NCBI GenBank assembly: GCA_017537025.1
Contig: JAFWCB010000004.1
Coordinates: 62,001-126,000 of the forward strand
Reading direction: 5' to 3'
From: Sediminibacterium sp.
Lineage (GTDB): Bacteria > Bacteroidota > Bacteroidia > Chitinophagales > Chitinophagaceae
DNA: 64,000 nucleotides
Part shown: one piece after another, positions 1 through 64,000 of the stretch
Numbering within the stretch: the first letter of the stretch is position 1
Layout: every line of letters begins with the position of its first letter
Notes under the pieces: generated by a model
Databases searched by the model: none
The model's input: the letters and a program-made list of their open reading frames with translations, nothing else
Told to the model about the DNA's origin: nothing
Program-made: the position numbers and the translations under genes

Positions 1-2945
1 AGTTTTACTTGATTCTTTCCAAATAAGTTTGTTTTATTGATCGTTTTATTTATCCATGCTTGTATATTAAAAATTGAAATATAACTATGTAAGTACATTT
101 TATTGCGATATAGTTTAACCGATACATCATAGCTAAGGTTTAGATTACACTGATGAAAAAATGGATGTCTGCTCCCATTTCTTTCTGCATATAAACCTCT
201 TCTTTTATTCAGATAAGCATTACCATCTATAAAACTGTTTAATAATTCTTTTTGTACTTCTGCCGTGTAGTAATATTGTTCAGATATTATTGGAACGAAT
301 AATTGCTTTTCTAAGTCCTTTTTTGTTGGTATATATATTAAATCAAAACCTGGAGTATTGATGGCATCTTGCACCATCGATTTTTCTCCATATACATAAC
401 TAAATGGACTTCCTGATCTGCCATGATATTCGATTTGCAAACCCAATTGATGTTTAGCTAATTTAAATGCTCGGTAGAAACGGCATTGAATAATTTGCCC
501 GATACTAAAATCGGAACGTGCTAAAGAAAGATTATTTCTTCCTCGAACAGACTCATTCAATTTCCATTGATTTGATAACAAACTAAAGTTTCCATCATAT
601 CGGGTAAAAGCATCTCCAATAAGATAGGCAACATTAAAAGTTGAAAAGTTTATTTGTTTGCGGAGTTGTACTTGGAATTGATAACCGTAACCATTTTGCT
701 TCTCATTATTTCTCAAAAAATAAATTTCCTGATAACCCCCAACGCTCGTATTTGAGTCATAAACTAATCGCTGATCTGGTCCGCTAAGTTGAATAGTTGG
801 TGATGGTAATGCAATATTACTAATGGCCATTTCTTCTTTGTTCATGAAGAATAGAAAATCAGTTTGAATGGATAGATTTTTTTTAAAATTTTTCTTCATA
901 AGTAAAGTAAATTTCCAACTCATCGGCATTTTCAATCCCTTACTAATAAGATTAATAGTAGGCATTGAAAAACTATCCGAAAATTGTGAGGGCTGCCATT
1001 GTACATAAGGATTGGGATTGAAACGAAGCTGCTTTAAACTTGAGTTGCCCGCGCGGAAACTATTATTATTCACCCCATTAAATAGATCTGCACTTGATAA
1101 CCACGCTAATGGAATAGTGCCCGCAAAATAACCCGTGCCTCCCTGCAACAGCCAACCTGTTTTTGTATTTTCATAACTAAATGATATGCGTGGAGCATAA
1201 GCGGGTAATATCTTTGTTGGATCACCTACTTGTGTATTTCCAATATTATGTATGGAACTAATGCTAGGCAATATAGTTTCATTGAAAACTCGATTCGTTA
1301 TTGGTGAATTGGCTAAGTTCTCTACAGTAATTCTTAAACCTGCCTGCACATGCCAGTTACTGTTAAATCTTTTTTCTATTTGCAAAAAAATAGCAGCTCT
1401 GGAATATGATAACGGAGTTGTTTGTTGTGTATAGATATCTCTTTCATAACTACCCGGTTTTTTATTTTGAATAAAATCAGCTAATGAATAATAGAAATAA
1501 GTACCAAAACTATTCGGGTAAAAATGGTTTCTGATTCTTACATGATGTATTTCCATTCCCATGGAATAGGTATGTTTGCTTTCTTCTAACTGAAATTTAT
1601 TGTACAAAAAAAACTGAGTCTGTTTTATGTCATTCTGCATAGCATCAGGTTGATTACCAATGTATATCATTCCTGCTCCATCTAATATTCTTACAGCAGG
1701 AAAAGACATCTGACCGGAAGAAGTATTATCGCTATTTTTATAGATACTTAATAATAGGCGATTACTATTCTTCTTCCACCATTTCTTATATTCTACATTT
1801 CCATATATTACATTACCAAAAAATTGCTTTGCACTATTACTCAAAAAAAGTGAATAAGGAGTACTACTATTATTGTGTATTCGTTCATAACTAAAATGTC
1901 GGACGGAGAATACCAATTTCTGATTTCGAGTCAATAGCCAATCAATCCGTAAGGATAACTTTATATGCTTTCGTAAATCCACAAACTCGGGTTTTCCAAT
2001 TTGGTAATGATACAGCGATTGTATGGTATTGGCAGCTAGTTCTAGTTGTTTGATATGCTGGATATTTCCTCTATATCTCAGCAAGTTGAAGGGTTCATTG
2101 GCCTGATATTTTAAATAATCTATACTACCTGCATAGAAAATTTTATTTAAAACAATGGGACCGCTCAATTGTAAGCCTGTTCTCTGCTGATTAATATTTC
2201 CCAAGCCTCTTTCTGTGAAATATTTTCGCTGTGCTTTGTTTGTTCCTGCTTTTGTAGTGATATTAATTGCACCACCCGTAAAGTTACCGATAGAAGCATC
2301 AAAACTGCTACTTACAACCTGAACCTGTTCTACCTCCTCCGCTTGAATCGGAAACCCAAGTGTTTGTCCGCCCGCAATTCCATTGGCAGATAAACCAAAT
2401 AGATCATTCTGTAAAGCCCCATCGATATATATCGCATTCAGCCTCGGATTTTGTTGAGCTATAGATATTCCACCATTTTGCATCATATGAATTTGTGGGA
2501 ATTGTTGAAATATTCCTCCATAAATGCCATTCGTTTTCACCATTTCATCAGCCTTTCTTACACCAAAAGAATGGTTGCGATATGGTATACTGCTGCTAAC
2601 TAAAATATCTTTGAGCATATTTAATTTTTCTTGTAAGTCGATATTAACATGTACAGTTTCTCCAACCAATATTTCGATACCATTAAGCGTGGTGGAATCA
2701 CCGGAGCCGGTGACTACTTTTAATGTATAAGTTCCAACGGCATCTATATTCGTAAAATGATAGTACCCGTTGGTATCGCTATTGCTCGTATATTTTTCTC
2801 GATGCGAGTTAACGGAAAGAATAATCGATGCGCCTATCATAGGATATCCTTTTTTGCTAATATACCCGGCGATATGTCCACCTGTTTGTTGTGCCACGGT
2901 ATTTTTTATGATCAGAAAACCACTTAAGATGAATACCCATTTCAT
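1..2945 (-). CDS. TonB-dependent outer-membrane receptor, 3' part missing
   Basis: The frame is open from the ATG at 2945 to the window edge, giving about 981 residues; the C-terminus lies outside the window. Seen: a signal peptide (residues 1-19, ending TVAQ), a carboxypeptidase-regulatory-like beta domain (about 22-105), a TonB plug (about 125-235, with AIYIDG and GGAINITT) and a long beta-strand-rich barrel. From family knowledge it should bind and import a large substrate through the outer membrane with TonB/ExbBD energy. No SusD-like partner is present on the visible side, so the substrate is unknown. It is divergent from ribBA across a 108-base gap. Confidence 0.88.
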   Translation of the reverse strand, partial: MKWVFILSGFLIIKNTVAQQTGGHIAGYISKKGYPMIGASIILSVNSHREKYTSNSDTNGYYHFTNIDAVGTYTLKVVTGSGDSTTLNGIEILVGETVHVNIDLQEKLNMLKDILVSSSIPYRNHSFGVRKADEMVKTNGIYGGIFQQFPQIHMMQNGGISIAQQNPRLNAIYIDGALQNDLFGLSANGIAGGQTLGFPIQAEEVEQVQVVSSSFDASIGNFTGGAINITTKAGTNKAQRKYFTERGLGNINQQRTGLQLSGPIVLNKIFYAGSIDYLKYQANEPFNLLRYRGNIQHIKQLELAANTIQSLYHYQIGKPEFVDLRKHIKLSLRIDWLLTRNQKLVFSVRHFSYERIHNNSSTPYSLFLSNSAKQFFGNVIYGNVEYKKWWKKNSNRLLLSIYKNSDNTSSGQMSFPAVRILDGAGMIYIGNQPDAMQNDIKQTQFFLYNKFQLEESKHTYSMGMEIHHVRIRNHFYPNSFGTYFYYSLADFIQNKKPGSYERDIYTQQTTPLSYSRAAIFLQIEKRFNSNWHVQAGLRITVENLANSPITNRVFNETILPSISSIHNIGNTQVGDPTKILPAYAPRISFSYENTKTGWLLQGGTGYFAGTIPLAWLSSADLFNGVNNNSFRAGNSSLKQLRFNPNPYVQWQPSQFSDSFSMPTINLISKGLKMPMSWKFTLLMKKNFKKNLSIQTDFLFFMNKEEMAISNIALPSPTIQLSGPDQRLVYDSNTSVGGYQEIYFLRNNEKQNGYGYQFQVQLRKQINFSTFNVAYLIGDAFTRYDGNFSLLSNQWKLNESVRGRNNLSLARSDFSIGQIIQCRFYRAFKLAKHQLGLQIEYHGRSGSPFSYVYGEKSMVQDAINTPGFDLIYIPTKKDLEKQLFVPIISEQYYYTAEVQKELLNSFIDGNAYLNKRRGLYAERNGSRHPFFHQCNLNLSYDVSVKLYRNKMYLHSYISIFNIQAWINKTINKTNLFGKNQVK

Positions 2946-3030
2946 ATATCAATACTAGCTGATACGAAGCTTATGGGTTAGGGTATATCTACGTTTTTTG
3001 TTATTTTTTTCACGGTAAGCCCAGCTTCCG

Positions 3031-3038
3031 TAATTTTG
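3031..3038 (+). promoter_or_regulatory. Bacteroidota -7 box before ribBA
   Basis: TAATTTTG fits the TAnnTTTG consensus of the Bacteroidota primary sigma factor and lies 15 bases before the ATG at 3054. No well-spaced -33 TTTG is visible. The position argues against the in-frame TTG at 3036, which lies inside the box. Confidence 0.55.
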
Positions 3039-3053
3039 CAGCAAATACCTAAT

Positions 3054-4262
3054 ATGTTGAACAGGATTGAGGAAGCGATTGAAGATATTCGTGCCGGTAA
3101 AATGGTTATTGTAGTTGATGATGAAGATCGTGAAAATGAAGGTGATTTTATTATAGCAGCAAGATTTGCTACACCTGAAGTAATTAATTTTATGAGTAAA
3201 GAAGGGCGTGGATTAATTTGTGCAGCCCTTACGGAGGAAAGATGTGCGGAGTTATCGTTAACTCCCATGGTAACTTCAAATACATCATTGCATGAAACTG
3301 CCTTTACGGTGTCGGTGGATTTAATTGGACAAGGAACTACAACAGGAATTTCTGCTGCTGATCGTTCCAAAACAATACTAGCATTAATAAATCCGGATAC
3401 CAAGGCATCGGATTTAGGTAGGCCCGGACATATATTTCCCCTAAAGGCAAAAGCAGGTGGCGTTTTGCGTAGGAGTGGACATACAGAGGCAACAGTAGAT
3501 TTGGCACGATTGGCAGGTTTAGAATCCGCCGGTGTTTTGGTAGAGGTGATGAATGAAGATGGTACAATGGCCAGGCTACCTCAACTAGAGATCATTGCCG
3601 AAAAATTTGGATTGAAAATTATTTCTATTAAAGATTTGATTGATTTCAGATTAAAAACGGATTCTTTAATCGAAGAATTAGTAAGGGTGGATATGCCAAC
3701 TCGCTATGGAAATTTCAATTTAATTGCTTTTAAAGAAAAATTAAGTGGTGCGGAACATTTGGCATTAATAAAAGGTAGCTGGGCTGAAAATGAAGCTGTA
3801 CTCACCAGAGTACATAGTAGTTGTTTTACCGGTGATATTTTAGGAAGCTTTCGTTGCGACTGTGGGGAGCAACTGCATAAAGCCATGCAAATGGTAGAGC
3901 ATGAGGGTAAGGGTGTAATTCTTTATATGAATCAAGAGGGAAGGGGTATTGGTTTAATCAATAAGCTCAAAGCATATCAATTACAGGAGCAGGGTATGGA
4001 TACTGTAGAAGCCAATCTGCATTTAGGTTTTGGGATGGATGAGAGAGATTACGGTGTTGGCGCTCAAATATTAAGATATTTAGGTGTTCATCAGCTGAAA
4101 CTCATGAGTAATAACCCACGCAAAAGGGCGGGCTTAAAAGGTTATGGATTAGAAATCACAGAAATTATTCCAATAGAAGTTCCGGCGAATCCACACAACG
4201 AAAAATATCTACAAACTAAGCGAGATAAGTTGGGGCATGAGATATTGGGTGGAAAAGGGTAG
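3054..4262 (+). CDS. ribBA: Bifunctional riboflavin synthesis protein RibBA
   Basis: Fusion of 3,4-dihydroxy-2-butanone-4-phosphate synthase (N-terminal half) and GTP cyclohydrolase II (C-terminal half), which together supply both precursors of riboflavin. Seen: the acidic [11 protein letters not shown] motif and HTEATVDL in the RibB part; in the RibA part the zinc motif [23 protein letters not shown] and MSNNPRKR. Length is 402 residues, normal for the fusion. I chose the ATG at 3054, which begins [12 protein letters not shown] as usual for the family; a longer TTG version (3036) would start within the promoter box. The downstream gene is convergent, so ribBA looks monocistronic. Confidence 0.96.
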
Positions 4263-4266
4263 TGAG

Positions 4267-5583
4267 TTATTGAGTATCTACTCTCAGTATTGTTTGTAAC
4301 AAAACATTGGCTCCATTTTGCATATCTGTTACTGTAGAAAATTCTTTAGGGGAGTGACTAATACCACGAATACTCGGGATAAAGATCATAGCAGCAGGTG
4401 CTATTTTAGCGATCTCTTGAGTATCATGCCCTGCACCACTTTGCATAAACTTTGTTGTTAACCCTAAAGCTTTAGCGGTGCTATTAATAACCAGTTGTAG
4501 TGCTTTATCAGTTAATGCAGGTATAGGTGCATTTGGCTGACGATTAAAACTAATTTTTGTTTTGGTATTGGTAGCAATGGTAGAAGCGCGATGCTCAATT
4601 TTTTTAAATAGCATCTCAATTTTGGTTGCGTCTAAATCGCGAATCTCTAATCCCAGCGTAACTTTTCCGGGGATTACATTATAAGCCCCAGGTTGAACCG
4701 CCAGCTTACCAACGGTACCTACTTGTGTTCCTTTAACGCTATTAATTTCTTCATTTACCGCAATAACAAATTTTGAGGCAGCGAGTAAAGCATCTTGTCG
4801 CATATTCATGGGGGTTGCGCCGGCATGGTTTGCAAAGCCATCTACAATAACCTCCCAATGTACAATACCCACAATTCCTTCTACTACACCGATTTGAATT
4901 TTCTCCTTTTCTAGAATGCCTCCTTGCTCAATGTGTAATTCAAGCCAAGCATGTATATCTCCTTTTTTACGAATACAAGATTGAATATTATCCGGATTTC
5001 CTCCTATTGCTTTGATTCCTTCTGCTTGTGTGAGTCCGCTTTGGCTTTTTTGTTGTAATCCTTCTGCAGTTAAATGTCCGGCCATAGCCATACTTCCAAT
5101 TGTACCTCCTTCTTCATTCGCAAAAATGATTAGTTCTAATGGATGCTCCGTACTAATATTATTTTCATTTAGTATCTCCATAACTTCTAAAGCTGCAATC
5201 GACCCAACAGCTCCATCGTAATTACCACCATCGGGAACCATATCTATATGAGAACCAAAACAGATAGGTTTTAGAGCATTGTTTTTACCCTTCCGTTTTC
5301 CAATAATATTTCCTGCGGCATCAATGGTTGGATTGAGTCCGGCTTTTTTCATTAACTCCATAAACCAAGCTCTTCCCTCTATATCTCCCTTGGTAAAAGC
5401 AACGCGATATCCTCTGCCTTTTTCATCTACCCCAAATTTGGCAAGTTCAAAAATGCGTTGCTCGATACGTTGAGCGTTTATGTGTAAACTATTATTAGTT
5501 GCTCCCCTCGCTATTAATGAATCAAACAGGCTTAGTCCAATTGAAGCGATGGCCGTGTTCTGAATAAAAACTCTTCTATGCAT
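4267..5583 (-). CDS. Exported M20-family amidohydrolase (allantoate/N-carbamoyl-amino-acid type)
   Basis: A 438-residue dinuclear metal hydrolase of the allantoate amidohydrolase / N-carbamoyl-L-amino-acid hydrolase / beta-alanine synthase group. Seen: GSHIDMVPDGG (His112, Asp114), NYDGAVG (Asp123), NEEGG (Glu157-158), LHIEQGGILE and GAGHDTQE, all matching metal or substrate positions of the group. The N-terminus (MHRRVFIQNTAIASIG) has two arginines before a hydrophobic stretch, so Tat export is likely. The enzyme would release ammonia and CO2 from a ureido compound in the periplasm. It is divergent from the molybdenum hydroxylase operon, a weak hint at purine or hydantoin breakdown. The substrate cannot be told from sequence. 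Confidence 0.85.
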   Translation of the reverse strand: MHRRVFIQNTAIASIGLSLFDSLIARGATNNSLHINAQRIEQRIFELAKFGVDEKGRGYRVAFTKGDIEGRAWFMELMKKAGLNPTIDAAGNIIGKRKGKNNALKPICFGSHIDMVPDGGNYDGAVGSIAALEVMEILNENNISTEHPLELIIFANEEGGTIGSMAMAGHLTAEGLQQKSQSGLTQAEGIKAIGGNPDNIQSCIRKKGDIHAWLELHIEQGGILEKEKIQIGVVEGIVGIVHWEVIVDGFANHAGATPMNMRQDALLAASKFVIAVNEEINSVKGTQVGTVGKLAVQPGAYNVIPGKVTLGLEIRDLDATKIEMLFKKIEHRASTIATNTKTKISFNRQPNAPIPALTDKALQLVINSTAKALGLTTKFMQSGAGHDTQEIAKIAPAAMIFIPSIRGISHSPKEFSTVTDMQNGANVLLQTILRVDTQ

Positions 5584-5701
5584 GATGTATTACTATCTTA
5601 AAGTAGGTAAGATACAAGAAAAAATTGATGCTAAATAAGTGATCACGCTGTATATTTATATGTACTTATATAAGGTAGTACGATTTATTAAATAAAGGAT
5701 T

Positions 5702-7948
5702 ATGGCAAATCAAAAAAATACTGCTTCTCCACGCCGTTCATTTATAAAAACCTCGGTATTAGCCGGTGGTGGGTTGATGCTCAATTTCACCTGGTTAAGT
5801 TCGTTAGCAGAAACGAGTGCAGACGGCCCTATTCCAACGAGTTGGGTTGAATTGGGAGGATTTATTCGAATCACACCGGAAAATATTATTAAGATATTAA
5901 ATCCTAACCCCGATTTTGGTCAGAATGTAATGACTTCATTACCAATGATTGTGGCAGAGGAGTTAGATGCGGATTGGAAGAAAGTAGTAGTTGAGATGGC
6001 GCCTCATAGTACTAAGCTGGGTCCGCAATTTTCGGGTGGTAGTAATTCGGTGAGGATGTATTGGAAGCCCTTGCGTGAAGCTGGCGCAACTGCTAGATAT
6101 ATGTTGATGCAAGCTGCGGCACAGGCATGGGGTGTGGATGTTTCAGAAATTACTACCAATGCTTCTATGTTATATCATAAAAAAAGTGGAAGATCTGCTA
6201 CGTACGGAAGTTTTGCAACAAAAGCTGCTTCATTACCTGTTCCTAAAAATGTAAAACTAAAAGATGTAAATGATTTTAAAATAGTTGGTAATTCACAGCT
6301 TAATGTAGAAGGGAAAAAAATTGTAACGGGTACTCCCTTGTTTGGTATGGATTATAAGCATGAAGGCATGCTAATTGCGATGATTGAACATCCACCTGCT
6401 TTTGGAATGAAACTAAAATCATACGATGCTACAGAAGCTTTAAAAATGCCGGGGATAAAGACTGTGTTCGATCTTACGCTGTATCCGGATGGATTAGAGC
6501 AGGCAGGTTTTGATACCAGAACTTTTAATGAACTTTTAGTAGTTGTTGGTAAGAGTACTTGGGAGGTTATGCAAGCGCGCAAAAAATTAAAAATTGTTTG
6601 GACCCCGGAAGGCGATAGAAAAGATACGATGGGAGGAAGAGGAGGAAAAACAGTAGTAGTAGTTCCTGGTGCATTGGAAACTACCAGTAAACAATTCGAG
6701 AAAATGAAAGAGAGGGCTATGCAGCCAGCGAAATTGTTGCGGAAAGATGGCGATCCTGAATCTGCTTTTAAAAATGCAGCACAAATTATTGAAAGAACAT
6801 ATACAGCTCCTTTTTTAGCGCATAACTGTATGGAGCCGATTAATTTTTTTGCACATGTAACTGCAGATAAAGCGCTTTTAGTGGGGCCTTTGCAAGCCCC
6901 GGGCTGGGCCATTCCCATTGTTTCCAAAGTGTTGAAAATGCCTGCCGATAAAATTGAAGTTCAAATGACGCGAATGGGTGGTGGTTTTGGTAGAAGAGCA
7001 TACGCACATTATTTAGCGGAAGCTGCCCTAATTTCTCAAAAAGCAAACGCTCCAATTAAGCTGGTGTATACCCGCGAAGACGATATGACTTATGGTATTT
7101 ACCGTCCTATGTATACGGCCACTTATAGAGCTGCCTTGGATGCGAATAAAAATTTAATTGGGTTTCATGTGAAGGGTGGCGGTATTCCCGAACATCCTAT
7201 TCATGCTGATCGTTTCCCTGCAGGAGCTATTGATAATTATTTGGCAGAAGGCTGGGAGATACCCACTAATATCACCATCGGGGCTTACAGAGCACCACGA
7301 TCTAATTTTAATGCAGCGGCTGAGCAATCATTTTTAGATGAATTAGCAGAAGTTATGGGTAAGGATCCGATTGATTTTAGGTTGGAATTATTAAAGCGAG
7401 CCAAAGAAAAACCTGTTGGGAAAAACAATGATTACGATGCTGCACGTTATGCAGGTGTATTGGAATTACTTAAAGTAAAATCAGGTTGGGGAAAACCGGA
7501 AAATAAAAAATACTTCAGAGGTGTTGCTGCTTATTTCTGCCATAATTCTTATGCCGCACATGTAATAGATATTGCAAAGAAAAATGGAGAGCCTTATGTA
7601 GAAAGAGTTACCAGCACTGTAGATTGTGGTATTGTTATTAATCCCGATGCGGCCACTAATATGGTGCAAGGTGCTGTAGTAGATGGTATAGGAAATGCAT
7701 TTTATAGCGGGTTAACACATATTGATGGTGCGGGGCAACAAGCTAATTTTAATAAGTATCGAATTATCCGGATACACGAAGCCCCCAAAAAGATCGACGT
7801 ATTTTTTGTAGATAATGATATTGATCCTACGGGATTGGGTGAGCCGCCATTCCCGCCTGTAATTCCGGCTGTAGCAAATGCATTATATAAATTGGAAGGG
7901 AAGCGTAGATATATGCAACCCTTTGGTGTTAAACTTCTAAACTCATAA
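5702..7948 (+). CDS. Molybdopterin-binding large subunit of a periplasmic hydroxylase (IorB-like)
   Basis: A 748-residue member of the xanthine dehydrogenase/aldehyde oxidase superfamily, closest in layout to isoquinoline 1-oxidoreductase beta subunit. Seen: a Tat-type leader (SPRRSFIK then a hydrophobic stretch, residues 10-33), the cofactor loop MGGGFGRR (about 424-431) and a C-terminal GLGEPPFPP whose Glu714 is in the position of the catalytic glutamate. Known role: hydroxylation of an aldehyde or N-heterocycle with water as oxygen donor. The 2Fe-2S subunit starts two bases after the stop and a cytochrome c follows, so electrons probably leave via the cytochrome. No FAD subunit is present. 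Substrate unknown. Confidence 0.9.
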
Positions 7949-7949
7949 T

Positions 7950-8414
7950 ATGATTACACTTACCGTGAATAATAAAAAAATTAATGTGGATGTAGACCCT
8001 GATACTCCATTATTATGGGTATTACGTGAGCATCTTGATTTGATGGGGGTTAAATATGGTTGTGGAGTTGCACAGTGTGGTGCCTGTGTTGTTCACTTGA
8101 ATGGCGAAGCGGTACGCTCTTGTGTTACAAAAATAAGCAGAGCAGCCAATCAACAAGTGGTAACTATTGAAGGATTATCTGAAGAGGGAGATCATCCTGT
8201 ACAAAAAGCATGGGTAGAATTAGATGTAGTGCAGTGTGGCTATTGCCAAGCCGGACAAATCATGTCGGCAGCTGTTTTGTTAAAAGAAAATAAAAATCCA
8301 ACAGATGCAGATATTGATGCTGCCATGGCCGGTAATATTTGTAGATGTGGCACTTATGTACGCGTACGACAAGCTATAAAGCGTGCCGCTGAAATTCAAC
8401 GTAATGCCAAATAA
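7950..8414 (+). CDS. 2Fe-2S subunit of the molybdenum hydroxylase (IorA-like)
   Basis: A 154-residue two-cluster iron-sulfur protein. Seen: a plant-type ferredoxin cluster motif (Cys38, Cys43, Cys46, Cys58, in [15 protein letters not shown]) and the alpha-helical second cluster (QCGYCQAGQ and GNICRCGTY). It carries electrons from the molybdenum site of the upstream protein. It has no leader of its own, so it is probably co-exported bound to the Tat-bearing large subunit, as is known for this family. One base separates it from the upstream gene. Confidence 0.95.
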
Positions 8415-8416
8415 AA

Positions 8417-9028
8417 ATGAGTATGAAAAGATTTTCTAAAGCTTTTATAATAGTTGTATCCCTTAGTGTAGGAATTGTTTTGATGAGTTTTGTGATAGAT
8501 AATGAAGTGTCAACTAATAAGAATTTTGCAATTAAAGATAGTGTGACTTCCGTAAAAGCATTTCATGAAGTATATAAAGTATTGCTGAGCCCGCGCTGTA
8601 TGAATTGCCACCCATCCGGGGATATCCCTTTGCAGGGCGATGATAGCCATGCACATGCGATGTTACCTAAACGAGGTGTAGATGGGAAAGGTGTATATGC
8701 CATGAAATGTGGAAATTGTCATCAGTCTGCTAATACAGAAGGGTCGGGTCGCCCGCCCGGGGCACCTAATTGGCATTTGCCGCCTGCTAATATGAAAATG
8801 GTTTTTCAAGGTAAATCTGAGCACGACTTAGCGAAGCAAATTGCGAACCCTAAAACCAATGGTAATAAGAACCTGAAGCAATTGATTGCACATGCAGAGG
8901 ATGGATTAGTAAAATGGGGTTGGGAGCCGGGGGAGGGAAGAACATTGCCTCCTTTAACATATGATGAGTTTAAAAAGGCTTGGAATACGTGGTTAGAAAA
9001 CGGTGCGTATGCGCCTAGCGGCAAGTAA
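8417..9028 (+). CDS. Exported or membrane-anchored dihaem cytochrome c
   Basis: A 203-residue protein with an N-terminal hydrophobic segment (about 8-27) and two CxxCH haem sites: CMNCH (61-65) and CGNCH (98-102). It starts two bases after the 2Fe-2S subunit, so it is the probable electron acceptor of the hydroxylase, passing electrons to the respiratory chain. Two starts are possible (8417 or 8423); both keep the signal segment. The name isoquinoline reductase-associated cytochrome would be inference from position. The gene is followed by an octamer repeat array. Confidence 0.88.
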   Translation: MSMKRFSKAFIIVVSLSVGIVLMSFVIDNEVSTNKNFAIKDSVTSVKAFHEVYKVLLSPRCMNCHPSGDIPLQGDDSHAHAMLPKRGVDGKGVYAMKCGNCHQSANTEGSGRPPGAPNWHLPPANMKMVFQGKSEHDLAKQIANPKTNGNKNLKQLIAHAEDGLVKWGWEPGEGRTLPPLTYDEFKKAWNTWLENGAYAPSGK

Positions 9029-9031
9029 ATG

Positions 9032-9055
9032 AGTAACTAGGTGACTAAGTAACAA
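9032..9055. repeat. Octamer tandem array, root AGTnACTA
   Basis: Three degenerate 8-base units (AGTAACTA, GGTGACTA, AGTAACAA) sit right after the cytochrome stop codon. The root is the same as the larger array at 52824-52895. Confidence 0.75.
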
Positions 9056-9057
9056 CT

Positions 9058-9891
9058 TTATGGCTTACGGACTTTCCGACTTCCCGACTCACGGACTTCC
9101 TTTTTCAACGCCTCAACTTCTTTTTGCAGTTGAATCGTATACAGTGTAAGTTCTTCTACTTTTTTAAGGAGTAAGCCATTCATCTTACCTAAATCAAGTC
9201 CCTCTTTCATCACTTCCTCTGTAGATTGTATATCCGGTAAATGCTTGTTGGTTTGAATATATTTTTCTAATTGGTTCAATGGCATCAAACTGTATTTTTT
9301 ATCGAACACATGATCGAACCAATCTTTTGAGTTTTTGATAGCTACTTTTACTTTTTCTGTTAGGATACCTTGTTCTACAAATAATTTGTAGCCGTCTACC
9401 TGTGTATTCACATCCCCAATTTTTACGTGCCCTTCATAAGAATCGATGGAAAAGTATTCTTTTTCTGTTGGATCGGTACCTCCTTTAAAGGATATTTTAA
9501 ATGTTTGTGGGGTTTTGATGGTATTATCTCCCGAAACACGAGCACCAACCGTCCACCAACTTGCATTTTTAGGATTTGAATAATCACCGTTAAAGAACAT
9601 GATGGAAGGCTCATTCTGTCCGCTAGACGCCCAATCATTTGTAAGTTTTAGCAAAATATTTTTATTACGTGTATTACCGGCACCTTTTTTTATTTCGAGA
9701 GGGGCGGTAGGGGTAAGTGTACCAATACCTGCAAAACCGCTAGGGGAGAGTATATTCTCTTTTGATTCCTTACTGTTATCTGTTGTTTCGGTGCTGGTGC
9801 GAACTTTGCCACTGCTACTCGGCCTTTGTGCCAAAGCAATATTTACTGATAATAATCCAATAATACCAAGGGTATAAACTATACGCTTCAT
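9058..9891 (-). CDS. Secreted envelope/tail-fibre-like protein with C-terminal coiled coil
   Basis: A 277-residue protein with a signal peptide (residues 1-21, ending ALAQ). The middle resembles the repeat-poor bodies of Bacteroidota tail-fibre-like secreted proteins. The last third has the pattern seen before chaperone-of-endosialidase-like tails (VAIKNSKDWFDHVF, KYIQTNKHLPDI) and ends in a heptad coiled coil (about 238-266). Function unknown; likely a surface trimer. The last dozen or so codons and the stop come from an octamer repeat array (9059-9098), so the extreme C-terminus is probably not conserved. Confidence 0.75.
   Translation of the reverse strand: MKRIVYTLGIIGLLSVNIALAQRPSSSGKVRTSTETTDNSKESKENILSPSGFAGIGTLTPTAPLEIKKGAGNTRNKNILLKLTNDWASSGQNEPSIMFFNGDYSNPKNASWWTVGARVSGDNTIKTPQTFKISFKGGTDPTEKEYFSIDSYEGHVKIGDVNTQVDGYKLFVEQGILTEKVKVAIKNSKDWFDHVFDKKYSLMPLNQLEKYIQTNKHLPDIQSTEEVMKEGLDLGKMNGLLLKKVEELTLYTIQLQKEVEALKKEVRESGSRKVRKP
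9059..9098. repeat. Octamer tandem array, root nCCGACTT, inside a gene's 3' end
   Basis: Five 8-base units in a row (TATGGCTT, ACGGACTT, TCCGACTT, CCCGACTC, ACGGACTT). The array encodes the C-terminal residues and stop codon of the minus-strand gene that ends at 9058. Confidence 0.85.
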
Positions 9892-9943
9892 AGGTTGAAG
9901 TTATAACCCCTGTATAACGAATTTTATGGCTAATTAGTATGTA

Positions 9944-10930
9944 CTAGCGATGCGGGCGACCACTTTCAGTTTCTTCCCGTTCGTACTCTTTGTCGTAGGC
10001 TCTGATAATTGATTTTACCAAACGGTGACGAACCACATCCTCTTCATTTAGTTCAATATGAGCAATTCCGTCTATGTTTTTAAGGATCCGAGTTGCCTTA
10101 TCAAGCCCGCTGCGCATATTACGAGGCAGGTCTACCTGGGTAGGATCGCCTGTTATAATGGCTTTAGCATTGGCACCGATACGCGTTAAAAACATTTTTA
10201 GTTGAAGGTCGTTGGTATTCTGGGCTTCATCCAAGATAATAAATGCATTATCTAGTGTTCTACCACGCATATAAGCCAGCGGCGCAATTTCAATGGTACG
10301 AGTGCTCATGTAATAACCGAGCTTATCCGCAGGAATCATATCATCCAGGGCATCATACAATGGACGTAAATAAGGATCGATCTTTTCTTTCAGATCTCCG
10401 GGTAAAAAACCGAGGCTTTCTCCGGCTTCAACTGCGGGTCTGGTAAGAATTATTTTTTTGACTAATTTATTTTTGAGGGCTCTTACAGCAAGTGCAACGG
10501 CTGTATACGTTTTACCGGTACCTGCGGGTCCGATAGCAAATACGATATCATTACGATCCGCAGCATGAACCATTTTCTTTTGATTTTGTGTACGCGCACG
10601 AACAGTTTTACCGTTAGGGCCGAATACCAAAATATCGTTTGGATTTCGATCTACAAAATTATCTACAGTTTCGGCATCATCCCCGCCAAGAATTTGCTCG
10701 AAATAATTCTCACTAAGATGACCGTTTCTTTGTAGATACTGAACTATGAGATCTATTTTTTCTCGGGCTGTTTCGATTTGTTCAGGGGAGCCACTTAGTT
10801 TCAACTGTGTTCCTCGCGAGAGAATTTTCAATAGCGGGAATTTCTTCTTAAGTAAATCTAACTTTCCGTTGTTTACGCCAAAAAACTCGATAGGATTAAC
10901 GGTTTCGAGGCTGATGATGGTCTCTGTCAA
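9944..10930 (-). CDS. phoH: PhoH-family ATPase
   Basis: A 328-residue PhoH-like protein. Seen: an N-terminal KH-like RNA-binding region (about 1-75), a Walker A loop GPAGTGKT (134-141) and Walker B DEAQ (about 234-237). The family is cytoplasmic and linked to RNA metabolism and stress; the exact reaction is unsettled. The start is TTG at 10930: an in-frame stop lies eight codons upstream with no ATG between, and MTETIISLETVNPIEFFGVN is the usual N-terminus in this phylum. It stands alone, with a heptamer array upstream. Confidence 0.93.
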   Translation of the reverse strand: MTETIISLETVNPIEFFGVNNGKLDLLKKKFPLLKILSRGTQLKLSGSPEQIETAREKIDLIVQYLQRNGHLSENYFEQILGGDDAETVDNFVDRNPNDILVFGPNGKTVRARTQNQKKMVHAADRNDIVFAIGPAGTGKTYTAVALAVRALKNKLVKKIILTRPAVEAGESLGFLPGDLKEKIDPYLRPLYDALDDMIPADKLGYYMSTRTIEIAPLAYMRGRTLDNAFIILDEAQNTNDLQLKMFLTRIGANAKAIITGDPTQVDLPRNMRSGLDKATRILKNIDGIAHIELNEEDVVRHRLVKSIIRAYDKEYEREETESGRPHR

Positions 10931-11060
10931 TCTGCTTCTATTTAGTAGTTTTTAAAGAATGGATTCTTACTAACTTCCTGTTCAAATGTAATTCGTAATG
11001 ATGCACATTTCCTAATGATTCTTATACACAGATGTGGAAAGAATGGGGGAAAGCTAATGA

Positions 11061-11102
11061 GTAAAAGGTTAAAGGTGAAAGGTATAAGGTAAAAGGTGTG
11101 GG
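11061..11102. repeat. Heptamer tandem array, root GTnAAAG
   Basis: Six 7-base units: GTAAAAG, GTTAAAG, GTGAAAG, GTATAAG, GTAAAAG, GTGTGGG. The array lies between the rpe stop and phoH, both on the minus strand. Confidence 0.85.
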
Positions 11103-11119
11103 GAATAAAGTATATAAAA

Positions 11120-11767
11120 TTATATTGCTTTCAACCTTGCGATGGTTTCGATAGGGTCTGTTGATTTAAAAACAGTATTGCCTGCTACTAAAACATCAGC
11201 ACCGGCAGTTACAATATCCGGTGCATTCTCAATTGTTACCCCACCATCAATTTCTATTAGCGCTTTACTATTAGTGTTGATGATCATTTCTTTTAAAGAA
11301 ACTATTTTGTGTAATGTTTGTGGGATGAATGTTTGTCCGCCAAAACCAGGATTCACACTCATCAAACAAACCAAATCTATATCCTGAATAATATCTGCTA
11401 AAAAAGTTACAGAAGTATGTGGATTCAACGCCACACCCGCCCTCATTCCTAAAGATTTTATTTGTTGAATATTTCTATGTAAATGAGTACATGCCTCTAT
11501 GTGTACAGTCAAAATATCGGCTCCAGCTTCCTTAAATGCAGATGCATAATTGCCCGGTTCTTCAATCATTAGATGTACATCACAAACTTTAGTAGTGGCT
11601 TTACGAATATGTGCAATCACGGGAATACCAAAACTAATATTCGGTACAAATCTTCCATCCATTACATCTAAATGAAACCAATCCGCCTTGCTATTATTGA
11701 GCATGGTACAATCTCGTTCTAGGTTTAAAAAATCGGCACTTAATAATGAGGGTGCTATGATTGGCAT
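11120..11767 (-). CDS. rpe: Ribulose-phosphate 3-epimerase
   Basis: Interconverts ribulose 5-phosphate and xylulose 5-phosphate in the cytoplasm (pentose phosphate pathway). It has 215 residues, the usual length. Seen: IAPSLLSADF at the N-terminus, the metal-site segments HLDVMDGRFVPN and DVHLMIEEP, SVNPGFGGQ and the phosphate-binding GGVTIENAP and AGNTVFK. It begins seven bases after the TPR lipoprotein gene and is probably co-transcribed with it. Confidence 0.96.
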   Translation of the reverse strand: MPIIAPSLLSADFLNLERDCTMLNNSKADWFHLDVMDGRFVPNISFGIPVIAHIRKATTKVCDVHLMIEEPGNYASAFKEAGADILTVHIEACTHLHRNIQQIKSLGMRAGVALNPHTSVTFLADIIQDIDLVCLMSVNPGFGGQTFIPQTLHKIVSLKEMIINTNSKALIEIDGGVTIENAPDIVTAGADVLVAGNTVFKSTDPIETIARLKAI

Positions 11768-11774
11768 GATTATG

Positions 11775-12470
11775 TTATTTCAATTTTTGTAAAGCAATGG
11801 CTGCTTCTTTTAAACTCGTATCAAATCTCAGTGCTTGCTCATAATGTAAAATCGCTTCTTCTTTCTTACCCATCGCCTCATTACATTTGGCTACCCAATA
11901 ATAAGCATCGGCATATTGTGGATTCAATGGAATTATAGTAGCAAAGATAGTTGCTGCCTGCTGATAATTTTTGCGGTCATACAAAATAAATCCCTTTTCC
12001 ATATAAGCTTCATAATATCGATAATCGGCGCGTATGCATGAATCAAGAGCAGCCAGGGCAATATCTCTATTTCCTATTCTGCTGTAATATACGCCTCTGA
12101 TAAAATGTACATGCGGTTCAATACTTTTTTGTGGGAATAATATTTTAGTATTAGCAGTAACATTAAGAACTCTTGGATCTTTTCTTTCAGCCATTAAATT
12201 AGCCAACGATAACATGGCTTCCGGGGTGGGATAAACTCTATTGGCTTCTATATAGAAGCCAATGGCTCCTGTTGTATCTTTTATTTGCTCTGCCAGCTTG
12301 GCTCTTTTTACCCACAAATCCTGGTTATTGCTATCTGTTAACAGCGCTTTATCCATTGCCATGGCGGCTTGCACCAAACTGTCTTTTTCCGTAGTTATTT
12401 TTTTGGCCGGGCTATCGCAACTTGCGATACCTATACCTATTAAAAGCCCAACCCTTATATACCCTCTCAT
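11775..12470 (-). CDS. TPR-repeat lipoprotein
   Basis: A 231-residue protein with a lipoprotein signal (lipobox GIASC, Cys at about 18) and several tetratricopeptide repeats filling the rest (for example YYEAYMEKGFILYDRKNYQQA and ADAYYWVAKCNEAMGKKEEA). TPRs bind partner proteins; the partner is unknown. A minus-strand box reading TATTTTTG (12475-12482) lies only four bases upstream of the ATG, suggesting a very short or absent leader. It is co-directional with rpe. Confidence 0.85.
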   Translation of the reverse strand: MRGYIRVGLLIGIGIASCDSPAKKITTEKDSLVQAAMAMDKALLTDSNNQDLWVKRAKLAEQIKDTTGAIGFYIEANRVYPTPEAMLSLANLMAERKDPRVLNVTANTKILFPQKSIEPHVHFIRGVYYSRIGNRDIALAALDSCIRADYRYYEAYMEKGFILYDRKNYQQAATIFATIIPLNPQYADAYYWVAKCNEAMGKKEEAILHYEQALRFDTSLKEAAIALQKLK

Positions 12471-12474
12471 AAAA

Positions 12475-12482
12475 CAAAAATA
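12475..12482 (-). promoter_or_regulatory. -7 box for the TPR lipoprotein gene
   Basis: On the minus strand this reads TATTTTTG (TAnnTTTG), four bases from the start codon at 12470. No clear -33 element. Confidence 0.4.
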
Positions 12483-12536
12483 GCTTATCTATATAGGGGG
12501 ATGATAAAAAGCTGGTAAAAGATTTGTTTATGGCTG

Positions 12537-12544
12537 TACCTTTG
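12537..12544 (+). promoter_or_regulatory. -7 box for the propeller gene at 12564
   Basis: TACCTTTG fits TAnnTTTG and is followed by GCA, as at other starts in the window. It ends 19 bases before the ATG at 12564. Confidence 0.55.
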
Positions 12545-12563
12545 CAGCCTATTTAACTTTTAT

Positions 12564-13649
12564 ATGGCGAAAACATTACTCTATCTGCTCGGCTTAATCT
12601 CATCTGTTTCTATTATGGCACAGCCTAAAGTGGCTGCCGGAGATTCTTTATTATTTGAAGGAGAGAAGCATTTTAAAAATATTCAACAGCTAACTTTCGG
12701 CGGTGATAATGCCGAAGCCTATTGGAGTTATGATAGTAAGTATTTGATTTTTCAAAGAACAAATCCTAAGGAAGGATTGAATTGTGATCAGATTTTTATT
12801 GGGAAAGTGCCCGAAAAATTGGGAGAGCCTTTTACTTATAAAAGGATAAGTTCTGGTAAAGGAAGAACAACCTGTGCCTATTTCTTGCCCGATAACAAGC
12901 ATATTATATACGCCTCTACACATGAAGGTAGCGCTGATTGTCCGCCCGTACCCGATCGTGCCAAATATGGCAATAAGTATATATGGCCATTGTATGATAG
13001 CTATGATATTTATATGGCTGATCGTAATACCGGAAAAATTATCAAAAAACTTACTACGGCAAAAGGATATGATGCAGAAGCCACCTTATCGTACGATGGT
13101 AAGAAAATGATTTATTGTAGTGCTAAGGAAGGTGATTTAGAATTATATGTAATGGATTTAGCTACAGGTAAAGAGAAGCGTGTTACCCATGCACTAGGAT
13201 ATGATGGTGGTGCCTGGTTTTCACCCGATGGTAAAAAAATTGTGTGGCGTGCCAGTAGGCCTAAAACGGAAGCAGATGTGAAAGAATATAAAGATTTGCT
13301 AAAGGAAGGGTTAGTGGCACCAACTAATATGGAAGTGTGGGTGGCGAATGCTGATGGGAGCGATGCCAAACAAGTTACTGCTTTAGGACAAGCCAACTGG
13401 GCGCCCAATTTTACGGCAGATAGCAAGCGTATTATTTTTTGTAGTAATCACGAGTTTAAAAGAGGCTTTCCATTTAACATGTATATGATCAATCTCGATG
13501 GATCCAATATGCAAAAAATTAGTAGGGATAAAGGCTTCGATGCTTTCCCCATGATCAGTCCAAACGGTAAGAAAATAGTATTCGCTTCTAACCGTAATAA
13601 CGGCGGTACTCGCGATACGAATTTATTTGTAGCGGATTGGGTGGAATAG
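12564..13649 (+). CDS. Exported TolB-like beta-propeller (PD40 repeat) protein
   Basis: A 361-residue protein with a signal peptide (residues 1-19, ending IMAQ) and repeated PD40/WD40-like blades of the form D-G-K-K-I-V-F-x-S (for example YDGKKMIYCSAKEG, SPDGKKIVWRAS, SPNGKKIVFASN). Such propellers act as periplasmic binding modules; in TolB the partner is Pal. It lacks the TolB N-terminal domain and any peptidase domain, so it is not classical TolB or a dipeptidyl peptidase. Function unknown. Confidence 0.85.
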   Translation: MAKTLLYLLGLISSVSIMAQPKVAAGDSLLFEGEKHFKNIQQLTFGGDNAEAYWSYDSKYLIFQRTNPKEGLNCDQIFIGKVPEKLGEPFTYKRISSGKGRTTCAYFLPDNKHIIYASTHEGSADCPPVPDRAKYGNKYIWPLYDSYDIYMADRNTGKIIKKLTTAKGYDAEATLSYDGKKMIYCSAKEGDLELYVMDLATGKEKRVTHALGYDGGAWFSPDGKKIVWRASRPKTEADVKEYKDLLKEGLVAPTNMEVWVANADGSDAKQVTALGQANWAPNFTADSKRIIFCSNHEFKRGFPFNMYMINLDGSNMQKISRDKGFDAFPMISPNGKKIVFASNRNNGGTRDTNLFVADWVE

Positions 13650-13656
13650 AGTGCTT

Positions 13657-13742
13657 AATCTGCAATCTTCAATTTACAATCAGATAATAAAGATTGAATT
13701 CGCCTAGGCGAACCAGATTGAAGATTCCAGATTGAAGATTCA
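13657..13742. repeat. Inverted pair of heptamer arrays around a perfect palindrome
   Basis: Left arm 13657-13684: AATCTGC, AATCTTC, AATTTAC, AATCAGA. Right arm 13715-13742: AGATTGA, AGATTCC, AGATTGA, AGATTCA, the reverse complement of the left root. Between them is the perfect palindrome TTCGCCTAGGCGAA (13699-13712). AATCTTCAAT (13664-13673) pairs exactly with ATTGAAGATT (13731-13740), so the transcript can fold into a long hairpin. A 19-base piece of the right arm recurs at 19847-19865. Confidence 0.85.
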
Positions 13743-13751
13743 TAATTTATT

Positions 13752-13759
13752 TATCTTCG
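13752..13759 (+). promoter_or_regulatory. Possible -7 box before the gene at 13775
   Basis: TATCTTCG is close to TAnnTTTG. A TTG at 13732-13734, inside the repeat arm, lies 17 bases upstream, so the repeat may supply the -33 element. Confidence 0.35.
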
Positions 13760-13774
13760 GGCAAATTTTCTATT

Positions 13775-14245
13775 ATGCAAACCGGATTGGTACATATTCA
13801 CAATCTCTTACGTTGGATTATTTTAATTCTTTTAGTGGTTTCAATTTATAAGGCCTATACCGGTTGGAAGTCTGGGGCGGAGTTTAAAGCAAGCGATAAG
13901 AAAACTTGGTTGTTTACTATGATAGCAGCGCACATAACCTTGCTTCTGGGGTTATACCAAGTTGCATTTGGTAGATATGGTATTTTTACTACTACGCTTC
14001 CTGAAGGTACTTCATTCATGAAAGATAAATTCTACCGTTTTTATTGGTTGGAACATCCTTTGTTAATGATCATTGCTATTACGTTAATAACGGTAGGTCA
14101 TGCTACGGCCAAGAAAAACATACCTGCTGAACTGAAATATAAAAAGGCGTTCGTTGTATTTCTAATTGCTTTGATAGCTATACTAGCAGCTATACCTTGG
14201 CCGTTCCGTGAAGTAGTTGGCCGGCATTTATTACCCGGAATGTAA
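13775..14245 (+). CDS. Small four-helix integral membrane protein
   Basis: A 156-residue protein with four hydrophobic segments (about 9-25, 47-64, 92-109 and 124-142). Histidines at the helix ends (HIHNLLRW, AAHITLLLG, LEHPLLM, VGHATAK) recall di-haem b-type membrane proteins, but no haem motif can be proven by eye. I do not recognise a function. It is convergent with the aminotransferase gene, whose stop abuts its own. Confidence 0.75.
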   Translation: MQTGLVHIHNLLRWIILILLVVSIYKAYTGWKSGAEFKASDKKTWLFTMIAAHITLLLGLYQVAFGRYGIFTTTLPEGTSFMKDKFYRFYWLEHPLLMIIAITLITVGHATAKKNIPAELKYKKAFVVFLIALIAILAAIPWPFREVVGRHLLPGM

Positions 14246-15379
14246 TTATCCTTTCCAGCTTTCTTTCATTACAGCGATGAACTGTTGCATTTCTTCCAGC
14301 GTGCCTACACTTGCTCGGGCCCATTTTTCGCCATAGTAGATATCTGAACGAAGAAAGATATTTTTCTTGAGCATATCTTCTGCAAAATTACCGGCATAAT
14401 TACCTAGTGGGAAGAATAAGAAATTAGTATATGAAGGGATACAATTAATACCTAGCTTCTTCAACTCATTATAGCCATACGTGCGTGCTATTTCATTTTT
14501 AGCAATACTCATTTTTTGATGAGCCTTATCTTTCATACTTGCCTGTGCGGCCGTCATCGATAATACACTCATGCCAAATTGGGCACGTGCAAAATAGTTA
14601 TCTTCTAAAGCTTTTATATAAGTAAGATTACCAATAACAAAGCCAACCCGTAATCCTGCCATAGCATGTACTTTAGAAAAAGTGTTCACAACAATAATAT
14701 TCGGATTTTTTTCGATCAAGCCAATCATCGATTCATTATCCGGCGCTTCCAAGAAATCGATATAAGCTTCATCAATTACAACTACTGCTTTTTTCGATGC
14801 TTCTATACAAAATGCTTTTAGCGCATCGGGCTTAAGTATCGTACTTGAAGGGTTAGCGGGATTGCAAACATATACTAATGCTGTTTCATTATTGATGGCT
14901 GCAAGCATTGCTGGTAAATCATGTTTTTTATCAGTAGTTAGAGGCACTTCGATTACTTTTGTCCCTATTTTTTTTGCAGTGGCTGGTAATATGCCGAAAG
15001 TGGGGAAAGCCGTCACTAAATTTCCCTTATTAAAATGCCTGGGTAATAGTCCTAATGCTTCGCCGGAGCCTGGTGTTAATAATACTTGTTTTATATCTAC
15101 CTTATGTAAATCTGCGATTTCTTTTTTGAGTGTTTGTAAGGAAGCTATATTATACTGGTATCTATTGGCTTCTCCCAATAGATTCATGATAGCTTCTTTT
15201 GCTAATGGGGCTATTCCATAGGGGTTTTCATTAGAACTCAAATTTACTAAACCGGTAGCGGCGCCGTAACTTTTAAGAATACCTTCTTCGTTGCCCATTG
15301 TAGGTACACGTACACCTAAACCGATAGCGGCTAAAGAACTATATTTTAGCCAATTTCTGCGATTGATGGGAGCTTGCAT
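14246..15379 (-). CDS. Histidinol-phosphate-aminotransferase-like enzyme with Tat-type leader
   Basis: A 377-residue fold-type I PLP aminotransferase close to HisC. Seen: NLSSNENPYG, PGSGEALGL, NPANPSST, DEAYIDFLE and the PLP-lysine region NTFSKVHAMAGLRVGFVIG. The N-terminus has NRRNWLKYSSLAAIGLG, a twin-arginine-like leader not found in cytoplasmic HisC, so the enzyme is probably exported folded with its cofactor. No histidine-biosynthesis gene is nearby. Substrate unknown; an amino-acid or amine aminotransferase in the periplasm is inference. Confidence 0.85.
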   Translation of the reverse strand: MQAPINRRNWLKYSSLAAIGLGVRVPTMGNEEGILKSYGAATGLVNLSSNENPYGIAPLAKEAIMNLLGEANRYQYNIASLQTLKKEIADLHKVDIKQVLLTPGSGEALGLLPRHFNKGNLVTAFPTFGILPATAKKIGTKVIEVPLTTDKKHDLPAMLAAINNETALVYVCNPANPSSTILKPDALKAFCIEASKKAVVVIDEAYIDFLEAPDNESMIGLIEKNPNIIVVNTFSKVHAMAGLRVGFVIGNLTYIKALEDNYFARAQFGMSVLSMTAAQASMKDKAHQKMSIAKNEIARTYGYNELKKLGINCIPSYTNFLFFPLGNYAGNFAEDMLKKNIFLRSDIYYGEKWARASVGTLEEMQQFIAVMKESWKG

Positions 15380-15412
15380 GGGAGTTAATTTCCCAGTAAA
15401 ATACAGAATATT

Positions 15413-16969
15413 TTATTGCGGTAATAATTCAATTTTTAACACCCGATACATTTCTTGGAATAATTGTTCTCGGGTATAAGGTTTGGGCACATACCCACTC
15501 ATGCCAGCATTATTAAATGTGCTACCGGCATTACTGTCGAGCTCATGAGCTGATAAACCAATAATAGGGGTATTGCGTGTAGATGCTGAAGGATGCTTTT
15601 TAATGGCAATAGTAGCTTCTATACCATCCATTTCAGGCATTTCGATATCCATTAAAATTAAATCATAATCCTGTTGGGTAACTTTCTCTAAAACCTCCCT
15701 TCCATTGTCTGCAGCATCGATATAAAAGCCTCCATGCTTCACTAAAATCTTGGTAAGCAATAGTTGATTAATTTCATTATCATCAGCTACCAATAGTTTG
15801 TACGACCTACTCATTTTTACATGCTGGTAGGTATTTTCAACGGTAGCTTGTTTTTTCGTATTTACTTTATCATCAATGGTAACCGGTATTCTTACACTAA
15901 TGGTTGTACCTTTCCCTTCTTCTGAATCTATTTGCATATCGCCATGCATCAAATCCAGTATTTTTTTCACAATGGATAATCCAAGCCCATGTCCTTCAAT
16001 TTCTGTGGTATGAAATTTTGTAAAACTATCAATAGGTATTTCTTTTCTCGTACCTGCTTTATTACCCGGGAAACCAATACCGGTATCGATCACTTCAATC
16101 AGTAGGAACATTTTTTTATCAGCTATTGTACCGGCCTTGATTCTTAAAGTGATACTACCATGATGGGTAAACTTATAGGCATTATCTAAAAAATTGATGA
16201 GTATCTGTAGTATTCTTACTTTATCCCCGATTAAATAGTTGGGGATAGACGCATCTATTTCCATTTTATATGCCAAGTGCTTCGTAGCCATTTTCGGCAC
16301 ATAAATTTTTTCCAAGTGAGTCATCAAATCGGTAAAATCGAAAGTTTTGTTTTCAATTTTTAAAGCACCTGCCTCTATTTTAGAAATGTCTAAGAGATCG
16401 TCTATTAAACCTTTAGCATGTAAAGTAGTTTGGCGAATGGTTTGTATCATTTCTTGCTGCTCATAATTCAAACCTGTTCTCTCCAATAAATCTACAAAAC
16501 CTAAGATAGCTCCCAGTGGGGTACGTAAATCGTGACTAATATTAGCTAGGAACTTATTTTTAAATGCTTTTTCTGCTACCAGTTGCCTATTTTTTGCAGC
16601 TTCAAAATGATTGCTTAAAGCCAGTTCATTTTTTTCCTGTGAAATGCCTTGGATATATTCGTAGTGTTCTGTGAAGTCGTAAATAATCAAAAAAGGGTTT
16701 TCATCGGCACTGCCCGTGTGTAACTCGATATCATAATATTGTAGTTTATTATTTGAATCGGGTATAGTTACACAGTTAAAAGGGATATGTTGGTTTTCTT
16801 CAACAATTAATGCCGATACTGTTTCAAAAAAAGGATCTAGTTGTGCAATATCACTGCCGATTGTTAACGTGAACAAGTGATTATCGGACGCGATTATCTG
16901 CCCTTCCCTGTTTAAGAGTACTACCTGATTTTTTGGGGTGATCAGTTTTTCCCGGATATCATCGATCAT
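15413..16969 (-). CDS. Hybrid histidine kinase with receiver domain
   Basis: A 518-residue cytoplasmic kinase with no transmembrane segment. Order: PAS-like sensor region (about 1-105), short coiled coil, HisKA with His146 in NISHDLRTPLG, HATPase with the N box NFLDNAYK, DTGIGFP and GHGLGLSIVKK (326-336), then a receiver (about 390-512) with Asp441 in LILMDIEMPEMDG. Its start overlaps the stop of the small GTPase gene by four bases (ATGA), so the two are translationally coupled. The lack of a membrane sensor suggests its input comes from the GTPase module. There is no DNA-binding output; a partner receiver or Hpt protein must lie elsewhere. Confidence 0.93.
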   Translation of the reverse strand: MIDDIREKLITPKNQVVLLNREGQIIASDNHLFTLTIGSDIAQLDPFFETVSALIVEENQHIPFNCVTIPDSNNKLQYYDIELHTGSADENPFLIIYDFTEHYEYIQGISQEKNELALSNHFEAAKNRQLVAEKAFKNKFLANISHDLRTPLGAILGFVDLLERTGLNYEQQEMIQTIRQTTLHAKGLIDDLLDISKIEAGALKIENKTFDFTDLMTHLEKIYVPKMATKHLAYKMEIDASIPNYLIGDKVRILQILINFLDNAYKFTHHGSITLRIKAGTIADKKMFLLIEVIDTGIGFPGNKAGTRKEIPIDSFTKFHTTEIEGHGLGLSIVKKILDLMHGDMQIDSEEGKGTTISVRIPVTIDDKVNTKKQATVENTYQHVKMSRSYKLLVADDNEINQLLLTKILVKHGGFYIDAADNGREVLEKVTQQDYDLILMDIEMPEMDGIEATIAIKKHPSASTRNTPIIGLSAHELDSNAGSTFNNAGMSGYVPKPYTREQLFQEMYRVLKIELLPQ

Positions 16970-17457
16970 GCGCCTAACATTTTACTTACTAATTGCATAA
17001 AAACATTTTCCACATTTTCACCGGTTTTAGCACTGGAAAAAAAATCTATTTCTAAATTTTGAATAGCTAATACTTTTTGAAATTCATCAATATTGATTAG
17101 ATCAGATTTATTAACCAGTTTAATAACAGGTACTTTCGGGTAGTTTTTTTCTAAAAAAATCAGTTCTTCTTTTAGGTTTTGGTAGGTTGTATCGCGGGTA
17201 GGATCTATAACAAATATAAATCCGGAAGTACCTAATAAATAAGATGCTCTGCTTTGATTGATATTTTCTTTGCCCTCAATATCCCAAAGTACAAGCGTAA
17301 TATCTTCACCTTTGTATGAGACTGTTTTCTTCAAAATATGTACGCCAATAGTTACCTGATAGCTATCTGAAAAAATATTTTGTACGAACCTTCGTATCAG
17401 CGATGATTTCCCTACGCCATAATGGCCCACCAACACTACTTTTTTGGATACACTCAT
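16966..17457 (-). CDS. Rab/Ras-like small GTPase
   Basis: A 163-residue single-domain small GTPase. Seen: G1 GHYGVGKSS (11-19), switch-I Thr36 in VTIGVHI (strikingly Rab-like), G3 WDIEGKE (Asp59, Gly62), G4 NKSD (116-119) and G5 SAK (142-144). The residue equivalent to Ras Gln61 is Lys63, so intrinsic hydrolysis may be slow and depend on a partner. There is no C-terminal prenylation cysteine; it is soluble. It overlaps the longin-like gene upstream and the kinase downstream by four bases each. It probably acts as a nucleotide switch between them. It is neither MglA nor a ribosome-type GTPase. Confidence 0.93.
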   Translation of the reverse strand: MSVSKKVVLVGHYGVGKSSLIRRFVQNIFSDSYQVTIGVHILKKTVSYKGEDITLVLWDIEGKENINQSRASYLLGTSGFIFVIDPTRDTTYQNLKEELIFLEKNYPKVPVIKLVNKSDLINIDEFQKVLAIQNLEIDFFSSAKTGENVENVFMQLVSKMLGA

Positions 17458-18218
17458 GATTCAAAAAAATTAGCCAATTTGTTGGCGATCATTAATTTAT
17501 CCACTTCTCCTTTCATGAACTGCTCTGAAAAATCAAATAATTTATCCTCCAATTTACTTCTGAAGCTATCATCGGCAGGCCCTGATATAACAACGGCAAT
17601 ATAATAAGATGAAAAATTCTGAATATGAATTTTATACAATTCGTATTGTATGAGCTCTAAGCTTTGCTGTCCCCCCTGAAAAGCGTCTTCTACAAAACTT
17701 TTAATAGCGGTTAACATACCGGATATCATATCTTCATCCACTGTAGCCTGTTTTGTGTAGGAGCCGATAATCAATCCGGATCCTTTTTCAATTACAAAAA
17801 CCTGTTCTATTTCTGATTTAATCAGTTCGATTGTTTTTGGTGTTCCTTTTCTGGATTTGCTTCTAAAAGAAAAAATTGAAAAAGTACTGCGTAATTGTTT
17901 ATTAATATTTTCTTGAAGGATAGCTATTTCTTTTTGAATATACTTCTTGATCATTTTACCGATGATCGGGAATAGTGCATCTACAACCCTGTCTTGTGAA
18001 TTTTTTATTTCTTCGCTCAAGGCCTGAGTAATAACGGGACCTAATTTTTCCGGGATCTCGTTTGTATACTTATCAAGGCGCTTAGTAACAATAGTATCCA
18101 TCTTACCCGGTAATTCTTTATCGAGCTCATCGAGCCTTTTAAAAATTCGTTGGGCGGCATTCCAATCCTCATTGAGTATGAGGCGTTTCAGGTGCAGAAG
18201 TTTCTCACTATCGTTCAT
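17454..18218 (-). CDS. Longin/roadblock-like GTPase partner with N-terminal helical region
   Basis: A 254-residue soluble protein. Residues 1-115 are helical (LLHLKRLILNEDWN near the start, then VVDALFPIIGKMIKKYI at 78-94). Residues 135-235 form an alternating beta/alpha domain (EQVFVIEKGSGLIIGSY, MISGMLTAIKSFVEDAF, YIAVVISGPADDSFR). From memory this matches the N-terminal region of certain proteobacterial and cyanobacterial OmpA-family proteins, but here the OmpA domain is absent. The beta/alpha part looks like a longin or roadblock fold, which in known systems binds small GTPases. It is coupled to the GTPase gene by a four-base overlap. Function inferred. Confidence 0.75.
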   Translation of the reverse strand: MNDSEKLLHLKRLILNEDWNAAQRIFKRLDELDKELPGKMDTIVTKRLDKYTNEIPEKLGPVITQALSEEIKNSQDRVVDALFPIIGKMIKKYIQKEIAILQENINKQLRSTFSIFSFRSKSRKGTPKTIELIKSEIEQVFVIEKGSGLIIGSYTKQATVDEDMISGMLTAIKSFVEDAFQGGQQSLELIQYELYKIHIQNFSSYYIAVVISGPADDSFRSKLEDKLFDFSEQFMKGEVDKLMIANKLANFFES

Positions 18219-18224
18219 GCCCTC

Positions 18225-18572
18225 TTATTCTTTCATTATTTTTTCGCCTAACTCAACCAATAAACTTCCGAGTTTATATTTATCTGTTTTCTTTTGCTCA
18301 AGGGCGTCTGTTAATTTACCGGTATTCGTTTCTAAATCTTTCAGCTTGGCATTAATATCATTGATGAGATTATTAATAGCCGTATAAATTTCGCTGCGTG
18401 TTTGAGCAATGTATTGATCTACATCTGCCTTTTTCTGATCGATGGTTTTTCTCAATACTTCGAATTCTTTTTCGATCTGTTCCATATTCTCACCAAAAAT
18501 TAAATTTTTGATGGCTTCTATTTTATGCGTTGAATCGGGGGCGCCTCCGGTTTGGTTATATTCTGTACTCAT
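18225..18572 (-). CDS. Small coiled-coil protein heading the GTPase cassette
   Basis: A 115-residue soluble protein, predicted mostly coiled coil (about 35-100). The N-terminal stretch IEAIKNLIFGENMEQIEK (18-35) resembles the start of the next protein (LLHLKRLILNEDWNAAQR), suggesting a shared docking helix. I start it at the ATG at 18572 (MSTEYNQ); the longer ATG at 18638 would add 22 residues, overlap the hmgA start and lie upstream of a -7-like GAACTTTG (minus strand, 18604-18611). Six bases separate it from the next gene. Function unknown; scaffold or sensor partner is inference. Confidence 0.7.
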   Translation of the reverse strand: MSTEYNQTGGAPDSTHKIEAIKNLIFGENMEQIEKEFEVLRKTIDQKKADVDQYIAQTRSEIYTAINNLINDINAKLKDLETNTGKLTDALEQKKTDKYKLGSLLVELGEKIMKE

Positions 18573-18636
18573 GATTAATACATTCAGAGCCCCTAAAATA
18601 AAGCAAAGTTCCCTAATTTCATGCTTTAATATTGCC

Positions 18637-19794
18637 ATGCCACACTATCTCTCCCGAGGTTCGGTTCCTCATAAACGTCATACACAGTTCAGAAAGCCCG
18701 ATGGGGGCTTATATTCAGAACAATTATTTTCGACTGAAGGCTTTAGTAATGATTATTCCTTGCTATATCATATACATCCCCCTACACAAATAATTGCTAC
18801 CGATGAACCTTATGCTGTAGCCCCCGAGGTGGCAGAGGAGAAAATGCTTAAGCACCGTAGTTTTGAAGGCTTTAGCATTGAGCCCCAAATAGATTTTCTA
18901 TTGAGCAGAAAGCCTGTATTAGTAAATAACGACTGTCATATCGTTTTAGCTGCCCCCAAAAGCGGTACCGGCAACTATTTTTATAAGAATGCAGATGCTG
19001 ATGAAATGCTTTTTATACACGAAGGGAGTGGGGTGGTAAAAACACAATATGGACAATTACAGTTCAGTTATGGTGATTATATAGTGATACCCCGCGGAAC
19101 TATTTACCAGATTGATTTTGCGACTGATAATAACAGATTATTCATCGTAGAAAGTTTTAGCCCTATCCGGTATCCTAAAAGATATGTAAGCAAAGGCGGA
19201 CAATTACTTGAGCATGCCCCTTATTGTGAGCGAGATATTCGGGGGCCTGAAAATTTGCAAAGCTTTGATCAACAGGGCGATTTTTTAATTAAAACAAAGA
19301 AAAAAGGGATTATGTATGGCTTGCATTATGGCACACATCCATTTGATGTTGTAGGCTGGGACGGGTATTGCTATCCCTTTATATTTAGTATTCATGATTT
19401 TGAACCAATTACTGGTAGGGTGCATCAACCCCCACCCGTGCATCAAACTTTTGAAGCCCATAATTTTGTGGTTTGTAGTTTTTGTCCGCGACTCTATGAT
19501 TACCATCCCCAAGCCGTTCCTGCTCCTTATAATCACAGTAATATTGATAGCGACGAAGTATTGTATTATGTAGATGGAGATTTTATGAGTAGAAAAAATG
19601 TTACCAGAGGTATGATAACACTTCACCCCGCGGGTATTCCGCACGGGCCACACCCCGGCGCAGTTGAGAAAAGTATCGGTAAGAAGGAAACCGGTGAATT
19701 AGCCGTGATGGTTGATACTTTTCATCCATTACAATTAACCAAGCAGTCATTAGAAATTGAAAATGAAGGGTATACGATGAGTTGGGCGGAATAA
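18637..19794 (+). CDS. hmgA: Homogentisate 1,2-dioxygenase
   Basis: A ring-cleaving non-haem iron enzyme of tyrosine/phenylalanine breakdown (homogentisate to maleylacetoacetate), 385 residues, cytoplasmic. Seen: an N-terminal bicupin region, FDVVGWDGYCYPF, FEAHNFVVCSFCPR and the iron-site segment IDSDEVLYYVDGDFMSR followed by HPAGIPHGPHPG. I take the ATG at 18637 (MPHYLSRGSVPHKRH); the open frame extends further 5' only through the antisense of the coiled-coil gene. No other tyrosine-catabolic gene is beside it. It is divergent from the GTPase cassette. Confidence 0.93.
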   Translation: MPHYLSRGSVPHKRHTQFRKPDGGLYSEQLFSTEGFSNDYSLLYHIHPPTQIIATDEPYAVAPEVAEEKMLKHRSFEGFSIEPQIDFLLSRKPVLVNNDCHIVLAAPKSGTGNYFYKNADADEMLFIHEGSGVVKTQYGQLQFSYGDYIVIPRGTIYQIDFATDNNRLFIVESFSPIRYPKRYVSKGGQLLEHAPYCERDIRGPENLQSFDQQGDFLIKTKKKGIMYGLHYGTHPFDVVGWDGYCYPFIFSIHDFEPITGRVHQPPPVHQTFEAHNFVVCSFCPRLYDYHPQAVPAPYNHSNIDSDEVLYYVDGDFMSRKNVTRGMITLHPAGIPHGPHPGAVEKSIGKKETGELAVMVDTFHPLQLTKQSLEIENEGYTMSWAE

Positions 19795-19800
19795 TAATAG

Positions 19801-19867
19801 AATCTTCAATCTTCAATCTTCAATCTGTGCCAAAAATCAGATTTTCAGATTCCAGATTGAAGATTAA
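19801..19867. repeat. Heptamer array with inverted arm, root AATCTTC
   Basis: Left arm: AATCTTC three times, then AATCTGT. Right arm 19847-19867: AGATTCC, AGATTGA, AGATTAA. AATCTTCAATCTG (19815-19827) is the exact reverse complement of 19853-19865, so a hairpin forms after hmgA. It shares AGATTCCAGATTGAAGATT with the copy near 13740. Confidence 0.9.
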
Positions 19868-19907
19868 ATAAGAATCCCTAACTTCCCTTTACAAAACGAA
19901 AAGCTAT

Positions 19908-20312
19908 ATGATTAAATTCAGCGACATTAAAGTAGGCGATTATATGCTGGGTGAGTTCGATGGAAAAATGTGGCAAGGGCAGGTTACCGGCTTAAATGGT
20001 AACGAAAAGCAGGTATGTTTGAGAACGGATGTTCAGGAATTTTGGTTCAGTACCGATCAGTTATATCCTTTTCCGCTAAGCGATGATGCCCTGCAGATTT
20101 TGAATTTCAATAAGCAAGTAAATGAGGATGGCTCAGTAAAATATATGAAGGGGTCCTTCAGGTTGGTTATTCCAAAAGCTAATGATTTTTCTTCTATAGA
20201 AATGTGGTACCGGGAAGATCGCCGTCATCACCCAGATGTTCGGTATGTACATCAGCTTCAAAATCAGTACCATGATATGACCAAAATACACCTAACTACG
20301 GCGCCAATGTAG
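19908..20312 (+). CDS. Conserved hypothetical protein, 134 residues
   Basis: A soluble protein without signal or membrane segment. The first half (MIKFSDIKVGDYMLGEFDGKM) reads like a small beta-barrel, and the C-terminal half is rich in His, Tyr and charged residues (YREDRRHHPDVRYVHQLQ). I do not recognise the family. It sits between hmgA and infA, each apparently with its own promoter. Confidence 0.65.
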   Translation: MIKFSDIKVGDYMLGEFDGKMWQGQVTGLNGNEKQVCLRTDVQEFWFSTDQLYPFPLSDDALQILNFNKQVNEDGSVKYMKGSFRLVIPKANDFSSIEMWYREDRRHHPDVRYVHQLQNQYHDMTKIHLTTAPM

Positions 20313-20373
20313 TTTTTTTCCACATTTTTGGGAGTTTTTTGCACGTTTTTTTCCTATTTCAGGATAGAACTAC

Positions 20374-20381
20374 TATCTTTG
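20374..20381 (+). promoter_or_regulatory. -7 box for the infA ribosomal operon
   Basis: TATCTTTG followed by GCAG, 16 bases before the infA ATG. It fits TAnnTTTG and marks a promoter separating this operon from the upstream hypothetical gene. Confidence 0.6.
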
Positions 20382-20397
20382 CAGCCCCAAAAACAGT

Positions 20398-20616
20398 ATG
20401 TCGAAACAACCGCTGATTAAACAAGATGGAGTAATTCTGGAAGCATTGAGTAATGCTATGTTCAGGGTGAAGTTAGAGAACGGGCATGAAATACTGGCTA
20501 CAATATCCGGGAAAATGAGGATGCACTATATCCGTATTTTACCCGGGGATAAAGTAGGGGTGGAAATGAGTCCATACGATTTAAGTCGCGGAAGAATCAT
20601 TTTTAGATATAAATAA
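20398..20616 (+). CDS. infA: Translation initiation factor IF-1
   Basis: A 72-residue OB-fold protein that binds the 30S A site during initiation. Seen: [38 protein letters not shown] and [12 protein letters not shown], all typical of the family. First gene of the alpha-operon segment; here it is preceded by an unrelated gene rather than secY/map. Confidence 0.98.
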
Positions 20617-20638
20617 GGAAATAGAAAAAAGCAATAAA

Positions 20639-20755
20639 ATGAAAGTAAGAGCTTCCATTAAAAAACGCAGTGCCGATTGTAAGATCGTGAAGCGCAAGGG
20701 GAAATTATTTGTAATCAACAAAAAGAATCCTCGCTTCAAGCAGCGCCAAGGCTAA
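20639..20755 (+). CDS. rpmJ: 50S ribosomal protein L36, zinc-free type
   Basis: A 38-residue protein starting [20 protein letters not shown] and ending NPRFKQRQG. Only one cysteine (position 14) remains of the usual Cys-Cys-Cys-His zinc site, so this is the zinc-independent form. It begins 22 bases after infA and is a core subunit of the large ribosomal particle. Confidence 0.97.
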
Positions 20756-20788
20756 TTAAATAACAAACTGTATAAATTAAACTAGAAT

Positions 20789-21169
20789 ATGGCTCGTATT
20801 GCCGGTATTGACTTACCAAAGAATAAAAGAGGTGAAATTGGTCTGACCTATATTTTTGGTATCGGACGTTCAACTGCTCAGTATATCCTCACCAAAGCTG
20901 GTATTGATTTCGATAAGAAAGTAAACCAGTGGAATGATGAAGAGCAAGCTGCTATCCGTAATATCATTAATAATGAGTTTAAGGTGGAAGGTGCTTTACG
21001 TAGTGAAGTGTCTATGAGTATTAAGCGTTTATTGGATATTGCTTGTTACCGTGGATTACGTCATCGTAAAGGATTGCCTGTACGTGGACAAAGAACTAAA
21101 ACCAATAGCCGTACCAGGAAAGGTAAGCGTAAAACAGTAGCCGGTAAGAAAAAAGCCGCTAAGAAATAA
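20789..21169 (+). CDS. rpsM: 30S ribosomal protein S13
   Basis: A 126-residue protein of the 30S head contacting tRNA and the 50S subunit. Seen: [31 protein letters not shown], the [19 protein letters not shown] signature and a lysine-rich tail. Second ribosomal protein gene of the operon. Confidence 0.99.
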
Positions 21170-21178
21170 CAAACAATA

Positions 21179-21210
21179 GTCTTTCGCATACGCGGAAGGC
21201 TTTTGCTTTT
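21179..21210 (+). terminator. Hairpin plus T-rich tail between rpsM and rpsK
   Basis: A nine-pair stem (GTCTTTCGC with GCGGAAGGC, two G-U pairs, loop ATAC) at 21179-21200 is followed by TTTTGCTTTT. It looks like an intrinsic terminator inside the operon, probably leaky or an attenuator, because essential genes follow. A smaller hairpin (CTGCC-GAA-GGCGG) lies at 21235-21247. Confidence 0.5.
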
Positions 21211-21312
21211 ATATAAATCCTGCGTATTGGATATCTGCCGAAGGCGGAAGGAGAGAAACAGGTTCCCGCTGAGGGATATTTTTAAAAAGAAAGATTACCT
21301 AAAAAGAACAAA

Positions 21313-21723
21313 ATGGCAAAACCGCAAAAAGCACAAAACAGTGCGAAAGCAGCTGCTAAAAAAAGAGTGGTTAAAGTTGATGCTGCAGGTGAAGTAAGGA
21401 TCTCTGCTACTTTCAACAACATTATCATCAGTTTTACCAACAAAACCGGCCAAGTAATTAGCTGGAGCAGTGCTGGTAAAATGGGTTTTAAAGGATCTAA
21501 GAAAAATACTCCGTACGCTGCTCAAATGGCTGCCTCAGATGCTGCAAAAGTTGCATCCGAAGCTGGTTTGAAGCGTGTTGAAGTATATGTAAAAGGTCCT
21601 GGAGCCGGTAGAGAGGGGGCAATACGTTCTATCTCTCAATCAGGTATTGAAGTAATATCCATTAAAGATGTTACTCCTATGCCACACAATGGTTGCCGTC
21701 CTCCGAAACAAAGACGCGTTTAA
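21313..21723 (+). CDS. rpsK: 30S ribosomal protein S11
   Basis: A 136-residue protein of the 30S platform. Seen: an N-terminal Ala/Lys-rich extension, then [47 protein letters not shown] and the C-terminal [18 protein letters not shown]. The 143-base gap from rpsM is unusually long for this operon and holds two hairpins. Confidence 0.99.
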
Positions 21724-21758
21724 TTTTTTGAGCCAATAAGGTTTCATTTAACAAAAGG

Positions 21759-21800
21759 TTGCCCGATTTATTTTTTACGATTTTTAACCGATCGGCGCAA
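21759..21800 (+). promoter_or_regulatory. Stem-loop leader before rpsD
   Basis: TTGCCCGAT (21759-21767) pairs with ATCGGCGCAA (21791-21800) over nine pairs with one bulged C and a 23-base loop. There is no T tract, so it is not a terminator. Position just ahead of rpsD suggests a binding site for S4, a known autoregulator of its own operon in other bacteria. This is inference. Confidence 0.4.
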
Positions 21801-21833
21801 CGAATACTAAAAAAATCGAAATGAAAAAAAGCT

Positions 21834-22439
21834 ATGGCACGTTACACAGGTCCTAAGACCAAAATTTCTAGAATCTTCGGCGAACCCATTTTAGGGAATG
21901 CCAAGTGGCTGGGTAAAAACAGCAACCCTCCGGGGCAGCATGGAGCTGCTCGTAAGCGTAAAACATTGGGTGAATACGCACTACAGTTAAGAGAGAAGCA
22001 AAAAGCTAAATACACTTACGGTGTATTGGAGCGCCAGTTCCGCAAAACCTTTGAAGAAGCACAACGCCTAAAAGGTGTTACCGGTGAAAACCTCATCAAA
22101 TTATTGGAAGCTCGTTTGGATAATACTGTTTTCCGTATGGGATTAACAGCCAGCCGCCCTGAAGCTCGCCAATTAGTTAATCACAAACATATCACCGTTA
22201 ACGGAGAAGTGATGAACGTTCCTTCTTACTCCTGTAAGCCTGGCGACGTAATCGCTTTCAAACCTAAGAGTGCCGATAACTCAGGTGTTACCAGCAAAAC
22301 CCGTGGTAAGAATCCTAAATTTGGTTGGGTAGATTGGAATGAAAGTGAGAAAAAAGGTACTTTCATCACTTACCCAGAACGTGAAAATGTTCCAGAAAAT
22401 ATCAAGGAACAATTGATCGTAGAATTGTACTCTAAGTAA
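21834..22439 (+). CDS. rpsD: 30S ribosomal protein S4
   Basis: A 201-residue primary 16S rRNA-binding protein. Seen: MARYTGPKTKISRIFGEPI, the SNPPGQHG motif and an S4 RNA-binding domain (about 90-155, with RLDNTVFRMGLTASRPEARQ). It lacks N-terminal zinc cysteines, as expected for the zinc-free form. A stem-loop precedes it. Confidence 0.99.
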   Translation: MARYTGPKTKISRIFGEPILGNAKWLGKNSNPPGQHGAARKRKTLGEYALQLREKQKAKYTYGVLERQFRKTFEEAQRLKGVTGENLIKLLEARLDNTVFRMGLTASRPEARQLVNHKHITVNGEVMNVPSYSCKPGDVIAFKPKSADNSGVTSKTRGKNPKFGWVDWNESEKKGTFITYPERENVPENIKEQLIVELYSK

Positions 22440-22481
22440 TTTCTCCATTCATCACCGTAAACAGAAAAACAAATTTCTATT

Positions 22482-23483
22482 ATGGCTATATTAAGCTTCC
22501 AAAAGCCCGATAAAATCGTTTTACAAAAAGTAACAGATTTTGAGGGTCAGTTTGAATTCCGCCCGCTTGAACCCGGATACGGTTTAACCATCGGAAACGC
22601 CCTTCGCCGCGTATTACTCAACTCACTTGAAGGCTATGCTATCGTGGGTATCAAAATCGATGGTGTAGATCATGAGTTTGCTACTATCAAAGGTATTACC
22701 GAAGACGTAACCGAGATCATTTTGAATTTGAAACAAGTTCGTTTCAAAAAACAAGGTGATCATGATTTAGCTAATGAAAAAATCAATCTTTCTATAAAAG
22801 GACGTACAGAGTTTAATGCTGGTATGATCGGTGAATTATCATCTGCATTCCAAGTTATGAACCCTGAGTTGGTCATTTGTACGATGGATCCAACCGCTAA
22901 GATTGATATCGAATTAACAATCGCTCGCGGCCGTGGCTATATTCCTGCAGAGGAAAATAAAATCAAAGATGCCCCATTCGGATATATTGCTATCGACTCT
23001 ATTCACACGCCGATCAAAAACGTTAAATACGCTATTGAGAACTATCGTGTAGAACAAAGAACCGATTATGAAAAATTAGTATTGGATGTGGTTACCGATG
23101 GTACAATCCACCCGGAAGAAGCAGTTAAACAAGCTTCTCGCATCTTGATACAACATTTAATGATCATTACCGATGAGAACATCACTTTCGATAATAAAGA
23201 AGATAAGAAAGAAGATGTGGTAGATGAGCATGTATTGCAATTACGCAAAGTATTGAAAACACCATTGGAAGATTTAGATCTTTCAGTACGTGCCTTCAAT
23301 TGCTTGAAAGCCGCTAAAATCAATAGCTTAAGCGAATTGGTTCAATATGAACAAGAAGATTTGATGAAGTTTAGAAACTTCGGTCAGAAATCATTGTCTG
23401 AAATTGAACAAGTATTAACAGAAAGAGGTCTCAGCTTTGGAATGGATCTGGGTAAACTCGGACTAGATAATTTAGATAATTAA
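22482..23483 (+). CDS. rpoA: RNA polymerase alpha subunit
   Basis: A 333-residue subunit that dimerises to nucleate polymerase assembly. Seen: the N-terminal dimerisation domain (FEFRPLEPGYGLTIGNALRR) and a C-terminal helix-hairpin-helix domain (about 255-325, ending SEIEQVLTERGLSFGM). Full length; within the ribosomal operon as is usual. Confidence 0.99.
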   Translation: MAILSFQKPDKIVLQKVTDFEGQFEFRPLEPGYGLTIGNALRRVLLNSLEGYAIVGIKIDGVDHEFATIKGITEDVTEIILNLKQVRFKKQGDHDLANEKINLSIKGRTEFNAGMIGELSSAFQVMNPELVICTMDPTAKIDIELTIARGRGYIPAEENKIKDAPFGYIAIDSIHTPIKNVKYAIENYRVEQRTDYEKLVLDVVTDGTIHPEEAVKQASRILIQHLMIITDENITFDNKEDKKEDVVDEHVLQLRKVLKTPLEDLDLSVRAFNCLKAAKINSLSELVQYEQEDLMKFRNFGQKSLSEIEQVLTERGLSFGMDLGKLGLDNLDN

Positions 23484-23535
23484 TTTTCACACATCTTGTA
23501 TTCCTTGACACGGTACAAGATAAAAACTATAAGTC

Positions 23536-24069
23536 ATGCGTCACGGAGATAAAATCAACAACCTCGGCCGCAAAAAAGCACACAGAGTAGCTTTATTGCA
23601 AAACTTAGCCAGCCAGTTAATTACGCATAAGCGTATCGTTACCACTTTGGCAAAAGCAAAAGCTCTTAGAGCTTATGTAGAGCCATTGATTACCAAAACA
23701 AAGAAGAATGCATCTGCTGCTCAAATCAGCCACAATCACCGCTTGGTGTTTGCCGAATTGCAAGATAAAGCAGCAGTTAAAGAACTCTTCACGGTAATTG
23801 GTCCGAAAATAGCTTCTCGTCCAGGTGGATATACCCGTATCCTAAAATTAGGTATACGTCCCGGTGATAATGCTGAAAAAGCATTGATCGAATTGGTAGA
23901 TTTCAATGAAATCTACGGTAAAGGTGCCGAGAAAGCTGCTGAACCAGCTAAGAAAACGCGTCGTAGCCGCGCAACTACTAAGAAAGCCGAAGCAGCTCCA
24001 GCTGCTGAAGCACCGGTAGCCGAAGCTGCACCCGAAGCAACATCTACAGAGGAAAAAGCAGCCGAATAA
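23536..24069 (+). CDS. rplQ: 50S ribosomal protein L17 with Ala/Glu/Lys-rich tail
   Basis: The L17 core (residues 1 to about 130; [28 protein letters not shown], split by the usual [17 protein letters not shown]) is followed by a low-complexity tail of about 45 residues ([12 protein letters not shown], then [10 protein letters not shown]). The tail is longer than in model L17 proteins and is probably disordered. Last gene of the operon; a strong terminator follows. Confidence 0.98.
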
Positions 24070-24094
24070 GTACATGCGAATTCTTCACCATAAT

Positions 24095-24128
24095 AAAGGC
24101 AAAATCGTTTTTCGGTTTTGCCTTTTTT
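24095..24128 (+). terminator. Rho-independent terminator of the ribosomal operon
   Basis: A thirteen-pair stem (AAAGGCAAAATCG with CGGTTTTGCCTTT, one G-T pair, loop TTTTT) runs straight into six T residues, 25 bases after the rplQ stop. Confidence 0.92.
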
Positions 24129-24205
24129 CTTGCTCTTATGTTCAAAAATTTTAATAGTTATTTGCTGTTTTTTAATTTCTTTTGCACCGATAAATAATCA
24201 GATAC

Positions 24206-25303
24206 ATGCCTGTTCAAAAACAACCCGCCGTTTTACTGTTAGCAGATGGACATTTATTCTATGGTAGTGCTTTTGGTAAAATCGGTACTACAACCGGAGA
24301 AATTTGTTTTAACACCGGTATGACTGGTTACCAAGAAGTATTCACGGATCCTAGCTATACAGGCCAGGTACTCATTATGAACAATGTACATATTGGGAAT
24401 TATGGGGTTAAAGAATCGGATGTAGAAAGTAGCTCGGTTAAAATACGTGGACTTATTTCAAGAAACTTAGAAGAGCAATTTAGTAGGATACTGGCTTCCG
24501 AAAATTTGAATGCTTATTTACAAACTAACCATATTGTAGCTATTGATGGAGTGGATACACGCGCGTTAGTTGCCCATATTCGTACTAAAGGAGCTATGAA
24601 TTGTATTATTAGTTCTGAAACAAATGATATAGCCGCTTTAACTCAGCAACTCGATGCTACACCTAATATGGATGGACTGGAGCTTGCGAGCACAGTGAGT
24701 ACAACAGAAGAATACGAATTAGGTGATCCTAATGCGGCAATTAAAGTGTCAGTTTTAGATTTTGGTATAAAACAACATATCCTTGAATGTTTGGTTTCTC
24801 GTGGCGTACATGTACGTGTGCACCCTGCTAAAACAGCATATAGCAGATTAAAAGCTTTTAACCCCAACGGATACTTTATTTCTAATGGCCCCGGTGATCC
24901 TGCTGCAATGCCTTATGCAATAAGCACTGTTAAAGATATATTGTCTGAGAAAAAACCCGTATTTGGTATTTGCTTAGGTCATCAATTATTAGCACTTGCG
25001 AATGACATACCTACATTTAAAATGCATCATGGGCATAGAGGCTTGAATCACCCGGTAAAAAACATTATTACAGGGCAATGTGAGATCACAACCCAAAACC
25101 ATGGTTTTGGAGTTGATCCTGAAGCCGTTCGCAAACACGTAAACGTAGAAATAACACATCTAAACTTAAACGATGACTCCATTGAAGGTATTCGTTTAAA
25201 AGATCGACCTGCATTTAGTGTTCAATATCACCCTGAAAGTACACCAGGGCCGCATGATAGCAGGTATTTATTCGATAATTTCGTAGGGATGATGGGGGAT
25301 TAG
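24206..25303 (+). CDS. carA: Carbamoyl-phosphate synthase small (glutaminase) subunit
   Basis: Releases ammonia from glutamine for carbamoyl phosphate synthesis (arginine and pyrimidine pathways) with CarB, which is not in the window. It has 365 residues. Seen: the N-terminal CarA domain (GMTGYQEVFTDPSYTGQ) and a class I glutaminase domain with the nucleophile in FGICLGHQLLAL, and HPESTPGPHD at the end. It is separated from rplQ by a terminator, so it has its own promoter; TTCTTTTG at 24177-24184 is a weak -7 candidate. Confidence 0.97.
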   Translation: MPVQKQPAVLLLADGHLFYGSAFGKIGTTTGEICFNTGMTGYQEVFTDPSYTGQVLIMNNVHIGNYGVKESDVESSSVKIRGLISRNLEEQFSRILASENLNAYLQTNHIVAIDGVDTRALVAHIRTKGAMNCIISSETNDIAALTQQLDATPNMDGLELASTVSTTEEYELGDPNAAIKVSVLDFGIKQHILECLVSRGVHVRVHPAKTAYSRLKAFNPNGYFISNGPGDPAAMPYAISTVKDILSEKKPVFGICLGHQLLALANDIPTFKMHHGHRGLNHPVKNIITGQCEITTQNHGFGVDPEAVRKHVNVEITHLNLNDDSIEGIRLKDRPAFSVQYHPESTPGPHDSRYLFDNFVGMMGD

Positions 25304-25323
25304 ACTATAGACGATGGAAGTAG

Positions 25324-25358
25324 TTAGTGTTTAGTGCATAGTGGTTAGTGGTTAGTGA
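25324..25358. repeat. Heptamer tandem array, root TTAGTGn, over the aroQ 3' end
   Basis: Five 7-base units: TTAGTGT, TTAGTGC, ATAGTGG, TTAGTGG, TTAGTGA. The array contains the aroQ stop (25345-25347, minus strand) and its last four codons. The inverse orientation of the same root is found at 25797-25824 on the other side of aroQ. Confidence 0.88.
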
Positions 25359-25767
25359 GGAGCCAGGTGATGGCGAGTTCATATCCTTTTAAACCTAAGC
25401 CAAAAATACTTCCTGCGCATTTTCCACTTACATGAGAAAATTTTCTGAAGTCTTCTCTTGCATGTACATTACTAATATGTACCTCAACAACTGATGCTTT
25501 AACTGCTGCAACTGCATCACCGATGGCAACAGAAGTATGTGTGTATGCTGCAGGATTTAAAATAATACCATCCATGGAGAATCCGTATTCCTGTATGGCA
25601 TTCACTAATTCGCCTTCAATATTTGATTGAAAATATACTAATTCAGCTTCAGTAAACTTTGTTTTTAATTTTTCAAAAAACTGATCAAAAGATTCAGTTC
25701 CGTAAATATCAGTTTCACGCTTTCCTAATAAGTTGAGATTAGGGCCGTTAATAATTGCAATTTTCAT
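25345..25767 (-). CDS. aroQ: 3-dehydroquinate dehydratase, type II
   Basis: Third step of the shikimate pathway (3-dehydroquinate to 3-dehydroshikimate), a cytoplasmic dodecameric enzyme. It has 140 residues. Seen: INGPNLNLLGKRETDIYG (Arg17 and Tyr22 in the active-site loop), ILNPAAYTHTSVA and VEVHISNVHAREDFR with the catalytic His region. The terminal LTNH and stop are encoded by a heptamer array, so the native end may have been replaced by repeat sequence. It is convergent with carA. Confidence 0.96.
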   Translation of the reverse strand: MKIAIINGPNLNLLGKRETDIYGTESFDQFFEKLKTKFTEAELVYFQSNIEGELVNAIQEYGFSMDGIILNPAAYTHTSVAIGDAVAAVKASVVEVHISNVHAREDFRKFSHVSGKCAGSIFGLGLKGYELAITWLLTNH

Positions 25768-25796
25768 CCTTCTAAGATATAAAACTTATGTATATA

Positions 25797-25824
25797 ACCA
25801 CTATACACTACCCACTATGCACTA
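25797..25824. repeat. Heptamer tandem array, root nnCACTA, over a gene 3' end
   Basis: Four 7-base units: ACCACTA, TACACTA, CCCACTA, TGCACTA. It includes the stop (25808-25810, minus strand) and the last codons (VVHSG) of the YceI-like gene. It is the reverse complement of the root at 25324-25358. Confidence 0.85.
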
Positions 25825-26323
25825 CTCTTAAGTTGACCTTTACTTTATCTGAAAGTGACACGCTGTTCCCCCCAACATTAAAGCTGCGTCGATTAATCTC
25901 AAAACTTCCCTCGAATAAGTTACCGGCATCTAATTTTTTTACGGTAAAAGGGAATTGTATTTTTTCACTTTTACCTTTAATTGTAAGTACCCCTTCAAAC
26001 AAATATTTATTATCGGCTTGTTGCTTGATTGCTGTACTCGACATAGAAATAATATGAAAGTTGGCAACATCGAAATAGCCCGATTTTTTCAAATGATTAT
26101 CTCTTGCTTGAATACCGGTATTGATGGTAGCTGTAGATACTGTTGCCTGTATGCTACAAGCAGTAAGATTTTGCGGGTTCCAGCTAATATTGGTTTTCAA
26201 ATCACCCAAAGTTCCTTTTGTGGCGATACCAAAATTGTTAATGGTAAAACTTACCTCAGATTGTGCATGTATGGCTTGTAAGTAAATGAATATTAAAAGA
26301 AATATGAGTAATCTTTTTTTCAT
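25808..26323 (-). CDS. YceI-family periplasmic lipid-binding-like protein
   Basis: A 171-residue protein with a signal peptide (residues 1-20, ending IHAQ). Pattern of the YceI lipocalin-like barrel: VSFTINNFGIATKGTLGDLK, then SGYFDVANFHIISMSSTAIK, then YLFEGVLTIKGKSEKIQFPF. Family members bind isoprenoids or similar lipids in the periplasm; the ligand here is unknown. The C-terminal residues and stop lie in a heptamer array. Confidence 0.88.
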   Translation of the reverse strand: MKKRLLIFLLIFIYLQAIHAQSEVSFTINNFGIATKGTLGDLKTNISWNPQNLTACSIQATVSTATINTGIQARDNHLKKSGYFDVANFHIISMSSTAIKQQADNKYLFEGVLTIKGKSEKIQFPFTVKKLDAGNLFEGSFEINRRSFNVGGNSVSLSDKVKVNLRVVHSG

Positions 26324-26373
26324 TTTTTATTATTTCTGTAATACGAAAAATAAATAAAAATGTTTACTTGGAT

Positions 26374-27087
26374 TTAAAAATGGTAAGAAAAGGCTATTAA
26401 TCCATATAACGATTTATGACGGAATCGATCGTTCTCAATGCCATTCTGTACTTGAACTTTTGTATTCGTTTTATATTCATTAAAGAGAAATGAAGTTCCG
26501 GCACGAATACTCCATTTCTTATTTAGCTTATATCTGATGAATAGCTCACTGTTTAAGCTTCCCAAATCGTTATCGCTAATCAATAAAAGATTGAATACTG
26601 TTGGCTTGGCTTGTACCAAGCTATTAGCACCATTATGGCTATATATACCCGTTTTTTGGGTGCCAAAACTAAAACCTATCAGATCAATATTAAGCCCTGC
26701 ACTCCATTTAGAAGAAAATTGATATTCGCTATTGAAAGATATATTAAGTGCATTTATCTGCGGCTTACCAACAAAAAAACTGTCGATATTGGCAGATATA
26801 TTTTCAGCAAATAAAACACCCGGACCGGTTTTACCACTTGTTAACCTAGCATCGGCAGTTTCATAAAATTTATCTGTTGCCAAGGAACTTGTGAAACGGG
26901 TCCCTATTCCCAATTTTAGGTTTCTGTTTTTTGCAATCCCCCAATAATGAATCCAAGAAGCGGATATTAGTTGCTGATTATTTCCGATGCCGGCGCCAAG
27001 GTCGAGTAGCGAAGCAGTTCTTTTTTGCTGGGCTAACAGTCCTGTAGAAACGAAAAGTACAACGATAAGCAGACTTAATTTATTCAT
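26374..27087 (-). CDS. Putative outer-membrane beta-barrel protein
   Basis: A 237-residue protein with a signal peptide (residues 1-19, ending LLAQ). The rest is made of alternating amphipathic strands and ends in aromatic YGLIAFSYHF, a typical outer-membrane C-terminus. I do not recognise a named family; role in the outer membrane is inference. It is divergent from the GT39 gene. Confidence 0.7.
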   Translation of the reverse strand: MNKLSLLIVVLFVSTGLLAQQKRTASLLDLGAGIGNNQQLISASWIHYWGIAKNRNLKLGIGTRFTSSLATDKFYETADARLTSGKTGPGVLFAENISANIDSFFVGKPQINALNISFNSEYQFSSKWSAGLNIDLIGFSFGTQKTGIYSHNGANSLVQAKPTVFNLLLISDNDLGSLNSELFIRYKLNKKWSIRAGTSFLFNEYKTNTKVQVQNGIENDRFRHKSLYGLIAFSYHF

Positions 27088-27156
27088 TGGTTTGATTTTT
27101 GGTCTAGACGTATAGTTGTTGGTGCTACTTACAGTGGACGACTTCTTTTTTTAGGC

Positions 27157-27164
27157 TAACTTTA
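27157..27164 (+). promoter_or_regulatory. -7-like box before the GT39 gene
   Basis: TAACTTTA differs from TAnnTTTG in the last base and lies nine bases before the ATG at 27174. Confidence 0.35.
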
Positions 27165-27173
27165 CACTTTTAG

Positions 27174-28700
27174 ATGGCTTTAACAAATACTTATACCCGT
27201 AAAATAATTCTACTAATCATTATAGCTTCAGCCATAAAGCTGATAGCGAGCCCCTTTTTGGAATTAGGTAATGATGAAGTTTACTATTGGACTTATGCCT
27301 TACGACCTGATTGGAATTACTTCGATCATCCGCCCATGGTAGGGCTGCTTATAAGATTTACTACTTTTAATTTGAATTGGGTATCTGAGTTGTCTATTCG
27401 ATTGGGTAGTGTGGTGTGTGCGGCCATCAGTACTTGGTTTATTTTTAAAACAGGCAAGCTAATAAGTAACGAACGGGTAGGGTGGTATGCAGCTTTACTG
27501 TATACGGCTTCCATATATACTACATTTATTGCTGGTTTTTTTATTTTGCCTGATTCTCCACAAATGCCTTTTTATACAGCTGCATTATATGTGATGGTGC
27601 ATATCATACAAAAAAGAAATGAGGTGAATAGTTGGAGTACATGGCTAGTATTAGGGTTACTTATCGGATTGGCTGCATTATGCAAAGTTCACGGATTATT
27701 TTTATGGGTTGGGTTTGGTTTGTTTATGCTTATAAAGCGGAGAGATTGGTTACTGAACCCAAGACTATATATAGCCGGTATAATCAGTGTACTCTGCTTG
27801 TTACCCATTTTATATTGGAATATCCAAAACGATTTTATTACTTATAAGTTTCATTCAGGTAGGGTAACACATAGTGGAATAAATATTGAATCTTTCGGGA
27901 GAGAACTAATAGGGGAGTTTGCTTATCAAAATCCAATTATTTATGTGCTAATTATTATTGCCATCATTAGTTTTTTGCGCGGTGGTCTTCGGTTTCGACA
28001 GAGTAGAGTTAAGGTTTGGATATTTAGTATGAGTATCCCCATGCTATTAGTATTTTGGGGAATTGCATTGCGAAATCCTACATTACCCCATTGGAGCGGA
28101 CCTGCATTTATACCCTTATTTTTTTTAGCTGCTTTATGGTTGGATAAAAATGCTAAAAGGTCTGTGCCTATTAGTATTGCTGTGTCTTTCGTATTTATCA
28201 TTTTTACACTAATCGGTACTACTGCTATAGTACAATTTGCCCCTAGAAATTTTGGGAGTCAGGATAAAGAAAATTATGGTGAGTATTGCCCCACATTGGA
28301 TTTAAGTGGCTGGAAAGGTTTTGCTAAATCCTTTGATTCACTACGTAGTAAAGATATAACTGAAAAAATAATGAAACCCGATGATCCAATCATCACTAAC
28401 AAATGGTTTCCGGGAGCGCATATTGAATTTTATGTAGCTAGGCCTTTAAAAATGAATTTGATAGGTATGGGTGAATTGACCGATTTACACCAGTTTATTT
28501 GGTTAAATAAAGATCGTCCAAAGCTGGTAAATAGTGGAGATGCCTATTTAATTGTTCCCTCTAATATTCCACTCGATGTGTTATCGGCTTATAGTAAAGT
28601 ATTTCACGTGATTGAAAAACCAGTCATCATCAATCAGATTAGAAGTGGTGTTGTTGTAAGATATTTTTATGTGTATAGGATGAGAGGGTATAGGGGGTAG
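27174..28700 (+). CDS. GT39/ArnT-like membrane glycosyltransferase
   Basis: A 508-residue integral membrane protein with about 11-12 hydrophobic helices and the acidic first loop LGNDEVYYWTYALRP followed by YFDHPPMVGLLIR, characteristic of polyprenyl-phosphate-sugar-dependent transferases (GT39/PMT/ArnT group). It would move a sugar from a lipid carrier to lipid A, protein or another lipid on the periplasmic face; the acceptor is unknown. The last codons (MRGYRG) and stop are within a heptamer array. It is convergent with tamB. Confidence 0.88.
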   Translation: MALTNTYTRKIILLIIIASAIKLIASPFLELGNDEVYYWTYALRPDWNYFDHPPMVGLLIRFTTFNLNWVSELSIRLGSVVCAAISTWFIFKTGKLISNERVGWYAALLYTASIYTTFIAGFFILPDSPQMPFYTAALYVMVHIIQKRNEVNSWSTWLVLGLLIGLAALCKVHGLFLWVGFGLFMLIKRRDWLLNPRLYIAGIISVLCLLPILYWNIQNDFITYKFHSGRVTHSGINIESFGRELIGEFAYQNPIIYVLIIIAIISFLRGGLRFRQSRVKVWIFSMSIPMLLVFWGIALRNPTLPHWSGPAFIPLFFLAALWLDKNAKRSVPISIAVSFVFIIFTLIGTTAIVQFAPRNFGSQDKENYGEYCPTLDLSGWKGFAKSFDSLRSKDITEKIMKPDDPIITNKWFPGAHIEFYVARPLKMNLIGMGELTDLHQFIWLNKDRPKLVNSGDAYLIVPSNIPLDVLSAYSKVFHVIEKPVIINQIRSGVVVRYFYVYRMRGYRG

Positions 28701-28726
28701 GGTATAGGCTATAGGGTATAGGGTGT
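28685..28726. repeat. Heptamer tandem array, root AGGGTAT, over a gene 3' end
   Basis: Six 7-base units: AGGGTAT, AGGGGGT, AGGGTAT, AGGCTAT, AGGGTAT, AGGGTGT. The stop codon of the GT39 gene (28698-28700) is inside the second and third units. It fills the gap to the convergent tamB stop at 28737. Confidence 0.92.
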
Positions 28727-28736
28727 AAGAGGGTGC

Positions 28737-31700
28737 TTATTTTTGGGGAATATCTACTGTTATTTCTTTTTCTCTCGTGCCGAAAAGGCTCTCATAATCC
28801 TTCCGATAAGAGATACTCACCCCTTGGCGGTTACGCCTGCCGAAGTTGGCGCCACTGATATCTAAACTATTTTTATTGAAGATAATCGCTCTTAGCTTGC
28901 GGTCTTGTGTAAGGATGATTTCAATATTTAAGTCGGGTAACCATTGGAAATTACCACTTTGAACAGAAGAGCTAGCGCCTAAATTAAAATCGAAATCCCC
29001 CCCAAAAGTCACTATTACATTATTCTTCAGAAAAGATTTACCTACTTTAAAATTTACCCTTGATCTATCGGGTCTGTTACTATTGGCTTGCAAGCTACTA
29101 CCATCAGAACCAAAAATACTTGAACTGCTATACAGGGAAGCTCCCAGGTCGAATTTTAGACTAGGGTCTTTAAACACCTTATACAGGAATCCGGAGATCA
29201 TTCTATTAATCCCACTTGACAAAGCACCTGAAAGGGTATTCCAACCTAATGTTTCAAGCGAGTAGGGATTGGATCCATTATTAGTACCTGTGGTTGATTG
29301 TCCGCCAGTTGGCGCGAAAGAATTAAATACAATTAAAAATGATACTTGTTTCAACATTTCATTCTCATCTCGTTCTATTCTGCCTAAAAAAGCATTGAAT
29401 TCATTATCATTTTTTATTGGACTTCCTTGTGGGAAGTCGATTTTAAATTTAATATCCGGTTTGCTTAATTGATTCCTTAAAACGGCTACCACATATACGT
29501 CTCCTCTATAACCTTTAACGGTTCCACTAAATACGTTATTACCAACAAGGTCTGATAGTGATACCCGCTCGGCAGTGTATTGTGCATCAATATGTAGTTG
29601 GGCTTTAAAAGGATCGCCATCCCACTCTATATAATTACCGGCGTTTGGCAGTAATTCAAAAGGTTTTTTTAGTATTGATTGAAAATTGAAATCGTAGTTT
29701 CCTTTTTCAATGTTATACTTGCCTTTGATCGTAAGTGGTTCGCTGGTTCCTGCTGTTATTCGTAAACGGCCATTTCCGGTTGCTTTAATAATATCACCGG
29801 TTAGTTCATCTAAAATCACATCAATCATCACTTTATTATTAGCCGTAACATCTAACTCAACCGATAAATTAAAACTAGATTTATTGGCAGCAGCTTCCAT
29901 TTCAGTGCCATATTGTTTAAAAACAATAAAATCGGCCGCGGCACTTTCTTTACTAGCCGTATTTGGGATATAAATATGAGAACTATCTGTAGCCTCTGCG
30001 ATTATACTCATTTTACAACCTGTTTCCGGACCTTTAAAACTTAAGTTCGCTTTGCCGATAGCACGTCCATAAAATTGAGAATTATCTTTTGATTTTGTAT
30101 CTATCAATAATAGTTTAGTTGTATTTAAGTCGAAGTCGAAAATCGTATTTTTGAACCCTTTCTCAAAGAGTTTACCTTGTACGGTACCTGAATTACCCAA
30201 AACGTCTTTGATGGTAAACTTTCCAAGGTTTATGCCATCGTCTTCAAATTTTATTTCTGCTGAATCAATGGTATAGTATACTTGGGTATAGTTAACCTTC
30301 ATTCCTGCTTTTCGCAGTTTAATATTCCCCTTTAAAGTTGGTGCATTGATATCGCCACTGATAGAAAGATTGCCGGTTGCTTCTCCCGATATATTAGTAA
30401 ATAGATCGGATAAGAAACGATCTATAATATTGATTTGAGATTTTTTTAGATCTATATCAGTGCTTAATGCATTACCCGTTGAGTCTTTGATATTATAAAA
30501 CCCTTTCGCGGTAAAATTGTATCCTTGGTTAGGAGATTCTATATTAAAAGGTATCTTACCGGTTTTGTTATTGTATCCTGCTTTAATATTTACCAAACCA
30601 ATGGAATCCTTATCCATTCTGAATTGTTCTGCTTTTAAATTGGCTTCTGCATTGAAGTCGCCAAAGAAATTATTAAGCCGAATGGTACCGGAAGCTAGCC
30701 CCTCTAAGCGTTCTTTTTTTAAGAACAAAGAAGTGACGTCTCCAATAATTATATTCTTTAGTCGCAACACTAAATTATTGGTATTACCACCATCTTCTTC
30801 TTCTGTTTCTGCAGTTAATTCTTGAAACCCTTGTGTGAACTTCACGTTTTGGGCATGCAATAAATTTTTTCTGATAATAATTTCACCAGCTTTTTCTATT
30901 GACCATTCTTTTTCATTCAATACAAAAGAAGATGGTCTGAATTGTATTCTAGCGCCATCAGCTAAGGTATACACATCTGCATACAAGAGTGCTTCGTTTA
31001 AGGTATTGGAAGCACTTGTTTTGATTTGAACCACAGAATGATCTTTTTTAGATCTTAGGTTAATAGTAGAATTTGGGAATTTCGTGCTATCACCTAGTTC
31101 GAAATTTTGAATTTGTGCAATAAGTTTTAAGGAATCTAAGTTACCTGCACCTTGTAGGCTAACACCTGTAACAGTGTATTGATCGAATTTGGCATAAGGT
31201 AGGTTCCCATCAATAACAAGCGCATTATTTTTGGTATCTATCAAGCCTCTGAGCGATAAATCATTAAATCCGGAAAATCTTTTAGAAAACAGTTTAATAT
31301 ATGGCTCTACATATCCTGTATTTACTTCAAATTGAAATTGTTGATTTTGCGGAGTTTTTTTAGGTTGTTGTATATAGCTGGGATAATAATTGTGTAAAAA
31401 TGCTTCAAAGCTAGCTGGCAAACTTTGAATATTGAACTTGCCGGTTAAACTAGCATTAAAATCATTACTACCAATATGTAAAAATTTAATATTGTTTTTT
31501 ATGATTGAGTTGAGATTTAAAGAGTCGAAACGTAATTTAGTACTGGGGTTGCTAATAACCGCATTCAAAAATTTCGCCGAACCCACAAAGTTATCAATAT
31601 CTTTTCCGGTGAAATTAACATCAATTAAACCGGCGAGTTGAATAGAGTCATTTAAAAAATTAAGTACTTGCAAGTTTGCTTTAGCCAAATCACCTACAAT

Positions 31701-33455
31701 ATTAAAGAGGGGTTGTTCTTTACTAAAATCTACCTCTACATCGCTTGTAAAAGCTAAGTTAGGGTCCCCAATTTCAAGGGATCCCTTAAAATATCTTTTT
31801 TGAATAGTGCCATTAGCTTCTATACTTTTATAAGTATAATTATTGTAATCAAGAGACCTGATTTCTCCTTCTATTTTTGTTTTTAGCTTAGAAAAATCAA
31901 AGCTACTTCCGGATAGTTTTCCTTTAAAATCAACTAATCCCATGGATGGGATATCTAAAAATTTGCCAATATTAAAACGATCGGTTTCGAGTGATCCGGA
32001 GTAATTAGGCTCACCCTTTCTGGGCAAACGCATAGTGAGATTAGCTTTTAAGCCTCCAAGCTTGGTCGACAAATTCCCAGAAGTAGTAAAATCATTAATG
32101 GTACCATTAAAATTTCCTTTATAAAGTATCATTCCGAGTGCTGCCAAATTAGGTTGGGCTACATTACGAAGAGAAGGGGCAAATAAACTCAGATCGAAAG
32201 TGGTAGTAGCTAATGTACCATTAGTAAAACTAATTATTGTTTTATCTATATCCGGTAAGCCTTTCATGGTTAGTGTACCACTTGTTGAAGTAGTTGCACC
32301 AATTTGGGCGTTTAATCGGGTTACTTTAAAGTTGGCAACGGTACCCGAAAAGTTCCCATTCAGCAGGGCTTCTCTTTTCCAATTTTTTAATTCACTTGTA
32401 AAAAAAGCAATATCATCGCTATGAATTTTGGTATTTGTAAACCGAGCTTCCATAACAACTTTATTGATGTAATCATTAAAGTCGTTCTTAAAGTCGGTAT
32501 ATTTCATAGCATAATAATTACCCAATCTACTTTTGTTTGTTTGTAAATCGAGATCTGCAAGCTCCATGATTTGCGGAGTTACAGTGAAGCGCGTTTTTAA
32601 TTTTTTAATACCTAGTCCACTTCGATCTTTGGCAGTAATATTGATATTGGCTCGCAGGGTATCTTTTAAAAACCTAAGATTAGTAAAACTTGCATTCAAT
32701 TGTGAAAGCTCAATATGTGAACCGTCAAATCCATTACCTGCTTTTCGTGCGTTACCCTCAATAAATAGTTTACCATTGATAATTTGGACTTTCTTGGCGG
32801 TTATATCTAATAATCCTTGGTTGAAGTATAGGCTTGTGTCTTTTAGATTTTTTTTCTTTTTTGGTTGAACATATTTTCGTAACCCCGGTAAATCGAGCAG
32901 TAATACATCCGGCTTCACTAGGGTAATGCTATTTACTATAAATCGGTTATTGGCTAAATCAATTTTATCGGCATCCACACTTAGCGCGCCGATTTTAATA
33001 TTGTTTACAGAACCAACCCATAAATCGTTTTGAAAAAAATGAATATTTTTTAGGTCTATTTTCTTGAGATTGAGTTGAATGCCCCCTTCTTGCTTTTTTT
33101 TCTTTTTTGCATTGGGTGAAGAAAAATAATCAGCTATGAACTGATAATTCCAAATAGAGTCTTTACGCTGTAATTTGATCGTTGCATCTTCGAGGCCTAC
33201 ATATTTTAGCTCTGCTTCTTTCTTTAAAAAAAACCAATCGGTAATATTTACACGGGCATGTCCGGCATATACTAGTGTATCTTTTTGTTTATCTCGAATG
33301 AGTAGCCCTTGTAAATCCAGCTTATTAAAAAAGGTTAAACTGATACGACTGATTCTTACTTCAGTACCCAGTTCTTTGGCTATTTTAGAAGTAGCGAAAT
33401 GAACGATCTTGTTTTGGATAAACTCAGTTTGTAACAGCAAAAATACGAGTAACAA
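28737..33455 (-). CDS. tamB: TamB-like (DUF490) envelope lipid-transport/assembly protein
   Basis: A protein of at least 1572 residues made of long repeated beta-strand (AsmA/TamB-type) segments, with a DUF490-like C-terminus (from about residue 1150; GNYDFNFQSILKKPF and SLETLGWNTLSGALSSG). Known relatives bridge the inner and outer membranes and move lipids or help insert barrel proteins. The start is uncertain. The TTG at 33455 cuts through the N-terminal membrane helix, whose coding continues in frame to a stop at 33525-33527 without ATG, GTG or TTG. An ATT or CTG start, or a one-base frameshift in the T5 run near 33516-33520, would restore it. Confidence 0.9.
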   Translation of the reverse strand: MLLVFLLLQTEFIQNKIVHFATSKIAKELGTEVRISRISLTFFNKLDLQGLLIRDKQKDTLVYAGHARVNITDWFFLKKEAELKYVGLEDATIKLQRKDSIWNYQFIADYFSSPNAKKKKKQEGGIQLNLKKIDLKNIHFFQNDLWVGSVNNIKIGALSVDADKIDLANNRFIVNSITLVKPDVLLLDLPGLRKYVQPKKKKNLKDTSLYFNQGLLDITAKKVQIINGKLFIEGNARKAGNGFDGSHIELSQLNASFTNLRFLKDTLRANINITAKDRSGLGIKKLKTRFTVTPQIMELADLDLQTNKSRLGNYYAMKYTDFKNDFNDYINKVVMEARFTNTKIHSDDIAFFTSELKNWKREALLNGNFSGTVANFKVTRLNAQIGATTSTSGTLTMKGLPDIDKTIISFTNGTLATTTFDLSLFAPSLRNVAQPNLAALGMILYKGNFNGTINDFTTSGNLSTKLGGLKANLTMRLPRKGEPNYSGSLETDRFNIGKFLDIPSMGLVDFKGKLSGSSFDFSKLKTKIEGEIRSLDYNNYTYKSIEANGTIQKRYFKGSLEIGDPNLAFTSDVEVDFSKEQPLFNIVGDLAKANLQVLNFLNDSIQLAGLIDVNFTGKDIDNFVGSAKFLNAVISNPSTKLRFDSLNLNSIIKNNIKFLHIGSNDFNASLTGKFNIQSLPASFEAFLHNYYPSYIQQPKKTPQNQQFQFEVNTGYVEPYIKLFSKRFSGFNDLSLRGLIDTKNNALVIDGNLPYAKFDQYTVTGVSLQGAGNLDSLKLIAQIQNFELGDSTKFPNSTINLRSKKDHSVVQIKTSASNTLNEALLYADVYTLADGARIQFRPSSFVLNEKEWSIEKAGEIIIRKNLLHAQNVKFTQGFQELTAETEEEDGGNTNNLVLRLKNIIIGDVTSLFLKKERLEGLASGTIRLNNFFGDFNAEANLKAEQFRMDKDSIGLVNIKAGYNNKTGKIPFNIESPNQGYNFTAKGFYNIKDSTGNALSTDIDLKKSQINIIDRFLSDLFTNISGEATGNLSISGDINAPTLKGNIKLRKAGMKVNYTQVYYTIDSAEIKFEDDGINLGKFTIKDVLGNSGTVQGKLFEKGFKNTIFDFDLNTTKLLLIDTKSKDNSQFYGRAIGKANLSFKGPETGCKMSIIAEATDSSHIYIPNTASKESAAADFIVFKQYGTEMEAAANKSSFNLSVELDVTANNKVMIDVILDELTGDIIKATGNGRLRITAGTSEPLTIKGKYNIEKGNYDFNFQSILKKPFELLPNAGNYIEWDGDPFKAQLHIDAQYTAERVSLSDLVGNNVFSGTVKGYRGDVYVVAVLRNQLSKPDIKFKIDFPQGSPIKNDNEFNAFLGRIERDENEMLKQVSFLIVFNSFAPTGGQSTTGTNNGSNPYSLETLGWNTLSGALSSGINRMISGFLYKVFKDPSLKFDLGASLYSSSSIFGSDGSSLQANSNRPDRSRVNFKVGKSFLKNNVIVTFGGDFDFNLGASSSVQSGNFQWLPDLNIEIILTQDRKLRAIIFNKNSLDISGANFGRRNRQGVSISYRKDYESLFGTREKEITVDIPQK

Positions 33456-33567
33456 AATGGCTACCAGTATGAGTGTAACTCTACGAAGTATGGTAAAAAG
33501 CCGGTTCAGTGTATCAAAAATGTTTTAAATAATGAATCAACAGCATAAGGCAAATACAATACCAAAT

Positions 33568-34914
33568 TTAAAATTCGGGATTTACTCCGGTATAATTACC
33601 CGGGGTAATAGCTTTTAACTCCTTTTTTAAAGTTGCGGAAATAGGTAATTGTTGAATAAAAGCCTGTATTTCGGCTTTACCAATTTTATTTTTACCTCTG
33701 GTAAGGTCTTTAAGTGCTTCGTAAGGGTTTGGAAAGTTTTCTCTTCTGAGAATAGTTTGAATGGCTTCTGCCACAACAGGCCAATTATTCTCTAAATCGT
33801 GGTTTAATGCTTCATTGTTTAAAATAAGTTTACCCAAGCCGGCTTGAAGGGATTGTAAAGCTAGTACAGTATGTGCAACCGGTACACCAATATTTCGGAG
33901 TACAGTAGAATCGGTAAGATCGCGCTGGAGCCTGCTAATGGGTAGTTTAGCGCTTAGATGTTCAAATATACTATTAGCCATACCGAAGTTTCCTTCGGCA
34001 TTCTCAAAATCAATCGGGTTCACTTTATGCGGCATGGCCGAGGATCCTATTTCCCCTTTTTTTGTTTGCTGTTTAAAATAATCCAGGCTTATATAGGTCC
34101 AGATATCTCTGCTAAAATCAATGAGAATATTGTTGATTCTTTTAAGGGCATCGAAATGGGCTGCCAGTGAATCGTAATGTTCAATTTGAGTAGTGAATTG
34201 CATTCGTTGCAGGCCGAGGGTATCTTCCACAAAGGCATTGCCTAGTGTTACCCAGTCTTTTTTAGGATAGGCAATATTGTGCGCATTAAAATTGCCTGTA
34301 GCTCCGCCAAATTTAGCGGCATATGGAATACTGCTAAATAACTCTATTTGGTTGTGTAATCTTTCTACATAAACCATTAACTCTTTACCCAATCGGGTAG
34401 GCGAGGCAGCTTGTCCGTGTGTTCGCGCCAGCATGGGTACATCTCTCCATTTTACGGCGAGCTGATAAATGGCATTCTGCAGATTGATTAAGGCAGGAAG
34501 ATATTCATGTTCCATAGCATGTTTCCAGCTAAGGGGGATGGCCGTGTTGTTTATGTCTTGAGAAGTAAGACCAAAATGAATCCATTCTTTTAATGAACTT
34601 ATGCCGGCTTTGTCGACAACTTCTTTTAAAAAATACTCTACAGCTTTTACATCGTGATTCGTAACGGCCTCAAATTGCTTTATTTGTCGCGCATCATCTA
34701 TACTAAAACCATCTAATACAGCTTTGATCTGACTTCGGGCTTTACTTGGGAGTTTGAAGAATCTCTTGTCTGCCAAGAAGAAAAAATATTCTACTTCAAC
34801 CAACACTCTGTATTTAATAAGGGCGAATTCTGAAAAATATTCATCGAGATGATGTATTTTTTTTCTATAGCGACCGTCGATGGGAGAAATGGCAGTAAGG
34901 TTAGTAAGCTCCAT
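33568..34914 (-). CDS. purB: Adenylosuccinate lyase
   Basis: A cytoplasmic homotetramer acting twice in purine synthesis (SAICAR to AICAR, and adenylosuccinate to AMP, releasing fumarate). It has 448 residues. Seen: the fumarase-superfamily signature GSSAMPHKVNPIDFENAEGN, TSQDINNTAIPLSW and ARTHGQAASPTRLGKEL. Full length. A REP-like palindromic element lies upstream. Confidence 0.97.
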   Translation of the reverse strand: MELTNLTAISPIDGRYRKKIHHLDEYFSEFALIKYRVLVEVEYFFFLADKRFFKLPSKARSQIKAVLDGFSIDDARQIKQFEAVTNHDVKAVEYFLKEVVDKAGISSLKEWIHFGLTSQDINNTAIPLSWKHAMEHEYLPALINLQNAIYQLAVKWRDVPMLARTHGQAASPTRLGKELMVYVERLHNQIELFSSIPYAAKFGGATGNFNAHNIAYPKKDWVTLGNAFVEDTLGLQRMQFTTQIEHYDSLAAHFDALKRINNILIDFSRDIWTYISLDYFKQQTKKGEIGSSAMPHKVNPIDFENAEGNFGMANSIFEHLSAKLPISRLQRDLTDSTVLRNIGVPVAHTVLALQSLQAGLGKLILNNEALNHDLENNWPVVAEAIQTILRRENFPNPYEALKDLTRGKNKIGKAEIQAFIQQLPISATLKKELKAITPGNYTGVNPEF

Positions 34915-34933
34915 GGTATTTAGTTACGAGTTT

Positions 34934-34978
34934 CACCCTTCGACCGCCGCCTTTGGCGGGGCAGACAAGCTCAGGGTG
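34934..34978. repeat. REP-like palindromic element with nested hairpin
   Basis: The outer arms CACCCT (34934-34939) and AGGGTG (34973-34978) pair. The wider sequence, CACCCTTCGA and then GACAAGCTCAGGGTG, is a motif found in many bacterial intergenic REP-like elements. Inside is a second hairpin, CCGCC-TTT-GGCGG (34947-34959). Confidence 0.65.
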
Positions 34979-35026
34979 ACAACGGGTTATGAAATTTATT
35001 AGTTTATTTGCACAAAAATAGTTCAA

Positions 35027-35779
35027 TTGAACAAGAGAATTAGGGTAGGAGCAGTAAGTTATTTAAATACATTACCATTGGTGCATGGTATCAGGCAATC
35101 GGGCTTAATGGATCGTATTATTTTGCAGGAAGATTATCCGTCCAAGATTGCTGCTGCACTCGTTGCAGATGAAATTGATTTGGGTCTTGTACCGGTGGCT
35201 GTTATTCCCTCCTTGAAAACTCCTTATGTTATCACTGATTATTGCATTGGCACTCTCGGAGAAGTGGCTTCAGTAGCGATTTTTAGCGATGTACCTATGG
35301 AGGAGATCAGATCTATTATGCTTGATTATCAGAGCCAAACTTCGGTTAACTTAGCAAAAATACTCGTAACTGAGTACTGGAACCAGCCTGTAATTTGGGA
35401 AGAAGCTGGGGAAGGTTTTATCGATCAAATTAGAGGATCTCGGGCTGCTGTGGTGATAGGTGATAGAGCATTGGAATTAAGGAGTAAAAAGCCATATATC
35501 TATGATCTGGGAATAGGCTGGAAAGAGTATACCGAGTTACCTTTTGTATTTGCAGCCTGGGTGGCCAATAAGGAATTAGATCCGGATTTTGTAGATGCGT
35601 TTAACAGGGCAACAGGCTATGGGGTAAAACATTTGGATGAAGTGCTGAAAACGATTAATTATGAGCAATATGATGTTAGGCACTATTTCACCAATAATAT
35701 CAGTTATGAACTGACCGAGGAGAAGAAAAAGGGGTTGGATATGTTTTTGGAGAAGATGTTTAAACCCAAAGCCATATGA
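35027..35779 (+). CDS. mqnA: Chorismate dehydratase MqnA (futalosine menaquinone pathway)
   Basis: Removes water from chorismate to give 3-enolpyruvylbenzoate, the first step of the futalosine route to menaquinone. It has 250 residues with a periplasmic-binding-protein-like fold and no leader, so it is cytoplasmic. Seen: VGAVSYLNTLPLVHGI, IDLGLVPVAVIPSL and AAVVIGDRAL. The start is TTG at 35027. Its stop overlaps the start of the next gene by four bases. Confidence 0.93.
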   Translation: MNKRIRVGAVSYLNTLPLVHGIRQSGLMDRIILQEDYPSKIAAALVADEIDLGLVPVAVIPSLKTPYVITDYCIGTLGEVASVAIFSDVPMEEIRSIMLDYQSQTSVNLAKILVTEYWNQPVIWEEAGEGFIDQIRGSRAAVVIGDRALELRSKKPYIYDLGIGWKEYTELPFVFAAWVANKELDPDFVDAFNRATGYGVKHLDEVLKTINYEQYDVRHYFTNNISYELTEEKKKGLDMFLEKMFKPKAI

Positions 35780-36558
35780 TTACAATTTCTATAATTACGA
35801 TCTGCTACAATAATTTGAACGATCTTGAAAAGACCTGCAAATCTGTAGATGAGCAAATTGTTTCCCCGTTTGAACATATTATAATCAATGGTTCCAGTAA
35901 TAACGAAATAGAATCTTGGGCAGAAAAAAAAGATCACCCTGTTTATCGATATTTTGTTCATGAAAAAGATAATGGTATTGCTGATGCATTTAATAAAGGG
36001 ATTTTAAAATCAAAAGGGGAAGTTATTCACTTATTAAATGCAGGAGATATTTATGCAAAAGATTCGGTTCTGCAAACAGTAATTGAATTTTTCGAAGCCA
36101 ATACCGATATTCAATGGATAAGTGCTAAAATAAGATTAAGTAGAGGAGGGGAAAAAGTGATTATAGGTAAGCCATTCGATAAAAACAAATTATATAGGGG
36201 GATGCGTAGTGTTTTGCATCCCACTTATTTTCTTAAACGATCGGTATATAATAGGGTCGGCTATTTTTCCAGTAATTGGAAAATTGCGATGGATTATGAT
36301 CTATTATGTAGACTGGGTAATGAACCTTATGCCTTTATTCCTGACTTATTTATCGATTTTGATGATACGGGTATAAGTAATACCGCTTATGTAAGAAGTT
36401 TACAGGAGAATCTTGCTGTATACAAATCGCATTTTGGTAAAAGTATTTTAGCTTATGCCTGGAATTTGCGGTTATACTTGCTTCACTATTTGTTAAGTAG
36501 CAGACTCGGTAAGTGGCTATTTCAATTAAAAAAAAGAATAGGGTTAGAAAATTTTTAA
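35776..36558 (+). CDS. Family 2 glycosyltransferase
   Basis: A 260-residue GT-A fold enzyme. Seen: the nucleotide-binding start ISIITICYNNLNDLEKT, the IINGSSN segment and HLLNAGD, where the usual DxD is replaced by NAGD as in WcaE-like transferases; KIAMDYDLLCRLG follows. It probably adds a sugar to a surface polysaccharide at the inner membrane face. It overlaps mqnA by four bases, and its stop shares a TTAA with the convergent methyltransferase stop. Confidence 0.9.
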   Translation: MITISIITICYNNLNDLEKTCKSVDEQIVSPFEHIIINGSSNNEIESWAEKKDHPVYRYFVHEKDNGIADAFNKGILKSKGEVIHLLNAGDIYAKDSVLQTVIEFFEANTDIQWISAKIRLSRGGEKVIIGKPFDKNKLYRGMRSVLHPTYFLKRSVYNRVGYFSSNWKIAMDYDLLCRLGNEPYAFIPDLFIDFDDTGISNTAYVRSLQENLAVYKSHFGKSILAYAWNLRLYLLHYLLSSRLGKWLFQLKKRIGLENF

Positions 36559-37304
36559 TAAGATTTAATCGCAATTCTGCCTGTTTCATCCATTCTATGT
36601 AATAAGATTCTCTCTTTTTTCTTTTCAAAATATTCATCCACAGCTTTTTTCGATCCTTTCCAAAAACCATAATCATCAATAATTAATACTCCCTCCTGTG
36701 TAAGTAGAGGATATAAGTGGGTCATTTCATGGGCTGTAGATTCATACCAATCTGTATCCAATCTTAATAGCGCAATCTGAGCAGGTGCATTCGAGGGCAC
36801 AGTTTGTAAAATATCTCCTTTTATGAAATGAATATTGTTCTGAGGATAATTTGTTTTAGCAAAATTAGCTTTAACTTCTTCCAAGCTTGAGTAGGCCCAT
36901 ACTATACTTGAATTTTTATCGGCAATCTGTTCAGTTAATTGTTGGCCGGCATCTCTGTTTAAAATATCGATATCATCTTTAGTTGGAGCAGTCATCCCCT
37001 CGAAAGTATCATAAAGCCAAATTTTTCTATCCGTAACGCCCAACGAAAGCAATGTTTCTGCTATTGCCATAGCACTGCCCCCTTTCCAAACACCACATTC
37101 TACAAAATCGCCATTAATATTATGCTTAACAATATATTTAACCGCTTCAATAAGTCCATACAATCTTTCACTACTGGTCATGGTATAAGGACGAACCTTA
37201 TTAATAATTTCCTGATGAAACAATTCAAAATCAGAAGGATAGGCTGATATCGTATTTTCAATTCCAAAAAGAACTCGAAATGCCTTAATCGGTTTAAAAG
37301 TCAT
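36555..37304 (-). CDS. TylF/macrocin-type O-methyltransferase
   Basis: A 249-residue SAM- and metal-dependent methyltransferase of the TylF group that methylates sugar hydroxyls. Seen: GDFVECGVWKGGSAMAIAE (SAM loop), LYDTFEG, LLRLDTDWYEST and IIDDYGFWKGSKKAVDEYF (metal and catalytic region). It is embedded between glycosyltransferase genes, so it probably caps or decorates a surface glycan. It is co-directional with the GT4 gene upstream (26-base gap). Confidence 0.9.
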   Translation of the reverse strand: MTFKPIKAFRVLFGIENTISAYPSDFELFHQEIINKVRPYTMTSSERLYGLIEAVKYIVKHNINGDFVECGVWKGGSAMAIAETLLSLGVTDRKIWLYDTFEGMTAPTKDDIDILNRDAGQQLTEQIADKNSSIVWAYSSLEEVKANFAKTNYPQNNIHFIKGDILQTVPSNAPAQIALLRLDTDWYESTAHEMTHLYPLLTQEGVLIIDDYGFWKGSKKAVDEYFEKKKERILLHRMDETGRIAIKSY

Positions 37305-37330
37305 TCAACTAATTTTAGTGTAAAGTTAAT

Positions 37331-38428
37331 CTATTCTACTTGCTTGTATGCATTTAGTGTGAGCTCGGCCGTTTTTCGCCAACTAAAATCTTCTATCCTT
37401 TTTCTTCCTTTTGCAATGAATTCTAATCTGTAAGTTGGATTTTTATATAGTTTTTCAGCAACATGAAGTAGTGTTTCCGGTGCAGTAACATCAAATTGAA
37501 TGGCTGCATTTCCCGCAGTTTCTGGTGAGGCACCCTTATTGGCAATAATAACAGGACAATTACTCGCAAAAGCTTCGAGAATAGGCATGCCGAAACCTTC
37601 GTAAGCGCTAGGGTAAATGCATGCGATGGCTTGTGTATAAAGATCTTGTAATTGAGTGTCGGATGAAATAGGTTGATGTAAAATATTTTTCTCTAATTGA
37701 ATGTTATGTATCCATGTCAATTCCGTTATTGAAAAAGGAGCAGCTCCCACACATTTTATTTTTATCTCAGGGTTTTTCTTGCATAAGGGTATTATTGCTT
37801 CAATAGCAGATTTAAAACCTTTATACTCATATCTATGCCCCACGAATAAGAAATAGGGAGGTTGAGTGGTGTTCCTTAAACTGTTTAATGATATAGTTTG
37901 AAATGAGGGGCCATGGGGTATTACAGATATTACTGAGGGGTTGATATTATAAAATGACAGTAGATCTTTTTTAGTAGATTCTGATATGGCAATTATTCTA
38001 TTTGCTCTCTCAATATGTGCTTTTCGGGCGGTTAAAAGCTTTACAAATTCAGGTCTATTTTTATGAAAAAGCTCATCGGTACAATCGTGAATGGTAATGA
38101 CTAGTGGTTTTTCACCAACTTTTTTTAAAGATGATAAGTTATAATAAGTTGGATGGTAAATATCGAATTTTTGAAAAGAATGGTTTATTTGATCATACTT
38201 TTGATTGAGATAAGTTAAAATGGTTGTTTGTAAGGGCCATTTCCCGGTTATGAAAATATTCTTTTGATTTGCCCATTCCTGCCAATGTGTATTGAAACTG
38301 GCAAATATGGGGAGATTGGGTACAACACCCTCTATATTACTAAGCTCTTTTATAAGTTCAATATAGTATCTGGAAATACCTCCTGCTCTCTGTATGGAGA
38401 AAATTTGGTGATCGTATCTAAGATTCAT
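37331..38428 (-). CDS. Family 4 glycosyltransferase
   Basis: A 365-residue GT-B fold enzyme. Seen: an N-terminal acceptor domain (GGISRYYIELIKEL), FLFVGHRYEYKGF and the donor-binding signature YPSAYEGFGMPILEAFASN with the EX7E glutamates. It probably transfers a hexose in surface polysaccharide assembly. It is divergent from the methyltransferase at 38458. Confidence 0.93.
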   Translation of the reverse strand: MNLRYDHQIFSIQRAGGISRYYIELIKELSNIEGVVPNLPIFASFNTHWQEWANQKNIFITGKWPLQTTILTYLNQKYDQINHSFQKFDIYHPTYYNLSSLKKVGEKPLVITIHDCTDELFHKNRPEFVKLLTARKAHIERANRIIAISESTKKDLLSFYNINPSVISVIPHGPSFQTISLNSLRNTTQPPYFLFVGHRYEYKGFKSAIEAIIPLCKKNPEIKIKCVGAAPFSITELTWIHNIQLEKNILHQPISSDTQLQDLYTQAIACIYPSAYEGFGMPILEAFASNCPVIIANKGASPETAGNAAIQFDVTAPETLLHVAEKLYKNPTYRLEFIAKGRKRIEDFSWRKTAELTLNAYKQVE

Positions 38429-38444
38429 TCTTTAGTTATAATAG

Positions 38445-38452
38445 TATATTTG
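38445..38452 (+). promoter_or_regulatory. -7 box very close to the start at 38458
   Basis: TATATTTG fits TAnnTTTG and ends five bases before the ATG, so transcription would begin at or next to the start codon. Confidence 0.45.
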
Positions 38453-38457
38453 TAGGA

Positions 38458-39165
38458 ATGGTGAACAAAGAATTCAATCCCTCTATTTCTCATCCGCTGT
38501 ATTTTATGCGGAAAGGATTATATAAACTAGTTGCTCAACATGCTCCCACTTGTACCGGCAAGTTACTAGATTTTGGTTGTGGTGCTAAGCCATATAGAAG
38601 TTTATTTACAAATGTATCGGAATATATAGGCTTAGATTATGCAAGCGAGGGTCATGATCATAAAAGTGAGGATATAGAAGCCTTTTATGACGGGAAAAAT
38701 ATTCCTTTTGAGGATGTACAATTCGATTGGGTATTTTCCAGTGAAGTTTTTGAACATGTTTTTGGATTGAATGAAATCCTTCCCGAACTAAATCGTGTTT
38801 TAAAAAAAGGGGGCAGGATGATGATTACAACACCTTTTGCTTGGGAAGAGCATGAGGCACCTATTGATTTTGCCAGATATACTCGTTTTGGATTAACAGA
38901 TTTATTTGAGAAAAATGGATTTAAGGTTTTAACCGTTCAAAAAAGTGGACATCTCATAATGGCTTTGCATCAAATTTTTATAGTATATTTTTATAGAGAC
39001 TGGATTACGCAAATACCTGTATTAAGAAAATGGAATTTTGCCGGTAAAGTAGTGCGACAATTATTAGTGCCGGCTGCAAATATTATGTTCTTATTAGTGG
39101 CTCCTTTTTGGCCAAAGTCAGAAAATTTTTATTTGAGTACTTTAATGATTGTTGAAAAAAAATGA
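38458..39165 (+). CDS. Class I SAM methyltransferase
   Basis: A 235-residue methyltransferase. Seen: motif I LLDFGCGAKPYRSLF, the acidic GLDYA segment, FDWVFSSEVFEHVF (motif IV) and RVLKKGGRMMITTP. C-terminal hydrophobic residues may bring it to the membrane. The setting suggests a sugar or polyprenyl intermediate as substrate. It overlaps the next gene by four bases. Confidence 0.88.
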   Translation: MVNKEFNPSISHPLYFMRKGLYKLVAQHAPTCTGKLLDFGCGAKPYRSLFTNVSEYIGLDYASEGHDHKSEDIEAFYDGKNIPFEDVQFDWVFSSEVFEHVFGLNEILPELNRVLKKGGRMMITTPFAWEEHEAPIDFARYTRFGLTDLFEKNGFKVLTVQKSGHLIMALHQIFIVYFYRDWITQIPVLRKWNFAGKVVRQLLVPAANIMFLLVAPFWPKSENFYLSTLMIVEKK

Positions 39166-40139
39166 GTGATACGCTATTATATACCGTTTGTTCCGCTAAT
39201 AATTTAGCTCATGCCAAAACCATGCTTGATTCTTTTCGAGCACATCATGCAGATATTGATATATTCTTGGTTTTAGTTGATGAGCCGGGAGAGCATTTTG
39301 TACTGCCTTCACTGGAGGGGGTTACCATTATTACTGCTAAAGAGCTACGATTACCTTTTTTTAATAACCTAGTTTCGAAGTATACAACAATAGAGTTGAA
39401 TTGTGCGATTAAAATTTTTGCTGCTCAATTTTTTTTAAACGAGTTTCCTCATACTAATTTTTATTATTTAGATGCTGATATTTTAATACTAGATAGTATT
39501 GCTGAAGTAAATACTTTTTTGTTAACAAATAGTATTGTCATTACACCGCATATTATATCTGCATTGCCCGCTGATAATGCCATGCCATTTGAAAGAGACA
39601 TTTTGCGATCGGGAATTTATAATGCGGGTTTTATGGGATTTAAAAAAGATGAAAATGTGATAAAGATCTTTGAATGGTGGGCATCGCATATGCATCAGGA
39701 GTGTTATTATAATTTCGCAGAAGGAATGGGAGTAGATCAGATTTGGTTGAATCTTTTACCAATTTTATTCGAGGGGGTTTATATATGGAATGATGTAACT
39801 GTTAATGTTGCATATTGGAATATGCATGAAAGGAACCTAACGCTAGTAGGCAGTAAATATTTTGTAAACGAGCTACCTTTGAAATTCGTGCATATTAGTG
39901 GGTTTAATCCATTGAAACCGGATCAAATTTCAAAACATCAAAATAGGTATACATTAGCTGAAGAGCCTGGTTGGGCACATTTACTAAGTTATTATACCTC
40001 TCTTTTGATGGCAAATGGGTTCGAAAAATATTATGTGATACCATGTTTTTATGCCAAAAAAGTAAAAAAATCAATAGGTATTATGCGCTTGGTGAATAGT
40101 ATTTTAAGGCCATTAAGAGTAAAAATTACAGATATATAA
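39162..40139 (+). CDS. GT-A glycosyltransferase-like protein
   Basis: A 325-residue protein with a nucleotide-sugar transferase fold. Seen: TVCSANNLAHAKTMLDSF at the start, FYYLDADILILDS with a DxD motif (DAD), GIYNAGFMGFKKD and KFVHISGFNPLKPDQ. It resembles GT8/nucleotide-diphospho-sugar transferases found in polysaccharide clusters. Sugar and acceptor are unknown. It is translationally coupled to the methyltransferase. Confidence 0.8.
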   Translation: MSDTLLYTVCSANNLAHAKTMLDSFRAHHADIDIFLVLVDEPGEHFVLPSLEGVTIITAKELRLPFFNNLVSKYTTIELNCAIKIFAAQFFLNEFPHTNFYYLDADILILDSIAEVNTFLLTNSIVITPHIISALPADNAMPFERDILRSGIYNAGFMGFKKDENVIKIFEWWASHMHQECYYNFAEGMGVDQIWLNLLPILFEGVYIWNDVTVNVAYWNMHERNLTLVGSKYFVNELPLKFVHISGFNPLKPDQISKHQNRYTLAEEPGWAHLLSYYTSLLMANGFEKYYVIPCFYAKKVKKSIGIMRLVNSILRPLRVKITDI

Positions 40140-40157
40140 TGAGGTAGGGAATCTGTT

Positions 40158-40940
40158 TTACTGTTGCCGTATACCGCTAATATATTTTATTTCATTTTCA
40201 GTAAGAGATCTGGTATAAATCGCGAGATTATCTATGGCTCCGCTAAAAGAACGTTTATCTCCAAGCCACCACATTCCCAAATAAAATGGCGCACTGGTAC
40301 AGTTAGTAAAAAATTTATTGGGGGTATTTCTGGAGCCCGCCAGAATACCATTTATGTATACTTTTTCAATACCATTACTATGCTGTAAAACAATATTATA
40401 CCATTTATTGATATTGATATTAGTGATTACCTGTAGCAATGTTCCATTGGTTGTATCCGTATAAATATTACAAACATTGGTACTGTTAGCAATATAGAAG
40501 TGCAAGTTTTGTGTTCCTAGATCCTGATCAAACCCGAAACCAAAAGAAGCTCCTTTGGCGTCGTTATAGTTTGCTTTTTGAAATATTCTACCTTTCTTAT
40601 TCCTGGATAAAAAAGAGAAAAAAATTGTAAAATCTCCCTCTTTGAAATTCCTGCCGCTATCAATAACAGCGAAGTCGTCGATTCCGTCGAAATTCAATGC
40701 ACCATTAGCAATACCGGAAGAATCCTGAGTGAAATTTATCCCGTTAAACCCTTGCATATGTCTGTTATTTCCAGAAAGATCTGAAAAATTTGAGCCGTCG
40801 AAAGGGTAGTATCCCCATAAATCTTTTTTTAAGCTGTCTGTAAAGTTTGATACAGCTATCTCAGGTACTGAAGTTTTAGAACAACTCAGTAAAGCATAAG
40901 TACTAAAAAAACTTAACAGTAAAAGTAGTTTATTCATCAT
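40158..40940 (-). CDS. LamG-domain lipoprotein
   Basis: A 260-residue protein with a lipoprotein signal (LLSC, Cys20) and a concanavalin-A/LamG-like domain (about 40-255; WGYYPFDGSNFSDLSGNNRH, FSGAIDNLAIYTRSL). Such domains bind carbohydrate or protein on the cell surface. No catalytic domain. It follows the glycan island on the opposite strand. Confidence 0.87.
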   Translation of the reverse strand: MMNKLLLLLSFFSTYALLSCSKTSVPEIAVSNFTDSLKKDLWGYYPFDGSNFSDLSGNNRHMQGFNGINFTQDSSGIANGALNFDGIDDFAVIDSGRNFKEGDFTIFFSFLSRNKKGRIFQKANYNDAKGASFGFGFDQDLGTQNLHFYIANSTNVCNIYTDTTNGTLLQVITNININKWYNIVLQHSNGIEKVYINGILAGSRNTPNKFFTNCTSAPFYLGMWWLGDKRSFSGAIDNLAIYTRSLTENEIKYISGIRQQ

Positions 40941-40960
40941 CGGATTTTTTCAAAAATAAA

Positions 40961-41662
40961 TCAATGCTTAATACTACCATCAAGAACTTTTACTTTTTTC
41001 TTACCGGCATTCTTTTTTTCGAACTCTAGTACTTCTTTGGGTTTTATTTTAGTTGCTGTACTATCTTTTTTCACAGATACATTATTCTTTGTAGACTTTA
41101 ACGTAGCTGCTATAGTGGTATCTGCGGTCGAGTCATCAGGCGTTTTTAGTTTATCTAAAAAATATTCTTCTGTATTGATTACCGATCCGGTTAGTGGATT
41201 ATAATATTTCCAGATACCATGTTTCAAAGAAGAACCATCAGTTTTAATAATCACTTTTTCAAACTTATTCGGGTCTTTTATATCTGCCACATCAATAGTA
41301 TCATATGCTTTATCGGGGTTTAGGGCACGCCAATTTTCTTCATGCTCTATGCCATCAATGGTAAAATATACCGATTTTCCATGCTTGTTGCCCCATTTAT
41401 AATTTTCCATAGCTAATAAATCGCCCATCAAATTGTACCTCCGCCAGGTGCCTTCCTTACGATCATTTTTGTATTCACCTTCTTCTTCATAGCCCGGCTC
41501 CCCGCGCAGTTTGGGCATTTGCACAAACCATTTGCCTTGTTTTAGCCCTTTAAAATCTACACAATTCAGTGTATCGCCTTTGGAACTAATGCGAAAAGTG
41601 CGACACTGCGCTAATAAAGCCAGATTTAAAAAAATGAAAAACGGTAGCAATAGAAAACGCAT
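40961..41662 (-). CDS. Exported MORN/YwqK-like repeat protein
   Basis: A 233-residue protein with a signal peptide (about residues 1-18). The body has MORN-like repeats of the form G-x-W-x-x-Y-x-x-x-G (KEGTWRRYNLMGDLLAMENY, KHGIWKYYNPLTGS), then a lysine/threonine-rich tail. The fold is often annotated YwqK-like. Function unknown. It is divergent from the VPS10-like gene. Confidence 0.75.
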   Translation of the reverse strand: MRFLLLPFFIFLNLALLAQCRTFRISSKGDTLNCVDFKGLKQGKWFVQMPKLRGEPGYEEEGEYKNDRKEGTWRRYNLMGDLLAMENYKWGNKHGKSVYFTIDGIEHEENWRALNPDKAYDTIDVADIKDPNKFEKVIIKTDGSSLKHGIWKYYNPLTGSVINTEEYFLDKLKTPDDSTADTTIAATLKSTKNNVSVKKDSTATKIKPKEVLEFEKKNAGKKKVKVLDGSIKH

Positions 41663-41699
41663 ATTACTTACATTCGATACTGAAAAATACTGAACTGTT

Positions 41700-44189
41700 A
41701 TGAGAAAATTGCTTGTAATATGCTTAATGTTTTCTTGTTTTTATGCACTGGCGCAGGTGAAACCAACTTCTGTAGCCGATCGTTTAAAAACCATTGAACA
41801 GAGAAAGGCCTTAAAAGAGAGATCGGTGTTGAATGGAACAGGTTTTCGCAATATTGGTCCTGCCGTAATGAGCGGAAGAGTAGTGGATGTAGAAGTAAAT
41901 CCTGCTGAACCTACTGAGTTTTATGTAGCCTATGCTACCGGGGGATTATGGCATACCGTTAACAATGGACAAAGCTTTGTGCCGGTTTTTGATTCAGCCG
42001 ATATAATTACTATTGGAGACATCGCCGTTAACTGGAACCAGCGAATTATCTGGGTGGGAACGGGCGAAGTAAATAGCAGTAGATCCAGCTATGCGGGGAT
42101 GGGTGTTTATAAAACCAGCGATAATGGTAAGAGCTGGGAATGGCTTGGCTTGCCGGAAAGCCATCATATTGGTAAGATTCAATTACATCCTACCAATCCG
42201 AATGTGGCTTGGGTAGCGGCTTTGGGGCATTTATACTCCCCTAATAAAGAGAGAGGAGTTTACAAAACAATTGATGGTGGAAAAAGCTGGAAACAAGTAT
42301 TGGCAGTAGACGATAATACGGGTGCGGTTGATTTGGATTTGAATCCTCAAAACCCCAATGAATTATATGCTGCTATGTGGTATCGTACACGGAGAGCCTG
42401 GGATTTTGAGGAGGCGGGTAAAACAAGCGCTATTTATAAAAGTACTAATGGCGGTGATAACTGGGAGTTAATAAGTACACCGGCTAGTGGTTTTCCTTCA
42501 GGAGATGGGGTAGGGAGAATAGGATTAGCAGTATATCCAAAAAATCCAAATATAGTATACGCGGTGGTCGACAATAATTTCCGTCAGCCTGATTCATTAT
42601 TCAAGCGAAGTACTGATACTACAAGATATGTGCTAAGAGATTTTAAAGACCTTACCAAGGATCAGTTTGCGGCTTTAGATGATAAGAAGTTATCGGCATT
42701 TGTTTCTTCACCCCGAAACGGGATCCCACAAAAATATACCGCAGGTGTTTTGAAAGAACTGGTGAAAACGGATAAACTGGCACCAACTGCTATTTATGAT
42801 TATTTATTTGATGCAAATACTGCATTATTCGAGACGCCGATTTATGGTTGTCAGTTATACCGAAGTGATGATGCTGGAAAAACATGGGTTAAGACCAATA
42901 CGAATGCTTTACCTAATATGTACAGTACCTATGGATATTATTTCGGAAAAGTATTTGTGAGTGGTGCCGATGATAAGAAAATTATCTTAACGGGGGTTGA
43001 TCTGATGATGAGTACAGATGGAGGTAAAACATTTAAATCTATAGATGGTGATAATGTACATTCAGATCATCATGTAGCCTGGTTTAACCCGAATAAGGAT
43101 AGCCATATCATTAATGGCAATGATGGTGGTTGTAATATCAGTTATGATAATGGAGCGCATTGGTTTAAAGCGAATACGCCTCCAGTTGGACAGTTTTATG
43201 GGGTAGCAGTAGATATGGCACGCCCGTATAACGTGTATGGGGGTTTGCAGGATAATGGTACCTGGTATGGTTCTAGTACCACGCAAGAGGGATTGGGTTG
43301 GTATGATAGTGGTATCAATCCTTTTCAGCGTTTAAATGGTGGGGATGGTATGCAGGTGCAGGTAGATTGGAGAGATAACAAAACTGTATATAGTGGATAT
43401 CAGTTTGGTGCCTATAGTAGGCAAACAATTGGAGCAGGTAGGGAAAGTTTTAAATCTGTTCGTCCGCAAAGAGATTTAGGAGAAACAGCTTTACGGTTTA
43501 ACTGGCAAACACCTATATTGATCAGCAGGCATAATCAGGATGTATTTTATTATGGCAGTAATAAGTTTCATCGTTCGTTTAACAGGGGTGATAGTATAAA
43601 AACCTTAAGTAGTGATTTAACAACGAATCCGCAACAAGGCGATGTTCCATTTGGTACGTTGAGCACGATCAGTGAGAGCCCGCTCAGATTTGGATTAATT
43701 TATGTGGGTTCAGATGATGGCAATGTGCAGGTTACAAGAGATGGGGGTTATAGCTGGACTTTATTAAATAGTAAGCAGTTTCCTAAAGGATTATATGTGA
43801 GTAGGATAACGGCTAGTGCATTTAAGGAGGGTAGGGTATACCTTACTTTGAATGGTTATAGAAACGATCACTTTGCAGCTTATGTTTTTGTAAGTGAAGA
43901 TTATGGGGTTAATTGGAGGACTATTATGAAAGATTTGCCTAATGAGCCGGTGAATGTGATTAAAGAAGATTTGAAGGATGAGCAAATATTGTATGTTGGA
44001 ACAGATGGGGGATTGTATGTGAGTTTAGATGGTGGTGCTAGTTCAATGATGTGGAATAAGGGTTTGCCATATAGTGTGCCGGTGCATGATATTGTCATTC
44101 ATCCGCGTGAGAATGAGATTATTTTGGGAACGCATGGGCGGAGTATTTATATCGCGAAGTTGGATGGGGTGCAGAAGGCAAAGAAATAA
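41700..44189 (+). CDS. Exported VPS10/sortilin-like BNR-repeat protein
   Basis: An 829-residue protein with a signal peptide (residues 1-18, ending ALAQ) and many BNR/Asp-box repeats of the form S-x-D-x-G-x-T-W across two propellers (VYKTSDNGKSWEWLG, LYRSDDAGKTWVKT, VTRDGGYSWTLL). The VPS10-type propeller is common in secreted Bacteroidota proteins annotated as glycosyl hydrolase-like. No catalytic residues can be assigned, so a binding role is at least as likely. Confidence 0.88.
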   Translation: MRKLLVICLMFSCFYALAQVKPTSVADRLKTIEQRKALKERSVLNGTGFRNIGPAVMSGRVVDVEVNPAEPTEFYVAYATGGLWHTVNNGQSFVPVFDSADIITIGDIAVNWNQRIIWVGTGEVNSSRSSYAGMGVYKTSDNGKSWEWLGLPESHHIGKIQLHPTNPNVAWVAALGHLYSPNKERGVYKTIDGGKSWKQVLAVDDNTGAVDLDLNPQNPNELYAAMWYRTRRAWDFEEAGKTSAIYKSTNGGDNWELISTPASGFPSGDGVGRIGLAVYPKNPNIVYAVVDNNFRQPDSLFKRSTDTTRYVLRDFKDLTKDQFAALDDKKLSAFVSSPRNGIPQKYTAGVLKELVKTDKLAPTAIYDYLFDANTALFETPIYGCQLYRSDDAGKTWVKTNTNALPNMYSTYGYYFGKVFVSGADDKKIILTGVDLMMSTDGGKTFKSIDGDNVHSDHHVAWFNPNKDSHIINGNDGGCNISYDNGAHWFKANTPPVGQFYGVAVDMARPYNVYGGLQDNGTWYGSSTTQEGLGWYDSGINPFQRLNGGDGMQVQVDWRDNKTVYSGYQFGAYSRQTIGAGRESFKSVRPQRDLGETALRFNWQTPILISRHNQDVFYYGSNKFHRSFNRGDSIKTLSSDLTTNPQQGDVPFGTLSTISESPLRFGLIYVGSDDGNVQVTRDGGYSWTLLNSKQFPKGLYVSRITASAFKEGRVYLTLNGYRNDHFAAYVFVSEDYGVNWRTIMKDLPNEPVNVIKEDLKDEQILYVGTDGGLYVSLDGGASSMMWNKGLPYSVPVHDIVIHPRENEIILGTHGRSIYIAKLDGVQKAKK

Positions 44190-44226
44190 TAAAAATTTTT
44201 AGACTTTTCGCTAGCGTCAGACCGGG

Positions 44227-45042
44227 TTATTTTTTTTGAATTATCCAAACATCTTGGCCACCTGCTTTTTGTGGGTGGCTTTTTCCTTCATAGTGGGTAA
44301 GGATTTCAAGGTTTTTGGGTAGTAAGCATTTGAAAAATAAAGGGTTGTTGTAGGTTGTAATATCGCGCGAGTTTTGGACGCGGTCAGACGGGGTATAGCC
44401 CTTTTCTGATAGAAAAATTTCGCGTTCTTTTTTTGAAAGCTGATGCAGAAAATTTGTTCCATGGGTAGTGATAAAAAAAATTCCTCCTTGAGAAAGCTTA
44501 TAGGATAAGGATTCTAGCCAAAATGATTGATCTTTTATAGGTATGTGTGTGAATACAGAGAAAGCAATTAAAAGATCTGCTTTTGGAGAGGATTCACCGC
44601 TGTCAGACGCTATAGGCTCACAAAAAAATTTTATAGCTTGATATTGACTCTTATTCCATTCAATAAAATTTGGATTGATATCTATTCCAATACAGTTAGA
44701 CGCCGGTAGAAGGGGTGGAAAATGTTTAATAATTCTTCCGATGCCACATCCCCAATCAATAATAACAGGATTAGAAGATTGAATATAAGGGCTGCACCAT
44801 TCCCAAATTTCTTTAGCTGCTAATGCTCCATCTTCTTCGAAGCTTTGATAATCGATTTTATAGGTTTCAAAGAGGGCTTTGTGCGGTGGGGGAGTATATG
44901 ATGGATGCAGTGAACAATATTTTTTATTGCGATTATAATAGTATAACTGCTGCGCCCGGAAATAAAAACCTGCGGCCGTAGGCCGCAGGTTTAAACGTTT
45001 TAAAAACCATTTCGTATATCTGATAATCAGTTTAAACACCAT
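44227..45042 (-). CDS. Class I SAM methyltransferase with a palindrome in its 5' coding end
   Basis: A 271-residue methyltransferase. Seen: motif I VIIDWGCGIGRIIKHF, GIDINPNFIEWN, LLIAFSVFTHIP and GGIFFITTHG. Substrate unknown. It starts five bases after the M16 peptidase gene and is probably co-transcribed. Codons for about residues 17-25 (NLRPTAAGF) consist of a perfect 12-pair inverted repeat, an unusual insertion-like feature. Confidence 0.87.
   Translation of the reverse strand: MVFKLIIRYTKWFLKRLNLRPTAAGFYFRAQQLYYYNRNKKYCSLHPSYTPPPHKALFETYKIDYQSFEEDGALAAKEIWEWCSPYIQSSNPVIIDWGCGIGRIIKHFPPLLPASNCIGIDINPNFIEWNKSQYQAIKFFCEPIASDSGESSPKADLLIAFSVFTHIPIKDQSFWLESLSYKLSQGGIFFITTHGTNFLHQLSKKEREIFLSEKGYTPSDRVQNSRDITTYNNPLFFKCLLPKNLEILTHYEGKSHPQKAGGQDVWIIQKK
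44966..44992. repeat. Perfect 12-bp inverted repeat inside a coding region
   Basis: AAACCTGCGGCC, loop GTA, then GGCCGCAGGTTT: a perfect stem with A/T-rich flanks like a terminator, much more GC-rich than its surroundings. It lies in frame within the first 30 codons of the methyltransferase gene. Confidence 0.9.
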
Positions 45043-45047
45043 ACATC

Positions 45048-47858
45048 CTAATTCTTCTCAGGATATAATGTAGCTCTTACCACATTCTTTCCACTTAACA
45101 ACAAATTCGCTGCCTCTTTAATCTGATCCCCGGTAACAGCATTTACAATCTTCTCATAATCAAAATAACGCTGCGGATCATTATCATTCAAATAAATATT
45201 ACTCAATATACCCGACCAATACCTGTTCTCCTTCATATTTACTTTATACTTCTCTAATAATGATTTTTTTACCTTATCAATATCAACCTGCTCCGGCCCC
45301 TTGGTTTTTATTTTCTCAATCTCTTCATCAGCAGCTTTCTTTAATACCTCTACTTTCTCCGGACCACATGGTAACTGTAAACCGAAACTGAAACTATTGT
45401 AGGGATATTTACTAATACCACCACCAATACCTCCTCCATAAATTCCGCCAATCTTTTCACGAAGATCTTCTATAATTTTAATGTTCAATATCTCTGTTAA
45501 CATCTCTGCCTTTAACGATAAATCTTCTGAATAAGGCACTTCTCCTGAGTACACATTCAATATAAAACTCTTCTGCTCCTTACCCTTATAAAAATTTAAT
45601 TCCTTTTTCCCACTTACCATCCTTACTCCATTATCCTTAAAACTTCCAATCGCCCCTTTAGAAGGTAAACCCCCAATATATATCGCCAATAATGGCTTTA
45701 TAGTTTCAATATCCACATTGCCTGTTAACGTAAAAATAAAATCATTGGCATCAGCTGTATTTTCTTTGAAAATAGCAACAGCCCTGTCTAGATTTATCTT
45801 GTCAAATATTTCAGCAGTTGGTAAAATCACGGGAGCTAGTGGCTGACTCGCATATATCAGCTTATACACCGAATCAACAAAGGCAGTTGTAGGATCCGAC
45901 ATCATAAACTGTACTTGCGACTTCTGTTTCTCTTTCCATCCATTAAATAAGGCCTCATCTTTTCTGATATTCGTGAAATTCAGATAAAGTAATTGTAGCA
46001 TCGTTTCTGCATCTTTGATAATACAACTACCATTAACCCTTGTACTAATAGCATTCAACCCTACCGATACATTCGCATTTTTACCGGCAAGGAATTTTTG
46101 TAAATCGGTTGGACTAAACTCGCCAATACCCATTTGTGAAACAACCTGACTGGCATAAGTGGCACTAAATTTATCATCTACACCATAATTATTTAGTCCA
46201 CCTTTTTTAAAACCACCTAAAATAATTTCATCTTGTTTGAAATTAGTTGGCTTAATAATTACCCGGGCACCATTGCTAAACTGTAATTCAGTGGTACCTA
46301 ATAATTCATTCTTTGTTTCCTTCGTAATATTACCCGGTGCCGGTTTTGCTTTAAGTAATGAACTAGCAATAACTTTCTCTTCATAAGCTTTCAAAGGAGT
46401 TTTGGCAATATTATCCAACGACGCTAATAGCGCTGTATTTACAGGCATTTTTACATCCGCTTTATCCGGCCCCATCACACTAACGAATACTGTCTCCGTT
46501 TTCTTTATTTCATTAGCAAAAGCATTCACTTCTTCTAATTTGATACCGGGTAAAAGCTCTTTCTTATAATTAAATTCGTTTTCAATACCCGGTATCGGCT
46601 CTGCTTCTAAAAAGTGACGGATATATTCTTCTATCAAAACAGACGATTCGGTTTTATCTCTATTATTATAAAAACGTTCAATAGATGCGAATTGCTGCTT
46701 CTTAGCACGATCTAATTCACTTTGGGTAAATCCAAATTTTTTAACACGCTCTATTTCTGTTGCTAAAGCGTTAAACGCTGTATCGGCCCCCTTCTTCCCC
46801 GCAATAGCAAAGCCGCTAAAAGCCTCAAAATCGCGAGCGAATGAACCAAAGCCTACGCCAGCATATGTAAATGGCGGATTTGCACTACGTGATAAATCCT
46901 GTAAGCGCTGATTTAAAAGTGAAACAAATATTCTTTTCAAAATATTCTCTCTCCTATAATCATCGAGCGTTATTTCAGGCGAACTTTTAACCGGACTATA
47001 CTCTATAGAAATTTGAATATTCGTTGCTTCCTTATCTGTTAATACCATCGACTCAGGTGCTTTTCTGCTCTGTAAAGGGAATATAGTTCTCGGACGAGGA
47101 TTAGCAGGATTTTTTAGTGCACCAAAATATTCCTGAATCATTTTTTCTGTTTCCGCAACATTAATATCTCCCACAACTATTACAGCCATTAAATTCGGAC
47201 GATACCAGTCTCTATAAAAACGTTTGATAGCATCATACTTAAATGTTTTTAAAATACTGTCTTTACCAATAGGTAAGCGGGTCGCATATTTTGAACCGGC
47301 ATATTGACGGGGATAAATTTTACGGAACATTCTATCTTCCGCTCCCTTACCTAATCGGCTCTCTTCCAACACTACAGCTCTCTCATCATCAATTTGTTTA
47401 TTCTCAAATGTTAAGCCGGATGCCCAATCTTGCAATACCTGCATTCCTTTTTTATAATTATTAGGATCACTTAAAGGAATGGGAAGTATATATACCGTTT
47501 CATTAAAACTGGTATATGCGTTTAAGTCGGCACCAAAATCAACACCAATACTTTGTAAAAAACTTACAAGCTCATTTTTCTTGAAGTTCTTGGTACCGTT
47601 AAAAGCCATGTGTTCTGTAAAATGTGCTAGCCCTTGTTGATCATTATCTTCTAAAATAGAGCCTGCATTTACTACTAAGCGGAGCTCAACTTTTTTCTCC
47701 GGCTTTTGGTTAGCTCGGATATAATAGGTTAAGCCATTAGAGAGTTTACCAATTTTTACTTTTTCGTCTAATGGAAGTTTGCTGTCGAGTTTTAACTGCG
47801 CTTGTATTGTAACAAGCAATAACAACCCCAGGGTGAGCAGTAAGCTTTGTTTTTTCAT
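45048..47858 (-). CDS. Exported M16-family zinc peptidase (pitrilysin-like)
   Basis: A 936-residue protein with a signal peptide (residues 1-20). Two M16 halves: the active N-terminal half has HFTEH (His79, Glu82, His83; the inverted HxxEH zinc motif) and a distal glutamate region VLEESRLGKG; the C-terminal half is degenerate (KIIEDLREKIGGIYGG). Full length for the bacterial two-unit clamshell type. It degrades peptides in the periplasm. First gene of a likely pair with the methyltransferase. Confidence 0.95.
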   Translation of the reverse strand: MKKQSLLLTLGLLLLVTIQAQLKLDSKLPLDEKVKIGKLSNGLTYYIRANQKPEKKVELRLVVNAGSILEDNDQQGLAHFTEHMAFNGTKNFKKNELVSFLQSIGVDFGADLNAYTSFNETVYILPIPLSDPNNYKKGMQVLQDWASGLTFENKQIDDERAVVLEESRLGKGAEDRMFRKIYPRQYAGSKYATRLPIGKDSILKTFKYDAIKRFYRDWYRPNLMAVIVVGDINVAETEKMIQEYFGALKNPANPRPRTIFPLQSRKAPESMVLTDKEATNIQISIEYSPVKSSPEITLDDYRRENILKRIFVSLLNQRLQDLSRSANPPFTYAGVGFGSFARDFEAFSGFAIAGKKGADTAFNALATEIERVKKFGFTQSELDRAKKQQFASIERFYNNRDKTESSVLIEEYIRHFLEAEPIPGIENEFNYKKELLPGIKLEEVNAFANEIKKTETVFVSVMGPDKADVKMPVNTALLASLDNIAKTPLKAYEEKVIASSLLKAKPAPGNITKETKNELLGTTELQFSNGARVIIKPTNFKQDEIILGGFKKGGLNNYGVDDKFSATYASQVVSQMGIGEFSPTDLQKFLAGKNANVSVGLNAISTRVNGSCIIKDAETMLQLLYLNFTNIRKDEALFNGWKEKQKSQVQFMMSDPTTAFVDSVYKLIYASQPLAPVILPTAEIFDKINLDRAVAIFKENTADANDFIFTLTGNVDIETIKPLLAIYIGGLPSKGAIGSFKDNGVRMVSGKKELNFYKGKEQKSFILNVYSGEVPYSEDLSLKAEMLTEILNIKIIEDLREKIGGIYGGGIGGGISKYPYNSFSFGLQLPCGPEKVEVLKKAADEEIEKIKTKGPEQVDIDKVKKSLLEKYKVNMKENRYWSGILSNIYLNDNDPQRYFDYEKIVNAVTGDQIKEAANLLLSGKNVVRATLYPEKN

Positions 47859-47947
47859 AGAAAAGTTTAGTTTATAGCAAAATAATAGAGTTTCACCGAT
47901 TTTTATCGATAAATATTATTCCTACATTGAATAATATGTTAAAATAT

Positions 47948-49627
47948 TTATTTTAAAACCTCAGGAATAGGATGCCCGATCGCTCCGCTAGGTTGCTGAA
48001 TATGTAATAAAGCAGCAATTGTTGGTGCTATATCTTTCATATAGGTTTCCCTATCTGTTTTTCCTTTTTTAATTCCCCAGCCATAAAATAATAAGGGTAT
48101 ATGTGCATCGTATTTGTACCATAAACCATGTGTGGTACCCGTAGGCCCTCCATCAATATAACCCGATTTTAATACAAATTGAATATCTCCATTTCGCTTC
48201 CAGTAAAAGCCCTCAGCTAATTTTTCTCTTAATAACTGAGGAGCAGGATAAGTAAGTATGGCTGCAGTTGGGAATACATCTAATACAGCTTCCTGCTTGC
48301 CTATATAATTGATGATATGCTGAATAATAGCCGCTTTATTGGCTTTGGCACTATCTATTTTTTCATTATCCAAATGCACCTGATAATTGAACATACTTAC
48401 AATAGCATTCGCAACGCCAAACTGATCTTTAATAGAAGCATTCAAATCGCTAGTCCATTTTTTTTCATCCATAATACCCCCCGGTAATTTATTTTCTTTC
48501 ATAAAACCCGGTACATGTGCTACGGCATGATCAGCACTTAAGAAGGCGGTATATTTACCCTTACCTACTTTCGCATCTAAAAAATCAAACAATTTTCCCA
48601 ACTCTTCATCAAGGCGTACATAATCATCTACCATTTCCCAAGAATTAGGACCAAAAGCGTGACCGATATAATCCGGAGAAGAAAAGCTAACGGCTAAAAA
48701 ATCCGTTACATTATCTGCCCCTAAACCTTCCGCTACTACTGCTGCTTTTGCCATTTCAGCCGTAAGGGTATTGCCATGAGGAGTAGAAGGTAACAGGCCA
48801 TAACCTGTTGCATTGGCTTTAAAAGTATAAGGCATTTTGGTTTGATCTTTTCCAAAGGGAGTACTCTCATATGACTTTTCATCTGCGGTGGAATAGGCTA
48901 GGTATTGTTCATCCGTTAATACTTTATTCCAACCCAATTTCATTAAGGAATCAGGTAATCTTCTGTTATTAAAATCATTCACCCAACCCGGTAACTCATT
49001 TCTGTAATAAGTACTGGTAATAAAATAACCGCTTTTAGCATCAAACCAGTAAGCACCATTGGCACTATGCCCTGCAGGAATAATAGCGCCTCTGTCTTTG
49101 ATTGCAATGCCAATTACTTTACTTTTAAAATTTGATGCTAATCTTAATTCATCTGTAATAGTAGTGGTAAGCATGTTACGCGGACTCATTTGTCCATCAC
49201 TCGCGCCGGCGGTTCCAACTCCCGATGTATTTTTATCTTCTGTACAGTATACAGCCCTTTTTAGTTCCCTATCATACCAAGCATTACCTGTAATTCCATG
49301 AATAGCAGGAACAGTGCCGGTATATATACCTGCATGTCCGCAAGCAGTTACTGATGGGGTATAACTGATTTGAGTATTATCACAACTGAACCCTTCATTC
49401 ATCATCCGCTTAAAACCGCCGGTTGGCTTGAATAGGGGGTTGAAACGGTATAAATAATCCCATCGCATTTGATCGATCACAATACCAACAATCAATTTGG
49501 GAGCCGTTTCTGTTGGCTTCGCCGGTGCATTTTTTTGGGCTGAAATCGTTAATATAGAGCTGATTAACAATACAAATAAGGCAGATACCTTAAGGCGAAT
49601 TCTCTCGGAGCAATATCCCATAGTCAT
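47948..49627 (-). CDS. Exported PafA-type alkaline phosphatase
   Basis: A 559-residue member of the alkaline phosphatase superfamily, close in size and motifs to the phosphate-insensitive PafA of Bacteroidota. Seen: a signal segment (about 13-31), VIDQMRWDYLYRF (metal Asp52), the threonine nucleophile near residue 94 in YTPSVTACGHAGIYTG, SSPDYIGHAFGP and LSADHAVAHVPGF with metal Asp and His. It releases phosphate from monoesters in the periplasm. No Pho box was recognised. It is divergent from the AONS gene. Confidence 0.9.
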   Translation of the reverse strand: MTMGYCSERIRLKVSALFVLLISSILTISAQKNAPAKPTETAPKLIVGIVIDQMRWDYLYRFNPLFKPTGGFKRMMNEGFSCDNTQISYTPSVTACGHAGIYTGTVPAIHGITGNAWYDRELKRAVYCTEDKNTSGVGTAGASDGQMSPRNMLTTTITDELRLASNFKSKVIGIAIKDRGAIIPAGHSANGAYWFDAKSGYFITSTYYRNELPGWVNDFNNRRLPDSLMKLGWNKVLTDEQYLAYSTADEKSYESTPFGKDQTKMPYTFKANATGYGLLPSTPHGNTLTAEMAKAAVVAEGLGADNVTDFLAVSFSSPDYIGHAFGPNSWEMVDDYVRLDEELGKLFDFLDAKVGKGKYTAFLSADHAVAHVPGFMKENKLPGGIMDEKKWTSDLNASIKDQFGVANAIVSMFNYQVHLDNEKIDSAKANKAAIIQHIINYIGKQEAVLDVFPTAAILTYPAPQLLREKLAEGFYWKRNGDIQFVLKSGYIDGGPTGTTHGLWYKYDAHIPLLFYGWGIKKGKTDRETYMKDIAPTIAALLHIQQPSGAIGHPIPEVLK

Positions 49628-49672
49628 GTTTTTATTTTAAAGCACTAAAGATAAGATATGGGGTGATATGGG

Positions 49673-49703
49673 TTTGTGTTTTGGGGCATTATGACTAATT
49701 TTG
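49673..49703 (+). promoter_or_regulatory. Complete Bacteroidota promoter for the gene at 49739
   Basis: TTTG at 49673-49676 (-33), a 19-base spacer, then TAATTTTG at 49696-49703 (-7). Both elements and the spacing match the consensus; the ATG lies 35 bases downstream. Confidence 0.75.
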
Positions 49704-49738
49704 CATCAAATTTTATAAAAACTTAATCCCAGATTGGT

Positions 49739-50992
49739 ATGGCAGATATTTTTGAGAAGCTCACCCGCAATTACGGCCCCTTAGGTCAGCACCGCGAACG
49801 AGCACATGGTTATTTTGCATTTCCTAAATTGGAGGGCGAAATAAGCAGCAGGATGAAGTTCAGAGGTAAAGAAATGATTGTGTGGAGCTTGAATAATTAT
49901 CTTGGCTTAGCTAATCATCCTGAAATTCGCAAAGTAGATGCCGAAGCTGCCCAGCAGTATGGATTGGCATACCCCATGGGAGCCCGAATGATGAGTGGGA
50001 ACTCAAATCATCACGAACAATTAGAGAGGGAATTGGCTGCCTTTGAAGGAAAAGAGGATGCTATTCTTATGAACTTTGGCTATCAAGGCATCATGAGTGC
50101 TATTGATGCAGTGTGTGGTCGCCACGATGTTATTGTATATGATGCAGAGAGTCATGCTTGTATTATTGATGGACTAAGATTACATCCCGGTCACCGATAT
50201 GTGTTCAAGCACAATGATGTGGAAGATTGTGAGAAACAGTTAGTTCGCGCAAGTCAATTAATTGAGAAGCAAAAAGCGGGTGGTATACTTGTTATTACAG
50301 AAGGTGTATTTGGGATGGCGGGTGATCAAGGTAAATTGAAAGAAATTTGTGCTCTGAAAGCAAAATATGAGTTCCGTATTTTGGTAGATGATGCCCATGG
50401 TTTTGGAACACTTGGTAAAACAGGAGCCGGTGCCGGAGAAGAACAAGGATGTCAGAATCAGATAGATTTATACTTTTCTACATTCGCTAAAAGTATGGCA
50501 TCTATAGGTGCCTTCTTAGCAGGTGATAAAGCTATCATCGATTTTATCAGGTATAATATTCGTAGTCAAATTTTCGCTAAAAGTTTGCCTATGCCGATTG
50601 TATTGGGTAACCTCAAGCGTTTGGAAATGTTACGCACTATGCCCGAATTAAAAGAAAAATTATGGAGCAATGCGCGTAAGCTTCAAAATGGCTTAAAGCA
50701 AAGGGGATTCGATATCGGTAAAACGGATAGTCCCGTTACACCTGTATACATGAAAGGCGGGGTAGAGGAAGCAACCGCAATGGTTATGGACTTAAGAGAG
50801 AATTATGGTGTATTTGCTTCTATTGTGGTATATCCGGTAATCCCGAAAGGACATATTATTTACCGCCTTATTCCATCTGCAGCGCATACGGATGTTGATA
50901 TTGAAGAAACCCTAAAAGCGTTTAGCGAAACCAAAGCTAAACTCGATGCTGGAGCTTATAAAGTTGAAGCGATACCCGATATGGCGGAATAG
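49739..50992 (+). CDS. Alpha-oxoamine synthase (AONS/KBL/serine palmitoyltransferase family)
   Basis: A 417-residue PLP enzyme that condenses an amino acid with an acyl-CoA with loss of CO2, or, for KBL, the reverse-type reaction. Seen: WSLNNYLGLANHPE, MSGNSNHHEQLERELAAFEG, DAESHACIIDG, LVDDAHGFGTLG and the PLP lysine Lys251 in YFSTFAKSMASIG. Candidates are sphingolipid (serine palmitoyltransferase), sulfonolipid (cysteate acyltransferase) or glycine C-acetyltransferase roles. No bioF neighbours (bioA, bioD) are present, so biotin synthesis is less likely. Cytoplasmic. Confidence 0.88.
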   Translation: MADIFEKLTRNYGPLGQHRERAHGYFAFPKLEGEISSRMKFRGKEMIVWSLNNYLGLANHPEIRKVDAEAAQQYGLAYPMGARMMSGNSNHHEQLERELAAFEGKEDAILMNFGYQGIMSAIDAVCGRHDVIVYDAESHACIIDGLRLHPGHRYVFKHNDVEDCEKQLVRASQLIEKQKAGGILVITEGVFGMAGDQGKLKEICALKAKYEFRILVDDAHGFGTLGKTGAGAGEEQGCQNQIDLYFSTFAKSMASIGAFLAGDKAIIDFIRYNIRSQIFAKSLPMPIVLGNLKRLEMLRTMPELKEKLWSNARKLQNGLKQRGFDIGKTDSPVTPVYMKGGVEEATAMVMDLRENYGVFASIVVYPVIPKGHIIYRLIPSAAHTDVDIEETLKAFSETKAKLDAGAYKVEAIPDMAE

Positions 50993-51051
50993 TCGTCTTA
51001 TCGTCAGGTCGTCATACAGTAGAAGTTCCGACGACCCGACGCTCCGACGAG
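50993..51051. repeat. Inverted octamer arrays between convergent genes
   Basis: Left: TCGTCTTA, TCGTCAGG, TCGTCATA (50993-51016). Right: CCGACGAC, CCGACGCT, CCGACGAG (51028-51051). TCGTC pairs with GACGA, so the two arms fold back. The array starts right after one stop codon and ends two bases short of the other. The right root recurs at 60460-60483. Confidence 0.9.
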
Positions 51052-51053
51052 TA

Positions 51054-51896
51054 TTATAACTTAGCAATCAAATCTTTTCCCTGACGAACATAATCTTCAT
51101 TCTTAGCTTTTGTAGCCAAAGCAATACATTTCTCAGCACTGGCTTTTGCCGATACTTTATCTCCTAACTCTTTTTGAATTTTTGCCGTAAGCATGAATAA
51201 CCAAAAAGCTTCAGGGTTTGCGTCTGTTGCTTTTTTTGCATTAACCAATGCTTTATCATATTCTTTTGTCCACTCGAAATAAAAATTAGCCGCAGCTTGG
51301 TAATTCGCAGGGTTTACCGGATCAGCGCTTAATGCTTTTTCAACAGAAGCACGTATTCTGTCTTTAATATTAGTACTGATAGGTATTTCTACAACTGTAT
51401 TTCCCCAACTAATATGTAATTCACAGCTTTCGGCTTGTACATTTGCGAATTGCATCGTAAAAGTTTCTCTGGCCGGCTCAATTTTTTTCGATTTTACTTT
51501 AAAGCGCACCACGTCTTCACTTTCCTTGTAACCATCGGTTCCCCAATTATTCAACCCTTTATTAATAATGATTTCCCATGTTTCTTTTCCCGGTATGGTA
51601 TATAAAACATAAGAACCGGTATCTAATAGTTTCCCCCCCATCATCACTTTGTCTGAGAAGTATAAACGAGTGGCTGCATTTGCACCCGTGCGCCAAAGCT
51701 GACCCAATGGAGCCAATTCACTTCCTTCTTTTAATAAAGATCTTCCCTTAATGTTCGGACGAGAATAGGTAAGATCGATTCTACCCAGACCAAATTCCTG
51801 AGAAATTTTTTGGGTAGAGCTTGGTTGGGGCATTCTAATTTGTGAGAAGCCCACTAAACTGCATAGCAATGCAGTGGCTAGCATCATTTTTTTCAT
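51054..51896 (-). CDS. Exported DUF2911 protein with TPR-like tail
   Basis: A 280-residue protein with a signal peptide (residues 1-18, ending GFSQ). Residues 25-175 match the DUF2911 pattern (LTYSRPNIKGRSLLKEG, WRTGANAATRLYFSD, WEIIINKGLNNWGTDGY). Residues 190-275 are helical and TPR-like (ANYQAAANFYFEWTKEYDKA). Function unknown; periplasmic location is inferred from the signal. Confidence 0.87.
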   Translation of the reverse strand: MKKMMLATALLCSLVGFSQIRMPQPSSTQKISQEFGLGRIDLTYSRPNIKGRSLLKEGSELAPLGQLWRTGANAATRLYFSDKVMMGGKLLDTGSYVLYTIPGKETWEIIINKGLNNWGTDGYKESEDVVRFKVKSKKIEPARETFTMQFANVQAESCELHISWGNTVVEIPISTNIKDRIRASVEKALSADPVNPANYQAAANFYFEWTKEYDKALVNAKKATDANPEAFWLFMLTAKIQKELGDKVSAKASAEKCIALATKAKNEDYVRQGKDLIAKL

Positions 51897-51920
51897 TGTA
51901 CTTGTTTTGAGAACGCAAAC

Positions 51921-52820
51921 CTACTTAAATCCCGGGTGAAAACGATGTAAAGTTTCTCTTAAAAAATCACGATCTAAATGAGTGTAAATTTCGGTGGTGG
52001 TAATACTTTCATGACCAAGCATTTCCTGAACAGCCCTTAAATCGGCCCCACCTTCTACCAAGTGGGTGGCAAAAGAATGCCGAAAGGTATGTGGGGAAAT
52101 AACTTTTGTAATACCTGCTTTCGCGCTCAATGATTTTATAATTAAAAAAATCATTACCCGGCTTAAATTTTTTCCTCTTTTATTTAAGAATAAAATATCC
52201 TCAAACCCTTTTTGTACCGGTACATGCACGCGGATATTATCTTTATAGATTTTTATATGCTTGATGGCATCGGCACCTATCGGTATCAATCTTTCTTTAT
52301 CACCTTTTCCTATAACCCGTATAAATCCAACATCTAAATAGAGTCCTGAGATAGTAAGGTTTACCACTTCACTTACCCGAAGCCCACAACTATACATTAA
52401 CTCCAATATAGCTTTATTGCGCGTGCCTTCCGGAGTGCTCAAATCAATTTGACTGATAATAAGTTCTATTTCTTCAAAACTAAGTGTATCCGGTAGTTTT
52501 CTTTTTGTTTTTGGAGCATCTAACAAAATGGATGGATCGTTGATTACGATTTGCTCTATCAAACAATATTTATAAAAACTTCTGATACCTGAAATAATAC
52601 GTGCCTGCGAAGTGGCTGTCATCCCTAACTCACCAATCCATTTTATAAAGAGCTGTAAATCTTGTACTACTAAATCACTGGGATTTTTTTGCTTATTAGC
52701 CACTAATAAATACTCCGTAAGCTTATCTACATCACGCATATACGCCTCCACAGAGTTGTCGCTTAATGATTTCTCTAATTGCAAATAGGCTTTGTATCCT
52801 TTTTTATACGGTTCCCACAT
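51921..52820 (-). CDS. xerD: Tyrosine recombinase XerD
   Basis: A 299-residue site-specific recombinase that resolves chromosome dimers at dif with a partner. Seen: an N-terminal SAM-like core-binding domain (1-95) and a catalytic domain with Arg148 (SCGLRVSE), Lys172, His244 and Arg247 (HTFRHSFATH), His270 and Tyr279 (TEIYTHLD). All catalytic residues are present. It could be a XerC-type partner, but length and motifs fit XerD. An octamer array occupies its upstream region. Confidence 0.93.
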   Translation of the reverse strand: MWEPYKKGYKAYLQLEKSLSDNSVEAYMRDVDKLTEYLLVANKQKNPSDLVVQDLQLFIKWIGELGMTATSQARIISGIRSFYKYCLIEQIVINDPSILLDAPKTKRKLPDTLSFEEIELIISQIDLSTPEGTRNKAILELMYSCGLRVSEVVNLTISGLYLDVGFIRVIGKGDKERLIPIGADAIKHIKIYKDNIRVHVPVQKGFEDILFLNKRGKNLSRVMIFLIIKSLSAKAGITKVISPHTFRHSFATHLVEGGADLRAVQEMLGHESITTTEIYTHLDRDFLRETLHRFHPGFK

Positions 52821-52823
52821 GTG

Positions 52824-52895
52824 AGTAAATAAATAACTAAGTTATAAAGATACCCGGTTACCTGATTACTTATGTACCTAGTTACTAAGCAATTA
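52824..52895. repeat. Octamer tandem array, root AGTTACTA, between divergent genes
   Basis: Nine consecutive 8-base units, including AGTAAATA, AATAACTA, GGTTACCT, GATTACTT, ATGTACCT and AGTTACTA. It spans nearly the whole gap between the xerD and YkgJ-like start codons, so the promoters must lie in or at the edge of it. Confidence 0.88.
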
Positions 52896-52926
52896 TCCGT
52901 ACATTCGTTTTCTTTAAAATAGAGGC

Positions 52927-53427
52927 ATGCAAGTTAATCTTCGTTCGTTCAAACAGAAAGTAAGGCATCATCAAAAAAGAATGAAACGTTTTTTGAGTAA
53001 AGTTGAAAAAAATCCTCCACGTGGATTAGATAAGTTATCAGATACGTTAAATGCTGAAGTTTGGAAGGAAGTGGATTGTTTGAGTTGTGCTAATTGCTGC
53101 AAATCCATGAGCCCTACTTTCACCAATAAAGACCTAAAAAGAATTGCTGCTCACTTTGATATTACACCTGCAGAATTCAAAGCGAAATGGTTGTTTTTTG
53201 ATGAAGAAGATGGGGATTGGATGAATACTAAACAGCCTTGCCAATTTCTCAATACCGATAATAATATGTGTAGCATTTATGAGGTTCGACCGGCAGATTG
53301 CGCTGGGTTCCCTCATTTGAATAAAAAGAAAGTAACAGATTATATTCATGTGCATCAACAGAATATCAGTTACTGTCCGGCTACTTATAAGTTCGTTGAG
53401 AAGTTGGAAGAAAGGCTGAAAGCTTAA
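52927..53427 (+). CDS. YkgJ-family cysteine-cluster protein (copy 1)
   Basis: A 166-residue protein with the conserved cysteine pattern of YkgJ-like metal or Fe-S binding proteins: DCLSCANCCKSMSP, PCQFLNTDNNMCSIYEVRP, ADCAGFPH and YCPATYKF. The first 40 residues are basic and helical. Cytoplasmic; function unsettled for the family. A second member is at 56645-57160. Its stop codon touches a heptamer array. Confidence 0.88.
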   Translation: MQVNLRSFKQKVRHHQKRMKRFLSKVEKNPPRGLDKLSDTLNAEVWKEVDCLSCANCCKSMSPTFTNKDLKRIAAHFDITPAEFKAKWLFFDEEDGDWMNTKQPCQFLNTDNNMCSIYEVRPADCAGFPHLNKKKVTDYIHVHQQNISYCPATYKFVEKLEERLKA

Positions 53428-53460
53428 GGGGTAGGGAATAGGGTGTAAGGTTTAAGCTAT
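53426..53460. repeat. Heptamer tandem array, root AGGGTnT
   Basis: Five 7-base units: AAGGGGT, AGGGAAT, AGGGTGT, AAGGTTT, AAGCTAT. It begins within the stop codon of the upstream gene (53425-53427) and fills the gap to the convergent esterase gene. Confidence 0.85.
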
Positions 53461-53468
53461 TCGATTGC

Positions 53469-54347
53469 TTATTTTTTTAGTAATCCTTGTAATGCCAACC
53501 AATCGCCAAAACGTTCTATCCAAGAATCGCTGGGTAAATTTTGTTTTCGCATCCCAAAACCATGTCCGCCTAAGCTATACATATGAAGTTCAGCGGGTTG
53601 TTTTGCTTCAATCCATTTTTGATATAAAGATACGCTGTGTGGCGCCAAACCCAACTGATCATTGGTTGCTGCAGCAATGAACATAGGCATGGCATCTTTA
53701 GCAACAGGCTGCTGGTTTGGGGGGAAGAAAGCATAAATGGGCGCTACAAAATCCGGTCTGTTTTCTTTTGTAAAATCAAAAGCTGCTGATGCAGCTAAAG
53801 TACCTCCCGCAGAGAAACCAATGATACCGATGCGGTTTGGATTAATATTATATTTAGCGGCATTGGCTCTTACATATTCGATAGCTTTCTTGCCATCAGA
53901 TACTGCCATCCCAATTATTTTGGTTGTATTCGAATCCATTTTGCCACCTTGGATTTTCGCCATCATTTCCATAGCGGGGTCGTTAGTTACGCTTTTGAAT
54001 AAACGATATTTTAATACAAATACTGTTACACCTTTTGCAGCTAACCAATTAGCCACATAAAAGCCTTCACTATTGATGGAGAGGAGTTGGAATCCTCCAC
54101 CCGGACAAACAACAACCGCTGTTCCGTTAGCTTTGGAGGGATCCGGTTTTACAACAGTTAAAGAAGGCTGCGTAACGTTGTAAACAATTTTTGTATTAAA
54201 AGTTTTATTATCCTGTGAGCCTTCCTCCCAATTCCAATTTTCGGTACCGGGTGCTTTGCCTTTATAGAGATAAATTACTTCAGCTTCTTGGGCTTGTACG
54301 CCAATTGAAAAGAGAATAATAAAAAGAGAGAAAGTTATTTTTTTCAT
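53469..54347 (-). CDS. Exported alpha/beta-hydrolase (acetyl esterase-like)
   Basis: A 292-residue protein with a signal peptide (residues 1-19, ending VQAQ). Seen: the oxyanion-hole segment VVCPGGGFQLLS, the nucleophile elbow GFSAGGTLAAS and the histidine in LGGHGFGMR. It matches the secreted acetyl-xylan esterase/lipase group of Bacteroidota. Substrate, probably an acetylated polysaccharide, is inference. No glycanase is adjacent. Confidence 0.9.
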   Translation of the reverse strand: MKKITFSLFIILFSIGVQAQEAEVIYLYKGKAPGTENWNWEEGSQDNKTFNTKIVYNVTQPSLTVVKPDPSKANGTAVVVCPGGGFQLLSINSEGFYVANWLAAKGVTVFVLKYRLFKSVTNDPAMEMMAKIQGGKMDSNTTKIIGMAVSDGKKAIEYVRANAAKYNINPNRIGIIGFSAGGTLAASAAFDFTKENRPDFVAPIYAFFPPNQQPVAKDAMPMFIAAATNDQLGLAPHSVSLYQKWIEAKQPAELHMYSLGGHGFGMRKQNLPSDSWIERFGDWLALQGLLKK

Positions 54348-54375
54348 AACAACTATTTGAGAGTAAGTTAAAGAA

Positions 54376-55392
54376 TTATAGTATGAGTTTGGCTATTTTA
54401 CCCTTCGATCCTGCAAGATAAACTGCATTTCCTTTTTTTGCTCTTTGTACAACATGATAACTTTCTTTAGAAACAAGTTCCCAATTGATACCTCCATCAT
54501 CTGAGATATCTACCCCCGAAGTACCACAGCTAATCATTTTTTTATCGCTTATATAAGTAACACTTGATTTATATCCATGAGGGTTTGTAGCAGTCGATTT
54601 AAAATCAATGTGCCCCTTTTTAAAAACGAGCTGAATACTATTGGCTTCTGTAATGGTATCTATTGAAAAGTCGCCACCAACAATCATTCCCTTTTCTTCA
54701 TTGGGAGAAAGGGCAATGGCATTCGCACCCCTGCTTCCCCCACCCATCATAATGGGTAATTCTTGGATTTGTAATGAGGGGATGGAAAATAAGCGACTAG
54801 ATGAACCACCACTTACCAATAAAATTTTATTCTTCAATTTTTTTCTGCCGGCTACAATATTGGCACCGCTAGAAGCAAAGAAAGCTTCATTGGCAGCAAA
54901 TATTTTTGAATCTTTTTTTAATCTATACCAATGCTCACCAAGATCATTTGTTTTGAGTAAGTACAAATGCTGATCGATTGGATCTCCGATGGCGTAACCG
55001 TACTTTCCAGCAAAAGCAATGGCATCTAAAAAAACACCTTTAGTGGTATCTTCAAAAACTTTGCGCCAGGTTTTACCACCATCTTTTGTCTTCAAAATGA
55101 TACCGGGCTCGGCAACAGCCATAATAATGGCTGTATTTTTGTCAAAGGCTTCAATATCTCTAAAATCTCTTTTTTCATAACCTTTCGGATGCATCCATTG
55201 CCAAGATTTTCCTCCGTTTATAGATTTGCCAACAGTGCCATTACTGCCACTAACCCAAATGATATTATTATCTACTACACTTAACCCCCGATAAGATGTT
55301 TTTTGTGAGCTATCTATTAATTGAATACTTGGCTGTGCGTAAATAATACTATTTATCAGCAAGCAAAATCCAATACACATTTTATTTTTCAA
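54376..55392 (-). CDS. Exported YCF48/BNR-repeat beta-propeller protein
   Basis: A 338-residue protein with a signal peptide (about residues 1-19). Repeated Asp-box blades (VGKSINGGKSWQWMHP, LKTKDGGKTWRKVF, ISDDGGINWELVS) form a seven-bladed propeller like plant/cyanobacterial YCF48. It is often annotated oxidoreductase without basis. Function unknown; probably a periplasmic or outer-membrane binding protein. Confidence 0.85.
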   Translation of the reverse strand: MKNKMCIGFCLLINSIIYAQPSIQLIDSSQKTSYRGLSVVDNNIIWVSGSNGTVGKSINGGKSWQWMHPKGYEKRDFRDIEAFDKNTAIIMAVAEPGIILKTKDGGKTWRKVFEDTTKGVFLDAIAFAGKYGYAIGDPIDQHLYLLKTNDLGEHWYRLKKDSKIFAANEAFFASSGANIVAGRKKLKNKILLVSGGSSSRLFSIPSLQIQELPIMMGGGSRGANAIALSPNEEKGMIVGGDFSIDTITEANSIQLVFKKGHIDFKSTATNPHGYKSSVTYISDKKMISCGTSGVDISDDGGINWELVSKESYHVVQRAKKGNAVYLAGSKGKIAKLIL

Positions 55393-55481
55393 GTGGTTAT
55401 ATTTTAATAAAATTAATCCTTAACTCCTATAATATGCCTGCTATTTTCGGTTGTATTGCTGCCGGTGTGGTAAATAGAGGA

Positions 55482-56648
55482 TTAATAAAGTAAGTATTTG
55501 CTGATATCTTCTTTCCATGGTGTTACAGAAATAGCTTTAGTAATTTTTGCTAAAAATAACGGGAAGGACAGATCGAACAGTTCTCCCGCATTTTCTATAC
55601 CGATAAGTTTATCTAGATGCCCATTACCGGTTGGATTCACATTTGTTTTATAAGTATCCCATTTAAAGAAATTCGGGTGGATATCCTTGATTAATTTGAT
55701 GAGCACAAATCCGAAATAAACCGGCTTGAAACTTGCTGAATCATTTACCATAAATCGTAAACCATTACATAACTCATTTTCATATGTTGAACTACCCGAT
55801 ACAAAATGAATGGTTTCGATGGTTAATTCTTCTTCAAACATATTTTGTAATAACCCTTTTAATATATCTGTTTCTAACCAAGGTGCCGCCACAGATTGAA
55901 AAGAAAATTCAGTTCCTCTTCCTTCATGCAAATTGGTAGCCTCTAAAAAACACAATCCGGGATAGAGTTGCATGGCTTCAAAACACTGGATGGCTGGTGA
56001 AGTTGGTATAAAAGGCAATCCCCATGCAGGTTGCTGCATCTTTCTATCATGTGTGCTACACGCATAAGTACTAAGAGTTGCCTTAATATTTCGGGTAGCA
56101 TTAAAATAGTTTGCCAACTCCCCAAAAGTACAGCTATGTGTTATTGGTATATTCCAGCGCCCAATAAATGATGCGCAAGTAATATCTAACATGGGGCCTT
56201 CCGCCATATGTAAATCCTCCCCGATAGGATTGGGTCTATCTAAAATTACCATGGGGATACCATGAGCAGCGGCTGCCTCTAATACATAGGTCATAGTCCA
56301 TAAATAAGTGTAAAAGCGAACACCGGAATCTGGTATGTCGAAAAGAATAATATCAATCCCTTTTAAATCTTCTTTGCTCGGTTGCAACTTAGCACCATAT
56401 AAACTGATAATGGGTAACTGCGTAAGTTCATCTATTCCATCTTGTATAAATGCACCATCAGCGCCGGATGCATGTAATCCGTGTTCCGGTGAAAAGAGTT
56501 TGATGATATTAAAACCATTATCGAGTAAAGCTTTCCGACTTGATATCCCTTTTTGTGTAGTAGCGGCATCGTTTGTAACAAAAGCAATATGAGCTCTTTT
56601 CCAAGGAGGCGAATCTTGTAGTAAAATGTCAATACCAAATGCTATCAT
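55482..56648 (-). CDS. namZ: DUF1343/NamZ-like exo-beta-N-acetylmuramidase
   Basis: A 388-residue protein matching the NamZ (DUF1343) family, which releases terminal N-acetylmuramic acid from peptidoglycan fragments. Seen: VTNDAATTQKGISSRKALLD, FSPEHGLHASGADGA, LFDIPDSGVRFYTYLWTM, LDRPNPIGEDLHMAEGPML and NLHEGRGTEFSFQSVAAPW. No clear signal peptide at the chosen start, unlike many relatives, so it may act in the cytoplasm in cell-wall recycling. Its start overlaps the upstream YkgJ-like gene's stop by four bases. Confidence 0.88.
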   Translation of the reverse strand: MIAFGIDILLQDSPPWKRAHIAFVTNDAATTQKGISSRKALLDNGFNIIKLFSPEHGLHASGADGAFIQDGIDELTQLPIISLYGAKLQPSKEDLKGIDIILFDIPDSGVRFYTYLWTMTYVLEAAAAHGIPMVILDRPNPIGEDLHMAEGPMLDITCASFIGRWNIPITHSCTFGELANYFNATRNIKATLSTYACSTHDRKMQQPAWGLPFIPTSPAIQCFEAMQLYPGLCFLEATNLHEGRGTEFSFQSVAAPWLETDILKGLLQNMFEEELTIETIHFVSGSSTYENELCNGLRFMVNDSASFKPVYFGFVLIKLIKDIHPNFFKWDTYKTNVNPTGNGHLDKLIGIENAGELFDLSFPLFLAKITKAISVTPWKEDISKYLLY

Positions 56649-57160
56649 ATCGTAATAAAGCCTATTTTAATTTTTAACTGTTCTACAACATTGTAAATAA
56701 TCGGGCATCTATCATAATGCATAAAAATGGTAAACAGTCGATTGGTAAATCCAGGTATATGTAAAGCTGGGAACTCTCGGCATCCGTTAAACCTATGCGG
56801 ATAAATACTACAGGCATTATCTCCCCCTAAAAAATGACAAGGGATTTTATTGAGTAGCATCATTCCATTAGCACCTTTTTCTACAAAACGATCTTCAAAA
56901 TTATTTTTATTGGTACCGATATACCTGGCTACTTCTGCTGCCTCTTTTTCTGCTACCACAATCATCAACGATTTGCAACAATTCCCGCAATCTAAACAAT
57001 TAATAGTGGGCGTAATAGATTCGTTTAATGCGGCTACTTGCAGATCAATTTCTGCTGTGTTCGCGTGTTTAAGGAAAGTCCGAAAAGCATCATTTTCGGC
57101 AGCTTTAGACGCTGCCATATTGTTAATTTCCGACAAGTTGGTGAGGGGCTTAGCACTCAT
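56645..57160 (-). CDS. YkgJ-family cysteine-cluster protein (copy 2)
   Basis: A 171-residue protein with the same cysteine layout as the gene at 52927: NCLDCGNCCKSLMIV, PCHFLGGDNACSIYPHRF, GCREFPALH and RCPIIYNVV. Cytoplasmic, function unknown. It is translationally coupled to the NamZ-like gene, a different context from copy 1. Confidence 0.88.
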   Translation of the reverse strand: MSAKPLTNLSEINNMAASKAAENDAFRTFLKHANTAEIDLQVAALNESITPTINCLDCGNCCKSLMIVVAEKEAAEVARYIGTNKNNFEDRFVEKGANGMMLLNKIPCHFLGGDNACSIYPHRFNGCREFPALHIPGFTNRLFTIFMHYDRCPIIYNVVEQLKIKIGFITI

Positions 57161-57210
57161 GATTGGGCTTAAAGGTAACTAGTAAGCCAGAATCCACGAA
57201 AAAACACGAT

Positions 57211-57219
57211 TTATCCACA
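57211..57219 (+). promoter_or_regulatory. Single perfect DnaA-box-like nonamer upstream of parE
   Basis: TTATCCACA matches the consensus DnaA box. It stands alone, 81 bases before the parE start, so it could be a regulatory DnaA site or chance. Confidence 0.35.
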
Positions 57220-57247
57220 GAAATATGGCATTTGTAGAAAACAAAAA

Positions 57248-57277
57248 TTGGGGTACAATTTGAGGGGGTTAGATTTG
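57248..57277 (+). promoter_or_regulatory. Promoter of parE
   Basis: TTG at 57248-57250, a 19-base spacer, then TAGATTTG at 57270-57277, matching the Bacteroidota -33/-7 layout. The ATG is 22 bases downstream. Confidence 0.65.
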
Positions 57278-57299
57278 CCGTTGGCAAAAAAAGACGATA

Positions 57300-59186
57300 A
57301 TGGCTGATGAGAAACAGGTAATTAGATATGACGAGGATTCGATACGATCGCTTGATTGGAGAGAACATATCCGCCTCAGGCCGGGTATGTATATCGGTAA
57401 ATTAGGAGATGGTTCTGCTGCTGATGATGGTATTTATGTACTTATTAAAGAAGTTATTGATAACTGTATTGATGAGTACACTATGGGTTATGGTAAGCAT
57501 ATAGATTTATCAATTGAAGGAAAATCAGTACGCGTTCGAGATTATGGTAGGGGTATTCCTTTAGGTAAAGTGGTAGATGTAGTTAGTAAAATCAACACGG
57601 GTGCTAAATACGATAGTAAAGCTTTCCAAAAAAGTGTGGGTTTGAATGGGGTAGGTACAAAAGCAGTAAATGCGCTAAGTAATTATTTTAAAGTTACAGC
57701 ATATCGGGATGGTAAAGAAAAAACAGCTGAGTTTGAAAAAGGGGTACTCATTAAAGAGCATAAAGAAGCTGCTACTAAAGAACCGAACGGTACGGAAGTA
57801 TATTTCACGCCAGATGATTCTGTGTTTCGTAATTTCCATTATATATATGAGTATTTAGAAAATCAGATTTGGAACTACTGTTATTTGAATGCAGGACTTG
57901 CCATAAATTTTAACGGGAAAAAATATGTAAGTAAAAATGGCTTACTCGATTTGCTACAGCGTAAAACGAATCCCGATGAATTGCGTTATCCCATCATTCA
58001 TTTAAAAGGAGAAGATATTGAGGTGGCACTTTCTCATAATAATGATTATGGAGAAGATATTTTTTCATTCGTCAACGGGCAATACACTACCCAAGGTGGC
58101 ACACATCAACAAGCATTTCGAGAGGCATATATAAAAGTAGTACGTGATTTTTTTAAGAAAGATTATGATGCTTCAGATATTCGTACAAGTATAGTTGCGG
58201 CAGTATCGGTACGCGTGCAGGAGCCTGTATTCGAAAGCCAAACTAAAACAAAATTGGGTTCTCAAACCGTATTTGAAGGTGGGCCAAGCATGAAGAATTT
58301 TGTACTGGAATTCTTAGCAAAAGAGCTGGATAACTTCTTACACAGAAATCCTACCACCGCAGATGCGCTCAAAAAAAGAATTGAGCAAAATGAAAGAGAA
58401 CGGAAAGAATTAGCTGGAATAAAAAAATTAGCTAATGAGCGCGCTAAAAAGGCCAATTTACATAACAGGAAACTGCGAGATTGCCGGGTACATTTGAATG
58501 ATGAATTACCTGCAAAAAATAAAGAAGCCTTTATTGCCTTACAAAATGAGAGTACTATTTTTATTACGGAAGGGGATAGTGCTAGCGGAAGTATTACCAA
58601 ATCTCGCAATGTAGATACACAAGCTGTTTTTAGCTTACGGGGTAAACCACTGAATTGCTTTGGAGAAACTAAAAAAGTGGTATATCAAAATGAAGAATTC
58701 AATTTACTGCAACATGCATTGAATATTGAAGAGGGACTCGAAGGATTACGCTATAATAATATTGTGATTGCTACCGATGCTGATGTGGATGGTATGCACA
58801 TAAGATTGCTTATTATGACTTTCTTCTTGCAATTTTTCCCGGATCTGGTAAAAAAAGGACATGTTTCTATTTTACAAACTCCTTTATTTCGTGTTCGCAA
58901 TAAACAAGAAACGATTTACTGTTATGATGAAGCTGAAAAGCAGGCGGCAATAAAAAAATTAGGTAATAAACCGGAGATTACCCGTTTCAAAGGATTGGGC
59001 GAAATCTCACCTGAGGAGTTTGGGAAATTTATTGGTCCCGATATGCGTAAAGATCCGGTTATTCTCGAACAGGGCGATCATATCCAAAGTTTACTGGAAT
59101 ATTATATGGGAAAGAACACCATAGAAAGGCAAGAGTTTATTATCGGTAATTTACGAGTGGAATTGGATTTGGTGGAAGAAAGGTAA
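57300..59186 (+). CDS. parE: DNA topoisomerase IV subunit B (ParE/GyrB type)
   Basis: The ATPase subunit that drives strand passage to unlink daughter chromosomes. It has 628 residues. Seen: GHKL motifs [20 protein letters not shown] and [15 protein letters not shown], and the TOPRIM motifs [10 protein letters not shown] and [12 protein letters not shown]. No gyrase-specific insertion is obvious, and the parC-like gene lies downstream, supporting ParE rather than GyrB. The final Arg codon and stop are part of a heptamer array. Confidence 0.93.
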
Positions 59187-59208
59187 TAGGGTATAGGTTA
59201 TAGGGCAT
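59181..59208. repeat. Heptamer tandem array, root AGGGTAT, over the parE stop
   Basis: Four 7-base units: AGGTAAT, AGGGTAT, AGGTTAT, AGGGCAT. The first unit supplies the last sense codon (AGG) and stop (TAA, 59184-59186) of parE. Same root as the array at 28685-28726. Confidence 0.88.
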
Positions 59209-59249
59209 GGAAAAGCTTATCATATTTATTAGAGAATAACGAAGTATAA

Positions 59250-60065
59250 ATGACACATGTAGTTTTTGAAGAAGCGAATAAAACGATTTTGGAACAAGTG
59301 ATTGATATGGATTCTTCACTTGCAGGCACGGTAACATGTATCCAGGATGATTATGCGGTTGGACCGCTGGGAGCCATTTATGAAACAGCCGGTTACCAAG
59401 AACGTAAGGCTTGGTGGGAGAAGGTTCTAGCGCATTCACCGTATACACAACAATTAGATTTAGTGAACGACAAACTTGTTGTTCATGAGCTCATAAAGCA
59501 ACTGGAAGAAGATCCAAATCTAGAAATTTGGATATGGATGGGACAAAATGCACACGATGTTTGTGGTTATTATTGGTTGATCAGTCAGTGTAAAGATTTT
59601 GCAGGAAGAATACAAGTATTATACTTGAACAATCTTCCTTTCTTCAATGAAAAAGGTAATATTTTTTATCCTACACACCTGCATGAAATACAACCCAAGG
59701 AGTTTATTAAAGCAAAAAAACTAGCTCGCCCAATCACATTGAGTGAGTTTGAAGTTGACCCCGATGAGTGGAGAAAAATTTGTAATGAAAATGATTTAGT
59801 TCGTTTTTTGGAAGGAGGGAAAAAGATTGTAGGTAAAGAAGTTGAATTCTATGATAAGTATATATTATCACAAATAAATACTGAGCCACAAAAACTTACG
59901 AAAGTGATAGCCAATACTTTGAATAAAATGCCCGTTAAAACAGGCGATGTGTTCTTGGTTTGGCGAATCAAAGAGTTAGAAGTCATAAACCGACTAGCTA
60001 TTCAGGGCGATTGGGAAAAGGGTTGGAAAGATATACAGGTGCAAAGTCAAACTGTTACAAACTAA
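59250..60065 (+). CDS. DUF1835-domain protein
   Basis: A 271-residue soluble protein. The start HVVFEEANKTILEQVIDMD, then CIQDDYAVGPLGAIYE and WIWMGQNAHDVCGYYWLISQ, match the DUF1835 pattern; the C-terminal helical part resembles DUF3658 (GDVFLVWRIKELEVINRLAIQ). Function unknown. Its stop overlaps the cupin start by one base (TAATG), so the two are coupled. They lie between parE and parC. Confidence 0.82.
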   Translation: MTHVVFEEANKTILEQVIDMDSSLAGTVTCIQDDYAVGPLGAIYETAGYQERKAWWEKVLAHSPYTQQLDLVNDKLVVHELIKQLEEDPNLEIWIWMGQNAHDVCGYYWLISQCKDFAGRIQVLYLNNLPFFNEKGNIFYPTHLHEIQPKEFIKAKKLARPITLSEFEVDPDEWRKICNENDLVRFLEGGKKIVGKEVEFYDKYILSQINTEPQKLTKVIANTLNKMPVKTGDVFLVWRIKELEVINRLAIQGDWEKGWKDIQVQSQTVTN

Positions 60066-60433
60066 TGCAAGTAAAAATAACAACAATAGATAAAATAGGT
60101 GAGGATGACCGTGGTGCGACCCATTTTTTTGATACTGATAGAAGCGGACAATTTATGATAGCCTATCGGAAAACAGGCAGCATAAGCGGAGGGCATTATC
60201 ACAAAGGTATTGCCCCTAAGAAAAATCCCGAGCAAATCATTATTATGCAGGGAGAAGCTCTGTTGAATTGGAAAGATGTGCGTACGAATGAAACGGGTTC
60301 TGTTACTATCCAAGCGCCTGCTATGGTAGAAATTTTTCCATACGTGTGGCATGAAGTGATATCTATCACTAATATTATTGTGTTTGAATTAAATGGACTG
60401 GAAGATGGAAGATCAGATACGTTTCGACTTTAG
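60065..60433 (+). CDS. Small single-domain cupin protein
   Basis: A 122-residue protein with a cupin barrel: SISGGHYHKGIAPKKNPEQI gives the His-x-His and Glu-type motif 1, and APAMVEIFPYVWHEVISI gives motif 2 with a histidine. It may bind a metal and act as an isomerase or sensor; unknown. I start it at the ATG at 60065, overlapping the upstream stop; the frame extends further 5' only inside the DUF1835 gene. A composite repeat array begins in its stop codon. Confidence 0.8.
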   Translation: MQVKITTIDKIGEDDRGATHFFDTDRSGQFMIAYRKTGSISGGHYHKGIAPKKNPEQIIIMQGEALLNWKDVRTNETGSVTIQAPAMVEIFPYVWHEVISITNIIVFELNGLEDGRSDTFRL

Positions 60434-60518
60434 ACCAGAGACGGTAGACCGGAGACGATCTGACGCTCCGACGACCCGACGCTATTCCTAATGACCAATG
60501 ACTAGTGACAACTGACTA
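60432..60518. repeat. Composite tandem array: three different roots in series
   Basis: First four heptamers AGACCAG, AGACGGT, AGACCGG, AGACGAT (60432-60459). Then three octamers CTGACGCT, CCGACGAC, CCGACGCT (60460-60483). After a short gap come four heptamers ATGACCA, ATGACTA, GTGACAA, CTGACTA (60491-60518). It fills the whole gap between the cupin stop and parC. Confidence 0.9.
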
Positions 60519-60524
60519 ATAAAA

Positions 60525-63038
60525 ATGGCAAAAGAAAAAATAGATAGAAAGATTTTTGAGAGTGAAACCGGTGTATTAAAACAATACAAAGATTGGTTTT
60601 TAGATTATGCTTCTTATGTAATATTGGAGCGTGCTGTTCCGGCTATTGAGGATGGACTCAAACCTGTTCAACGGCGTATTCTTCATTCCATGAAAGAAAT
60701 GGATGATGGCAGGTTTAATAAAGTGGCGAATATCATCGGACAAAGCATGCAATATCACCCACATGGGGATGCAAGTATAGGTGATGCATTAGTAAATTTA
60801 GGACAGAAAGATTTATTGATAGATACACAGGGTAATTGGGGCGATGTAAGAACAGGTGATGATGCAGCCGCATCTCGTTATATTGAAGCCCGTTTATCCA
60901 AGTTTGCTTTGGAAGTTGCTTTCAATGCTAAAACCACGGAATGGCAGTTAAGTTACGACGGCAGGAAAAATGAACCGGTGAACCTGCCTATGAAATTTCC
61001 TTTACTATTGGCACAGGGTGCCGATGGTATTGCAGTTGGTCTTTCTACAAAAATTCTTCCACATAACTTTTGCGAATTGATTGATGCTTCCATCAAGCAC
61101 TTGAAAGGAAGAAAATTTGATTTGTATCCCGACTTTCAAACAGGGGGGATGATTGATGTTTCCGGTTATAATAATGGTCAGCGCGGTGGAAAAGTAAGGG
61201 TACGTGCAAAGGTAGAGGAGCTAGATAAAAAAACTTTGGTGATTAGAGATGTGCCATATAGTGTAACCACTACCCAACTTATGGAGAGTATTACCAAGGC
61301 TAATGAGCAAGGTAAAATCAAAATAAAAAAAGTAACCGATGTAACTGCTGAACAAGTTGAAATACAGATTGATTTAGCCGCTGGTATTTCTCCCGATATA
61401 ACTATCGATGCACTCTATGCTTTTACCGATTGTGAAATAAGTATATCTCCCAATGCCTGTGTAATTGTGGATCAAAAACCCAAATTTTTAGGCGTACAGG
61501 AGTTATTAAAAACTTCTGTAGAGAATACCCGTAACCTGCTAAAACGCGAACTTGAAATACGATTGGCTGAGCTAGAAGATAAATGGCATTATACTTCTTT
61601 AGAGAAAATTTTCTTCGAAGAAAAAATATATAAAGAGCTGGAACAGAAACATGAAACCTGGGAAAAGGTGATAGAAGCCATTGATAAAGCCTTTGTTCCT
61701 TTCAAGAAAAAATTAAAAAGAGCCATAGAGCGGGAAGATATTGTGAAGCTTACCGAAAAACCGGTAAGGCGAATCTATCGGTTAGATATAAATGAGTTAA
61801 ATGAACAAATAAGAGGTATTGAGGCAGATATTAAGCAAGTAAATTATGATTTAGCAAATCTTACCGATTTTGCGATTGCGTATTACGAAAACTTGTTAAA
61901 AAAATACGGGAAAGGGAGAGAAAGGAAAACAGAGATCAAGGAATTCGACACCATTCAGGTGAAGCAAGTAGCTATTGCTAATACTAAACTTTACTTAAAT
62001 CGTGCAGAAGGCTTTATAGGTACGGGCTTGAAGAAAGATGAATTCTTATGTGAATGCTCTGATTACGATGATATCATCGCTTTTACTAAGAGCGGTATTA
62101 TGAAAGTGGTGAAAGTAAGTGATAAGGTTTTTATTGGGAAAGACATTATTCACGCGGCGGTTTTTCAGAAAAACGATGAGCGTACTACCTATAATATGAT
62201 TTATGTGGATGGCAAGAGCGGAGTGAGCTACGCGAAGCGATTTAATGTAACCGGTATTACACGTGATAAGGAATATGATCTTACCAAAGGGTCTGAGAAA
62301 AGTAGGGTTCATTATTTTACTGCCAATCCTAACGGAGAAGCAGAAACAGTAAAAATTATCTTAAGTCCGAATTGTACGGCTCGTATCAAAGAATTAGATT
62401 TTTATTTTGAAGAACTGGAAATTAAAGGTCGTGGTAGTATGGGTAATCAGGTTACCAAGTATCCCATCAAAACGGTAAAACTCAAAGAAGCAGGAAAAAG
62501 TACTTTGCAAGGAAGAAAGCTTTGGTTCGATGATAAATTCGGCAGATTAAACACAGAAGAAAAAGGGCAATATTTAGGAAGTTTTGAAGATGAAAAAATT
62601 ATTGTATTCTATATTGATGGCACCTACGAACTAACCGATACTGAAATTACACAACGCTTTGAGGCCGATAAAATAGTATTGATAGAACAATTTGATCCGG
62701 AGAAAATAATTTCGGCCGTTTATTTAGACGCAGATAAAAATCAATTCAATATCAAAAGATTTAAAATAGAAACCACTACATTAAAAACACAATTCCAGTT
62801 TATTAAAGAAGGGGAAGGAAATAGGCTGGAAGCAGTAACTACAGATCCGGAACCTATATTGGTTGTGCAAACCGGTCGCGGACAACAAGTTCGAAAAGCC
62901 AAGTTCAAAGTTGCTAAAATGGTTGAAGTTACCGGATGGAAAACAGTTGGAGCCAAGCTTACCGATTATAGTAAAACTATTGAAATGGAATGGGAGCAGA
63001 AATCGGGCGGAGCCACCCCTCAAACAGAATTGTTCTAA
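60525..63038 (+). CDS. parC: DNA topoisomerase IV subunit A (ParC/GyrA type)
   Basis: The DNA-cleaving subunit partnering ParE. It has 837 residues. Seen: the winged-helix core with YHPHGDASIGDALVNLGQ, the quinolone-region neighbourhood and catalytic Tyr119 in DDAAASRYIEAR; a coiled-coil arm (about 340-480); and a C-terminal beta-pinwheel. There is no obvious GyrA box (QxxRGGxG), supporting ParC. The upstream gap is wholly repeat array. Confidence 0.93.
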   Translation: MAKEKIDRKIFESETGVLKQYKDWFLDYASYVILERAVPAIEDGLKPVQRRILHSMKEMDDGRFNKVANIIGQSMQYHPHGDASIGDALVNLGQKDLLIDTQGNWGDVRTGDDAAASRYIEARLSKFALEVAFNAKTTEWQLSYDGRKNEPVNLPMKFPLLLAQGADGIAVGLSTKILPHNFCELIDASIKHLKGRKFDLYPDFQTGGMIDVSGYNNGQRGGKVRVRAKVEELDKKTLVIRDVPYSVTTTQLMESITKANEQGKIKIKKVTDVTAEQVEIQIDLAAGISPDITIDALYAFTDCEISISPNACVIVDQKPKFLGVQELLKTSVENTRNLLKRELEIRLAELEDKWHYTSLEKIFFEEKIYKELEQKHETWEKVIEAIDKAFVPFKKKLKRAIEREDIVKLTEKPVRRIYRLDINELNEQIRGIEADIKQVNYDLANLTDFAIAYYENLLKKYGKGRERKTEIKEFDTIQVKQVAIANTKLYLNRAEGFIGTGLKKDEFLCECSDYDDIIAFTKSGIMKVVKVSDKVFIGKDIIHAAVFQKNDERTTYNMIYVDGKSGVSYAKRFNVTGITRDKEYDLTKGSEKSRVHYFTANPNGEAETVKIILSPNCTARIKELDFYFEELEIKGRGSMGNQVTKYPIKTVKLKEAGKSTLQGRKLWFDDKFGRLNTEEKGQYLGSFEDEKIIVFYIDGTYELTDTEITQRFEADKIVLIEQFDPEKIISAVYLDADKNQFNIKRFKIETTTLKTQFQFIKEGEGNRLEAVTTDPEPILVVQTGRGQQVRKAKFKVAKMVEVTGWKTVGAKLTDYSKTIEMEWEQKSGGATPQTELF

Positions 63039-63043
63039 CTTTG
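63036..63043 (+). promoter_or_regulatory. -7 box overlapping the parC stop
   Basis: TAACTTTG, followed by CACA, fits TAnnTTTG and contains the parC stop TAA. It ends four bases before the ATG at 63048, implying a near-leaderless message. Confidence 0.45.
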
Positions 63044-63047
63044 CACA

Positions 63048-63887
63048 ATGAACCCTATACAAGTTGGCAGATATAACAAACTCATTGTTGATAGAAAAGT
63101 AGATTTTGGCTATTATTTGAATGATGGTGCAGAAGGTATTCTACTGCCTAAGCGCTTTGCACCTCGAGATATCAAGAAAGGGGATGAAATCGAAGTATTT
63201 ATATATCATGATTCTGATAATCGATTGATTGCTACAACCCAGCAAGCAAAAGCGCAGGTTGGCGATATTGCTTTAATGAAAGTAGTGTCTGTTACCAAAC
63301 AAGGTGCTTTTTTAGATTGGGGATTGATGAAAGATCTCTTTGTGCCTGTCTCAAAACAGTTAGGCGGCATGCGTGTGGGTGCTGAGTATTTGGTAAAATT
63401 ATATATTGATGAAATGACGGGTAGGGTAGCTGCTACCGAAAAAATAGAAGGCCTTTTGAGTAACGATACACTCACTGTGAAAGAAATGGAAATCGTGAAA
63501 ATGATTGTGTATCGGGAATCGGAATTAGGATATGTGATGATCATCAACCACCAACATACCGGGGTATTACATAGTAACGAAGTTTTTCAAAAATTAAAAA
63601 TAGGTGATCAAGTAGATGGCTTTATTAAAACTATTCGTCCGGATAACAAGATAGATGTGGTGCTTGGTAAACCAGGTTTTCATAAAGTAGAAGACGAGGC
63701 TGCTAAAATTTTGCGTCTGCTACAGGAAAATAATGGCTACTTACCCTATCACGATAAATCCGACCCCGAAGCTATTTACGCATTCTTTGGAATGAGTAAA
63801 AAAACCTTTAAAATGACTACTGGCAACTTGTATAAGCAGCAAAAGATTGTGTTTACCCAAACCGGGATACAATTAGTAGAGGTTTAA
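63048..63887 (+). CDS. CvfB-like S1 RNA-binding protein
   Basis: A 279-residue protein of the CvfB/YitL type: several S1-like OB folds (LLPKRFAPRDIKKGDEIEVF, GDIALMKVVSVTKQGAFLDW and KIGDQVDGFIKTIRPDNKID) followed by a small C-terminal winged-helix-like part (about 225-279). The family binds RNA and influences regulation in Firmicutes; the role here is unknown. It begins nine bases after parC. Confidence 0.9.
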   Translation: MNPIQVGRYNKLIVDRKVDFGYYLNDGAEGILLPKRFAPRDIKKGDEIEVFIYHDSDNRLIATTQQAKAQVGDIALMKVVSVTKQGAFLDWGLMKDLFVPVSKQLGGMRVGAEYLVKLYIDEMTGRVAATEKIEGLLSNDTLTVKEMEIVKMIVYRESELGYVMIINHQHTGVLHSNEVFQKLKIGDQVDGFIKTIRPDNKIDVVLGKPGFHKVEDEAAKILRLLQENNGYLPYHDKSDPEAIYAFFGMSKKTFKMTTGNLYKQQKIVFTQTGIQLVEV

Positions 63888-63920
63888 GCAATATAAAATT
63901 ATTATTAAAAAGAGCTTTCT

Positions 63921-64000
63921 CTATTTCTTTTTTGGAACTAAGTCCATACTTTGATTGCATAAATCAATCAAATCCTCATTTTTAATTTCCAAAATCTTTC
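63921..64000 (-). CDS. Possible C-terminus of a gene running off the window
   Basis: On the minus strand one frame stays open from the window edge to a TAG at 63921-63923, encoding about 25 residues ending LCNQSMDLVPKKK, a protein-like, charged sequence. The other two minus frames are closed by stops. It is convergent with the S1 gene. Too short to identify. Confidence 0.4.
   Translation of the reverse strand, partial: KILEIKNEDLIDLCNQSMDLVPKKK

Follow-up and report, generated by a model that had tools for sequence, protein, structure and literature searches.

Phased seven- and eight-base arrays at gene 3′ ends of a Sediminibacterium genome and their turnover between sister species

The gaps between the genes of the 64,000-nucleotide stretch analyzed here (the window) contain tandem arrays whose units vary in sequence while keeping a phase of seven or eight bases. 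This raises the question whether such arrays form a genuine system of the genome, and by which process they arise and change.

Period signal and placement of the arrays

Period 7 was detected in 7 of the 32 window gaps, with 0.12 gaps expected from 200 dinucleotide shuffles (threshold 10), none of which reached 7. Period 8 was present in three gaps (0.14 expected; one of the 200 shuffles reached 3) and period 14, a multiple of 7, in five, while periods 5, 6, 9, 10, 12, 13 and 15 were found in no gap and periods 4, 11 and 16 in one gap. The comparison with shuffled gaps, which the sequence-only reading had itself named as a check, speaks against chance. At or beside the gaps, 17 segments scored at least 9 for period 7 or 8, two of them plain A-/T-rich looking (Table 1), which bears out the claim that many sites keep a strict phase. 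The window was also inspected for tRNA genes, and none were found.

The same applies to the wider genome, as had been supposed. Arrays were present in 87 of 536 gaps (1.38 Mb scanned), with period 7 in 68 (3.4 expected), period 8 in 26 (4.0 expected) and period 14 in 50 (3.4 expected); the remaining tested periods occurred in 1–12 gaps, with 2.4–6.6 expected, the highest being period 12 (12 gaps, 2.6 expected). The gaps of the sister genome showed the same period pattern. These observations confirm that the arrays are real, numerous and phased, well beyond shuffles at periods 7, 8 and 14. Few are perfect (19801–19826 in the window; 16759–16808 of locus L150), the majority being imperfect. Since the units follow each other head to tail, with no spacers between them, a CRISPR array was rejected, in agreement with the earlier view.

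Table 1. Period-7 and period-8 segments and associated features of the window, with the state of the corresponding site in the sister species.
Position	Feature	Relation to genes or partner; basis	Sister species
9024–9097	pair of period-8 arrays, AGTnACTA followed by CGGACTTC	contains stop codon of 8417–9028 (+), reaches into 3′ end of 9058–9891 (−); period scan, score at least 9	
11061–11097	period-7 array GTnnAAG	22 nt behind end of 11120–11767 (−), presumably resembling ribulose-phosphate 3-epimerase; period scan	same array kind, units altered
13657–13680	left arm of inverted pair, AATCTnn units	behind 12564–13649 (+)	
13699–13712	palindromic centre TTCGCCTAGGCGAA	between arms 13657–13680 and 13715–13750	
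13715–13750	right arm of inverted pair, nnAGATT units	partner of 13657–13680	
19801–19826	left arm, AATCTTC x3.7	behind 18442–19794 (+)	AATTAAG/AATTATn units instead in this gap
19843–19868	right arm, nnAGATT	partner of 19801–19826	as above
21302–21329	A-/T-rich-looking segment	period-7/8 scan, score at least 9	
25301–25357	period-7 array, TAGACTA to TTAGTGG	contains stop codon of 24206–25303 (+)	longer by 14 and 13 bases; TAGGG units continue in phase into TAGAC, then TTAGTG units
25799–25824	period-7 array CACTAnn	inverted vs 25301–25357; over 3′ end of 25808–26323 (−)	+7 bases
26316–26335	A-/T-rich-looking segment	period-7/8 scan, score at least 9	
28685–28727	period-7 array TATAGGG	contains stop codon of 27174–28700 (+)	+7 bases; 16 further matches across sister genome
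51028–51049	period-8 array CCGACGAC	period scan, score at least 9	instead inverted repeat of AAGTA/TACTTAG-type words, below array threshold
52826–52885	period-8 array AGTAACTA / GTTACCTA, inverted	divergent gap	kept
53412–53456	period-7 array AAGG/TAGGG	contains stop codon of 52927–53427 (+)	absent
59181–59204	period-7 array TATAGGG	contains stop codon of 57300–59186 (+)	+7 bases
60431–60457	TAGACnn/GAGACnn units	period 14 in TRF	
60454–60481	period-8 array GACGATCC		TAGGG units at this place
60490–60516	period-7 array TGACnnA	ends 8 nt before start of 60525–63038 (+)	kept

With respect to the genes, arrays were present in 19 of 71 convergent gaps versus 9 of 121 divergent ones. Within tandem gaps, 51 of 77 arrays lay nearer the upstream stop codon, at a median of 4 nt behind it. 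This shows that the arrays sit preferentially at gene 3′ ends. Their confinement to gaps is not as strict as initially described, as five window arrays (9024, 25301, 28685, 53412 and 59181) include the stop codon of the upstream gene. Leaving aside 38 neutral arrays, the purine/pyrimidine orientation was 33:13 at 3′ ends and 13:13 at 5′ ends (p 0.08).

Turnover and vocabulary

Indels between the two sister species that touch arrays had a length of 7 or 14 bases in 7 of 29 cases, versus 0 of 49 elsewhere, so that the proposed gain and loss of units is observed; the remaining 22 were of other lengths. Judged by eye, one family had been swapped for another in place at the window gaps 19795, 50993 and 60353 (left half) and at four further sites (L276 5766, L285 3644, L294 7053 and L304 8368). 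It is thus shown that arrays of sister species differ by whole units as well as by presence, absence or replacement of the whole array. For a 107-base hairpin at 51897 in the sister, a search of both genomes at E up to 0.01 gave no other match over its full length.

Point changes are a different matter. A first count gave 0.201 in arrays versus 0.091 in flanks, a difference largely due to replaced arrays having been forced into alignment; after 12 of 34 gaps had been left out, the values were 0.128 and 0.109. Where the family was kept, 129 of 1007 array positions and 149 of 1362 positions in the rest of the gap had changed, which is about equal, and the array rate exceeded that of the flank in 14 of the 22 retained gaps. 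Point hypermutation of the arrays was therefore rejected.

The roots had been considered unrelated from site to site; instead, they recur in other gaps and some merge in phase within one array. Within the genome, 138 of 1176 array pairs were alike, compared with 29 when reversed arrays served as control, and between the genome and its sister the count was 77 of 637 versus 14. The roots are, in other words, a vocabulary common to the gaps of one genome and to its sister species. Between genera, likeness was much weaker yet somewhat above control (e.g., 33 of 481 versus 12 for the sister and DXS), which disfavours a vocabulary made purely within one lineage. Four AATCTnn units were found in 35 of 395 genomes across the phylum, with 37 matches and 0 reversed ones in the home genome; outside it the reversed control fails, because many of the listed hits consist of AATCTAA, whose reversed form is identical. 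Three TATAGGn units were present in 2 of 395 genomes across the phylum, the home genome included. In the 125 period-7 arrays from all sets, adjacent units resembled each other more than they did after shuffling of the unit order (0.734 versus 0.613; 0 of 200 shuffles), although this test is biased, since likeness of neighbours was already used in picking the arrays.

Inverted arms and AATCTnn hairpins

An inverted partner within 120 bases was found for 10 of 49 arrays of the home genome (window plus 520 kb), compared with 0, 0, 1 and 2 in four controls. The corresponding values were 12 of 37 for DXS (2, 1, 4 and 1 in controls) and 8 of 16 for S. goheungense/Con.Enr. (0, 0, 2 and 0). Inverted arms hardly exceeded controls in Longitalea (9 of 22 versus 8, 3, 1 and 3) and were not above them in Niastella (13 of 50 versus 10, 6, 3 and 10). 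Part of the arrays is thus shown to be built as two inverted arms.

One example is the AATCTnn family, which is dispersed and palindromic, with a centre common, exactly or nearly, to part of its members. At E up to 0.01, the element at 13650–13760 gave 55 matches in the home genome, one being the element itself, and 37 in that of the sister; ATTCGCCTAGGCGAA occurs exactly in 1 of 202 loci. Folding was compared for gaps of 40–160 bases, with a random sample of about 60% of the array-free gaps of the home genome. The array gaps of this genome did not fold consistently better than its array-free gaps, and inspection by eye found no consistent T-run behind AATCT hairpins. On both counts the hairpins appear unlike ordinary intrinsic terminators. 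Folding was strong in the few convergent array gaps of two other sets, three in Niastella and four in S. goheungense/Con.Enr.

Comparison with known repeats and possible origin

The short tandemly repeated repetitive (STRR) sequences of filamentous cyanobacteria such as Calothrix and Nostoc consist of tandem 7-base units, several kinds per genome, at many loci. The arrays described here are likewise imperfect tandem heptamers with several words in many gaps, which supports the earlier suggestion that STRRs are the closest architecture, and the TGACCAA unit at 60490, read on the opposite strand, probably equals one of the STRR units of Calothrix. They differ in belonging to Bacteroidota, in using period 8 as well, and in their inverted arms, 3′-end bias and lineage-specific words. 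For Calothrix, one study names three STRR heptamers (PMC4692102). In the Nostoc trnL intron (P6b), as summarized in a paper citing work from 2002, heptad units pair into a hairpin whose copy number varies, along with further indels (PMC3488679). Degenerate heptads in two pairing arms are also seen in part of the arrays here (in Niastella not beyond controls), but at many gaps and in several families rather than at one place in a tRNA-Leu intron. The intergenic GGGAATC and GGGGA(C/T)T heptamers of Xanthomonas and Nostoc, some of them inverted pairs, vary among close relatives according to the study cited above for Calothrix (PMC4692102); unlike the present arrays, they represent a single G-rich word type and were studied as G-quadruplexes. 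Long simple sequence repeats are defined by perfect repetition beyond chance length. Among these, an excess of heptanucleotides was described by Mrazek et al. (2007), who proposed slippage with a polymerase-contact step, as related in two later papers (PMC4692102, PMC4679880). Period 7 is favoured here too, but with imperfect units, a vocabulary and replacement.

The relation to Bacteroidota requires a partial correction. The sequence-only reading knew of no description in this phylum, yet one report lists TAACTGA heptamers for Beggiatoaceae, cyanobacteria and five Bacteroidetes, with other heptamer repeats in some of these Bacteroidetes (PMC4679880). According to the same report, these arrays are intergenic, carry stops in all frames and in some cases overlap gene ends, and in Maribeggiatoa they lie mainly before start codons (PMC4679880). 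They are built from one word, whereas here several words, none of them TAACTGA, are located mainly behind stops. Heptamer excess, STRRs, the Nostoc hairpin and TAACTGA repeats are thus already known, while for the multi-family, replaceable 3′-end form no description was found in the searchable literature; one of the papers cited above states that by 2015 heptameric repeats had not been treated in detail in the literature (PMC4692102).

Array abundance is patchy across relatives, the nearest named loci being from Chitinophagaceae. About half of the gaps carry arrays in Niastella and Longitalea, and no period-7 gap was found in 21-kb samples of Flavihumibacter cheonanensis WS16 and Sediminibacterium sp. 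C3. Related genomes that are full of arrays or nearly free of them, with named strains on both sides, together with a measurable step length and orthologous turnover, make the origin of the 7- to 8-base steps and any role of the 3′ hairpins directly testable. None of the genes tested cleanly separated array-rich from array-poor relatives. A Y-family polymerase was present in 17 of 17 genomes and was discarded as separator, as was loss of SbcCD: the SbcD cut-off was reached by 0 of 17 genomes, rich or poor, with weak matches below it in 12, and by 8 of 14 control genomes. SbcCD loss is at most a permissive background.

In our estimation, the chances are about even that these are STRR-like heptad and octad arrays which grow by slippage, are overwritten with sequence copied from other arrays and are tolerated, or used, as 3′ stem-loops. 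New units would come from slippage in DNA synthesis, in steps of 7 to 8 bases, and copying between two hairpin arms would keep the phase and produce inverted arms. Copying between arrays of the genome that share 4–5-base cores may spread its particular vocabulary, and a given gap could in this way be overwritten with another family; no such transfer between arrays was observed directly. Gene 3′ ends would be the sites that best tolerate such changes, and the AATCTnn hairpins, with cores little changed, probably have a further role as stem-loops at the 3′ ends of transcripts, in termination or end protection. More tentatively, 3′ ends may be slots in which arrays and two-armed hairpins are continually made and overwritten by copying from the genome's own words at a fixed 7- to 8-base step. 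The STRRs of cyanobacteria, the trnL hairpin of Nostoc, the GGGAATC repeats of Xanthomonas and the TAACTGA repeats of Beggiatoaceae would then be outcomes of the same process; we consider this wider reading doubtful.

REP elements with their RAYT (REP-associated) transposases are dispersed intergenic palindromes with a conserved GTAG/GGAG foot and are not known to carry heptad arms. That a transposase of this kind spread small mobile hairpins, whose units then multiplied by slippage, appears unlikely. The likeness to a dispersed short palindrome is limited to the AATCTnn family with its 55 matches and partly common centre, and the families, at least seven in number, differ in root, in period (7 or 8) and in having one or two arms, which looks unlike the substrate of a single transposase. 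All 8 array-rich genomes (G000, G040–G046) had a RAYT gene (PF01797) above cut-off, versus 3 of 8 array-poor ones (G010, G047 and G049; no match in G011, G017, G021 and G048, below cut-off in G050), and it was also present in G051 with intermediate array content; this correlation may reflect genome size, as several array-rich genomes are large (7–8.5 Mb). In Niastella caeni (L212) and Longitalea luteola (L214), heptads in an inverted array precede the RAYT gene, which is weak evidence where about half of all gaps carry arrays. The RAYT genes of the home genome (L203) and its sister (L211) are flanked by different palindromes, and no array was found there.

Next in probability, and again improbable, is that the arrays are tandem sites under selection, presenting 4–5-base cores at a 7- or 8-base spacing to a DNA- or RNA-binding protein. 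Over 73 arrays, conservation is uneven among the columns of the unit (121.2 versus 82.2, sd 5.3; 0 of 300 simulations), an effect given by the corrected null but absent under a first null without ceiling (458 versus 449). The AATCT core avoids substitutions relative to the spacer: 3 of 125 versus 6 of 36 (p 0.004) in five gaps with chains of three required and one of the 12 left-out gaps, L285 3644, put back; 0 of 110 versus 6 of 30 (p 6e-5) with the 12 gaps left out; and 39 of 205 versus 17 of 56 (p 0.10) in all gaps. However, the largest family, [AT]AGG, showed no significant core effect (18 of 152 versus 16 of 87, p 0.18), families substitute for one another within one gap, and eight neighbouring proteins that were tested all belong to unrelated families.

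It is very improbable that units bearing a stop codon, repeated at a period not divisible by three, are retained behind genes to provide backup stops in every frame. For arrays overlapping gene ends, with only the part behind the stop counted, every frame was stopped in 18 of 24 cases on the sense and 7 of 24 on the antisense strand, a bias to be expected because the picked arrays already end a reading frame. Arrays 0–30 bases behind the stop were unbiased (9 of 21 versus 9 of 21) and those further off did not differ significantly (11 of 25 versus 7 of 25; p 0.10 for the density of stops). Moreover, forward AATCTTC and AATCTGG units contain no stop, and periods 5, 10 and 11 would serve equally, yet are not enriched. 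An origin as by-product of Ku-dependent end joining, of which short templated duplications are a known outcome, hardly deserves credence and is contradicted by the distribution of Ku (PF02735) among the 12 genomes searched, with no match in the array-rich G040, G045 and G046 and presence in the array-poor G049 and G050. Chance runs in low-complexity gaps have a negligible probability: they would fit a few A/T-rich segments, e.g., 26316–26335, but periods 7, 8 and 14 exceed shuffles by far and other periods little or not at all.

Abundance of the arrays and their occurrence in relatives

Arrays were scored as the best self-matching stretch of a sequence shifted by the period (+1/-1), with a threshold of 10. 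Gene calling followed a simple criterion, accepting largely non-overlapping ORFs of 90 aa or more, and certain gap borders are therefore approximate. In the window (G000:C17:62001-126000; genome of 3.19 Mb, 29 contigs), 7 of 32 gaps contained period 7 and three contained period 8, compared to 0.12 and 0.14 in shuffles, in line with the proposed excess over chance. Period 14 was found in five of these gaps and periods 4, 11, and 16 in one each, while periods 5, 6, 9, 10, 12, 13, and 15 yielded no gap above threshold. Over 1.38 Mb of the own genome (536 gaps), 68 gaps carried period 7 against 3.4 expected, 26 carried period 8 (4.0), 50 carried period 14 (3.4), and 12 carried period 12 (2.6), with 1-7 gaps for each remaining period of 5-13 (2.4-6.6 expected). 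Period 7 or 8 occurred in 87 of the 536 gaps, and 400 kb of the sister genome G040 contained period 7 in 25 of 160 gaps (2.2 expected) and period 8 in six (1.4), which supports the suggestion of a genome-wide system and shows it in the sister too. In own coding sequence, cut into 100-base pieces, any excess of period 7 was slight (520-kb sample, 20 of 3663 pieces; periods 6, 8, 12, 15, and 21: 15, 6, 15, 17, and 20), and period 7 was absent from all 476 such pieces of the window and 656 of strain DXS.

The sister, MAG uncultured Flavihumibacter nbed40b60 (L032), carries the nearest relative, among the 80 loci kept, of a window gene presumed from its appearance to be phoH, followed by Hydrotalea, Sediminibacterium, and other Chitinophagaceae. 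Its DNA is 81-94% identical to the window over much of the length, with one 1.1-kb block at 72%. Across the 80 named loci, which are of unequal length, arrays are patchy: 84 of 787 gaps carried period 7 and 39 carried period 8, against 8-15 gaps for any other period of 5-13 (6.2 expected). Period 7 was detected in Longitalea luteola (10/16 gaps), four Niastella (6-8 of 14-15), the DXS locus (4/16), S. goheungense (4/13), and the sister locus (4/9), and in no gap of 49 loci, including 7 of 11 named Sediminibacterium (our own count). In 100-kb samples, two genomes of a single contig each, assigned to the same genus, had arrays in 2 of 36 and 0 of 45 gaps, and DXS in 18 of 47. Many AATCTnn arrays, chiefly AATCTAA at the places listed, were also seen in G257, G221, G367, and further genomes of one genus in the same class; heptad arrays therefore extend past the Chitinophagaceae.

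Position, unit vocabulary, and inverted arms

Arrays were found in 19/71 convergent gaps, 66/411 tandem gaps, and 9/121 divergent gaps of the own genome (1.38 Mb; convergent versus divergent, p = 0.0005). The per-gap order convergent > tandem > divergent also applies to DXS, Niastella, and S. goheungense/Con.Enr.; for Longitalea it was convergent > divergent > tandem. Arrays in tandem gaps of the same 1.38 Mb lie toward 3′ ends, 51 of 77 being closer to the upstream stop than to the downstream start (p = 0.006) at a median of 4 bases from the stop; 31 extend over the end of the upstream ORF and 10 into the downstream one. In 20 cases on the plus strand, the array includes the stop of the ORF itself, so the confinement to gaps proposed in the sequence-only reading is not strict.

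Array pairs with a local score of at least 14 were considered alike, with one array reversed as control. This applied to 138 of 1176 own pairs (29 reversed; window plus 520 kb) and 77 of 637 own-sister pairs (14). The roots, initially described as unrelated, fall into different families, but their vocabulary is common within the genome and with the sister. Further counts were 77/1813 for own-DXS (53 reversed), 86/2450 for own-Niastella (66), 34/784 for own-S. goheungense set (15), 33/481 for sister-DXS (12), and, below the control, 19/800 for Niastella-S. goheungense set (33). Because the excess is large within the own genome and with the sister and small, though not always nil, between genera, the vocabulary is mainly lineage-specific. 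Among the 110 own arrays with a score of 11 or more, [AT]AGG units were present in 28 (reversed-unit control 5), AATCTnn in 20, TGAC/TAGTG in 16, GACTT/GTCGG octads in 7, CGTC octads in 5, CTTnGCG octads in 4, and AGTnACTA in 2 (control 0 for each of these six); TAGAC (10, control 6) and AATT (8, control 7) hardly exceeded their controls. The GGAGACC array at L150 16759-16808 is a candidate variable locus.

At E up to 0.01, the element at 13650-13760 has 55 own-genome matches, counting itself, and the sister contains 37. Judged by eye in 28 of the best 30 loci, most members pair an AATCTnn arm with an nnAGATT arm across variable loops; in some the centre is TTCGCCTAGGCGAA or a variant of it, and a few have the centre alone or a single arm. 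Inverted arms were found in 10 of 49 own arrays (direct, reversed, complemented, and foreign-array controls 0, 0, 1, 2), 12 of 37 in DXS (2, 1, 4, 1), 8 of 16 in S. goheungense/Con.Enr. (0, 0, 2, 0), 9 of 22 in Longitalea (8, 3, 1, 3), and 13 of 50 in Niastella (10, 6, 3, 10). Judged against the four controls, the first three sets support such arms and the last two do not clearly do so. The palindrome between divergent genes at 34915-35026 presumably resembles one from other bacterial genomes.

Coordinates of arrays and palindromes (window positions unless a locus is named)
Position	Feature	Observation
25301-25357, 25799-25824	one family, opposite orientation	flank dehydroquinase class II gene (25345-25767, PF01220)
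34915-35026	palindrome CACCCTTCGAC...CTCAGGGTGAC between divergent genes	heptad array at same place in sister
25768, 28701, 59187	own-sister step	exactly 7
25304	own-sister steps	14 and 13
51897	107-base two-armed stretch	whole in sister, missing from window
19795, 50993, 60353 (left half); L276 5766, L285 3644, L294 7053, L304 8368	array or hairpin in both genomes	family replaced (by eye)
L150 16759-16808 (own, C6)	seven perfect GGAGACC units	divergent gap; other arrays imperfect
L211 1951-2355 (sister)	row of ~10 imperfect CTCTAACCCCGAAGGGGTGA copies	behind RAYT-like gene

Changes between the two genomes

Alignment of 106 orthologous gaps showed an array in both genomes in 23, in the own genome only in 5, in the sister only in 6, and in neither in 72, some few of these arrays being plain A/T-rich sequence. 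Of 29 indels touching arrays in aligned gaps, five were of 7 bases, two of 14, six of a single base, and the others of different lengths, whereas 30 of the 49 outside arrays were single-base and none was of 7 or 14 (7/29 versus 0/49, Fisher p ~6e-4); the anticipated gain or loss of units, in phase, between sister genomes is thus observed. In seven gaps, judged by eye, the family has been replaced in place. Arrays of a kept family and the remaining gap sequence had similar frequencies of point changes (129/1007 versus 149/1362; 60/975 at gene edges; 22 gaps). The five core bases of the AATCT family changed less than its two spacer bases (3/125 versus 6/36, p = 0.004, five gaps); for [AT]AGG the difference was not significant (18/152 versus 16/87, nine gaps). 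Unit columns were unequally conserved in 73 arrays, for which either selection or copying among core-sharing units could be the source.

Earlier descriptions and possible mechanism

Among the matches listed from open-licence PMC papers, nothing relevant on heptamer repeats in Bacteroidetes or Chitinophagaceae was found besides PMC4679880, which describes TAACTGA repeats in five Bacteroidetes, some with additional heptamers. The assumption that such arrays are undescribed in Bacteroidota is therefore too broad; what was not found described in these papers are the multi-family vocabulary, the in-place replacement, and the position at 3′ ends. Reports on other bacteria describe GGGAATC repeats including inverted pairs in Xanthomonas (PMC4692102) and a Nostoc heptad hairpin (Costa et al., 2002, as told in PMC3488679).

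Slippage in steps of 7 to 8 bases, together with copying between arrays and between arms, may underlie the changes. Polymerase contact length was proposed for the step by Mrazek et al. (2007), as told in PMC4692102 and PMC4679880. None of the genes tested (Ku, RAYT, SbcD, Y-family polymerase) cleanly separated relatives rich in arrays from those poor in them. No genome reached the SbcD cut-off among 17 from the Chitinophagaceae or related groups, whether rich or poor in arrays; the group may lack the hairpin nuclease SbcCD. RAYT was present in 8 of 8 array-rich versus 3 of 8 array-poor genomes. The palindrome family behind the RAYT-like gene of the sister is distinct from the heptad vocabulary.
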